This document shows positions 1-64,000 of a stretch of DNA of 64,000 nt, piece after piece. Source of the DNA: Astrocystis sublimbata (taxonomy: Eukaryota; Ascomycota; Sordariomycetes; Xylariales; Xylariaceae). A program made the translations under genes and the position numbers. Under the pieces are notes generated by a model. The model was given only the letters and a program-made list of their open reading frames with translations. It was not told where the DNA came from and searched no databases. The DNA lies in contig JAJNNY010000037.1 of NCBI GenBank assembly GCA_022453515.1, positions 299,820-363,819 on the forward strand, written 5' to 3'. The first letter of the stretch is position 1; each line of letters opens with the position of its first letter.

Positions 1-153
1 ACACTATTGGACGTCTATCGAAGCATTAGTGTTGCCGCATACGACAGCTATAAAGCAGACATCACTCGTAAAGGATTGCATCTCCCTCCGCACCGGGCAA
101 TTGGCTGGCTTTGCTCCAAATCGGTTCATCCAATATCCTGATTTCTATGTTCT

Positions 154-1117
154 CTAAGCCAAGTAAGTCCTCCATCCCCAATACGCGGCGGCAACAGTTC
201 CTAAAACCATAGTCCATCGTTTTAAACCGGTGCGGATCTCGCTCCTAAAAATCTCCTCCATGGCTTTGGAGTCGTTGGACCGTGGGAAGTCAATACCCTT
301 TGGTACTTCGCAATTAAGTGCTTTGCACTAAATCACATCAAACGTCAGCATTGTGTGGTATACCTCGAGGACCTAGCCACCTCCAAACTGAAATGGGAGT
401 AGAAAGATTGAGGGGGGTCACTCACCAAAGGCTCCCAGCCATCCCTAACATCGAAGAATACCAAGTTCTCCTTGGGAACATGCTCTTTGAGGAAGGCAAG
501 ATGTCTTTCCCACACCTGACCCTCTTGCGCACCGCCTGCTTGCTTTCTTGACGGGAAGACCTCGCCCCACCGGCCATCGCGCATTGCGCTGGTCCAGGCG
601 CTGAAGTGGCGCATCTAAAGGGGCGTATCAGCACACAAGCACTGTTAAGCTTCGTACTATGGAAGCCCAATCTTACAGGGTTGTTGAACATCAACACGAT
701 GCCAAAGAACCAGACCTGGGCATTGCTTGCCGTCTTATCAAGCGACTCGGCCCATTTGTCTGCGTCGCGGACCGTGCAGATAACCTTGGCCTCGGGGTAC
801 AGCTTTACCAACTCCGGGACGAAGACGCACGCCGGTGTATCCGTGACTGCCACATAACCGTCCATGAGCTTTCTCAGCTCGCTCATCACGTACTTTTCAT
901 CTTCTTCGCTGCGGATTGGTGTGTGCTGCAATATCCTGGTCCACGTCTTAATGTTGTAGCTCTCGCCTTTGCTGACTTGTGTTCCGCAGTGATGTACGGG
1001 GCCGTCGAGGAGGATGGAGAGTGCTTGGCTAAATGATGTTGTTCCGGTTCGAGGCAATCCGGCTCCGATTACCTGGAGTTGCTTTCCCGGCTGTGGTCTT
1101 GATGCTTCTTGACCCAT
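154..1117 (-). CDS. P-loop sulfotransferase-like protein with C-terminal membrane anchor
   Basis: Three exons: 1117-677, 614-426 and 327-154, giving 267 residues; both introns (62 and 98 bp) have GT..AG ends and lie between whole codons, and the second has a CTGAC branch site. The N-terminus has a P-loop, GAGLPRTGTTSF at about residues 18-29, as in the PAPS-binding site of sulfotransferases. A mid-protein CTVRDADKWAES segment and the motif VFFDVRDGWEPL, followed after intron 2 by CKALNCEVPKG and FPRSND, match a large fungal family annotated as sulfotransferase family protein (sometimes mislabelled NAD-dependent epimerase). The last residues, LKRWTMVLGTVAAAYWGW, form a likely tail anchor. The substrate is unknown. 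The family call is firm; actual sulfotransfer activity is inference. No gene is seen in the first 153 bases beyond its likely 3' UTR. Confidence 0.85.
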
Positions 1118-4100
1118 TGTCGGTATTTGGTCAAATCGGGTGAGGTGTCGTTCGAGATAGGATATCTTGAGGTTTGGTCTTCGTATGTATGCAAGTAATA
1201 TGTTCGAGCGAGGCTCACTTAATGGGGAAACAGTAATATTCAGAGGTCGAGTTGCATTCGAGCTTCAAAGATGATGGAACGATGAAGTAATGGAGGCCCG
1301 CAGCAGGACTATATAATGCTCAAAAGCTTTCACCATCACACGGGCATCTTACTAAGTCCACCGAGATCTGAGGTCATAGTTTATGAAATAACTGACGTTC
1401 CACGGCAGATAATCGTGGAGGATTTTTCTTTTTCGACGCACAGGGCAGCTTGGACCCTGCAGTCACCCCTATGGACAACCTGGGGGCCTGGGCTGCTTGC
1501 AGATAAGTAGCTGCATGGGATGTGAAATACTGAAATGGAGGCATGTTGCGATCCTTGCCTCAGGACTCGCCATTGTGCCTGATTGGGCAAGCGGGCTCCG
1601 TCAGCTCTCGACTTCGAGTGCCTAAGCAGGCCTCAAGTGCTTCAGACCCATGAACTGCCGAGGGGATAATGACTACCTGCAGTATCTAGGCTGCAGAGAG
1701 TCTGTTACTACTGGCAGCACAGTCGACTAACGATTACCGCAGGAAGAGTCTCGTACTCGCACCCTCGCGCGGCGTAGTTGGTTGTGATCTTCAGACCTAT
1801 TTCCCCTTTCACCCACGCGTTTGGACCCTGCTGTTGGTTCGAATGGTACGCTGAATCCCATTTGATACATAGCCTTTATGTTTACAAAAGCTCGAGTGGC
1901 ACAGAATCCTATCCTCTGCCCTATTACGTCAACCCACGAGACTCCTGCTAGGTACGGACTATTATTTGAATATACTGTGCAAAGGTTTAGGCATTCAAGC
2001 AAGAAGCTGGTGGCCAATGATTCTTATGGTTTTCACCGGTTAAGTCAGTAACAGTGGCTATGATACGAATAGAGCTTGGGTGCCATGCAATCAGTTGGGA
2101 CCCTCCACGACTTGGCACTTGGCGCAGATGAAGAGGGTTGCATTGCGTCCTCTTCTTCATAATTCTAGGAAATATCGTCATGACTTCCTGGCCTTAGTGC
2201 TTGGTATCTTCATGGAGCTAACTAGTGGAATTGACGAGCGATTTTATGTCATATCTATCGAAGAATCCTCGGCATCTAGGACATCTTCATAGGTCTTGCC
2301 TAGGGTCAGGGGTGTGTTTGTCAATGAATCCATTATACAAGAACCTGACATTACGTACTGCTGGTAATACGGAATCTCGCCCAGACTCGGCGCCTAGTAA
2401 GGCGGAATGATCGACAACCAAATACCGAGGAGAACCTCAACCGCGCGTCAATCCGGGACCGACAGGCGAGCAGGGTCGCGAGGCATCCTACTAACCCATG
2501 CCTGCTACGAGGTCGAGAATCTTGGATGCTTGGGCATCAGAATGAACCAGATGAGACGTATCCCCGGATTATTTGCTGTTTCGACTAAGACTTATGATCA
2601 CTAGTAAGTTTCTGACGAGAGATACTCACAACAACAGCCACGATGTTGGGGTGTGTTATCTTACCGGTATCGTCAATGGTGTCGCTTAGACGCAGCGAAT
2701 AGTAACGAGTCGTTCGCGGCGCCGTGTGGCTCATTGTACGTCCTGCCTTGAAATGAGAAAGCGCCCTATCAATACGTTGGCTGTGTAGATCAATGTAACT
2801 CTCTGCTTGGCTTGCAGAATGTTTTAGTAAGTATGTTGTGCGACCTGTGTCAGATTGCAACATCGCTTGATGATGCACTAGCTGGTTGTTCTCGATTCTC
2901 AGTGGCCCGCGACGGCAGCTAGTGCGCCCGTTCGTACCGCAAATGTCGACATGGCTCCTCACGAGACACACATAAGCCTCGGCATCAATTGCGAACTCCT
3001 CTCGCAAGGTCGAGACGAAGAACGGCATTTGTGCGTACATAAGCTGACCTGAGCGATAAACTAAACGGTGTACGAGGCTTGAGACATTACTAAGTGCTAT
3101 AGCTAGCGGGCCTGACCTACATTAAAACCAAGATAAGAATCGGCGTCGCAGTAGTATCGCAGCTGAAAAGCAGCTGGCCGGTCTTTCTTGCTGTACACAA
3201 GGCATATCACTTTGGGGCGTAGATCGTCGCAAACTGCAGGCCAGCCTCCAGGTAAGCAAGCTGATCCATCAAAGTTTAATTCGGTCATATGTAATTAATT
3301 AAAAGACTCTGTGACGACGATATTCGATTCGAGAAGAATGAAATCTACTAAGTCCGACTCCTAATTTACATCTGGGGGTGGAGATCTATTATTGTACTCA
3401 ATAGGAACATCATGGAGGGACTGAGTCCAACTGACACCAAGCTGAAATTCCACAATTCAGTAGGTACCTACTATCAATCAATTTATCCCGTCGAGCCTCT
3501 CGCCTGTATGGCTACAACTCCCGTGAATCATTAAGTCAATTCGGCGGCACTGAATTCGACAGCCTCATGTGGCTCTGTATGGGTGCAGTTTCAGCATCAA
3601 TTGATGGATACGAGCCCAGTCTAAGTAGATACCATGCCTGGTACAACAACAACACCACACTGTGCGCAAGAGTCGTTGTTGTTGTGCAGAGCTTGTAACT
3701 CCGAACCTTCTCGCCAAGGAGATTGCTCCACGCCGTCAGCATCATTGGATGCAGCTTTGGAGTCCTAGACTGCTCCAGCGGCCCAGATGGCTGGAGCGTA
3801 GGTACCTACTACGCCACACTATTGAAGGTAACTAACTTCATATGTAGTTGCCTGTTTTTGCCTGCAGTGCAGTTGGGTCTTTGATAGAACAATACGTTAT
3901 CACCATGGTATCCGTTTTGACGGTTTGATCCTCGACAATCTATGTTTTTCGCCCCCATGGAGTGTAAAGATGCCGAGCTACTGCGTGTTATGTAGGTACG
4001 TACCTGGGTACATAAGCAAATACCGCGCTTTTTACACATGAGAGATCTAACGAACTGGACATTGGTGCCGGACTGAACCGCCGGAGTGCCGGGGTAAGAT

Positions 4101-5561
4101 TCAATGTGGGATGCATCAGCGCATTGTGTGAGTAGATTCTTAAAATGGTACCTTCTTGAACTGGAATATCCGATCCTATGATGTGCGTGGCTGCTCAGCT
4201 CGATTACGTGGGCCACTGGGCCACCACAGCGCTGTCAGCTTGCTATATATAAACACTCCAGAAGGCTGCATGGAACAACGTACGATCTGGGAAGAGAGAG
4301 ATTCATGTGCTTCATTGACCTTCAACCCAGATTCTGCCCGGACAGGCTCGGAGAGTCAAGCAAGTGGTGGAACTACAAGCCAAAGACAATGTGCTCTGCG
4401 CCTGCAATTGATGTTAAGAGAGTCACGTTACGTTGACTTTGCTGTCGTGCACTCCAATTTGCCTCTTCGAACACCGACACTGGTACTTCCTGTGGACTTC
4501 AGATGGCACCCAGAACTGCGCTTCAATCGAAGTACATGCTCATCAAGTTCCTCGTACTCCAGTCTAAAATACCAACGGAGCCGACGCACTAAGGTAGTAG
4601 CAAGCGGCGTACATTCTTAGCGCACTATGCGGGCGCATCGGTAGCGGCTTCCTGCGACGCGACCACAGTTGCAAGATCCACCAGGGTTCGAGGCCCGGCT
4701 CTGGCCTACCGGCGTCATGGGTGGCTTACACCTCGTCTACACTTACCATGTTGTGTCCGATTCGTAAACCATTTGAAACCATCACATTATCGAATTCCGC
4801 CTCATCCTTATTGCCATTCGCTCCCTAGGTGCACTTGAGCACCAGAGTGTGGCACACCACCACTATCAGGTATGAAGAAGGAGACGTTAGACGAACGAAC
4901 TATACGAATCTGTATTCACTTTTGCGTCGCTCCAACGCGAGACATTGTTCTACGAGACTTGTCACGTTAAGGCTGCTGTCAACATCTTCTACCTTTCCAA
5001 CCCGGTGGGCTCAAGCCGAGCTACCTATATGTATTAGACTCATTCCCGCCATTGCGTTGTGACCACACACACACTTCCTCTCCACAGGTGACAGAGCACT
5101 GTATGTCAACTTGTGTTGGAGTGCATCAGCATCGGACGAGCCCACGACGGATGTTCAGCTCTCGTGGCGGCCCGCCTGGCATCTCTTGACTGCGTATGCG
5201 TACTCCCTACTTAAGTACATACATACATACATGCAAAGCTCATCTATTTGTGTGTGCCATGTGTGCGCGTCCCGGCCGATCAGCTGCTGTCGTGTGTCTC
5301 AACCTCAGCATTGTTTCTTTTCTCGCCCCGGAGCCCGCGCACGCAGTCCACCTCCGTCGCTGACCTCTCGATTATAAACCTACTCTCCAAGTGACGTGAT
5401 CCTCCGGATCCTCCTCTCCAGATCCTCCAGACCCGCGCGGCTGCTTCCACCCACATACGGACCAAATGCCTCTTCGCCACAATCTGCGTCGACTCACGGG
5501 GGAACTCACGCCAACACAACTGTCCACATAGCATCGACTGCATCGACACAGCAACGAAAGC
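1118..5561. other. Intergenic stretch, no supported gene
   Basis: This 4.4-kb gap lies between the divergently transcribed sulfotransferase-like and metallo-beta-lactamase-fold genes. The open frames in it (for example 2585-3040 on minus and 4156-4620 on plus) show no family motifs and no convincing splice structure. It contains palindromic motifs around TAGGTACCTA (near 3461-3475 and 3800-3815), a TATA-like run near 4243, and a short TACA microsatellite near 5214-5232. The last 300 bases before 5562 are C/T-rich, as expected for a fungal promoter and 5' leader. Confidence 0.5.
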
Positions 5562-7385
5562 ATGGCGTTGACCGTGAAGCACCTCAACTCTGACTCCTCG
5601 TTCCTCCTCTCTTTTGAGCCAGTCATACCTGAATCTGTCGCCGGCTCAGTGATACCCCGGCCCTTCACCATACTGCTAGATCCGTGGATAACGGGGTCAT
5701 CGACAATATTCCATGCCCGGATCTCTATCACATCACATAAACGACCAGCCTGCATCTCATCGCTTGCGGAGCTACCGCAACCCCCGGACCTCGTCATTAT
5801 TAGCCAGCACAAGCCTGATCACTGCAATGAGGCAACATTGCGCCAACTCCCCGCGCGGGGTGATACGATCATTATTGCCGAGCCTGCATCTGCACGCCTG
5901 ATCAAAAGCTGGAAGTACTTCGACAAGGAGAAAGTTCGGACCGTTGAGCGATGGGAAGACCCACGCCTCACGGGAAAGCAGTCGGTGGTACGGATACCTG
6001 TCCCGCCTCTGCAACCCAACGGACAAGAGGGCGAGGTTACCGTCGCCTATATCCCGCAAAAGCATGATATTGCCGGTCTCCACAGCGCCATCGGCATCAC
6101 TTACAAAGCGCCGCCTACACACGGCTTGAAGAAACTGATATCGCAGTCTAAGACTCTCACGCCGCCTTCAACTCCAGGGTCATATGTCAATGCCAAGCAA
6201 TACGTCGATGCGGAGGGACAGGTGACTGTCATTACACCGTCAGGAGACACCTTTCTGCTACCTCCAACACCTCCTATGTCTCCCGTTTCCCCAGTCTCAT
6301 CCAAATCGTTACGATCCATCCGCTCTGTGTCCACACTGATCGCCTCGCCGACACATAACCTCTACAGCCCCAGTTTCCGCCCTGCGACGTCCCGGAGTGA
6401 AAAGGCTCTGCCGCCGAGTCCGTACAGCCACAGCCGACCCATCTCGCTGATATTCTCACCACACGGGATACAGTACAGCTACATCGCTCACTACGCAACG
6501 TCGCATCTCGTCGCCGAGGCGGCCCTACCGCTGACCGCGCTCCTCCACTGCATGGACAGCATCGACAATCCGTGGTGGCTCGGCGGCAACATCTGCGCCG
6601 GTGTGCCTTACGGCGCCGAGATCGCCTCGAAGCTAGGGGCTAGACTGTGGATCAGTGCGCACGATGGGGAGAAGAATGTTCGAGGTCTAGCTACGGGGTT
6701 ACTGAAGACACGGCGGTGGGACGACAAGGAGATCCGAGGGTATCTGGAGAACAAGGTTGATGGGCCCGAACCCGGGCTCGGACTCTCACACTCGCATGCT
6801 CGGAAAAGCCAGGTTGATCTGCGGCAGCAGCAGAAGAAGGGAGGCGCGCAACGACAGAAGAACTGCACAGAGGTATTGCGTCTCGACTGTGGCGAGGAAA
6901 TACTGGTGTCTGGAACCGGACAGCTGTGGCGCACTACGAATGATAATGACAATACCCAGTCGATCGCGAAGCAGAAACCCAATCTTGTCAAGGAAGAAGA
7001 AATACCTCCTGTCCCTCCTCTCCCACCCCTTCCTCCGCTGCCACTGATCCCCAAATCATCTGTGGCAAAAATCAGGAACCAAAAGAAATACAGCAAGTCG
7101 ATGGAGACACTGGTGCTCCCTACAGTCCAGGACGGCATGTCGCCAAGAAAGACCGGTCGTTACAGGACTCTGAGGACTTTGGATCTGATCAAGCCTTCGC
7201 CGAGACTGATCATCGAACACGAAGGACACGACACCCCCAACGTACGACCCCCGGCGCGGCCTCCTCGGAGTCCTATTGAAAGCCCTCTTGGAAATGGGAC
7301 TGGGATGAAAACCACAAAGGCGCCCGTTGAGCCAGTTGGGGCGGATGCGCCCATCTCACCCAGGAGCGTGAGGTTCGCGACCTAA
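5562..7385 (+). CDS. Degenerate metallo-beta-lactamase-fold protein, fungal
   Basis: A single uninterrupted exon of 607 residues beginning at ATG 5562. The N-terminal region has family hallmarks of a fungal metallo-beta-lactamase-like group: LLDPWITGSS at about 38-47, then LVIISQHKPDHCNEATL at about 77-93. The usual zinc motif HxHxDH is here Q82-H83-K84-P85-D86-H87, so two metal-binding histidines are replaced and only the DH end remains. A later segment YIPQKHDIAGLHSAIG resembles the next metal-ligand region. A Ser/Pro-rich insert follows (about 195-300), then a second conserved block (IFSPHGIQYSYIAHY, WWLGGN). The C-terminal 150 residues are low-complexity, with a PPVPPLPPLPPLPLIP run. It is likely intracellular, since no signal peptide is seen. 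Function is unknown; zinc hydrolase activity is doubtful. Confidence 0.85.
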   Translation: MALTVKHLNSDSSFLLSFEPVIPESVAGSVIPRPFTILLDPWITGSSTIFHARISITSHKRPACISSLAELPQPPDLVIISQHKPDHCNEATLRQLPARGDTIIIAEPASARLIKSWKYFDKEKVRTVERWEDPRLTGKQSVVRIPVPPLQPNGQEGEVTVAYIPQKHDIAGLHSAIGITYKAPPTHGLKKLISQSKTLTPPSTPGSYVNAKQYVDAEGQVTVITPSGDTFLLPPTPPMSPVSPVSSKSLRSIRSVSTLIASPTHNLYSPSFRPATSRSEKALPPSPYSHSRPISLIFSPHGIQYSYIAHYATSHLVAEAALPLTALLHCMDSIDNPWWLGGNICAGVPYGAEIASKLGARLWISAHDGEKNVRGLATGLLKTRRWDDKEIRGYLENKVDGPEPGLGLSHSHARKSQVDLRQQQKKGGAQRQKNCTEVLRLDCGEEILVSGTGQLWRTTNDNDNTQSIAKQKPNLVKEEEIPPVPPLPPLPPLPLIPKSSVAKIRNQKKYSKSMETLVLPTVQDGMSPRKTGRYRTLRTLDLIKPSPRLIIEHEGHDTPNVRPPARPPRSPIESPLGNGTGMKTTKAPVEPVGADAPISPRSVRFAT

Positions 7386-8682
7386 ATTGCCCAGTCTTGC
7401 CCTGGTCGTTCTTTGTGCTGTCATGTTCCTCCTCACTTGTGCTTTTTTTCCTTTCTTTCTAACAATTGTATTGTGTATTTGTATTCTTCTTCCTGCCTTC
7501 CTTGTTTTTTCAAGTCCTTCCCCCCTTCCCCCTTCACAGTTATACGAGAGAAGAAGGGATTCTGCAAACCACACACAGCACACCAGGCGACCAGGCGTAT
7601 ACAGTCACATTCATCCAGACTGGAGGTACTCACGAGATACGATACGGGATACGGGATAGGGATCAGGGCAGATACACATAAAGATCCCAAACGGCGCGGC
7701 AGGGCACGGTACGATTTCCTTTTTGATACCATACGTTACGATACGAGACCATGCACAGGTGGCACAGGCATAAGCACGAACACAGGCGAGACAGGCACCC
7801 AACGGATTGGCGTAAGGTTATTGGTGCATTCATCGCGGCTCTCACATAACTCCAAGCATGCAGCCTGCTCATGTCTTCATCACGCTCGCCTTCAGAGCCC
7901 GGCCATCTCTTGAGTCTTGTCATGTTTTGTCTCTTCTTGATTTGCTGGAGTTTGAACGGCGAACGAGAAAAATAAGGATCAAATGCATTTACGACCATTG
8001 GTCGGGGCGGCTGGGCAAGTAGTTTGCTTGATGGTTGAAGCCGGCCAGCCAGCCAGCATACAAAACGGAACGGAACAAGTAGGCCATAGGTACTTAGGCA
8101 GGTAGATAGGTATTCTATAAAGAGTACGAGAATACGATGAATGCTCTCTCCCTTTCAGAGACTCGGGGGCTCGAATGAAATCTATCTACGTGATCACCTT
8201 CGTCTCGTCTGGGGCATTGGGAATCCCGCTTGAGAATTATAAACCTGACTGACATCAATACGCCCACAACACAACCATGCCATGCCATGCCCTGCCCTGC
8301 GAGTCCATCGCTGTCTCCTTCCTTCTACTTGGCCTTTCCGGCCCTCTTCCGGACGTTCGTCATAAATCATCAAATCATTCAACCGAGGTGAGGGGGGTAT
8401 CAATCACGGCGTCTCCGCACATTCCAAGCCCCGAGGCACGCGTGGGTTCCGATATCAGATCGCAATGCAATATTCCCAACAACGTTCTTCAAGACCCGAT
8501 CCATAATCGCGACAATGGGAAAACCAGTGTCCAGTCGTTCTGACGTACTAGTACAAATCACGCCCAAGTGATGCCGAAGCCCGGCGGTGCATGGGTTTCA
8601 CTCGGGGTTGGTATCTGGCCGACCAGGTAAGGTGGTTCATGGACGATATATACGATCCCCCGGGAAATGAGACGGCCTTGCT
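7386..8682. other. Intergenic region between convergent genes
   Basis: This holds the expected 3' ends of the metallo-beta-lactamase-fold gene (plus) and the penta-EF-hand gene (minus). It opens with a strongly pyrimidine-rich stretch (about 7440-7535). Near 7630-7662 there is an imperfect array of GATAC-type units. No coding region is supported; the open frames here are low-complexity and overlap on both strands. Confidence 0.5.
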
Positions 8683-10307
8683 TTACTTCAGTTGCTTCAA
8701 GATTTCGACCAGGAAGTCTTCGAACCCCAGGGTGATGTAACCATCACGGTCGTCGTCGTACTTCTTGAACACATCGGTCATCCGCTTGAGACTGATGCAA
8801 GCCTGGACGAAGAGGTCGAAGCTCATGACACCCTCGCTGCGCTTGTCGTACGTGTTGAAGAGCAGCTCTACGAAGCCGGGACTCAGACGGTAACGGAAGG
8901 CGATGAGCGCATTGGTGAACTCGTCGAGACTGATGCCTCCGGACCGATCAACGTCGAAGCGATCGAACAGGGTGCGCCACGAGGCGAGGAAGGACCACAG
9001 CCCGCAGAACTCGTCGAAGCCGATGGTGCCGGAGCGGTCGCTGTCGAACATCCGGATCATCATGCGCACCGTCTGCGGGTCAAAGGCGGTCCAGTCACCG
9101 TTGACGAGGGCTGCTGATAGTTCGCGCTCCGAAAGCTGTCCGGTACCTGGATCGCGGCGGTTAGCGCTGTCCGGTCTGGCGCCTGCGCCTGTGCATGTGT
9201 GTATCACATGTGATGTAGTTCTATGCTGTAGATATGCGCCTGCATGGAGTCGGCTATCGGCAGATCTGCCAAGGCAATTTCATGCATCCTCAGGGTCTGT
9301 GATCCGGTGGTCTGACCTCACCATACCGCACTATACCGCACGACCACCCGAGGAGAAAGCATGCGCGCATTCCGATAGCGATATGATGATAGGAAGTAGA
9401 AAAAGTTTTGGACTTACTATCCTTATCTACAGCGCGGAACAGTGGCAGGAGGCTGGGATCGGCGCCACCGTCCTGGGGAACGGGCGAGGGCGGAGGTCTG
9501 TTGGAAGCAGGCGGACGGTTGTGCGCCGAGGGTCGCTGGCCAGTGGCCGGGGGCGGCGGCGACATTGGTGAGTAGGAATGCGACGACATTGAGCCGTAGT
9601 GTGTCCGGCCGCTCGACGACTGGTGACTCGAGGACTCGTGCCTTCTGCTGGGGTAGGTGTCGTGCCGTGAAGGAGCCAAGTTCTGGGGTACTGGAGGCGG
9701 CGGTTTAGATTGGTAGTGTGAAGCGACAGGTCTCGGTCCGCCGCCTTTCTGTAGAAGGAGAAACTGAGTGTCAGTTATGTTGCAATACAAAGCCAAAGCC
9801 AAAGCCAAAGCCAAAGCCAAAGCCAAAGCCAAAGCCAAAGCCAAAGACGCTCTGTGCGCTCGTGGAGATGGATGAAGTGGAACCGAGGGCCTGCTGCGAT
9901 AAGGGTAGACGCAAGGAGCTGGGATGGTGTATGTCCGGACGAAGACTGCGACGAGGGAAATAGCTGGAGAGGGCTACGAACCTGGTCTGGCTCGGCGAAC
10001 CTATCAAGTGATGTTAGCGTATTGTTATTTTGTTATTTTGGTAGTTTTTGTTTGTCTAGTGTTTGATCACCAATGGGCGCCCTTTGTCCTACCGAATAGG
10101 AGCTGCCCCACGGCAGAAGGGGGCGCCGTGGTGTTGCAACAGCATCCGACCACGCAGCGCATGTACGATAGGTCAGAGGGCGGCCGGAGGTCAGGGAATG
10201 GGCGACGCGGGATTACGATGCTGGTGGGGTAGAGGGACGAAGACGATTCGCGGCGTTGCGACTTACCTTGGCAGTTCGTCTGGGTTATAGGGCCTGTTGT
10301 ATGCCAT
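8683..10307 (-). CDS. PEF1: Penta-EF-hand (PEF) calcium-binding protein
   Basis: Four exons: 10307-10267, 10000-9982 (a 19-nt micro-exon), 9748-9418 and 9146-8683, totalling 855 nt or 284 residues, with all junctions GT..AG and the frame preserved. The protein starts MAYNRPYNPDELPRFAEPDQ, continues with a Pro/Ser-rich segment of about 100 residues, and ends in five EF-hands. Loops visible are DKDSTGQLSERE, DSDRSGTIGFDE, DVDRSGGISLDE, a degenerate DKRSEGVMSFDL, and DDDRDGYITLGFED with an insertion. This layout matches yeast Pef1 and animal ALG-2/peflin, which act as Ca-dependent adaptors at membranes. Loop 1 is completed only by joining exons 3 and 4, which supports that junction. The largest intron region contains a hexanucleotide repeat. 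The family is certain; the partner proteins are inference. Confidence 0.9.
9788..9846 (+). repeat. GCCAAA hexanucleotide repeat in an intron
   Basis: About ten tandem copies of a six-base unit (CCAAAG/GCCAAA, or CTTTGG read on the other strand) lie inside the intron between exons 2 and 3 of the penta-EF-hand gene. The run would encode Gly-Phe or Lys-Pro repeats in open frames, but the splice model places it outside the protein. Confidence 0.95.
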
Positions 10308-12582
10308 CTTGGGCTCTCCTCTCTCCGCGATAACAGCGGACGCGCGCGCACGGTAGCACACGACAGACAGCAGATAAATGAACAGGAGCGCCTTTCGAGC
10401 TAACGATATAGATTTTGGGTAGGAGGACAAGGAGGGCGGCAGTTTAGGTTTTCAGGTCGGCCTCATGAGGGGTGTTGAAAATCCTGAAAGCGTCGACGAG
10501 GGAATGCGTTTGCTTTATTACCTTAGATCGTACGTACCCTGGCATCCTGCATCCTGGATTATTTTAGGTGGCTCGGGCGGGCTGTCGTCTAGAGGGGGGA
10601 GGGGGTCAGCTGCAGGCCTGCCCAGGGAATAGGTGGGGTACCTACCAGCTACCAGCTCCTTCTCTGGGTCACCCTTCGGCCATCAGCTGCACCCTTGCAT
10701 CGAAGGTCTCTTCCGCATTTAATGGAAATGACGGTACCTGTCGCTCACGAACCGCAGCAGCAGCCCTAGAGGCGCCCAGTCATATGGGACCTACCGGCAC
10801 CTTCCACCTAACGGCATTCCGCTAGCCGTTGGTGTAGCGCCTGGTTTACGGTTGGGTCCAGCGGATGCGGCACTATAACCCAACCCCACTAATGCTCAGC
10901 TACATACTGGAACTGCGCGTGAATTCATGATCCCTCTGCAACACCAACACAAACGAATAACACCTTTAGAAGCCTTTGCCTGCTGCATTAAGCCTCTGGT
11001 AAATGAATTATATGTCCTTCAGAACAGGCAGACGTAACTCTCTACATTATCATTGGCACATACGTCGTGACTCAGAGCGAGGGCGCATGAGGTAAGCATC
11101 AGTGCTGTACACGATGAGCCGGGCAGTGCCCAAAGCTCGCGAGGCGCTGTGGGCCCATTAATCGAAAGCAATACCGACGGCATGGAGTCGGAAAGGGGCG
11201 ATGCGACACGGCAGAGAGAATACCAAGACCGGGCGATGTCTTCCTTCGACGGGAGCTCTAATCGAAGGACAAAAAAAAGAGAATAGCCGCGGAAGGATTG
11301 TGACTAGAAGCAGCACCTAGAAGCGGCCAAGGCTGAGTCGCCTTACAAGGTTGATTTTGGCCGCTATGCGCCGGGGCTGTGTAAGTCGGGTATCCTCCTG
11401 GTCCGTCCCGATAGTAGACTGACAGGTAACAGGCAAACAGGTATCTCCTAAAGTGATGCTCGCATTCTCTTTGTTCCGTAAGATTAAGAGCGGCAAGTCC
11501 AAAGCAAAGTTGATCATGGCTGTGCGATTCACCCTGACCGTCCATAATGACTGGAACCGCGACAGCGAATCGTCATGCAGAAGGGGAAAACTTGGCCATG
11601 TAAGCGCACCGCGTCACTTCTGATTCACCATCCCAGTCTCTCGCCCGACGACCCTGACGATCTCTTTCTTGTCCAATGTCAGTCAGCATGGGAGCAGAGC
11701 TTCATTCCTTGCTCCTTTTAATTGTCTCATGGGCTATCGCCTCTCACGCGCGGCACAGTCTGATGCCCAAGCTCAAATCGCATCTCTGCATAACAGTGTC
11801 GGTACCACGTGAGCTGTACGAGGGATGGAATGAGTCGAGCAGCTCCATAAGACAACGTCCCGCTGTTCTGCCGCTTGAAGTCATCAGATAGGCGCAACCG
11901 GATTCGGCAAAGGCGGCACCCCGTAGGTACAGTGCTACTATATACATCCGTAGTACGAGTATGTAATCTAGAGACGGAATGCTACCCCAACCCAGGAGCA
12001 CAATACGATATTTCTACGTCACAGAATCGAAAAGGGAGGTGATGCCGCAACTGATTTGTAATCTTACAAGCTAACTCGCTGCTTGTGTGCAATTTTGAAC
12101 CCATTTTCGAAGCAGCTACCCCAGATCAACTGCCAAAATAGTGCATTCGATGAGATACTACCAGGCAGGTAAGTACGCGTACTAGATAAAGATCTGCAAC
12201 CTTGAAGTATCGTTTATTCTTAGCACCAACCGTGAACATCGTCACTAGTCAGGGTTTTCCGAGGGGCCGAGCTGACCCCAGCTAATAATCCCGAGTGCGA
12301 GGGCGGCATGTCCCGCAGGTTCGGATCTCTTGGCACCGCCCAGCTTCATTCGGTACTTGGGCAGGACCTAGAGCAACCCGCATTACTAATGGGACATTGC
12401 AAGTAGAATTCGAGTCATTTTGCGCCGCTGTCTATGTAGGTTTAGGATATATGCACTTCCAACCTTACCTGGGTAGTATCGGGCTCTCGCTCATACTGAT
12501 CGAATGGACTTACTTACCTTCACATATCTTTGCCAAATCTTAGACTAGTGGACTGACATTCGGTCTTGGTTATTCGTTAAGC
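10308..12582. other. Intergenic stretch, divergent promoters
   Basis: This 2.3-kb region separates the divergently oriented penta-EF-hand and ChaC-type genes and should hold both promoters. No open frame in it has recognisable motifs or splice structure. I see no RNA gene or mobile element. Confidence 0.45.
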
Positions 12583-14082
12583 ATGGCAGAGACCAACGGA
12601 GTTGTGGTCGACGCCGCCGGCCACTTATCCACATCCCCGAACGAGGAATTCTGGATATTCGGCTATGGGTACGTGCAAACGATTGCTTGCCCCATCCCTT
12701 TCCTATACGATGTCGTCGAGGACACATCTCACCCAATACCTTGTCCATCATATGAGGCATTACGAGGTAGACGACAACTGACCCGTGCTATAGAAGCCTG
12801 ATTTGGAAGCCTCCACCACACTATGGTGAGTTGGCCACCATCAACTCCGATGTGAAAGCCAAGACAGGGGACTGATGTGATTACTCTGATCCATAGATAG
12901 ACGGATACCAGGCTGGGTGACTGGTTACGTGAGACGGTTCTGGCAGGTATGAATGAGAGCCAAAGCACTCTTCTTTTATCGGGTAGGGCTAACTTTTGTC
13001 GCAGGCCAGGTACTTTTGAATCAGTAGATTGTACGACATCCAGTAGCTAACCAAATCAAACCATCAGCCAGGACCACAGAGGGACACCCAATGCTCCTGG
13101 ACGTGTCGTGACACTGATCGAGCGTTCCTTCTGGGCCTCGTTGGCGGATGCCCACGACAGCGCGCCCGAGAAAGTCTGGGGGACAGCGGTGCGTGATCTC
13201 CCTCGACTACTCCCTTGATTCGTTCCCGAAACAACTTGAAGAGGGACATCTGTCTCTCTCCTTGTGGGCTCGAGGGCCACAGTTTGTCTCTAGAATTTCG
13301 AAATTTGGGAAGAAGCGGCCATTCGCATCTGAAAACCAGGTCAGCGTGAACACTAACATCAAGTACCGCAGTACCGGATCAAAGCGGAGCACGTGAAAGA
13401 AGTGGCCGAGTACCTCGATATCCGCGAGATCAACGGTTACACGATCCACTATACACCGTTCCACCCGGCCGATGGCTCGGCCCCAATTCGCACATTGGTG
13501 TATATTGGGACGCCGGACAACGACCAGTTTGTGGGGCCTCAAGATCCGCAGGTCAGTGAACCTGCCTGCCCATGCCTGCCCTGCTGTCCTTCTCCCTGCT
13601 ATCCTCTGTCCCTTCTGAAGTCGTTGTGGGATATAACATCTCGACCCAAGAAGTTTTTTCCTCTTTTTTTCCTCCGTTCCACAATCCTCAACCTCCCTCT
13701 CCTCTTCCAATCTGTTGTAGCCTTTCGATCCGTGTCGCCGATTGTCTGTTGTCTGTCGGATCTCCTGTATGTAGGCGAAAACTGACCAGCTCGACTCCAA
13801 ACAAAACAGGCTCTCGCCCAACACATCCAGCAAAGCGAAGGCCCAAGTGGTCTGAACCGCGACTACCTCCTTGAGCTCGAAAAGGCTCTCGACGAACTCA
13901 GTCCCGAGAGCGGGGACGCTCACATCACGGATCTTTCGGACCGTCTGCGCGAGATCGAGCGGGAGGACAAGAGCGGCGATGGCAAAGGCGATGGCGAGGT
14001 CGGCGGTGGTCACGGGCACGTGCCTCACGAGTTCGCCAAGGTGAGCAGCGTGGATGAGCAGGAGGAGACGGAGAAGATCTGA
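12583..14082 (+). CDS. ChaC-type glutathione-specific gamma-glutamylcyclotransferase
   Basis: Seven exons: 12583-12668, 12794-12825, 12897-12946, 13005-13009, 13068-13188, 13372-13551 and 13810-14082; total 747 nt, 248 residues. The frame is kept only if the 5-nt exon GCCAG is used, which also restores the expected FWQASQDHRGTP sequence. Family hallmarks are FGYGSLIWKPPPHY at about 24-37, RRIPGWVTGYVRRFWQ, DHRGTPNAPGRVVTLI, VWGTAYRI, and REINGYT, whose Glu is probably the catalytic acid by analogy with ChaC2. The C-terminal tail of about 60 residues is Gly/Asp/Glu-rich and not part of the domain. Members such as yeast Gcg1 split cytosolic glutathione into 5-oxoproline and Cys-Gly. The family call is strong; substrate specificity is inferred. 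Confidence 0.93.
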
Positions 14083-14112
14083 TTCCTTTCCTTCTTTCCT
14101 TCCCCCTTCCTA

Positions 14113-14219
14113 ATGCGAGGAGAGGTTCCCCATGCGAAGAGAGGTTCCCCATGCGAAGAGAGGTTCCCCATGCGAAGAGAGGTTCCCTGTGCGAAGAGAG
14201 GTTCCCATGCGAAAGGAGG
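14113..14219 (+). repeat. 19-bp minisatellite downstream of the ChaC-type gene
   Basis: About five and a half tandem copies of ATGCGAAGAGAGGTTCCCC start at 14113, 14132, 14151, 14170, 14189 and 14207. The second to fourth copies are almost identical, the fifth is 18 bp and the last is partial. The array starts about 30 bases after the stop codon, so it probably lies in the 3' UTR. Confidence 0.95.
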
Positions 14220-14809
14220 TCGTGGTTCGGTTGTTTTGTAGAGGCAGTATTTCGTTCGTCAACGTGCTGGAGAGCATAGGTACGATACGAGGTGCTGGCT
14301 GGATGACGACGTTAGACATGAGTAATGACGACGAACTATAGACTAGAGAGACTATAGAACTATGTCTTTTCCCGACAAGATTCGGGAAAGTGCATTGAAA
14401 GAGCGTTTTATTCTTGAGGTGTTGTTCAACCGGCCCTCTTACCGATGTGTCTTTCCTTCCTTGACGTCGTCCCTAGGTACAACAGTCTGGTTGGGATCCT
14501 TTCCCACCGCATGTACATGCGTGGTTCCTCGAGTCTCCTGAGACTCTCCCTCCTGTCCCGACGATGAGATTCGGCAAAGATCGTGTTTTTGTCATGGGTG
14601 TCATGAAAAGGGGAGTATGCAATGAATGTGACCAGTCCCGACTGGATGGGGAACGGATTGGGTCGTCGGCGCATTCCAGTGATAGATCCCTCTCATGGGT
14701 TTTCATGAGTATTGGATGGCATATGAAGTATGATTTCGTATGCGGCGGCGCCAGGCGCCGCAACTGAGAAAGCTCGAGAGTTATTTGACACTTGCTTGGG
14801 AAAGCAAGT
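14220..14809. other. Intergenic, convergent 3' ends
   Basis: About 590 bases lie between the minisatellite and the 3' end of the RRM gene. No coding or RNA gene is supported. A short inverted repeat around 14373-14390 (CCCGACAAGATTCGGG) could form a hairpin. Confidence 0.4.
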
Positions 14810-15594
14810 TTAATATCGGGGTGGTCCTTGGGGTTGCTGGCCCTGCTGGTCTGGATAGCCGTATTGTGGCGCCATTCCGTAGCCTATGTCATACCCATCA
14901 GCAACAGTTCATTCGTAGGATGGTTTGTGGTCCTCACCTTGTCCTTGAGGTGCGCCGTAGGCAGCCTGTTGCGGTGCATAACCTCCGTACGGCATCGTCT
15001 GGTACATGACACCGGCATTTGGCATTCCGTATGCCCCATACATCTGAGGCTGTTGTCCGTAGGCCATGCGATTCTGGTATGACCCGCCCGCTCGGTTTTG
15101 GTTGCTCTTGGGTCCGGCATCCGTGGCCTTATCGACGCGAATGGCTCGTCCGTCAAACCTGCCATAGATTAGCGAATGCCCAACCAGATCGCCGTGGACG
15201 GTGAGTGTTCGCATACTCGACGCCGTTCATGTTGGCGATTGCTTTATCGGCATCAGCTTCGCTGGTGTATCGGACGAACCCGAAACCGCGGCTTCGACCA
15301 GTGTCTCGATCCTTCACCACAACCTGTTTCACAGTGGTATTAGATCAGGTCCTTTCTGACAATATTGTTGTCCTAAATTCGAACAAGCCGATGCAGATTC
15401 GTGACATTTGTCGTCAAATTCGGAGTTTCAGGAAACCTACCGCTTCCTCGATCTCGCCAAACTCTTCAAATTTCTGTCGCAAGGTTGTCTCCTCGGTGTG
15501 CCACGCAAGTCCTCTGTGTTGTATATGTCAGCAGTGTTCGCAGGACAGTACCGATCTCAGCTGTGATCTCTTACCCAATGAATAGTTTCGCCAT
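14810..15594 (-). CDS. Small single-RRM, Gly/Tyr/Gln-rich RNA-binding protein
   Basis: Five exons: 15594-15575, 15513-15441, 15323-15217, 15158-14938 and 14883-14810; total 495 nt, 164 residues, with all junctions GT..AG and in frame. A single RNA recognition motif fills residues 1-80: RNP2 is KLFIGGLAW at 3-11 and RNP1 is RGFGFVRY at 43-50, followed by [15 protein letters not shown]. The remaining half is rich in Gly, Tyr, Gln and Pro (for example [11 protein letters not shown]) and ends GPPRY. This is the layout of the cold-inducible or glycine-rich RNA-binding proteins (CIRBP/RBM3, plant GRP7), which bind mRNA and often shuttle between nucleus and cytoplasm. The first exon encodes only six full codons, splitting RNP2 across an intron. 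A purine-rich run lies upstream. Confidence 0.92.
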
Positions 15595-15834
15595 GTTTGC
15601 TATGAGTGATATGGTACCGAAGAAGCTGGGCGCAATCGAACTTTAGGGATTTCATTCAAGAGAGCAAGACGAAGAACAGGAGGGTAATAGGTGAGGGGCT
15701 GAGAGAACTCGAAGATCCATGTTGAAACTGGAGAGTGATTCCCCCGCAAACATTTGTTTGGGAGTCTTTCCTTCTCCTCTGTTATAGTTTCTCATCTTTC
15801 TCATTTTGGATGTAGGTTTGAGACTTTCAAACAT

Positions 15835-15905
15835 GAAAAAGGTAAAGTTGAAGGTGAAGATGAAGACCAAGATGAAGATGAAGATGAAAGAGGAAAGAGA
15901 GGTGA
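15835..15905 (+). repeat. Purine-rich GAAGAT-type microsatellite
   Basis: A GA-rich run made largely of GATGAA/GAAGAT units lies about 240 bases upstream of the RRM gene start, so on the gene's own strand it is a CT-rich tract, common in fungal promoters and 5' leaders. A regulatory role is only inferred. Confidence 0.7.
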
Positions 15906-18900
15906 TAAGAGGGAGTGGGGTTTCACGAACTAGTTTATAGCTCAAGGATGGTTCGATCAGAGGTTCGGTAGCTAGCGGTATAGGGCTGCAAGGGTTCTCT
16001 CTCGTGTGGCAAACTGTGTCTTGTTTCGACTGGATGATGGCTGATAGTAGCAATTGGGAAGAGGCTGACGAAGTATATATGATAGTTCAATGCCGACCAG
16101 GGTACTCGAGTCAAACAACAAGGATAGGGGGATCAATAACGAAATGCTGGAAGCAAGTATCTGTAAGAGGGACAGAAGTATCGAGAGTGATTGAGAGCTT
16201 CTTTCGGTTTGCTTTATACTTCGCACTTACACTTACGTCCCATGTGTAACAAGCTTTTCAATCAAGGCCAAGCAAGCCCCCTCGGCTCGACCTTCTCTAC
16301 TTTGATCGAGAGGTTTTTTGTCAGTTGATAATTTCGTCTGAATACTTACCTGGGTATGCTGGCAGGGTCACCCCCAAACTGCTATCAGGCTTGAAGCCAT
16401 ATCGCTTTCAGACGCCCAACGTTGAGAGTAAGGGAGGCCTCCCGCGAAACACCATATCCAAACATGCAAACAAGGTACTTTACGAGGCAGACTAGTCAGT
16501 CACCCCCTCAGGGCCTCCTTAGCATGAGGAAATTGTCAAGAATAAGCGATGTAGCATTGGTGATCTCGAACTGGGGCATAGAAAATAAGGGGCTCGAGGG
16601 GTCGTTAGCGACATGTGCTTGTTTGTTGTCACTAGGCAAAACAGATTTCCCCCGTAAACCTCTGCTATGGTCATGATGTAAGTACACTATACTGGTCCCT
16701 GAGGCCCATGTGACTAGGTCGGGATAGTTGGCTTGGAGTCTGGTTTGGACGGTTGATATCTCGGTGCGGTCAACACAGTTTCGCAATCCTTGTCGAAATC
16801 GCGAAGATCACCGGGCCAGCCTTCATGCCAGTTACCTGGGTGGTTCCTCGGAGTATTTATCGAATCAGTCCTAGCTCTCGTCGGGTAACTGCCGACATAT
16901 TGCGTAGACATTATTTTTTTAGGACTGACAGCATGATACGGAAGCGTGTCGGAGTACATAGGGACTGGGTCGACAATGCGAACCAGATAGATAGTCAGGC
17001 GCTGTTGATGTGTGAATGACTTGTTGCAGAGTATCGCCAGCAAAACTCAGCGACATGATCATTCGCGAGGCGATTCTGGACATCCGACCAATATGGCAAG
17101 TTCCCCCAAATAAAAATCTCCGGCCCGCTTAATTCGACAACAATGGCCGAGTTCCATAAAAGTAAATTGCCATATGTAGTATAGAGAAGCGGTTGGGACC
17201 AACGTCTGGGCCTTCAGGGATGGTTTCGTAATGGGTATCACCAGACTGGTAGGTTACCTAGAATAGCCGCGACTACAACAGGCGGATTTGCAAGCATCGC
17301 TCTATTTTCATCCTAGCCTTGGCTCTGATTTGTGGTAAATTCTTATTCCTCATCGGTTAGCCATGTCATGGCGAGTGGAATAGAAGGCCGCAGGTCAAGG
17401 GTGAGCAGGTTGAGATACAGCCGATGTTTCCTCTGAACGCCTCGAGCGGTCAGCTTTGCAACGTTAGACGCCCTAAGAAAAATAGAAAAAAAGTCCGAAA
17501 CAGAGGGGCAGAGGGGATGCTTGCGCGTATACGTCAGGCTTGGACCGATTCGCTACCTGGTAAAAGCTGAGTACGGGCGTCTGAGATAGACGAGAGTGAC
17601 AAAGTGTGGACAAACCCGACACACGAAGTGTTCCGTAATGTGGAAGGCTTGGCGCCTAGCTACCGCACGTGTTCTGATCGTCATGCACTGTTTTGACAGC
17701 TTCAGACGCCAGGGATTAGGCATGAACGGGAAGCCCATTGCAGACGATTATATGTGGTAAAATACACATAATAAAATGACAAGTGCACTGCTAGGGTAGT
17801 TGTCACCTGGTCTGGAGTGAAGTAGGACCATACTGCTCAGCTACAGTACGTAAATAGACGGGTGTAAATAATGTGTGGATGGATGAATGAATGATGGTAG
17901 TTGAAGGGTCGTTGTCAATGCTCACCGACTGTACTAGGAGTTTCAAGGTCCTAAGCCTAAGGTACCTAGGTATGCACCTAGTGTTTCTCCCCAGCGTGTA
18001 ATCTCCCTAAAGGCCTCGACTTCTAAAGAGTCGACTTTGCATATCTCAATCGCAAGGACATTCATGTGGTAAGGTAAGGTAATACGGAGTTACTAGAGGG
18101 AGACATTTACATGTGCGGCCGGATGCGGGCGCCACGAGATCAATTTGCCCAGTGCCGCACAGTGCAATGCGTACAGTAACATCGGCCTCTGTGCTCTTAG
18201 GTGCGGTACCTCTTCCGGAACCTACCGGTATCTGATTGGGGTATGCATGCTGGGGGGGAGTCCGATGCTACCAAACTTATGTAGGTACGCACATACCCGA
18301 ATATGCAGCGTTAGATCACTGGGGATTCGTAAATACCACTACTGCCACTTACACCAAGATCAGATAAAGATAAGCCTCAGGCGGTACTGAGGTCAGAGAG
18401 ACCGATTTACCCGGTTCGACATCTAGCACGTACTGATTTACTTCCTACCTTAAGTATATAGGGTCTGGAACGGAACTTTTGCCATCGTGCTGCACAATGG
18501 GTACAATGGCTAAGCAGTTCGAAAAAAGGTACCATATGTCCAAGCGGAGAGGCCATGAAGAGAATCGACAGACCGCCATGTGCCTCTGATCCTGAACTTC
18601 TACAACGGGATATCTGCGGCCGCAGCTGTCACCCAGTCGATTTTCGCTGACAGACTTTGTAGTGGAACAATGCGAAAAATGGAAAGATCACGCGCGCTTT
18701 ACGGGGTCTGTTTTACCCCTTGACCTAGGCGGCCGACATATCACATATGGGTACTGGACGAGCTGGAGTCGGTCAGTACGGTCAGAGTCGAGTCCTGGTC
18801 AGAGGAAGGATGGAGCTTACGAATCCGTTTTGAGAATCCGGTTTTCTCACCATGGCGAGTTTCATGTTGTAACTGTGCTCGAAGATGTGTGTGTGCGTGT

Positions 18901-20039
18901 GTAATGTTTGATAGCATTGTTCTTATGATTGTCTTGCTGCAAGTCTGCCGACCGGGTTCGCAGCCGAAATCCACCTACCCAGTAATAGAATAGATCTTAG
19001 TCCCAATAGGTATGCGAGATCAGATAACAACAAGGGGGTTGAGTGGACTGCCCCGATCCCCACGGTTCATGCTCAAGTACCTATACCACCTCAAGTTCGT
19101 GGAGTTAGCATTACTTTCGTCTTGGTATTTCTTATTCAGAGTGTGATCTGCCGAACATATTCGGTACTGCATGGGCGAAAACAATGCGCTTGTATCTTGG
19201 CAAGCTGTAAGCATTAGCATGGCGGACAACAACACTCAGGTAACTCAATGTTCTCGAGGCACCGTGCCAGGGTATGTACTTTAAGTACCTGGGTAGAAAT
19301 CACCCCACTTTCCCGACTAGGAAATAGAAGAGGTCGCTTGGGGGAATTCTCACGATGTCCGAGTCCGCCTGGTGTAGCGGGACGTGCCGATCCACACTTG
19401 GGCAGGCAATGTTAGTTGTACTTCCACGTAATGTATGTAAGTGTAGCCCAGGCTGTAGTTTGCGGCAGGATCATCTAAAGTAAATACTAGCGTACTATGT
19501 ACTTTGTCTGAAGCAACGACGTGCTAGGATCGGCACACGGGCAGGACAAGCTTGAGTTTCATCGGCTGCTGCGTGTGGGTAGGAGGAGGCAGGTGCTGAG
19601 GCAGGCGAGGCAGGTTCTGCCGTGTGTACAAATGCACATCTTGTAAGTACCTCGCAGACAGCCTGAATGTACCTACTCGCGACTCTGTATGTCATGTCAT
19701 CACTGACTCAACCGCAAACCCTCTTATGTAAGTGATCCTTTTCTGAGTACCGCATGTACAGATGGACATCAGAGGACCCTTGCCTTAGTCATCAATCCAA
19801 ATCGCCTATCACACCGCGTCTCGGGCATCAGGCATGTTGCCTACACGGCACACTGATCTGAACGCGTTCACTGAGTTGATCGGCCTCAGATTTCGTCACG
19901 GGTCACAGCCCGCGTGTGCCACATGAGGCATTTCGTGCTAGCGCTGGCCCTCTGTTGCTTCTCTACCGCCTGCGACCTGCTACCTCCCGTACCTATCGAG
20001 TTTCAGTGACTCCTTGTTGCTTCACTGTTTGCGTTGGAG
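15906..20039. other. Intergenic stretch with no supported gene
   Basis: This 4.1-kb stretch lies between the RRM gene and the large low-complexity protein gene. Minus-strand frames at 16508-17043 overlap and give protein-like fragments (for example HPGNWHEGWPGDLRDFD), but there are no family motifs and no clear splice sites joining them, so a decayed gene is possible but unproven. Palindromic GGTACC/CCTAGG motifs recur (near 17958, 18290, 19280). Confidence 0.4.
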
Positions 20040-22900
20040 ATGGGCCACCAGGAGCCTCCTTTGCCCCATCAACGTCATCGCGTGCCTCACCACCGTCGCC
20101 GTCGTCACCACCATCAGCACCACCACTCGGCCGCTCCAACCGCCAATGATAGATCGGACGTGAGTTTGGGAAGGTTGAACCGAGAGTACCACGCACCTGA
20201 CAGCCATGGCATTGTGGAGAGCTGGCTAGGGCAGCAGTTCGCAGCTCCTGTTCCCACATCTAGGCTGGTTTCGCTCGAACCTCAAAACCAGTCGCTCCAC
20301 CGCAGGAAACGCCAACGCTCCAAAGATAGGGATAGCGATGCTTGCGGCCGCAGTTCTAGGCGCGTAGATCCGTCGTGGAGGCCGCAGCACATCCCTCCTG
20401 CTCGGGGTTCATCACCCCCTCGTCTTCCCTTACTGACAAATCGCGAAGCCAATCTGAAGCGATATAAACGAAACGGTGACGACAGTTCACTAATCAGCGA
20501 CCCAGACCCTCATCACCACCCCCGGGCGCTAGGCTTCGCGGACCTCGACCCCGGGTATGATGAGGATTCACGCTACCAGGTCCAGGAGGAGGCGGAAGTG
20601 GACACTGCAGATGCTTCATCGCAAATGTCACGCGAGAGCGTGGAACCTGCCTTCGAAAAGCGGTCTAGGCACAAGACCAAGGCGGATAAGTACGACACGA
20701 AAAAGAACGAAAGACACGAGAAGAAAGGAGGAGAAGGAAAACATCGAGCACGGAAATCCAAATCGAGTAGAAAAAGGCCAATAGTTATCGGAAAGAATGT
20801 AATGAAGAATTTCAACTCTGGGGCCGTTGTGAATGATCGAATTACAGTGCGTGCCCTGTCTTGGGCCTTGCGGCTTGCTGCCATTTCGTGCTAACCGGTG
20901 CTTACATCCAGACTACCCTGAGACCTGGCCTTTTCGAGAACAAACGTGTGCCCAGAAACAACCGAGGTGAGAACGACTGACACCTAGTGTTCGGCAATCA
21001 GCTGATATCCGAGGCACAGTCACCGACCTTTCTTTCTCAGACATGCCATATCCAACGCACCAAAAGCGCGATGCACCACAACAGAAAGGGCCATCAACTT
21101 CGCAACTCAAGGAGCGCCGACGGGAGAGTCGAGAACTCGAGCAAGTCTCTTCCTTCTTCCAACCTTGTGCAGACGCAAAAGCTATCAAGAAGCAACAAGC
21201 AAGACTCAGGAACCAAAAAGAGAGGGGAAACCAGACGTTGGACTATAATACAGTCAAGACGACACCAGGTTTCTACCAGGACTCCTTTGGAACTCCATCC
21301 TCGCCTGTTCCCCCTGAGGACTACCAGCGCCGTCGGTCTTTGACTTCTATGGAGACATCTGTTGTGCCGCCTACTGCAACGGCAGCAACGCCAAGTACCG
21401 CTCGCTGCCGTCCAAGCTCTGATGGAAATACAACATACTTCACATGGTCCACAAGCCATCACTCGCCTCAGCCAAGACACAAGGAATGGACACAATCAAG
21501 GTCCGTTGAGTCGGCGAGGTCCGAGACACCTGAAACTATACGAAAAGCTATGGTTGCCACTGGTGTATACAACAACTCAGGGATTGGTGCGCTTGACATT
21601 GAGTTCGAAAGTCGGAATTGCGTGTCAGAAATGCGTGGAAATTCGTCCTCAGCTAATAGCAATGCACCTCAACGCGCCGAAGTCCGCGAAGACGAAGACT
21701 CAATATTACATCCGACGTCCCCCGACCGCACAGGAGCGATTTCACCATATCTAACCCAGTTGTCGGCGCGGTGGAACACTATACTGCCCCCTGAATGGAG
21801 AATACAGAAAGCGTCCGAGCCTGAGGTCACCTTTGAAAAACAACAGCCAGTAATTGTGCCTTCAGATATGACAGCACAAACTCTATTGCCAATTGATCGT
21901 CAGGAAATGATAGATCAGGCTCGAATCAAGCCCCAACGGGGTAACCAACAAGATCGTCACGCGTACAGTGCCAGGAATCAAGGTACCGAGACCAGCCAGT
22001 ATCTTGCCCCCCAAAACCTGCTGCATGTTCCTCCTCGGGAAATAGAGCAGATACCAAACCATACCACTTCCGCCGGCCAAGGTCGGACCACAGTTTCCTC
22101 CACAGATGCCATGCCACCTCCCCCTATTCCCCCAACTCGATCTGATCATTCGGGCGCCAGTATTCTCAAACCAGAAGCTAATGTTGATGCTTCTCGTCCT
22201 CTTGCATCATCTAATGAACCCCGCGATAAACCTGATAATTGTCAGAACCCACAGGTAATGGACACAAATAGAAGGGTAGGTCAGCCCCGGGAATCTAGTA
22301 GAGAGCCCGAGAGAATGATAAGTACTCTTGACTCCGCATCATGGATACCCCAAGCGGTGACATCCAACATCACTAGCTATGAGCGCGAAATGACGCTGTC
22401 GAGGTTGAGTATGAGGTCGCCATTGTACGAAGTTTCACCGCTATATGGACTGCAGGATGAAGATGAGAACCCAAAGGTTCACAGCGCACCACCACCACCG
22501 CCCCCGCCCCCGACACACAGGACCGAGAGTATGGCAGATTTCATTCTGAGAATAGAAAGTGAAATGGAAGAGCCTACGGCCTTGGATGAGTGTATTGAAC
22601 TAGAACCCGACATGGGGGGCCAGAGAATTCTATCCAGAGGCACTGAACGACAATGGCGAGAGACATCCCACAGTGCCCGTCTGTTCGCAGATGGACGGCG
22701 GCCAGCTCATCATCGACAACCCAGACTTTGATCTCGCAGGCATTGTTGGGTCAAACGGTATGTATCATGAATGTGATGATTTCGTAGCACCGATTGAGGA
22801 TATAACCACCGCCTCATCCGCTGCGGGTCCAATAGATGACGTGGATGAATCGTTAGAGATGTCGAGTTTCTGGCGACCTAACCGATTTGCTTACTTCTGA
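20040..22900 (+). CDS. Large low-complexity fungal protein, function unknown, apparent frameshift
   Basis: Exons 20040-20846, 20912-20966 and 21002-22900; the junctions are GT..AG and in frame. The start at ATG 20040 is the first in-frame ATG, and an upstream exon cannot be excluded. The N-terminus is His/Arg-rich, followed by REYHAPDSHGIVESWLGQQF. A basic stretch (about 210-250, many Lys/Arg/Glu) suggests a nuclear protein. After exon 2 comes TLRPGLFENKRV, then VTDLSFSDMPY and SRELEQVSSFFQP; the rest is disordered, with an 8-proline run. Near 22614-22619 a G6 run shifts the frame by one base. With five Gs the reading continues through EFYPEALNDNGER to the C-terminus FWRPNRFAYF, and the total (2760 nt, 919 residues) is divisible by three. 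I do not recognise a known domain. Confidence 0.7.
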
Positions 22901-22992
22901 AACCTGTACGTAGCGTTCGATAGATGTATAGTTGGCCATCTGAATAGATATATCACAACCTAGGAAGACTTCGATTTCTTGTGGGCTAAACC

Positions 22993-24378
22993 TCAACTTG
23001 GCTCTTGATCCTTCCATTTGGTCAACAGATCGTCGACATTCATCCCGCATTGCCTAGCCTTTGCAACAATCGCCCGAGACTTACCCACGACAGGGGCATC
23101 TATCATAGCACCATCAAGCGTGTAGGCGCCTTTTCCTGCGCCCTCAGCCTTCTCATTGGTGATTACAATGCGCACAGCCCACTCGAGCTCGTCTTCGCTG
23201 GGTGCGAACAATCGCTGCACCATCTCGACCTGCGAGGGATGTATACACTGCTTGCCGTTGAAGCCCACTGTAACCCACCAAGTCAGTACAGGGCCACTTA
23301 CAGCAACAAATGGCCGGTTATTGGTAGTTTGTAGGTATCTAGGGGCACGAGATCGCCTGCCCAGACAATCCCCCCCCCTCCCCCTCTCTATCTCTGAAAC
23401 ACGCGGCAAGAAAGGGGGAAGTGGCGCGGTTGAGAAGAGGACTCCCCAAGGGGTTACATACAGGCCTTGCCACCCCGACACTCCTCCTCTAAGCGCGCGA
23501 GCCCCGGCTCGTCCTTGTACTGCGTGCATACGAGGTCGATGGTACTCTGCAGCCGATTCGCGCGAGCGGCCGTCACAATCGCAGAGCGCGCGTACAGAAA
23601 CTCGGAGAGCGATGGACTCCGCGTTAGCGACAGGTCGAGGGCAAAGTCCTCGGCGGCGAAGATGAGGCCCGAGAGACGCCTGGTGGCGCTGCAGATCTCA
23701 GACAGATCCATGACGGCGCGGGCCGACTCAATCAGTGCGAGGATCTGGTGATTAGTCCGTCCGTCCTCGTTGTTGTTATTGAGCGCGTGGACCACCGTCT
23801 TCAGGTCCTTCCGTCCTTCCACCTTGGGAACCACGATGGTGTCGACGACGGGTAGGTTGGAGAGCATGAGCAGGTCGTCGAAGGCGTGGCGCGAGCTGAT
23901 CGAATTGATGCGCACCGCCACCTCACCGATAGTATGCGGCCGCTGCGTGAGGGCGGAAAGATGCGCCTTGAGAGCACCGCGCGCCTCTGTCTTGAGGTCG
24001 GGCGCCACGGAGTCTTCGAGGTCGTAGGTCACGTTGTCAACGGTCAGGCCCAGGGACTTGGTCAGCATGCGCGGCGAGGTGGCCGGCACTGCGTTGCGGA
24101 TGGCATCAAGTCAGCTTGGAAGGACATTTTCCTCCTCTTTCAGTTATATCCGGTACCGCGAGGTGAGGCCGTGGTAGGGTTGGACGGCATGACTGAGCCA
24201 GAGGCCAATTGGTGATCATGAATGATGAGGATGATGAGGGTGCGGCTGCTGCTGCTGCTGCTTCGACACGGACGACGTACCGTAGAGCATAGCTCGCCTC
24301 AATTTCGGGAGGACGGAATCTCTTGCCATCCTCGAGGTTTACTGATTTCCCATCTGCCCACCCTTCTCGGCAGGGCAC
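22993..24378 (-). CDS. CitE/HpcH-HpaI aldolase family lyase (citrate lyase beta-like)
   Basis: At least three exons. The last two are firm: 24088-23462 and 23267-22993, joined by a 194-bp GT..AG intron that restores [14 protein letters not shown]. An upstream exon (about 24378 to 24290) encodes [21 protein letters not shown] and is preceded by a TTTCAG acceptor, so a further first exon with the ATG probably exists but was not found. Motifs: [17 protein letters not shown] (acidic metal-binding site), VRINS with the substrate-phosphate-binding Arg, VVPKVEG, ALIESA, and [10 protein letters not shown]. This matches fungal members related to CLYBL and malyl-CoA or citramalyl-CoA lyases, usually mitochondrial or peroxisomal, which cleave acyl-CoA thioesters using Mg. 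The junction between the first two listed exons has no clean canonical splice pair. The substrate is not predictable. Confidence 0.85.
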
Positions 24379-26578
24379 CTGAAAGAAAGACGAGGTTGTT
24401 TTGAGATGGTGGTTGGCGTATTGTGTAATGTAGGCAGGCTACATGTAGGTAGCCTACAGATTGCCTCGGGTGCTAGTGAGGGTGCTCGGGTAGGTACCTA
24501 GCTAAGGGCCTAAGGCAGCTACCTAGAGGAGGTAGCTACCCCACGAGATGCGGGCAGTTGCCGTCACTAACGTCGCCAGTTTGAGATGGATTTGACCGTC
24601 TACTAATGATTTACTCCAATGTTGAACCAACATCATCCTCTCTTTCAAATGAGTAACGAGTTTTCATCTGCGAAACACGACTCAACAAAATGAGAACATT
24701 GATGTTATATCTGTCGACCGAGTTGAGACTGTACCTGAACGTGAACACAATGAAGAGTCCATCGATGACACCGCACATAAAACACCATTTCCATTCACAT
24801 TGGAGGAGCTGGGTGTCACTTTGAACTTTGATGAAAATTTCGAATTAGACCTCGAATTCATATATCAGGGCATGCGGCTCAAGCTAAATTGACTCAAAAC
24901 TCTCTTATATTTCCAAGACTCCAACGAAGCCAGAGAATCTGCTTGTTGCTATCAACGAAGAATTTCGCCTCAGAAGCTGCAGGTTCATCACGCGCAAATT
25001 AATCACATCAACGGACTATAGGTATAGGCGATGACCTTCATTTCCAAGTTTCGATGCCAAAGATATCACCCAATCCAACCTTCGCAGCCCAGGCTTCTAT
25101 CTAACCCACATTCAAAGAGTCGCTCGTGGACTGCAAAGTAGCATTTATACGTCTAAATGCTGAGCTGACAAGACAAGGAGCGAAACCACATCACCGGGGC
25201 AATATCACGAGCAGGCCAGTGGTGCTCGGATACCAGAACATCCGCGATATGACATCTCCAGAAACCTTGACAAGAGGTTTGAAGTCAAGAACTTTTCCCG
25301 GCCCGTGCGGTTGGCCAGGTCAACAATACGAGAAAAAGGGGTCGACCATTCCGGAATCAAACGGATCAATCAGGAGAATGGCCCTCATTGAGATGATAGC
25401 AAAGTAACCTGAGAATGTGTACACGCTTATGGGTGGCCCCGGGACCCGGAGACGTGGTCGTTGCTCTGAAAGAGGGCATTCCTAATCAAGACACTGGGCA
25501 CGCTTACCTCGCGATGAGGACCGAAACGGAATCATATCACTCGGTCCTCCGAAGACAACTCTAGGCCCGGCTATGGTGGCCTAGAGTCATCTTAGCCTTT
25601 TGAGATGTCCTATCCCATGCTGTGTTTTCTGGGCGTGGTCTGGAATGGATCATTGCACCATGCAGAGTGCTCGGACTGGATGAAGCAACTGGCGAGGTCT
25701 TCCAAGACTGATATCCTAATCGACTCTGTCCCGACCCTGTCCCAAGATGACAAACCCAAGATGACAACGCTTCCATCTCTAGCTCATGCTGTCGCTTACC
25801 GCAGGATCGCGAGCGGTTCTCGTCGGAAAAGGGTGGTGTTTTACGACGATGGTATGGTCAATTCAGTCAATCCCCAATGTCTTGGACATGCGGGGTCCCT
25901 TGCATCATGACATGGTCTTAGCCCATTCCATGCAGGGTGTCGTTACCAAATGCTGCATCTACGGCCCATCAACGACGAGGGGAAATGGTCTTCAGGCTCT
26001 TCTAGACATACGAAAAAAGGGTCTGCGTGCGAACAGACTCGAGCGGTTTGGTACCAAAAATAGAGCCTGCAGAAAAGAACAGCATCGTCATTATCGCACC
26101 CCTGCATGAACTTCGTGCCAACATCCCACGACGACCACAATCTCAGCGCTGCTATATCAGCCTAGGTCATAAGTTATCGTACGCATCGCTTAATTAAATC
26201 ACTATCACTTGGCGTGGAACAGATGATTGAGACGATGCGAGTGAACGAGCCATGGTTCTGTCTGGTTCGCTAAGGGACTCGCCCCGGGTAAATGACCCTG
26301 GACATTTAGACGGCATGATCCAGTTCTCACCAGGCTTCATATATCGAAATTGGGTCTAGATGAGGTTCCGGGCGTTGTTTGCAGGTCGCCTCTGCGCATC
26401 AGACTGTTGTTATCTTTCCCAGTGATGGTATCAGCAACGAGGTCGAAGCTCTATAAATAAAGGAGCGATCGGCAACGAGGAGAAATGGTTTTTGTGCCGT
26501 ACAGGAGCAAGACAACCGCAAATCTACATCGAGAGCCACTCCTAGTTGCAAGTCTTCTCACGCAAAAACACAGACATC
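24379..26578. other. Gene-poor stretch with possible coding relics
   Basis: Near 24480-24545 there is a dense cluster of GGTACC/CCTAGG/AGCTACC palindromic motifs. From 24653 to 24892 a plus-strand frame of 79 codons without an ATG encodes an acidic, protein-like segment (for example TLEELGVTLNFDENFELDLE). Further fragments at 25415-25565 (VAPGPGDVVVALKEG) and 25740-26110 lie in shifting frames. These could be remnants of one decayed gene, but no family is recognisable. The last 130 bases form the promoter of the secreted-protein gene. Confidence 0.35.
26452..26459 (+). promoter_or_regulatory. TATA box
   Basis: The sequence TATAAATA lies 127 bases upstream of the ATG of the secreted-protein gene, a normal spacing for a fungal TATA box plus a short leader. 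This suggests a regulated rather than constitutive promoter, which is inference. Confidence 0.6.
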
Positions 26579-27208
26579 ATGCACCGAGCAGTCCTGACCT
26601 CCCTAGCCCTTGCGGCACTCATCCATGCGGCCCCTATAACGGAGCCCACGAAGACGACAGAAACATCAGTGGGAGACGCCACGGTCGACGGGATCATCAT
26701 TCCCAAGCCGACATTCATCCTCCTCCCACCGATCACCGGTCCCATAAAGCCGTCAGACAAGCGGGATACGGAGGTGAAGGAGCGCCAGTTCACCTGGGGC
26801 GACCCGTCCACGTGGTGGGGTGTCGGCGGCGACAAGCCGACCCCTACGGGCGATACCACAATCGGAGAGCCCATCTCAGGCGGCATCAACCCGTCCAACA
26901 AGCGCCAGACTATCATCGGCGGCGGAGATGCGAGAAAAGAACACATCACCGCGCTAGAGCTCGAGTACGAGACGCTGCTACACACTTTCGGCACCGACGG
27001 ACCGTGGCCGATTAAGCAACGCCTCAGGGCCATCGAGAGCGAGCTATCCAAGAAATACGGTATCAAGATCGTGAAGTCACCCGATGGAACCACCACGACA
27101 TTCACACCCGGCAAGCGGGACTTCACCTTCCCCGGCGGTCCCATTCCCGGGGGCCCGCTGAAGCCGGAGCACCCGATTCCGGGTGGTCCAATGGAACCAA
27201 GTGACTAA
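26579..27208 (+). CDS. Secreted cysteine-free protein with three Lys-Arg (Kex2-type) sites
   Basis: A single exon of 209 residues from ATG 26579. Residues 1-18 are a clear signal peptide (MHRAVLTSLALAALIHAA). There are no cysteines. Lys-Arg pairs at 61-62, 108-109 and 179-180 are followed by DTEVKERQFTWG, QTIIGGG and DFTFPGG, so Golgi Kex2 protease would cut the precursor into about four pieces. The piece between the second and third sites has a predicted helix (HITALELEYETLL, AIESELSKKYG) followed by a strand-like KIVKSPDGTTTTF. The last piece is rich in Pro and Gly (PGGPIPGGP). Fungal proteins of this type include Kex2-processed repeat proteins and precursors of small secreted peptides or ribosomal peptides. 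No modifying-enzyme gene is adjacent, so a cyclic peptide product is unsupported. Function is unknown. Confidence 0.8.
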   Translation: MHRAVLTSLALAALIHAAPITEPTKTTETSVGDATVDGIIIPKPTFILLPPITGPIKPSDKRDTEVKERQFTWGDPSTWWGVGGDKPTPTGDTTIGEPISGGINPSNKRQTIIGGGDARKEHITALELEYETLLHTFGTDGPWPIKQRLRAIESELSKKYGIKIVKSPDGTTTTFTPGKRDFTFPGGPIPGGPLKPEHPIPGGPMEPSD

Positions 27209-30200
27209 GTCCCTAGACTCCCATGCCCGGGACATCAGCGGAGGATCAGGCGGACAGTGTATGAGAGGGCGATGGAGGATTTGATGACTCGCACGGAGCC
27301 AATGATATCCTGAATTTCTAGTACTCTATTTTTGTGAATTTAAAAAGCCGTTATTCTACCTACCTAAGTAGTGTATTGTAGCGTTTGTTAAGCGTGTTAA
27401 GCAGAGAACCGGTCTCGCCGGTCATGCCGGTTACCTAAGTACTCAATCTAGGCAACTCTAATATTCGACTATGAGATCTTCCATTCGGCCATCGATGTGC
27501 AATGCAACTCGTAGTGTTTTCTAACAATAGCATCTCCCCAACTCAGGACCAAGTCATCCTGACCTGTGTCACACACGTGCTTCGCGCCGATAACTCGGTA
27601 ACACCCATCATGAGCCATTCGTCACCAGATCCAGAGATACCTATGACTCGTGGCTAGGCAGTCTTTCAGCTACGGGAACTAAACTAGTTAAACCATCACT
27701 CGGTGAGTTATCCGCGGCGCGCAACAACGTCTCGCGGCAGCTTCGGCCGGCATACGTATACTATTAGTATACTGTAGTTACGCAGACAACTTCCACGTCA
27801 GCCAGTTCTGCGTCGTGGCGGGTCACACGAGTCAAGCTGGTGGTGGACGGCGCCATCGAGCGGCGTAATTCCATACAGCTACCAACCACAAAGTCCTGGC
27901 AGTCAGCGTGCCAACTACGCAGTAGTCTCCGCTCACTAGCTAAGTCCTTCCTATTTCCATAGATAGTCTGTGGCAGACGCCACGAACAAGCTTGCGAGCA
28001 AGGAGTCTCCGGAATGCCGGATATAATAGCCTTTGGCCGCCCGCACCGGTCAGTCGGGCGATCATGACGGTGATCGCGGTTTTAGTGAACAGGCAGGCAC
28101 GCAATCAATATGAACCATTCTAGACCCCTCTCCCGTGACATTTGGCTCACTCGTAATTGCCGAACTGAACTATGACATATCTCAGAGGCAGCTAGCCCAG
28201 CGAGTCATTTCGGTTGAGAGTGAGCTGAGCCAGTCTGCGCTTCGAGATGATGCCAGCCACGGCCCGTGCCACCACCACCTGTCGAGTCTCTGTCTCGTCT
28301 GTCTCTATACGTCATGTGATTAATCAGAAGTGATAGAAGATAAATGACGCTGACAGAGTAGAATGGCGACTCATGAGACAGCGGACGGCCGTGCACGTCG
28401 TCGAGCCCCAATTAGATCCCGTCAGATTATAGTGCGCGAAGGAGGCCTGTGCTGCTATTAGTTACTGCCTCTATCTATCCGGCATGGTGACAGCCCATTC
28501 CGCGAGCAGACCGGAAAGTCTACTTGAGACGCGATTAAATGACATGTCGGGCGGAAATATCGAGTAGCACGGTCGTGGTGGCGTACATAGTATTGCGCCC
28601 TAGGGCGGAGGGGCGCGACAAGCCACGAAACCCGGAATGGGGGGCCCGAGAGGCGCCATTGCTTCAGAACTACAGGAAGTCGAATGTCTAATGATAGCTC
28701 GGGTTACACGCCCAGGTGCCGAGGCTGAGACCCGAGACGATGAGGCCAGGCGAGCAGGTTTGCCATGATATCTCAATCCGAGTCAGGCGGACGAGCCGGC
28801 TTGACTTGCCCGGACTTTATCTTCTAGACAATAATCACACCACCGGGTGATGGTTCGTAGGTTCCGTTACGCTAGCTATCTAGGCATGTTAATGATCTAC
28901 ATACTTACGACATGAGAGGCGTTGCTGAAATGAGAAGAAAGCCATAGGAAGGCTGAGATGAGTCCTTCCAGAAGGTGACCTCTCATGGCAAAGAATGATC
29001 CCAAGAGGTGACACTTTTCCCCGGTCCTGGGCTGGTATCTGGTCATACGACGACAAATCCAGTCGCTGCCATGTGCACAATGCAGTTAGTGACATGAGGT
29101 GGTGGCGTACCATCAACAGTCGATATTATGCGTACACACATTCGCAAGAGCAGTAGAGTCATCTCCAGTCTGTGGGTTGGCACAGTCATCTAGACTGATG
29201 GCCTAGACTAGAATCTATTCATGTCAGGATAATCACCTGTACCAAAATCTCTAATAGTTGGCGGTTTGTCTCGACAAGAGTTGGGATCATTGACACGTAA
29301 GATCAGTAGGTAGGCATGGAAAGCTGTGTTGTTCTTTAGAACCTCAGATCAGACTCAGGCGACAACGGAAAGGCGAAAAGAGGCTTGAAACCGGCGAGAT
29401 AAAGCACTGGTCCGCGTTCCATTTGACATGATGGCAGGCAAGTGACCGATTCGGGCTGAATGATGGCGAACTGGTTGGTTGCCTGTGTGCGGCCTTGTGT
29501 GCTTACCGCTCCTACACGCCGAAGGGCGGCAGCAGACCTCATCATCCGAGAGATAGGTAATAGCGATGGACCAACTCATAACCACGTAAAGCAATTAGCC
29601 GGAAGAGACCTGGGGACCTACTTTCAAGTGGTGAGTGATCTGGCCAGAGGATCAACAATGCAATGCGGTACGAGATCGTAGCCTAGTTTTTTCTTTCTTT
29701 GTCTTGGTGTGCGTGTCGAGCGTGTAAGTGTCTTGTCTAAGAGAGAGAGAGTGTGTGTTTCGTCTTGGACTTCGCCATCAGACCAGAAAGTGGAAAGAAA
29801 CTAAGATTTTCGAGATGACACGCAGTCAAGCAGGATCAGGTGCTACGATGTTAGCATAATCGATAGAACATGATCAACCGTTCTCCTTTGATGGACCGGC
29901 CTGGATGGCAGATACTAGCATACTGCAGTAGACCTAACAGGGCGCAAGGAACGGATCCTTGGGGGGGGAGGAGATGGAGTGAGTGATGGGAAACTCGGTA
30001 GATCCGTCTCGGCGTTTTCCTGGTCCTGCTGCCTCGCTGCATCACACACTACTGTACTCTCCTACTCTGTTGGTAGGGTGAGCGGGCTGCTCTTATCGGG
30101 TGCAACCACGTCGCTCGTTGCTGCAGGCTCTCGTCTCCACTTACTACACACATTTATCCACACCCACACACACCACACAAATCACCATGACCACTCCCAC

Positions 30201-33200
30201 TATAACGGGGCGCCAGTGTCGAGGAGTGTGGCAGTCACCCGCCGAATCTCGAAATTGGTGATAGCCTCATTCCGTTAGGCGCCACCCGATCCCTCCGTTT
30301 GGGCGGTTTGTTTACACACTATCATGTCCAGCTCGTGCCTAGCTCTGGATGAGAATCCAGATTGAAACATAGCGACGGCAGGCTCTCATGTAGCCCTATC
30401 AGACTACCTAGGTTTTGCAGATCGAGCCATGAAAAGAGTCCATCTAATTACAACCAAGCGTCGGATCTGGCGCTGTCACCGAACAGTCACAGAGGAGTGG
30501 TGCTCCATGATATCAAACCTGCGGGCCTGCCCATCTGTCGAGCTTGCGTTGGTAATGACCGGAACTGCATTACATATTCCTGCTGATGATGATGATGGCG
30601 TGGGCCTGGATCTCGAGGTTAGTCACATTTGAATTTTGGCAGTTGTTCACGCCGTTGCGAGCTTGTTAAGTGGGCAGACACAGCAGACACGACAGCATCA
30701 TTGGATCAGCATCCTACATGGATAGGAGGAGGCTTGGGGAGGTGGCAGATCTGAAGTCGGAGTCCGGCCCTTCTCTCTTCACCCACACTCACGCACGCAT
30801 CGTACGCGTCTTCTGTCTTCTGTCTTCCCTTCGAGGAGGATTAATGGGTGGTATGTGTCTGGATGGGGGCCGGAGATTACAGCACACAGATCTCGTTTTT
30901 TCACCGCCATGTGCACCAGACCCAATCAGCCACGCGGAAGGGCGAGGTTCGAGAGCAGCTAGCACCACCAACCCCCCCTCCTCGTTCCCCGAAAGCGTCG
31001 ACGCGCATGTGGCATCGCGCATGCGACTCCATTCCAGCCCACCGGAGATTTGATTCGCCCGGGCGCAGAGGCTTGCGTCGAGGAGAAAAGGGAAGGCAAG
31101 GAAGGGCACAGGGGGGAAGAAAACCAAGAAAGTGGAAAAGGGCAAGGAAGGACTAAACGGGGCCAAGGACTCCAGAAGGGCACACACATCACCACACACC
31201 ACCACACAACTAGCATGGCGCATGGAGAGGCGTGGGAGGATATAGCGATTCCCACACACCAATGCATCGGGAGCGCGCTACTGCATCGCCAACAAGGGTG
31301 TGTGGATGGATCGATGGGTCGATGAACAAGTGGATGATGGTGGATGATGGGATGGGTGGAATCAAGTGGGTAAACGCAGCGCAGCGGCAGCGCAGCGGCA
31401 TAACGCTCTTCCTCCCCCCTTCCATGTCATTTTCCCTTTCGACACCTGCCTGCAGTTCTGCCTACGTGCAGCAGGCCAAGACCATTGGCCGAAAGTCTAT
31501 AATAGGGATTGTCATGATGATGTTGACGGTGCCACTCTGCCGCTAATGCAGCTTCCACTTCCCATGCCGCCGCCGCTTTCTGCATTGCAAATGCACTGCG
31601 CTGCAACCTGACGCCGCGCAATGAGGCATATGCAGGTGGGTAATAGACAAATCGAGCTCACCATGGATCGACTAATCACCATCGCCCCTCGCGAAAGGGG
31701 CCGATAGCAAGTCGTAGTCGTTCGAATCCTGTCGGTCATTTGCGACATACTATGTAGTCGTAGGAGCTGGCGTCGGCGGGCGCAACTCGACTACGTAGTA
31801 TACTATCTATACTTGCGTACGAGTACACTGCCTTTCCCCCCCAACAGCCACCCTATCAGAGCACGGGTCAAGACTATTATGAGATACTCGTACTCGCTGA
31901 CCTGAGCTAGTCCTCCTAGTCCTCGAGCGATCATGATCTCTGGACAAAGAGGATGATGATGGTCTTGCGACTACTGCAGCTATGGAAGGTAGCAGCCGAC
32001 ACCAGTTGCGCGCGTGTAAAATAGGTGAGAGAATTGTCTCAACGTGCAGCCAACCAGCCCTCTCGCCTGCTTGGACCTTGTTCCCTCCCCATCGATCCCG
32101 TCGCCAAGGACCGACTAGGAACGTGCTGGGACCAAACTACTGGCACCTGGTGTCCGTGACTTGTCGCTAGGCGTGCCTTAGTTCTAGATTTAGGTATCAT
32201 ATAGAGTATACGATATATAACGAAGTGTTTAAACCGGCATGTACGGATCTATAGTGGCTGTAGGTAGGTAAATGAGGTTGAGTTCGTTCGCCGTGTCCCA
32301 GGGCCGGCAACGGCAAAGTGGTGGTGGTTGCCTTGTCTTCGCTAGCTAGTATAATCAATCATAAGCTGGCGGATCTTACGACGATAAGACGAGACTATTG
32401 AAAAAATCAAGGAACTACGAAAGGGCATGCAGGTAAGAAACGTAAGCGTTCATGTTCATCGTACCAGAAGTCGACCGAAAGTCATGCCTCTCGATCAGCT
32501 CAGAAAACGCAGCCTTCGACATACATACATACACATCGTTCATGCTATAAACCCAGAGGTAATAGCTGTAGCCTATGTGTATGCGATGGCACGAAAAAAA
32601 GGGAAGGGGAGGGGGCGTGGAGGTTCAACGCCAAGGAGATAATGAAGTCAGCCGGTCTAGCGTGACAGTAGGTGGCTGCGGTTCGCTAGTCGAAATAGGC
32701 CAGATGCAGTGAGATGCAGGTGGGAAACATGCAGACACACAGGCCCTGCTGCATCGTGCTGATGCAACACCAAGGCACTTTGCAGGCAGGCCCTGCGCAT
32801 GGAACGAGATTGCAAAGTAGGGCGGGTGGCGCCGACTGGTTCTGGCGAATGAGCTCTAGACAGCTCCCCTGAACGAATCACATGTGCGATGAAGGGTGTG
32901 ATGATTGCTGTTTCAGTAAGTTTAGTAGTTGATGCGACGAGGTTGCTATTGGTGATTTCATCTTGGTGATGTTCTACCTGAGCAAAGAGGGCAGGCATGT
33001 CACACATTCACATCATGACAGATAGCAATGACAACACAGCTAAGTATACTTGGTATGGTAGTACAATATGTACTCCATTTCAACATTGTATTGGGGATGT
33101 GAATAGTCTATCCTAGCAGGTAAAACTTTCAGTAACCCAGGGGCTCACTTGGGCTCTTTTTTGGCCCAGTGTCCACCACCGTAGATAACGTAAGATATGT

Positions 33201-33973
33201 GCAGACAGCCGCAGCAACCATTTTGTGAAGCTGCTGTGCGCCGCTGTTGATGGGTTATTGACCCGTCTTGTTCTAATTTCGTAACCCATGACGGACTTCT
33301 AGTCCGGAGCTCAATGTGCTCGTGTATCGAAATAGTTCGTCGTCTTCTTCAGAGTCTCCATATATGAAAAAGAAAAGGTTTGTGGTATCATCCAAGCGAG
33401 AGTCCGAGTCCCCCCGTCTAGTTGGTCGCCGTCGTGTATGACGGTTGAGAAGCAAAACATCGTAAAAGCCACCCCTGTTTTTGTGTGGGAAAGATCCGTT
33501 GCCGTCTCCAGCGCCGTTGAAGAATGGTTTGGAGAAAGTCCTTCCCGGTGTTGGAATAAATAGAAAGCGCCTCGACTCCTCAGTCTCCGTGTCATCTTCA
33601 TTCGTGCTTTCGATATATCCTGCCAACTCCACGCTATTATAAATAGATAAAAAAAAATGTTGCGTAAGTGTACAGTGAAACGACTGTATCGGTGTGCCGA
33701 ATATTTTTTTTGACCTCTTGGGAAAAAAAGGGACAATGGTACCGCCCAAATGGAATCGCCAATGTTGGGCGATGTAGATTAAAACATTTAGTTGTATGCC
33801 GGCTTATGTCGCGGTAGCCTGGCAAGAAAGAACCATGGATGGCTGAAAGGGTCCAGACATTGTGCGAATAACTCCAAGTAGTTCCGAGAATGTAGCATCA
33901 ACTTGATGTTGAACGTGACGCAAAGTGATGGGCCCACAACCAGGCCAGGTACTCGCGCGATCAAACAGCATAG
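27209..33973. other. 6.8-kb gene-poor region
   Basis: This lies between the 3' ends of the secreted-protein gene and the Ran1-like kinase gene. I find no frame with family motifs. Low-complexity zones occur at 30140-30190 (CA-rich) and 31040-31210 (purine-rich, then CA-rich), and there is a bulged hairpin at 31681-31705. The 158-codon minus-strand frame at 33273-33749 is acidic but has no recognisable motif and probably belongs to the 3' UTR of the kinase. No tRNA or transposase is visible. Confidence 0.4.
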
Positions 33974-35525
33974 CTAATAGAAACTTTGGAAATTGGCCAG
34001 TAGTGGGAACTGGGCATGGTGAAATGGGTTGGGTTGATGGAACTGAGGTACTTGGGTGTATCGGTTCACCACGTCCCAGAAATAGGGGATAGTGAATTTG
34101 TTGGCGATGCAGGAGGGCTGGGAAAGGCCTGGGTCCGCACAGGGTCCGCACGCTTGGTAAGCTCCGTGAACGGGCACGGCATGCTGGGGGATGAACTCCT
34201 GCGGAAAAACCATCTGGGGCTCCTCTGGGTCGAAGAACTGGGGTTCCGGCACCGGCATCTTCTCGTTCTGTATCTCCAGAATCTCCTCGTCGTCCAGGTC
34301 CTCGATACTCGAGCAACTGGACGCGAGGGAACCTTCGTCCGAGGAACAGGTGGATTCCACATCTGAGTCCGATCCAGCAGGAGAAAGCGGTGCGTCGTAA
34401 CTCATGCTATCAACAGCATCCTCGTAGGTAACATAATCGGCGGGCTCGGGCGATGCCGGTGGAGTGGGCAACGTTTGTGGCACCGCCGGGATGGTGAGCT
34501 TGGAGCAGGTTAGAATCCTAGTCCTTAGCTCTGGTAACGTAATTCGTTCATCTGGGTTGCGCGTGAAGACGCGTCCCAAGATGTCGTTCAGGTCGTCCGA
34601 CAATGGCAGAATGGTCCTTAGGAAGTCCTGGCTCCTGGTGAATGCGCGGTACGTGGAATCCTCAAACGATGCCTGTCTCCACGGGTTACGGCCGCATGCT
34701 AGGTTTACCAGGATAACACCAAGGCTCCAGACATCATTCGGAGCACAGTAATAGTATGGTCTCCTGGACGAGGGGTCAAGGCATTCTGTAGTGAGTAGCA
34801 ACAGCGTCAGTCCATGTTCCACGAGGACAGCGGGTTGGTATTGGAGGAGGGATCCTACCTGGTGACATGTAGAATGTCGAGCCACAGCCATAGTCCTCGG
34901 ATCGTTCGTTGGCAGTAGCTAGGCCAAAGTCTGCCAACTTCACGGTAGCTCCCTGGTTCGAGACAAGAATGTTCTCCGGCTTCAGGTCCCTGTGGTAAAT
35001 CCCCAATGCATGGCAATGCTCAACGGCGTCCAGGATTTGCAGAAAAACACTCTTTACCATATCGTCCTTGCCGACATATTGGCCACACTCGGTGATGTTG
35101 AAGAACAGGTCTCCCTCCGAACAATACTCAAGAACAACATAGATACAATCGGGGTCATCGACAATCTTGTGCATGGAAACCACATTAGGATGAGCAGAGG
35201 CCTGGTAGTGAAGTCGGAGTTCTCGGTGTTGGAAGGCTAGCTGTCGTCTGTCCAGTGGGGATCCATCGGCGTTAAACTTGCTGAGCGTCTTGACGGCATA
35301 TTGGATCCTGGTGGTGATGTCGACGGCCAGATACACCACGCCATAGGCGCCAGTGCCAATGATCTTTATTAATTGCAAGCTCTCCCCTAGGAACTTGCCC
35401 AACCTCTCCTCTGGCGCAACTGGAGTGTATTGTGCGAATGGTTGTTGCATGTAGACGGGTTTGCCGTCGTCGTATGTTGGAGATGCCGGTGGCGTGTGGT
35501 ATCCGTATACTGCTGCATTATTCAT
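33974..35525 (-). CDS. Ran1/Pat1-Sks1-like serine/threonine protein kinase
   Basis: Two exons: 35525-34859 and 34785-33974, with a 73-bp intron; 492 residues. The start MNNAAVYGYHTPPASPTY is chosen over an upstream in-frame ATG (35606) because the conserved N-terminus starts there. The kinase domain runs from about residue 52: Gly-rich loop IGTGAYGVVY, Lys in YAVKTL, catalytic HRDLKPEN at about 177-184, DFGLA, and the activation segment GSTFYMSPECLDP, whose SPE is completed across the intron. PNDVWSLGVILVNLACGRNPW follows. The C-terminal 190 residues are acidic, then Pro/Gln/His-rich. Relatives are fission yeast Ran1/Pat1 and budding yeast Sks1/Vhs1, acting in meiosis control and nutrient signalling. 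It straddles the left limit of the inverted repeat seen in this window. Confidence 0.92.
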
Positions 35526-38500
35526 GGTATCCTCTGGTCTATGGTCCTTCCAGAAATTCCTGGTTGGCTGGCTACCTTGAAGTGAAAAGGAAACAAGAGC
35601 AGACAATATGTTCTATTGAAAAAACAAATGTCTTCTACCGAATCCACGGCCAAATAAAATCCACGGGAAAGATCCTTGGGTCGAATATCCAGGCGTGTCC
35701 AAGGAAACCAAACGGCTGGGAGTTCAGGGCAACCGGCACGTCGGCGGGAGAAGGTTAGAGGGGAAAGGGGGGGAAGATAACTCAAGGAGCTATCATCGGG
35801 TTCCCAGGCGCAGTCGTGATGGTGCTAAGTGGTGATTATTGTGAGGCCTAAAGGAGCGAGACGTGGTGTGAAGATTGAAGCAACTCCCACACGCTCTGGT
35901 GCGGCTGGTGGGAGACTGATGTAGATATTCAGATATCAATGCTCAGCAGTAGGTACTCCCGATAGAGATACATCGACCAGGGTCTGTCTTGGGTTGTTGA
36001 TGGCTCAACCATTTACCTTGGCTAGCATATTAGCTTGGTGAGCGGGTGAGTCGACAGTCCCGCTACCGTGTGTGTAATAAACATCCACTTATGTATCCAC
36101 ATCCACCCTTGTCTTGCCTTCACATCCGTACGCCTGCGCTATTCTATTATAATACAAAAAAAATCGACGAGCGCTAGCCGTAAAGACGACGTGCGATCCC
36201 ATGGCCTGCTGGCTAGTGTGGGCACGGGTGGACACACTGTTGGGCGCTGCGACTGGAGAAGGAAGAGAAGACTCACTGACTGGCGCAGGGAGACCAGGCG
36301 AGAAATGTCTTAGGATTGGGTCTATGCTTCTGGGGGCACTCCACCTCCGAGGAACGAACGGATGGGCTTGTCAAAGACAGGCAAGGATCGAGGCCGGCGA
36401 GCGTATGTGAGTGAGGATGTTCCTACACCCCGAATTTTGCCTTGCAATCTACGAGCAAGCGAGGCAAGGATCTTGTCTGACACACGAAAATAGCTGGATC
36501 CACTCAGTCACTCGCTGTTATTAGTCGGAGATGCTTATTAGCGCGGTGGAGGCGTGTGCCGATGTGTCCACGAGCCATGTCCAATATTTAATACCACACC
36601 CTGACTAGCAGGGATCTCGAGAAGTCAGACAGGCTCGACAGGCTCGGACTGGCCACTCAGCCCCTGTCAAAGAAACAAGAGCAGGCAGCGGGCGGAGAGT
36701 GGGCGTTGATGTGTGTGGTAGTGTCTGCTACCTACACTAGAAGCGTAGAGAAATGAAGATGGAGTGAAAGAATCAAAAAAGGGGGGGCGTTGCGTGTGAC
36801 CGGTCCATAGAGCTTCCAGGAGCTTTGCCCAGCCAGGACGACCAACGAGTTCAAAGACTTGGTGAGTGGCTGCTGACACTCCACCATCCTTTCACCTTGT
36901 TAGTGCTGTCTTCCTTGTCACTGCCTGCCTGGACGAATCGTCATAATCCACACGCCCGTGACTCGCATAGTTTTACTTCTTTGCCTAGACTGCGATTAGT
37001 GCAGATCTCCGGAGGTCTGTCGGGCGCAATGTAATGGAAAGATGCACCGCCGCGCTCAACTACAGTACTTTGTGCGATAGATATTACGATATCTTTGGCA
37101 CATTTTGCTGGCTTGGAGGAGCGCCATGCCATATAGACCGACTATATGTTGTTCGCACAAGTGTAACAAGTCCAATCAGATCGGTCAGTCCTTGTCAACG
37201 CCACCTGTTGATTGATAATCAATCCAAGGTCATAATTAACCACCAAACAACTGGCTGGGCCTAGTGCTACAATGTTACCGTGGTGCAAGCAACCGGGAAA
37301 AGTATGTGACATGTTTGAAAGAGAGGCGAAAGGACAAGGGCAGAGGAAGTGTCGTTGTGAAATCGCAATCTTGCCCTTCTGCGTACAAGGCTCAAGCCAT
37401 GGATCAGCTATTCGTAACTCTCCAGCCCATATCACTATCACTAGCGACTATCTCTCTCGCTGGGGCGCATGAAGTCGTGTGTTGTGGGACGAGGTTTCTG
37501 AGACTCACATTGTCCTGATCCATCCAATTCCTGTCCCCATCCTAGGACCCGGGACAAAGACCCAGGAGGCCTGTCGAGCTGTCTCGCCTGTTGCAAGATA
37601 CGATGTACGTACGCCTCGTCATCTAGGAATCCGAGCAATCCTAGTGCCTGCAAAGTTCAGATGAGTTCGCTACACTAGTGCCATCTTTCTCAGATCTTCC
37701 TCCATCTACTACTCCGTACACTGGACGGACGGTTATGAGGATCGCCTATCCATCCTTCAGTTTTCAATCCGAGCTAGCACCATAATAACTCATCTTGCCT
37801 GGGGGAGATCCATCGTGAGGCCTACCGTACCAACCGAGCCACTCGAGCCACTCGCTAGAGCAGGTACCCTCGCAGCCATTACCAACTAAGATGTACGCTT
37901 TCCTGCACTATCGGCCATGCGTACCTAACTTACCTGGTCTGGAGCGTCCAATTTCGTGGGAGCGAGCACGCACCGGCGGCACTACTGAGCACACGCAACA
38001 ACGTAGTAGGCAAGCAGGCAAGTAGGTAAATTGGTGTAAATTGGCGATAGCTAGCGCTCTCGGTCAGCGGCAATGAATGAAATGTGCGTCTCGCTTTGAT
38101 GGCGGCCAGAGCCACCTGGAACCCAGCCAGCAGGAACTAGTCAAAGCCTGTGTTTTATTTGCCAATAGTCACAAGCAGCGGCACGTCAGCGCATAGGTAC
38201 GCATAGTATGTAGTATGGGCGGGTATGCCGTCTCGCATACCACATAGTAGGGACTGCGTATCTCACCAATGGCGCCTGCACCAGCCACCCGAGGCCTTGA
38301 TTCGCCGGTGGGAGTCTCAGCTTCCTGGGTTTCTGTCTGGGTTGCAGGTAGGTAAATGCAGGGCTTTCTGCTCTGTGCGGTTGTGTTATGATTACCGCTA
38401 CCTGGCGTTACTGGCGATTGGCCACCGAAGATGAACCACGATGATCTCCGATGTGGTAGGGTGGGAGTGAGAGACAAGTTCAGGTCTTTCGCCCGCGTCG

Positions 38501-39261
38501 CATGCAACAGCCTTGCAAGGAGTCATAAATTGGTTCGACATGACCACGCATCCTGGCGAGAAGTGAGGCTGTCCGAGCCGGGGGGGGCGACCGCCAACCC
38601 GCCGGAGGCACGGATGAAGCGGCCAATGAGCTGCGCAAAGCACTGCCTGCACAGAGCGATTGTGCGGGTCCTTTGACATGAGATCCATCATGGATTCTGA
38701 GATATGGAGAGCTGACCGACGCAAGCGAATGAGTGATGAGTGAATCACACTCTTCCTGCTGTCGCTCTCTGCAATTCCTACGTATGCAATGTGCAATTAA
38801 TCCCTACGATGATACGGTAATGCCAGCCTGCCTGCTTGGAACCGTACAGTAATGAACCACATTATTACTCACATGTGAATGAAACAAAATAAACAAACAG
38901 GACCTCATAATCAAGCCGACGATCCATTCGCTGCCAGCTTGTCGTGAGAAGACCTGATGCAGGTAGGGAAGCTTTTAGGGGCTGTTATCGCCTTATGAGA
39001 CCAGTCCCGGGTGCTGTCTGGGGCCGCCATAGCCAATACTCGCTCGGTGAGGCTGATGGAAGTAGGTAACACATGAATTAATTGTATACATTACATGTTG
39101 GGAAGTATAGGTAGGTGGTAGTAATGAGGCCGACGATGAAGGGTGTGTGAAACTCACCGCCGTTCGCTGGGTGGATAGTCGATCCTTCCGATTACCTACT
39201 CGTTTAGGCTACTCGTATTCGCACTAGCAATTGCCATTGGCCCCAGTCGGCGAGGTCCCCT

Positions 39262-39289
39262 GCCCTGTGCCCTGTGCCCTGTGCCCTGT
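39262..39289 (+). repeat. Heptamer tandem repeat (GCCCTGT)4
   Basis: Four exact tandem copies of GCCCTGT in non-coding DNA; the reverse complement is found at 59531-59558 in the other arm with the same copy number. Confidence 0.9.
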
Positions 39290-41323
39290 GCGCGCTGTAA
39301 CAGTGCTTGTCACCATTTGTTACCAAGCAACTTAACTGCCTACCTCATATGCGTACATGTATCTAGAATACGACAATGTCCCTGTATGGAACATTTTATC
39401 GAACAACCTTAGAGGATCAACCGTCTGTTTCCATCACATACCTCTCTCTAATACATGCATAGTGTAGTAAATGGAGCCGCGCACATACACATCACTGATC
39501 TCCTTACTTGGACTCGTCCAGAACAACATACGTAATGATCCTCTTTACACGACGGTTTGATCCAGAATGTGAATACCTGGTTATCCAGCTCAAGGAAACA
39601 TCCGAGACATTGGCCTCAGCAACGAGGTCGTCCGATATCTCAGACGTTTCTCAAACTGTTTTCCATCGCACTAAAAAGAGAAGAGAAGATCAAACATTCT
39701 CGTCTTATCCCCACAAAGAAAGCCCTGTGCCGCCGCACGCCGAAACTACGATGCTCCATATTGCAGTAGTATACTGATTATCTTATTGTGAGCTTGAACG
39801 CCGAGAAGGCATACACGCATTTACATTTCTGCTGGGGTTAGTACCCAGCCCCCCCAGCATGCGACTGTACATATTCAATGGGCATGAGAGACGACGGTCA
39901 GCGAGTGTCAGCGTTCCGGCGCGACAAGACAAGGTGTACGAGTATTCTCATTGCTGATCTGGCGGACTAATTGCCTTGCATAGTACATGTCAGGTAGCGC
40001 CTTTGAAACTCAGATCGTTTCCCCAGTGAAGAAAAGACCATGATCCCGCGGCAGGGCCGCGATGTGCAGCCATGCCGTCACCGTCACCGTCGAGACCGTC
40101 ACGTTGGTAGTTCTCGCACAAACCGTTGCATACACTATATTAGTCTTTTCAGGATCACCAGAATCGTTCTCAACTGCCTGTTTCGCCTTAGTATTTGACG
40201 TCAAGGGCCCGGTCTGCTGGGAGATCCGACCCTTCGGCAGCAGCTCCACTGCCTAGGGAGTAGGGACCATCTCATTTGTGTGAAACAGCATGGATGAGGT
40301 ACAGCTTCGCTCCTCGTACCATGTCATACTATGTACGAAGGGTACCGCCGGTATCGAGTGAAGCGTAGAAATGTGCCTTCGGTACTTGCCTAGGATGCTA
40401 GGGGTGTGCAGTTTTCCCGCTGATAGGATGCTTAGCAGTCTTCGTTCGATGGCCGATGGCCTCAATATCGCCGAAATTGCTATCACACACACGCACAAAA
40501 TTAAATCCGTATCACCTGCAGCAGGACTTCGTCATCAAAACTGGCCCGGATTGAACTTCAATCTGTACAAACCCAATAAGAGGCGCGCGCCTTGACACTC
40601 TCTTTGATACTACCATCCGAAGGCGAGGAGCATGCCAATTGGACCCAGCGCACCCAATGGCCGGCGATGCTGATGTGAGAATTGGATCTCTCGTGCCGTG
40701 GGAGGCTTACTCCCCAGTACGTAGATCGGGCGATGAAAGGGTAGCATATTCGGCTATCAAACACCTCTGCATGACGTTGATCCTCACCCAAGCGCCGGCT
40801 ATACTCCTCAGTCCTGCCTCAGAACATCACCGCAAAAATGTGTTTTACTTTATCGCCTTTGTCTCTATGAACACGCAGCGACGATCTGCCAATATTGGGA
40901 CAGGCCCCCGACTGGGTGAGACGTTAGGCATGTGACCTGAACCACCCACTAATCTATTCTCAGCCCCAATGCAGCTGTGTCTATCCCCCTTTCCATCCGT
41001 GAGGTTGCGATAACATGATGTGTGAGTGAGGATGGTTTTTTGTTCCAAGTCGATGATCAACCGTCAGAAATGCGATGACGCAAGAACCTGCCTGTTCCGC
41101 CAGCGTCCTGGGGCGCGATCTGACATGTCAGCCTCCTTCGGCCGCCCGCATACTACGCATATTCGCATGCGGCACAGGGGGGGCTGTCGGTGGCAACGAA
41201 AAAAATTATATATCGTGGACTACGACCGGTCGGCAGCAAGATACTTAACCCCACAAGCCACATTTGATTGCAGCCCATCAACTGCCGCGCGCTAGGATGG
41301 CAACCGCTCAGCTTTTGGATGAC

Positions 41324-42019
41324 TTACAGATCTGTATTGTGGATTGATGCTATTCCTGTCTCTTGACTATGGGGGCTTAACAGGAACAATAGCTTCGATG
41401 CCCTTCCAACATTATGCGTATACTTCGCCCAGCGTTTTAGCTGAGAATCATTGAATGTGGCACCCGTCCCTTTCGCATGTTTGATAGCCTCATACTCACC
41501 ATCTTCCTGTAGATCAATCAGTACATACACACCCCCAATCGGTGTGGAGCTATCGTAGACATCGCTTTGAGGGTAAGGTTGTTTTTTTGTGATGATCAAA
41601 AACATCCGCCACTTGTTTGTGCCACTAGTAAATGAATACCGCTGCACCCGTAGATAGAAGGCGTGTTATGGGTTACGGGTACTGACGTCCTGCTGGGACC
41701 GCCAGTCAGCATCTCCCATCCGATGCTGTATGGATGAAGCGGTCACACGACGTTTGCTGAGGTATATTTCACTTGCTCCTCGATAGATATTGCGCAGTAA
41801 TTTTTGCCGGTCGAAACACCATGGGGGGAAACAAAGAGATACAGTCAGAGAAAACACCGCCCGCCTCGGGCCAGCTGAGCAGAACGTCTTGATCAAGTAG
41901 CCTATCATATCAAGTTCATGCTGTGTCTCACGCTTTCCCAATACCCCGCCTCCGGCTACCGGCAGGGACCCTATATATGTTGTTGTCTGGGACGGTAATG
42001 CTCTGGTCCCGAATGCCAT
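41324..42019 (-). CDS. Weak candidate two-exon gene, left-arm copy
   Basis: Exons 42019-41687 and 41641-41324 would give 216 residues. Two long frames in the same phase are separated by a single stop codon, and that stop lies in a 45-bp segment with a good GTCAGT donor and a TGCAG acceptor, which removes it without changing frame. The protein would start MAFGTRALPSQTTTY and includes a basic middle and a strand-rich segment VYVLIDLQEDG. No known domain, signal peptide or membrane segment is seen. The evidence is only open-frame length and one plausible intron, so this may be chance. Confidence 0.25.
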
Positions 42020-45000
42020 GCTGCCGGCTCCCGTAGAGGAGGCTGACGCATGAATATCAACGACAGAAACCGACCTGAGTCGTACTGTGCTGTCGTGTAT
42101 CGGGCCTGCCAATGTATCACTCCCCCAGTGATGCGCTCGGGTCTAGAAACATTGATTTGCCACAAATCGGCTTATTGACTGACAGCCTCGTGACAACGCA
42201 CACGGATCAGCCGGAGTGATGTTAGCCTTTTTGCTGTGAATTACGCCTCAGGTCTTACTTGTGGATGTGCGTGTGTAACCCGTGACTAGGCAACGAGAAA
42301 AGCTTGCGTTTCTTTCTACTAACCACACTAGAAGGATACATCCGGATTGACACGCGGGCGGGAGACGTCGTCAGCAATTGTTGTCGTGGCGTCTTCCTTT
42401 TTTCATCTCATTTCGGAAATAGGGGGTCTTCAGCTACCATACAAGCCCATACGATGCCATGCCTCAAATATCGACTCCGCAAGGGCAGATCCACACTCTG
42501 GCTTCCCGCTGAGCTAACAGCTAGACTAGGTACAAACGTAGATTTACGCATGTAGCGACAGTTCTATCCCTCGATGGCATTGCCTTATTGTTGCGTACTG
42601 CTCACATCGTCAAGTTCAACGGAAAGCAGTGAGACGTGATACTAACAGACAGACAGCTAGTCAGGAGTTTCCACTCTAAAATAGGAAGGTCCTCCCGACA
42701 TCATGTTCTACAATTACAAGACAGCAAATCACTTTGACAAGCTGTACTTGTACATCGTGGCTGACCTCTAAGTATTGGTCACGCACCGCAGCTGAACTAG
42801 ACACTATGATGCGAAAGCCACAACATTTCGAAAAAGGGTCGTTGTTCCATGAAAAAACTTCGTCCGAAGGGATCGCTGTTCTCGGTTTTCGGCCGAGTTT
42901 GTATCTAATTTTAAGGATCTTGGGTCATCTCAACGTCAATGGACTTCATGCGATGTCTCACCCAGCGCTCTTTTGGCGAGACAAACAAAGCCAGACCTCT
43001 TAGCTAAATGCCACATGGCCACAAGTGAGAAAAGCAAACAAGGACAATTTTAATTCCGCGATGATGAAAACGATGATCGTTCTGACGTAAAGGGGTTGGG
43101 TCGGGCGGTCCCTTGGATCAGTAGACGCCTGTACGATACTACACTTAGCTACGCATGTCTAAGCCCAGGCATTGTTTGTGGACAGACGACTCGGGAATAG
43201 AAGTGTGTTATGTGAGACTTTCGAGAATCCCGAAGGAACATGGGATTGTGGCGAAGGATGAAGCCACGAAGCCGCTCAGATAGAAAGCCTGTCAAACTTG
43301 TCAGTTTGTAATGCGCAGTGTCTTTCGGTTCCCGAGATCTCGGTAGAACATGGCGAAATGCTACATTGTCCGACAACGACAATCAACATACTCAGGCGCG
43401 GAAACGGCCAGGTCATCAAATAAACTAAAATAGATATCCCGACGGTATTACCAACGATGCGGTGAAACTGAGGTCAAAAGCTTGTCATGCAAAATGCATT
43501 GGCCAGTAAAAGTGAATCAATTCAAACACCATGTCCGACTGTGGTAATCAAACACAAGTACAAGCCTGTCAATTTTTGAGTAGACAAGCAATCACAAGAC
43601 ATTGCGCCGGCGTACAGAGTCAGGCCGCTGCTATTGCTGTCGGACCATCACTCACACAACAGCTTATATATATCATGAGGTAACATAGATTCAATATACA
43701 ATTCAACAACGTGGCCCATCACGTCAGCTTTGTTGATAATTAGCATTAAACTGTAACCTACGGCATGATATTAAAGGTGTGTTCAATTACCGATGGTTCA
43801 TCATCCTCCTTACCCTAATTCGGGGATGACGAAAACCTATATTGTCGAGATATTGCACTATGTTTATCGGCATGATGTTTCAAGAGCTTAATACACTTGA
43901 AAAACACCATACCAGTAGATACACAAGATGTCACAATCATACAAGGACGTGTTTGAGGCGCAGTTGCTCTTAGGAAACGAGACTGATCACACAGCTTCCG
44001 TATAGCATGACATCACTCATAGCACGAGGTCGCATAATCAGGAAATACAATCACGAAAACCATGATGTCCTCTTCCCCACGGTGACTTAAGAATCCCTTT
44101 CTCACCGAATAGCAAATCGCTCGGCGACACTATAGTCATTGCGCCGGAAGTTCAATCTCGGAGATATCAACATCATCGACTCCATGTAGATGCCGACAAC
44201 AAACACCGACCACAAGCACAAACAAGCACAAAAGGCCACTCAATTGAATCATACAAACTCCTTGATTCAAGAAGCGAGCAGATATTACTCACCTACCTAT
44301 CACAGAATTAATTAAAGCAACAAAGGAGACCCAATGGAGCAAACTCGATCCAGCCATCGGCATCCCACTATCGCCCCCCTTTCCCGAAGATATGGCGTTT
44401 GACTGATAATTGAAAATGAATATCCCACCCGTTCGGCACCGCACCATCTAGGTCAATCTTATGCGATCTTGTCCTTTTGTTATAGTTTGTGTAAGTAACC
44501 CCTCGATAGCTGCCTGACACAAAGCGTTCCAACTCCGCAGTCCGCCTTGTTCCTGTTATCCATCCATACAGCCACTATTCTACTTCCATTCATGCAATCC
44601 AACTACCTCATCTAACCTCCATTATACCTACACACCATCTAACCTGACATGGTAAGAAAGAAAGCCGAGTATCCGGCACCACAGCCCCGGGATCCAACGT
44701 CCGGGAACAGCCGAGCGAGTTGGCCGAAATAACGGCGGTCAAGTCGCGCGATCTGTCCTTTGTTCGAGTGTACGTATGTATTAGTTTAATGACCAGTAGG
44801 CTAATCGACGAGTCTCGCCCCATCTGCCCTTGTGTCTTGCTTGACACAGATAAGTAGTAGTTTCATCCAATACCCATCACTCATCACCATCACCCGGGAA
44901 CAATCCGGCCGCAGCAGCCGAATCTCCATCCCTATCCCTATCCTTTGTTTTCGTCTAGCCGATACTTCATTGCTCATGTTTCTATTTGCCTCCTTAACAC

Positions 45001-45858
45001 TATCACTTTACTGATAGGCTAACCGACGGAATTCCACCTGCTCGCCCTTGTGTCCAACTAGTTGTTGTCAGCTTGTGATGAGCATCCCTTACGTACGGAT
45101 ATCCCGGTGCCACTGTCCTGGGACAGACCATCCCGGCCCCATCCGAGAGAAATGCCGAGTCTCCCTTCCTAAAGCTGGTTGGGTAGGTAAGGGCTAGGTA
45201 ATACAGTACCAGGAACGAATGACGGGCCGACTGGCCGATGACGTGGTAAGGGAGTATCATGTACTACTAAGAAACCACGAGGTGATAGAATTTTCCCCAT
45301 TCTCTGGCGGTCTGGGAAGAGATGTTTCATCAGCTGCTGTATTCTTTCCAGTATGCATTGGACTCATGAGCTCGTTCACATCACCGGATCCAGTCGATAT
45401 GACAGCCTACGACCAGGTAACCCAGAGAGACCACTGTAATAACCTGTGATACCCGATAACCACAACGCTCAGTCAGTATATGATGCATCTCACACTAGAG
45501 TTCGAAGAGAGGGGGGAATTTCAAAACATGCGATGGACACTGGTGTATGATTCCTGTTGATTCCTGCGTCTATCTGATCGCAGTTTATTCCTATTTACTG
45601 ACTCGTTTAATTTATCATTAAGACCATCCCTCGTTGGAAAACCTATTAATAATAATATTAATAGTGTATCTTTGTCAGCTGGCTCTCGCAGCAATCAGTC
45701 TTTTGTAGCTTGCCAATACTTTTGCGCATTCGTCGTGGATTGCGAGATGCAACCCACGTCTTGTCAAATAGTCCAATTAACACAATAGCGCAGTGGCTAA
45801 TCAACTGTAAACCTCTATCCCCAAGTAATCGTAACACCGATGCACTATTTTTCGGTTC

Positions 45859-48661
<2,803 letters not shown>

Positions 48662-50155
48662 CTTGCTTGCTCACTTTGTATTCAGATAATATCTTCAAAA
48701 CGCACACGCGTGTCAACGGCTCCTGGTCTTCCGGTCTTGGGGGGTGGGAGATAGCGTGTTAGCTTGGGGTTCCTTCAAGTCGTCGGGTGCAGGATTCTGG
48801 GCCGAACCGGGAGCGTTCAACGATTCTTTCGCATTACGAACCACGATAGCTATAACTGCGATTGAGCTGCAACGGACCCTGGGGATGGGGTATGGGAGAT
48901 GCTGTGCGAAGCAAGATATAGAAGACTTGTCTGGCCCATAGGATTTGATCGGGTTCGGGTTCGAAGCAGCCGGTTGCAAATCCGGCGCAGGACGAGGTGA
49001 TCAAACTAAGCGACGGCGGCGTACGTAAGTGAGGTGGACGGTAGACGGTGGAAGGGTGGTTGATTCGTGCGGGATCCATGATGGGCTCCTCCATCGTCCA
49101 TCCGGAAAGCGCCTTTTGGATACAGTGTTGGCTGTCGCTAGGAACTGTACGCTACATTATGCCGAGGGGGTGGGGACCCCCCGGACCTGCCCGAAGTCCA
49201 GGGTTAGGACATTAGTCACTAACTTTTAACTAACTAGCTTAGTGACTAAAAGTTAGTCACTAAAGTCAGTGAGGTGACTAACTAAAGTGGATTCCTTAGT
49301 GACTAAGGATTAATCACTAAATAACTTTAGTTATTAAATTAATAACTAAATTAGTTATTTTAATTTTTTCCCCTTAATATTTTTTTAATTTTTAAATAAA
49401 TAATTTTTAAAAATTATTTATTTAAAAATTAAAAAAATATTAAGGGGAAAAAATTAAAATAACTAATTTAGTTATTAATTTAATAACTAAAGTTATTTAG
49501 TGATTAATCCTTAGTCACTAAGGAATCCACTTTAGTTAGTCACCTCACTGACTTTAGTGACTAACTTTTAGTCACTAAGCTAGTTAGTTAAAAGTTAGTG
49601 ACTAATGTCCTAACCCTGGACTTCGGGCAGGTCCGGGGGGTCCCCACCCCCTCGGCATAATGTAGCGTACAGTTCCTAGCGACAGCCAACACTGTATCCA
49701 AAAGGCGCTTTCCGGATGGACGATGGAGGAGCCCATCATGGATCCCGCACGAATCAACCACCCTTCCACCGTCTACCGTCCACCTCACTTACGTACGCCG
49801 CCGTCGCTTAGTTTGATCACCTCGTCCTGCGCCGGATTTGCAACCGGCTGCTTCGAACCCGAACCCGATCAAATCCTATGGGCCAGACAAGTCTTCTATA
49901 TCTTGCTTCGCACAGCATCTCCCATACCCCATCCCCAGGGTCCGTTGCAGCTCAATCGCAGTTATAGCTATCGTGGTTCGTAATGCGAAAGAATCGTTGA
50001 ACGCTCCCGGTTCGGCCCAGAATCCTGCACCCGACGACTTGAAGGAACCCCAAGCTAACACGCTATCTCCCACCCCCCAAGACCGGAAGACCAGGAGCCG
50101 TTGACACGCGTGTGCGTTTTGAAGATATTATCTGAATACAAAGTGAGCAAGCAAG
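48662..50155. other. Centre of the palindrome between two divergent PRP4 copies
   Basis: This symmetric region joins the two PRP4 5' ends, which point away from each other. Outer parts (48662-49170 and its mirror 49647-50155) are ordinary GC-balanced sequence with an 86-codon frame (MEEPIMDPARINHPSTVYRP at the start) on the PRP4 strand, possibly leader sequence. The inner part is the AT-rich foldback sequence described separately. Confidence 0.7.
49175..49642. mobile_element. AT-rich foldback sequence at the palindrome centre, possible MITE-like element
   Basis: From both sides the sequence changes abruptly after a GC-rich block (GGGGACCCCCCGGACC and its complement) to AT-rich DNA. It contains many copies of TTAGTGACTAA or close variants, then TTATTAAATTAATAA-type and finally A/T-only sequence, with the dyad axis inside AATTTTTAAAAATT. 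No transposase frame is present. The layout resembles a non-autonomous foldback or MITE-like element with its centre at the symmetry axis, but because the whole surroundings are mirrored, the inverted structure may belong to the large palindrome alone. Target-site duplications cannot be tested here. Confidence 0.35.
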
Positions 50156-52959
50156 ATGGCGTCGCCATCCAGTTCTGACGAGGGAGAGATCGTGGAGAGC
50201 CGTGGGGGAAACTTGAAGGCAACTTCACTGCGTCAGTTTGATGGACATGGTGTTGACCGTATCGACAGAACTCGAGCTAGAATATCACGCTCAAGATCCC
50301 CAGAGAATGCCAACGGCTACAGTCAACAACGCTCGGACGCGTCGCGCCGAAGCCGCTCGCCCCGCGGCCTGAAGCGGCCGCACGATGATCGTTATCGTGA
50401 TCGTGACGCCCATCGCGGGGGTCGCCTAGATCCCGACCCCCGCCGCTTCCAGGTTCACTACGAGGACTCTCGCGACAGCTACCGCCGGGGTGCGCGTCTT
50501 CCCTACGATGACGAAGATCGCCCGTCGTCTCGCTCATCGACCGCCAATCTCTCCTACGACGACAAAGATCGGGACTATGCCCGCGATCGGCCCATGGATC
50601 GAAGCCAAGATCGCAACTGCTATTCCGATAAGCGACCGAGAAACCGAACTCGATCCCCGTATAGTTCAACACGCGGAGCAGGCCGAGGCCAAGATCGGGA
50701 CCGAGATCGCGGCGAATATGCACGACGAGATATCGATCAAGGTCGGCGAAACGCTAATCGAAACGGCAACGAATTTGTCAGGTCAAGTCACCACCAGAAT
50801 AGCCCACGCCATGTTCGTGACTTCCCAGATACTTCTAAACAAAGTTCTACAGTCAAGGAGACAGGTACTGCGTTATCTAACGGCGATACTGCCGCCAAGG
50901 ACAACACGTCGAAAGCGCCTGAACCCGAGAATGGCGTGGAAGAGGAAACCCCTGTCGATATTGAAGCAGAAATAGAGCGCCGTCGTCGTCGCCGTCAAGA
51001 GATCCTTGCCAAGACGACGCGAGCTACACCTACATCCATGCTGGTGCAAGCCCTACAGACCTCGACCTCCGAAAAAGCCAATGGCTTATCGCCGACTACC
51101 GCTACGCGAGGAAGCACGCCAGTAGCTACTGAAGCCAACACCCCCCAATCCGGTGAGTTCTCATTTGATGGTATTATGAGAATCTGCTCTATTTACTGAC
51201 ACGACATCATAGCTGTTTCGTCTCCCCGTTCACCGAACGGGTTATCACTCGCACCGCTTGATCTTGCTAATGACCGAGAGCTTATCAATACTCATGGCAA
51301 CCAGAGGAACGGCGACGACGAGGACGGGCCCTCTGCGGCTGACTACGACCCAACAGCGGACATGATGGAGGACGAGTTGAGGGATGAGCGTCGACACGGC
51401 CATGTCGGTCCGCACGGGGAGATTCTGCATCCGGAAGAGAAAGCCGAAATACCACCAGTACACGAAGAGCAGAACTCTAAGAAACCAACTGCCGACGACG
51501 ACGACGATTTTGACATGTTTGCTGAGGACTTCGACGAAGACAAATTTGTAGCACCGAAGACAGCCAAGTTTGACGCCACTGCGGATGACCGTAAAGATCC
51601 TGCTGCCCTAGCACTGCCGAACGGAGGAGGCATCCTGGAAGGCGACGACAAAGACGGTTATTACAAGATTCGTATTGGCGAGATCATGAATGGCCGGTAT
51701 CAGGTCCAATCTACACTGGGCAAGGGCATGTTCTCGGGCGTCGTGCGAGCTGTCGACATCACCAACAAGAAGCTTGTCGCTATCAAAATGATGCGAAACA
51801 ACGACGCGCTGAGGAAGGGAGGCTTTACCGAAATCGCAATCTTACAGAAGATCAACGATGCTGATCCTGAGAACCGCAAGCATATCGTAAAGTTTGACCG
51901 TCACTTCGAACACAAAAGCCATCTCTGTCTCGCTTTCGAGAACCTCAGTCTGAATCTGCGCGAGGTGCTGAAGAAGTTCGGCAACAACATTGGTATAAAT
52001 CTGAGTGCGACGCGTGCCTATGCCCATCAAATATTTGTTGCGCTGGCTCACCTTCGCAAGTGCAGTATCGTACATGCCGATCTCAAACCAGACAATATCC
52101 TAGTAAGCCTCTGAATATCCGCCATCCGCCATTGCCAACTAACCTTCTGTGCAGGTCAACGAGACCCGCAACGTGCTCAAACTTTGTGATTTGGGTACAG
52201 CCATTGATCGATCTGATGCTGCGACTGCACACACCGAGATCACGCCCTACCTAGTCAGCCGATTCTATCGCGCACCGGAGATCATTCTAGGGATGCCATA
52301 CGATTATGCCATTGATATGTGGTCCATCGGGTGTACCTTGTACGAGCTGTATACCGGAAAGATCTTGTTCGCGGGCGACAGCAATAATCAGATGCTGAAG
52401 GCCATCATGGAGATTCGAGGCAAGTTCAGCCCGAAGCTGTTCAAACGTGGCGAACTATCACACCAACATTTTGATGAGTTGGGAAACTTTGTCAGCGTCG
52501 AGCAAGATAAGACGCTAGGAAAGGTATGTGCCGTTCTTTTGCCTTTGCTCGTTTCTTCTGTTTGGGAAAAGTCATACGAGAGAGCGTCTTCTTTACTCAT
52601 GAGTTGGCACTACGCCCTCATTTGTCTTGGGTCGCTCTCATCTTGTTGTATTTGATCATCACTTTCTCTCCGCCCACTACCTCTACACACTGCTTGGGTC
52701 AAATTATCTTATTACATGATCGAAACTGACTTGAATAATACAGACAACTGCCCGCACTCTTACCATCGTCAAGCCTACCCGTGACCTGCGTACGCGCTTG
52801 CTGGCTGTCTCCGGCGGTATGACCGATACGGAGTCGAGAGATCTCAATCATTTCATTGACCTCCTGGAACGCTGTCTTGCGCTTAATCCTGACAAGAGAA
52901 TTACCCCCTCGGAAGCCTTGAAGCACCCATTCTTCTTGTCTAGGGGAGCTTTGAGATAA
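50156..52959 (+). CDS. prp4: PRP4-type serine/threonine kinase of the spliceosome, intact copy
   Basis: Four exons: 50156-51152, 51213-52102, 52155-52523 and 52744-52959; total 2472 nt, 823 residues, with all junctions GT..AG and in frame. The first 240 residues are rich in Arg, Ser and Asp (RSRSP, SRSPRG, YRDRD), like an RS domain. ERRRRRRQEILAKT at about residue 290 is a PRP4 family hallmark, followed by acidic stretches. The kinase domain starts near 494: LGKGMFSGVVRAV, VAIK with the catalytic Lys near 524, HADLKPDNIL at 620-629, CDLGTA in place of [28 protein letters not shown], and a final LKHPFFLSRGALR. PRP4 kinases phosphorylate Prp6/Prp31-type tri-snRNP proteins to activate the spliceosome in the nucleus. 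It is normally single-copy; here a mirrored second copy exists. Confidence 0.95.
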
Positions 52960-55900
52960 GAACCGAAAAATAGTGCATCGGTGTTACGATTACTTGGGGA
53001 TAGAGGTTTACAGTTGATTAGCCACTGCGCTATTGTGTTAATTGGACTATTTGACAAGACGTGGGTTGCATCTCGCAATCCACGACGAATGCGCAAAAGT
53101 ATTGGCAAGCTACAAAAGACTGATTGCTGCGAGAGCCAGCTGACAAAGATACACTATTAATATTATTATTAATAGGTTTTCCAACGAGGGATGGTCTTAA
53201 TGATAAATTAAACGAGTCAGTAAATAGGAATAAACTGCGATCAGATAGACGCAGGAATCAACAGGAATCATACACCAGTGTCCATCGCATGTTTTGAAAT
53301 TCCCCCCTCTCTTCGAACTCTAGTGTGAGATGCATCATATACTGACTGAGCGTTGTGGTTATCGGGTATCACAGGTTATTACAGTGGTCTCTCTGGGTTA
53401 CCTGGTCGTAGGCTGTCATATCGACTGGATCCGGTGATGTGAACGAGCTCATGAGTCCAATGCATACTGGAAAGAATACAGCAGCTGATGAAACATCTCT
53501 TCCCAGACCGCCAGAGAATGGGGAAAATTCTATCACCTCGTGGTTTCTTAGTAGTACATGATACTCCCTTACCACGTCATCGGCCAGTCGGCCCGTCATT
53601 CGTTCCTGGTACTGTATTACCTAGCCCTTACCTACCCAACCAGCTTTAGGAAGGGAGACTCGGCATTTCTCTCGGATGGGGCCGGGATGGTCTGTCCCAG
53701 GACAGTGGCACCGGGATATCCGTACGTAAGGGATGCTCATCACAAGCTGACAACAACTAGTTGGACACAAGGGCGAGCAGGTGGAATTCCGTCGGTTAGC
53801 CTATCAGTAAAGTGATAGTGTTAAGGAGGCAAATAGAAACATGAGCAATGAAGTATCGGCTAGACGAAAACAAAGGATAGGGATAGGGATGGAGATTCGG
53901 CTGCTGCGGCCGGATTGTTCCCGGGTGATGGTGATGAGTGATGGGTATTGGATGAAACTACTACTTATCTGTGTCAAGCAAGACACAAGGGCAGATGGGG
54001 CGAGACTCGTCGATTAGCCTACTGGTCATTAAACTAAATACATACGTACACTCGAACAAAGGACAGATCGCGCGACTTGACCGCCGTTATTTCGGCCAAC
54101 TCGCTCGGCTGTTCCCGGACGTTGGATCCCGGGGCTGTGGTGCCGGATACTCGGCTTTCTTTCTTACCATGTCAGGTTAGATGGTGTGTAGGTATAATGG
54201 AGGTTAGATGAGGTAGTTGGATTGCATGAATGGAAGTAGAATAGTGGCTGTATGGATGGATAACAGGAACAAAGGCGGACTGCGGAGTTGGAACGCTTTG
54301 TGTCAGGCAGCTATCGAGGGGTTACTTACACAAACTATAACAAAAGGACAAGATCGCATAAGATTGACCTAGATGGTGCGGTGCCGAACGGGTGGGATAT
54401 TCATTTTCAATTATCAGTCAAACGCCATATCTTCGGGAAAGGGGGGCGATAGTGGGGATGCCGATGGCTGGATCGAGTTTGCTCCATTGGGTCTCCTTTG
54501 TTGCTTTAATTAATTCTGTGATAGGTAGGTGAGTAATATCTGCTCGCTTCTTGAATCAAGGAGTTTGTATGATTCAATTGAGTGGCCTTTTGTGCTTGTT
54601 TGTGCTTGTGGTCGGTGTTTGTTGTCGGCATCTACATGGAGTCGATGATGTTGATATCTCCGAGATTGAACTTCCGGCGCAATGACTATAGTGTCGCCGA
54701 GCGATTTGCTATTCGGTGAGAAAGGGATTCTTAAGTCACCGTGGGGAAGAGGACATCATGGTTTTCGTGATTGTATTTCCTGATTATGCGACCTCGTGCT
54801 ATGAGTGATGTCATGCTATACGGAAGCTGTGTGATCAGTCTCGTTTCCTAAGAGCAACTGCGCCTCAAACACGTCCTTGTATGATTGTGACATCTTGTGT
54901 ATCTACTGGTATGGTGTTTTTCAAGTGTATTAAGCTCTTGAAACATCATGCCGATAAACATAGTGCAATATCTCGACAATATAGGTTTTCGTCATCCCCG
55001 AATTAGGGTAAGGAGGATGATGAACCATCGGTAATTGAACACACCTTTAATATCATGCCGTAGGTTACAGTTTAATGCTAATTATCAACAAAGCTGACGT
55101 GATGGGCCACGTTGTTGAATTGTATATTGAATCTATGTTACCTCATGATATATATAAGCTGTTGTGTGAGTGATGGTCCGACAGCAATAGCAGCGGCCTG
55201 ACTCTGTACGCCGGCGCAATGTCTTGTGATTGCTTGTCTACTCAAAAATTGACAGGCTTGTACTTGTGTTTGATTACCACAGTCGGACATGGTGTTTGAA
55301 TTGATTCACTTTTACTGGCCAATGCATTTTGCATGACAAGCTTTTGACCTCAGTTTCACCGCATCGTTGGTAATACCGTCGGGATATCTATTTTAGTTTA
55401 TTTGATGACCTGGCCGTTTCCGCGCCTGAGTATGTTGATTGTCGTTGTCGGACAATGTAGCATTTCGCCATGTTCTACCGAGATCTCGGGAACCGAAAGA
55501 CACTGCGCATTACAAACTGACAAGTTTGACAGGCTTTCTATCTGAGCGGCTTCGTGGCTTCATCCTTCGCCACAATCCCATGTTCCTTCGGGATTCTCGA
55601 AAGTCTCACATAACACACTTCTATTCCCGAGTCGTCTGTCCACAAACAATGCCTGGGCTTAGACATGCGTAGCTAAGTGTAGTATCGTACAGGCGTCTAC
55701 TGATCCAAGGGACCGCCCGACCCAACCCCTTTACGTCAGAACGATCATCGTTTTCATCATCGCGGAATTAAAATTGTCCTTGTTTGCTTTTCTCACTTGT
55801 GGCCATGTGGCATTTAGCTAAGAGGTCTGGCTTTGTTTGTCTCGCCAAAAGAGCGCTGGGTGAGACATCGCATGAAGTCCATTGACGTTGAGATGACCCA

Positions 55901-58900
55901 AGATCCTTAAAATTAGATACAAACTCGGCCGAAAACCGAGAACAGCGATCCCTTCGGACGAAGTTTTTTCATGGAACAACGACCCTTTTTCGAAATGTTG
56001 TGGCTTTCGCATCATAGTGTCTAGTTCAGCTGCGGTGCGTGACCAATACTTAGAGGTCAGCCACGATGTACAAGTACAGCTTGTCAAAGTGATTTGCTGT
56101 CTTGTAATTGTAGAACATGATGTCGGGAGGACCTTCCTATTTTAGAGTGGAAACTCCTGACTAGCTGTCTGTCTGTTAGTATCACGTCTCACTGCTTTCC
56201 GTTGAACTTGACGATGTGAGCAGTACGCAACAATAAGGCAATGCCATCGAGGGATAGAACTGTCGCTACATGCGTAAATCTACGTTGTACCTAGTCTAGC
56301 TGTTAGCTCAGCGGGAAGCCAGAGTGTGGATCTGCCCTTGCGGAGTCGATATTTGAGGCATGGCATCGTATGGGCTTGTATGGTAGCTGAAGACCCCCTA
56401 TTTCCGAAATGAGATGAAAAAAGGAAGACGCCACGACAACAATTGCTGACGACGTCTCCCGCCCGCGTGTCAATCCGGATGTATCCTTCTAGTGTGGTTA
56501 GTAGAAAGAAACGCAAGCTTTTCTCGTTGCCTAGTCACGGGTTACACACGCACATCCACAAGTAAGACCTGAGGCGTAATTCACAGCAAAAAGGCTAACA
56601 TCACTCCGGCTGATCCGTGTGCGTTGTCACGAGGCTGTCAGTCAATAAGCCGATTTGTGGCAAATCAATGTTTCTAGACCCGAGCGCATCACTGGGGGAG
56701 TGATACATTGGCAGGCCCGATACACGACAGCACAGTACGACTCAGGTCGGTTTCTGTCGTTGATATTCATGCGTCAGCCTCCTCTACGGGAGCCGGCAGC
56801 ATGGCATTCGGGACCAGAGCATTACCGTCCCAGACAACAACATATATAGGGTCCCTGCCGGTAGCCGGAGGCGGGGTATTGGGAAAGCGTGAGACACAGC
56901 ATGAACTTGATATGATAGGCTACTTGATCAAGACGTTCTGCTCAGCTGGCCCGAGGCGGGCGGTGTTTTCTCTGACTGTATCTCTTTGTTTCCCCCCATG
57001 GTGTTTCGACCGGCAAAAATTACTGCGCAATATCTATCGAGGAGCAAGTGAAATATACCTCAGCAAACGTCGTGTGACCGCTTCATCCATACAGCATCGG
57101 ATGGGAGATGCTGACTGGCGGTCCCAGCAGGACGTCAGTACCCGTAACCCATAACACGCCTTCTATCTACGGGTGCAGCGGTATTCATTTACTAGTGGCA
57201 CAAACAAGTGGCGGATGTTTTTGATCATCACAAAAAAACAACCTTACCCTCAAAGCGATGTCTACGATAGCTCCACACCGATTGGGGGTGTGTATGTACT
57301 GATTGATCTACAGGAAGATGGTGAGTATGAGGCTATCAAACATGCGAAAGGGACGGGTGCCACATTCAATGATTCTCAGCTAAAACGCTGGGCGAAGTAT
57401 ACGCATAATGTTGGAAGGGCATCGAAGCTATTGTTCCTGTTAAGCCCCCATAGTCAAGAGACAGGAATAGCATCAATCCACAATACAGATCTGTAAGTCA
57501 TCCAAAAGCTGAGCGGTTGCCATCCTAGCGCGCGGCAGTTGATGGGCTGCAATCAAATGTGGCTTGTGGGGTTAAGTATCTTGCTGCCGACCGGTCGTAG
57601 TCCACGATATATAATTTTTTTCGTTGCCACCGACAGCCCCCCCTGTGCCGCATGCGAATATGCGTAGTATGCGGGCGGCCGAAGGAGGCTGACATGTCAG
57701 ATCGCGCCCCAGGACGCTGGCGGAACAGGCAGGTTCTTGCGTCATCGCATTTCTGACGGTTGATCATCGACTTGGAACAAAAAACCATCCTCACTCACAC
57801 ATCATGTTATCGCAACCTCACGGATGGAAAGGGGGATAGACACAGCTGCATTGGGGCTGAGAATAGATTAGTGGGTGGTTCAGGTCACATGCCTAACGTC
57901 TCACCCAGTCGGGGGCCTGTCCCAATATTGGCAGATCGTCGCTGCGTGTTCATAGAGACAAAGGCGATAAAGTAAAACACATTTTTGCGGTGATGTTCTG
58001 AGGCAGGACTGAGGAGTATAGCCGGCGCTTGGGTGAGGATCAACGTCATGCAGAGGTGTTTGATAGCCGAATATGCTACCCTTTCATCGCCCGATCTACG
58101 TACTGGGGAGTAAGCCTCCCACGGCACGAGAGATCCAATTCTCACATCAGCATCGCCGGCCATTGGGTGCGCTGGGTCCAATTGGCATGCTCCTCGCCTT
58201 CGGATGGTAGTATCAAAGAGAGTGTCAAGGCGCGCGCCTCTTATTGGGTTTGTACAGATTGAAGTTCAATCCGGGCCAGTTTTGATGACGAAGTCCTGCT
58301 GCAGGTGATACGGATTTAATTTTGTGCGTGTGTGTGATAGCAATTTCGGCGATATTGAGGCCATCGGCCATCGAACGAAGACTGCTAAGCATCCTATCAG
58401 CGGGAAAACTGCACACCCCTAGCATCCTAGGCAAGTACCGAAGGCACATTTCTACGCTTCACTCGATACCGGCGGTACCCTTCGTACATAGTATGACATG
58501 GTACGAGGAGCGAAGCTGTACCTCATCCATGCTGTTTCACACAAATGAGATGGTCCCTACTCCCTAGGCAGTGGAGCTGCTGCCGAAGGGTCGGATCTCC
58601 CAGCAGACCGGGCCCTTGACGTCAAATACTAAGGCGAAACAGGCAGTTGAGAACGATTCTGGTGATCCTGAAAAGACTAATATAGTGTATGCAACGGTTT
58701 GTGCGAGAACTACCAACGTGACGGTCTCGACGGTGACGGTGACGGCATGGCTGCACATCGCGGCCCTGCCGCGGGATCATGGTCTTTTCTTCACTGGGGA
58801 AACGATCTGAGTTTCAAAGGCGCTACCTGACATGTACTATGCAAGGCAATTAGTCCGCCAGATCAGCAATGAGAATACTCGTACACCTTGTCTTGTCGCG

Positions 58901-61900
58901 CCGGAACGCTGACACTCGCTGACCGTCGTCTCTCATGCCCATTGAATATGTACAGTCGCATGCTGGGGGGGCTGGGTACTAACCCCAGCAGAAATGTAAA
59001 TGCGTGTATGCCTTCTCGGCGTTCAAGCTCACAATAAGATAATCAGTATACTACTGCAATATGGAGCATCGTAGTTTCGGCGTGCGGCGGCACAGGGCTT
59101 TCTTTGTGGGGATAAGACGAGAATGTTTGATCTTCTCTTCTCTTTTTAGTGCGATGGAAAACAGTTTGAGAAACGTCTGAGATATCGGACGACCTCGTTG
59201 CTGAGGCCAATGTCTCGGATGTTTCCTTGAGCTGGATAACCAGGTATTCACATTCTGGATCAAACCGTCGTGTAAAGAGGATCATTACGTATGTTGTTCT
59301 GGACGAGTCCAAGTAAGGAGATCAGTGATGTGTATGTGCGCGGCTCCATTTACTACACTATGCATGTATTAGAGAGAGGTATGTGATGGAAACAGACGGT
59401 TGATCCTCTAAGGTTGTTCGATAAAATGTTCCATACAGGGACATTGTCGTATTCTAGATACATGTACGCATATGAGGTAGGCAGTTAAGTTGCTTGGTAA
59501 CAAATGGTGACAAGCACTGTTACAGCGCGCACAGGGCACAGGGCACAGGGCACAGGGCAGGGGACCTCGCCGACTGGGGCCAATGGCAATTGCTAGTGCG
59601 AATACGAGTAGCCTAAACGAGTAGGTAATCGGAAGGATCGACTATCCACCCAGCGAACGGCGGTGAGTTTCACACACCCTTCATCGTCGGCCTCATTACT
59701 ACCACCTACCTATACTTCCCAACATGTAATGTATACAATTAATTCATGTGTTACCTACTTCCATCAGCCTCACCGAGCGAGTATTGGCTATGGCGGCCCC
59801 AGACAGCACCCGGGACTGGTCTCATAAGGCGATAACAGCCCCTAAAAGCTTCCCTACCTGCATCAGGTCTTCTCACGACAAGCTGGCAGCGAATGGATCG
59901 TCGGCTTGATTATGAGGTCCTGTTTGTTTATTTTGTTTCATTCACATGTGAGTAATAATGTGGTTCATTACTGTACGGTTCCAAGCAGGCAGGCTGGCAT
60001 TACCGTATCATCGTAGGGATTAATTGCACATTGCATACGTAGGAATTGCAGAGAGCGACAGCAGGAAGAGTGTGATTCACTCATCACTCATTCGCTTGCG
60101 TCGGTCAGCTCTCCATATCTCAGAATCCATGATGGATCTCATGTCAAAGGACCCGCACAATCGCTCTGTGCAGGCAGTGCTTTGCGCAGCTCATTGGCCG
60201 CTTCATCCGTGCCTCCGGCGGGTTGGCGGTCGCCCCCCCCGGCTCGGACAGCCTCACTTCTCGCCAGGATGCGTGGTCATGTCGAACCAATTTATGACTC
60301 CTTGCAAGGCTGTTGCATGCGACGCGGGCGAAAGACCTGAACTTGTCTCTCACTCCCACCCTACCACATCGGAGATCATCGTGGTTCATCTTCGGTGGCC
60401 AATCGCCAGTAACGCCAGGTAGCGGTAATCATAACACAACCGCACAGAGCAGAAAGCCCTGCATTTACCTACCTGCAACCCAGACAGAAACCCAGGAAGC
60501 TGAGACTCCCACCGGCGAATCAAGGCCTCGGGTGGCTGGTGCAGGCGCCATTGGTGAGATACGCAGTCCCTACTATGTGGTATGCGAGACGGCATACCCG
60601 CCCATACTACATACTATGCGTACCTATGCGCTGACGTGCCGCTGCTTGTGACTATTGGCAAATAAAACACAGGCTTTGACTAGTTCCTGCTGGCTGGGTT
60701 CCAGGTGGCTCTGGCCGCCATCAAAGCGAGACGCACATTTCATTCATTGCCGCTGACCGAGAGCGCTAGCTATCGCCAATTTACACCAATTTACCTACTT
60801 GCCTGCTTGCCTACTACGTTGTTGCGTGTGCTCAGTAGTGCCGCCGGTGCGTGCTCGCTCCCACGAAATTGGACGCTCCAGACCAGGTAAGTTAGGTACG
60901 CATGGCCGATAGTGCAGGAAAGCGTACATCTTAGTTGGTAATGGCTGCGAGGGTACCTGCTCTAGCGAGTGGCTCGAGTGGCTCGGTTGGTACGGTAGGC
61001 CTCACGATGGATCTCCCCCAGGCAAGATGAGTTATTATGGTGCTAGCTCGGATTGAAAACTGAAGGATGGATAGGCGATCCTCATAACCGTCCGTCCAGT
61101 GTACGGAGTAGTAGATGGAGGAAGATCTGAGAAAGATGGCACTAGTGTAGCGAACTCATCTGAACTTTGCAGGCACTAGGATTGCTCGGATTCCTAGATG
61201 ACGAGGCGTACGTACATCGTATCTTGCAACAGGCGAGACAGCTCGACAGGCCTCCTGGGTCTTTGTCCCGGGTCCTAGGATGGGGACAGGAATTGGATGG
61301 ATCAGGACAATGTGAGTCTCAGAAACCTCGTCCCACAACACACGACTTCATGCGCCCCAGCGAGAGAGATAGTCGCTAGTGATAGTGATATGGGCTGGAG
61401 AGTTACGAATAGCTGATCCATGGCTTGAGCCTTGTACGCAGAAGGGCAAGATTGCGATTTCACAACGACACTTCCTCTGCCCTTGTCCTTTCGCCTCTCT
61501 TTCAAACATGTCACATACTTTTCCCGGTTGCTTGCACCACGGTAACATTGTAGCACTAGGCCAGCCAGTTGTTTGGTGGTTAATTATGACCTTGGATTGA
61601 TTATCAATCAACAGGTGGCGTTGACAAGGACTGACCGATCTGATTGGACTTGTTACACTTGTGCGAACAACATATAGTCGGTCTATATGGCATGGCGCTC
61701 CTCCAAGCCAGCAAAATGTGCCAAAGATATCGTAATATCTATCGCACAAAGTACTGTAGTTGAGCGCGGCGGTGCATCTTTCCATTACATTGCGCCCGAC
61801 AGACCTCCGGAGATCTGCACTAATCGCAGTCTAGGCAAAGAAGTAAAACTATGCGAGTCACGGGCGTGTGGATTATGACGATTCGTCCAGGCAGGCAGTG

Positions 61901-63293
61901 ACAAGGAGGACAGCACTAACAAGGTGAAAGGATGGTGGAGTGTCAGCAGCCACTCACCAAGTCTTTGAACTCGTTGGTCGTCCTGGCTGGGCAAAGCTCC
62001 TGGAAGCTCTATGGACCGGTCACACGCAACGCCCCCCCTTTTTTGATTCTTTCACTCCATCTTCATTTCTCTACGCTTCTAGTGTAGGTAGCAGACACTA
62101 CCACACACATCAACGCCCACTCTCCGCCCGCTGCCTGCTCTTGTTTCTTTGACAGGGGCTGAGTGGCCAGTCCGAGCCTGTCGAGCCTGTCTGACTTCTC
62201 GAGATCCCTGCTAGTCAGGGTGTGGTATTAAATATTGGACATGGCTCGTGGACACATCGGCACACGCCTCCACCGCGCTAATAAGCATCTCCGACTAATA
62301 ACAGCGAGTGACTGAGTGGATCCAGCTATTTTCGTGTGTCAGACAAGATCCTTGCCTCGCTTGCTCGTAGATTGCAAGGCAAAATTCGGGGTGTAGGAAC
62401 ATCCTCACTCACATACGCTCGCCGGCCTCGATCCTTGCCTGTCTTTGACAAGCCCATCCGTTCGTTCCTCGGAGGTGGAGTGCCCCCAGAAGCATAGACC
62501 CAATCCTAAGACATTTCTCGCCTGGTCTCCCTGCGCCAGTCAGTGAGTCTTCTCTTCCTTCTCCAGTCGCAGCGCCCAACAGTGTGTCCACCCGTGCCCA
62601 CACTAGCCAGCAGGCCATGGGATCGCACGTCGTCTTTACGGCTAGCGCTCGTCGATTTTTTTTGTATTATAATAGAATAGCGCAGGCGTACGGATGTGAA
62701 GGCAAGACAAGGGTGGATGTGGATACATAAGTGGATGTTTATTACACACACGGTAGCGGGACTGTCGACTCACCCGCTCACCAAGCTAATATGCTAGCCA
62801 AGGTAAATGGTTGAGCCATCAACAACCCAAGACAGACCCTGGTCGATGTATCTCTATCGGGAGTACCTACTGCTGAGCATTGATATCTGAATATCTACAT
62901 CAGTCTCCCACCAGCCGCACCAGAGCGTGTGGGAGTTGCTTCAATCTTCACACCACGTCTCGCTCCTTTAGGCCTCACAATAATCACCACTTAGCACCAT
63001 CACGACTGCGCCTGGGAACCCGATGATAGCTCCTTGAGTTATCTTCCCCCCCTTTCCCCTCTAACCTTCTCCCGCCGACGTGCCGGTTGCCCTGAACTCC
63101 CAGCCGTTTGGTTTCCTTGGACACGCCTGGATATTCGACCCAAGGATCTTTCCCGTGGATTTTATTTGGCCGTGGATTCGGTAGAAGACATTTGTTTTTT
63201 CAATAGAACATATTGTCTGCTCTTGTTTCCTTTTCACTTCAAGGTAGCCAGCCAACCAGGAATTTCTGGAAGGACCATAGACCAGAGGATACC
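52960..63293. other. Gene-poor part of the right arm
   Basis: Mirror of 35526-45858, with the same content: one weak two-exon candidate (56801-57496), the heptamer repeat at 59531-59558, and otherwise no supported gene. The last kilobase should hold the promoter of the right-arm copy of the Ran1-like kinase. Confidence 0.4.
56801..57496 (+). CDS. Weak candidate two-exon gene, right-arm copy
   Basis: Exons 56801-57133 and 57179-57496, 216 residues, mirror of 41324-42019. The 45-bp putative intron starts GTCAGT, ends TGCAG, and contains the only in-frame stop. No recognised domain. It adds no independent evidence, because the arm is a copy. Confidence 0.25.
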
Positions 63294-64000
63294 ATGAATA
63301 ATGCAGCAGTATACGGATACCACACGCCACCGGCATCTCCAACATACGACGACGGCAAACCCGTCTACATGCAACAACCATTCGCACAATACACTCCAGT
63401 TGCGCCAGAGGAGAGGTTGGGCAAGTTCCTAGGGGAGAGCTTGCAATTAATAAAGATCATTGGCACTGGCGCCTATGGCGTGGTGTATCTGGCCGTCGAC
63501 ATCACCACCAGGATCCAATATGCCGTCAAGACGCTCAGCAAGTTTAACGCCGATGGATCCCCACTGGACAGACGACAGCTAGCCTTCCAACACCGAGAAC
63601 TCCGACTTCACTACCAGGCCTCTGCTCATCCTAATGTGGTTTCCATGCACAAGATTGTCGATGACCCCGATTGTATCTATGTTGTTCTTGAGTATTGTTC
63701 GGAGGGAGACCTGTTCTTCAACATCACCGAGTGTGGCCAATATGTCGGCAAGGACGATATGGTAAAGAGTGTTTTTCTGCAAATCCTGGACGCCGTTGAG
63801 CATTGCCATGCATTGGGGATTTACCACAGGGACCTGAAGCCGGAGAACATTCTTGTCTCGAACCAGGGAGCTACCGTGAAGTTGGCAGACTTTGGCCTAG
63901 CTACTGCCAACGAACGATCCGAGGACTATGGCTGTGGCTCGACATTCTACATGTCACCAGGTAGGATCCCTCCTCCAATACCAACCCGCTGTCCTCGTGG
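63294..64000 (+). CDS. Ran1/Sks1-like protein kinase, right-arm copy, cut by window end
   Basis: Exon 1 (63294-63960, 667 nt) is complete and encodes the N-terminus and the kinase domain as far as the activation segment (GSTFYMSP), including IGTGAYGVVY, HRDLKPEN and DFGLA. The 5' splice site GTAGGA follows at 63961, and the window ends in the intron. As far as compared it is identical to the left-arm gene (33974-35525). Whether exon 2 is present beyond 64000 shows whether the duplication includes the whole gene. Confidence 0.93.
   Translation, partial: MNNAAVYGYHTPPASPTYDDGKPVYMQQPFAQYTPVAPEERLGKFLGESLQLIKIIGTGAYGVVYLAVDITTRIQYAVKTLSKFNADGSPLDRRQLAFQHRELRLHYQASAHPNVVSMHKIVDDPDCIYVVLEYCSEGDLFFNITECGQYVGKDDMVKSVFLQILDAVEHCHALGIYHRDLKPENILVSNQGATVKLADFGLATANERSEDYGCGSTFYMSPGRIPPPIPTRCPR

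Follow-up and report, generated by a model that had tools for sequence, protein, structure and literature searches.

Contig C121 of the assembly of the ascomycete Astrocystis sublimbata (Xylariaceae, Xylariales) ends in a giant inverted repeat, and the question raised by this locus is whether the chromosome carries an inverted duplication there or whether a single piece of sequence has been represented twice. The stretch analysed, referred to as the window, is 64,000 nucleotides long and corresponds to positions 299820-363819 of C121. This contig has a length of 363,819 bp, so the end of the window is also the end of the contig. The complete assembly amounts to 42,594,959 bp in 189 contigs. 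The analyses described here indicate that the palindrome is very probably a sequencing or assembly artefact at the end of C121, generated by foldback at a hairpin, and that it does not reflect an isochromosome-like duplication.

The preliminary description of the window reported a palindrome of at least 29.2 kb, without a spacer and with its axis at 49408/49409. Alignment of the arms as reverse complements bore this out. The two arms are the following.

34819-49408, + strand: left arm (U), on the best reading single-copy chromosome sequence
49409-64000, - strand: right arm (U′), which mirrors the left arm up to the last base of C121 and is spurious on the best reading

The arms are reverse-complementary about the axis with a spacer of 0 bases, and a match between arms of 14.6 kb is far beyond chance. 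The same description had noticed no substitution between them. This point needed correction: over 14,594 columns, the alignment of the 14,590 bases of the left arm with the 14,592 bases of the right arm shows a single substitution, at 36911/61908, together with six one-base indels, each of them located in a homopolymer run. The mirror stops together with the contig, without a far junction.

The final 1.5 kb before the axis gave 100% matches at three places in the assembly, these being the two arms of C121 and positions 147947-149455 of another contig, C163. C163 is 162,537 bp long, and its terminal 14,591 bases constitute a third copy of the arm. The end of C163 is the same base (window position 34819) as the end of the mirrored arm of C121, as would be expected of a graph-edge boundary. 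Past the axis, C163 continues into unique sequence that does not mirror the arm and that contains the genes for a HlyIII-family protein and a TFIIIC-subunit-like protein. Continuation into unique sequence beyond 49408 had been named beforehand as a sign of an artefact, and it is found here within the same assembly. In what follows, A denotes C121 up to position 34818, U denotes positions 34819-49408, and B denotes the sequence of C163 beyond the axis.

The sequence around the axis belongs to a transposable element, a hAT-like MITE, of which the window contains the following parts.

49191-49198, + strand: left copy of the 8-bp target-site duplication CCGAAGTC, the right copy of which is present only beyond the axis in C163
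49199-49408, + strand: left 210 bp of the 432-bp MITE, starting with CAGGGTTAGGA, cut by the axis and complete in C163
49398-49419, no strand: 22 bp centred on the axis, the counterpart of which in C163 is a perfect palindrome even though C163 is not mirrored
49409-49618, - strand: mirror of the same MITE half, in the right arm of C121

In C163 the axis corresponds to base 210 of the 432-bp element, which has a GC content of 23%, starts with CAGGGTTAGGA, finishes with TCCTAACCCTG and is flanked on both sides by CCGAAGTC (a target duplication matching at 8/8 positions). Its terminal inverted repeats are 24 bp long and 95.8% identical. The terminal motif has seven matches in the assembly, four of which are accounted for by the copies on C121 and C163. 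Relatives of the element are present on C179 and C13, with flanking duplications CTTGGGAA (8/8) and GCGGTGTG/GCAGTGTG (7/8); target duplications were scored in these three copies of the MITE (8/8, 8/8 and 7/8). Going by the length of its target duplication (8 bp) and its CAGGG terminus, we take the element to be a putative member of the hAT type. It resembles hAT-type MITEs in its 8-bp duplication, its CAGGG-type termini, its AT-richness, the absence of coding sequence and the ability to form a hairpin; the assignment is based on duplication and termini and not on a match to a transposase or a named family. A search of the literature found no paper on MITEs of Astrocystis sublimbata.

When folded as DNA the MITE forms a long imperfect hairpin with a predicted energy of -80.3 kcal/mol, compared with -31.0 +/- 4.0 kcal/mol for 100 shuffled versions. 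The axis is located at the exact centre of the 22-bp perfect palindrome, which is the sole one of at least 16 bp in 44,591 bp of C163; an equally long palindrome at any position was obtained in 4 of 200 block-shuffled versions. Because the MITE is whole across the U-B junction and is bordered there by its target duplication, U-B is the older arrangement, and the mirror in C121 would be derived from it by folding at the apex of the hairpin.

The outer edge of the arm, at 34819, can be judged from the genes located in and across the arms.

about 33974-35525, - strand: gene for a Ran1-like protein kinase, whole in C121 and straddling the outer edge at 34819
45862-48661, - strand: Prp4 splicing kinase gene, left-arm copy, with a one-base deletion at 46525 that breaks the kinase frame
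50156-52956, + strand: Prp4 kinase gene, mirrored copy, with the frame intact at the matching place
63294-64000, + strand: 5′ portion of the gene for the Ran1-like kinase in mirrored form, truncated by the contig end

The Ran1-like kinase has 492 amino acids after removal of one intron and shows 100% identity to a protein deposited for Astrocystis sublimbata. Its gene is cut by the contig end in C163, as it is in the mirrored arm. Since this gene is whole across 34819 in C121, the A-U join is native too. These results show that the chromosomal order is A-U-B, with the U-B junction lying within a complete MITE. The palindrome had also been described as doubling a splicing kinase and a signalling kinase. 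This holds for the Prp4 gene, which lies wholly inside the arm, but not for the Ran1-like kinase gene, which crosses 34819 and the second copy of which is cut off. With the Prp4 protein from the window as query, the best match was a protein deposited for the same species (98% identity). The frameshift at 46525 falls in the kinase domain and is confined to the left arm, being absent from both the right arm and C163.

Nine columns vary among the three copies of the arm: one holds a substitution, and the other eight are single-base indels within runs of 2 to 6. Over 14.59 kb, the left and right arms differ at 7 positions, the left arm and C163 at 7, and the right arm and C163 at 4, and at five sites the left arm is the odd copy. 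The two mirrored arms are thus neither more nor less divergent than the overlap of C121 and C163. The differences between copies look like long-read consensus errors and not like divergence.

The order of the corresponding genes in related fungi was compared by means of their locus tags and contigs. Among the matches listed, the tags of Prp4 and the TFIIIC subunit are three apart in both comparable species, being g8588/g8591 in Xylaria multiplex and g5826/g5823 in Xylaria grammica. For the Ran1-like kinase and Prp4, again among the matches listed, the tags follow directly upon each other in Xylaria flabelliformis, Xylaria curta and Truncatella angustata, and in Anthostomella pinea they are near each other. 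Counter-cases among these matches are Neopestalotiopsis clavispora, Verticillium dahliae and Lasiodiplodia mahajangana, in which the two kinases are found on different contigs and have distant tags. For 11 of the 12 named organisms occurring in both lists of matches, TFIIIC-subunit and Prp4 entries have contigs of equal size; the exception is Xylaria arbuscula, for which they derive from contigs of 6,035 and 1,556,727 bp. For Xylariaceae sp. FL1272, separate contigs are listed for the TFIIIC subunit and the Ran1-like kinase. The arrangement of these genes in relatives favours the path that leads from C121 through the arm into C163, i.e. A-U-B. A native pair of duplicated genes was rejected on the basis of this gene order and of differences at consensus level.

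Similar structures were found at other contig ends. In C132 (296,260 bp), TTAGGG arrays are symmetric about position 277,747, and the 800 bases around this position form a palindrome. The last 200 bases of C132 recur inverted at 259224-259423, and hence this mirror also reaches the exact contig end; of its ~18.5 kb, the centre and the terminal 200 bases were compared. C132 was encountered through a search for telomeres and does not represent a random sample. A telomere at the axis was considered as well, but among the first 100 of the 145 places with TTAGGG arrays, which in contig order extend to C156 with C163 outside, none is located in C121. We also searched with the first 150 bases of five contigs that had already come up in the analysis (C1, C57, C121, C163 and C179). 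A nearby inverted copy was found for three of the five, at 2871-3021 in C57, 1583-1733 in C163 and 4059-4211 in C179, the matches in C57 and C179 covering ~150 bp only. The starts of C1 and C121 gave no inverted copy, and these two of the five are a point against an artefact that recurs at contig ends.

C112 and C163 begin at the same base, and positions 832-902 of both are exact reverse complements. Their shared start has the same signature as the shared end of C121 and C163, except that it has a loop. Hence C121, C163 and C112 are probably consecutive on the chromosome and separated at two foldback sites. The pattern suggests that further contig breaks in the assembly are foldback sites.

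The following course of events would account for these observations. A strand that was broken or nicked at the apex of the MITE hairpin, or was copied there, would have snapped back during library preparation or sequencing and been elongated with its own complement as template, which would yield palindromic U-U′ molecules or reads. Faced with both U-B and U-U′ at the axis, the assembler would have been unable to choose and would have handled U as a repeat. Its output would have been A-U-U′ as C121 and B-U′ as C163, each stopping where the foldback support gave out. As this support would have run out at one point, C121 and C163 would end at the same base.

Missed adapters, too, give rise to palindromic reads. 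Among nanopore genomic reads, ~0.55-0.6% are foldback artefacts, which arise repeatedly at particular places and are ascribed to library preparation; in three PacBio data sets there were virtually no foldbacks (PMC12870357). Like these artefact reads, the end of C121 is an almost perfect palindrome whose arms have little or nothing between them; the recurrence of sites and the existence of normal, uninterrupted sequence over the same place are further points of likeness. They differ in that the palindrome studied here is known from an assembled and polished contig end and not from reads. Whole-genome amplification also yields palindromes, and it offers a further likeness, namely that the polymerase uses the strand it has just made as template and that the resulting inverted repeats spoil assembly (PMC6218980). 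PacBio missed-adapter and strand-jump reads are counted among the artefacts that impede long contigs (PMC6304105). A search for a publication on this genome, its sequencing platform and its assembler found none. A PacBio origin of the present palindrome would need another route, by missed adapters or by amplification, and this is a point against foldback as formulated above.

An inverted duplication might instead have arisen in living cells, in a minority of nuclei, if, after a break near the MITE, the hairpin had annealed by folding back, been filled in to give a hairpin-capped end and been replicated into a palindromic chromosome end. In yeast cells deficient in Mre11 or Sae2, foldback inverted duplication is driven by breaks close to natural inverted repeats (PMC10622511). 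The resemblance to C121 is that a short native inverted repeat forms the axis of the inverted duplication; here the axis falls exactly on such a repeat, the 22-bp palindrome in the MITE hairpin. That the hairpin apex is also the expected starting site of an in vivo foldback is a point against the artefact. However, the yeast events proceed to dicentric breakage, telomere capture or centromere loss, whereas the mirror of C121 halts at the contig end, with no new junction, centromere loss or captured telomere, and the intact U-B junction is present in the same assembly. In addition, the same architecture occurs at other contig ends, and many independent rearrangements in one culture are unlikely. 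We therefore consider a duplication in a minority of nuclei improbable. There is likewise little probability that AT-rich hairpin elements such as this MITE are recurrent foldback sites in living nuclei of this fungus, with a standing minority of palindromic chromosome ends having been caught by the assembly at many of its contig ends.

A palindrome fixed in the genome, either as an isochromosome-like end or as a segmental inverted duplication, with C163 representing a second locus that holds another copy of the arm, is what the sequence of C121 would suggest if taken alone. It would demand three copies of U that differ at consensus level only, as well as an accidental end base shared by two contigs; moreover, the MITE is whole and bordered by its target duplication only in C163, and the gene order of relatives fits one copy of U in A-U-B. 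Such a fixed palindrome is very improbable, and its isochromosome-like form was rejected in view of the uninterrupted junction in C163 and the intact transposon across it. The presence of both joins in one assembly could also be taken to reflect a heterokaryon with two nuclear haplotypes, A-U-B and A-U-U′. The one substitution and eight homopolymer indels in the three copies do not resemble haplotype-like substitutions, though, and a mirror without a far end that recurs at other contig ends argues against haplotypes as well; with differences at the level of consensus errors this explanation was rejected, its probability being minute. The preliminary description had left the choice between an inverted duplication in vivo and an assembly product of a foldback read. 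No evidence was found for the isochromosome-like end, and the intact junction in C163 argues for the assembly product. What favours the artefact is the combination of an intact U-B junction, contigs with a common end base, a mirror lacking a far junction and the same pattern at other contig ends.

On the reading that the palindrome is an artefact, a test for such cases that requires no reads is the combination of a mirror that runs to the contig end, a second contig with the same end base and a native inverted repeat at the axis. The deposited assembly would then hold a false inverted duplication of 14.6 kb and a duplicate splicing kinase gene, the left copy of which is frameshifted, and other "inverted duplications" at contig ends of this assembly deserve distrust. 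For the biology of Astrocystis sublimbata the locus would be ordinary, a single locus counted twice.

A second terminal foldback, that is, a mirror copy running to the end of a contig, is present in contig G000:C132 of the same assembly, where it extends from an axis at about 277747 over ~18.5 kb up to the exact contig end at 296260. It encloses interstitial TTAGGG arrays within AT-rich sequence, and their spacing is similar to that in the C15 end. The starts of three contigs are probably further terminal foldbacks:

G000:C57:1-3021, contig start, first 150 bases inverted nearby
C179:1-4211, contig start, first 150 bases inverted nearby
C163:1-1733, contig start, first 150 bases inverted nearby

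Contigs C112 and C163, the latter carrying the third arm copy, share their starting base.

Further sequences belonging to the CAGGGTTAGGA hAT-like element family, besides the element at the palindrome axis, were located as follows; those on C179 and C13 have a greater length and middle parts that are not AT-rich:

G000:C179:654334-655042, family member or end
C13:120055-120935, family member or end
C128:588-608, family member or end

Within the arm, the ~9 kb between the Ran1-like and Prp4 kinase genes (window 37000-45800) lack long open frames; a Pfam scan limited to two frames from this stretch (41324-41665 and 41666-42142) gave no matches. The left-arm Prp4 gene contains a one-base deletion at window 46525, which is absent from the right arm and from C163. 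The activation-loop segment matching the deletion site is missing from the Prp4 protein deposited for Astrocystis, so the gene model behind that protein was probably distorted to accommodate the one-base error.
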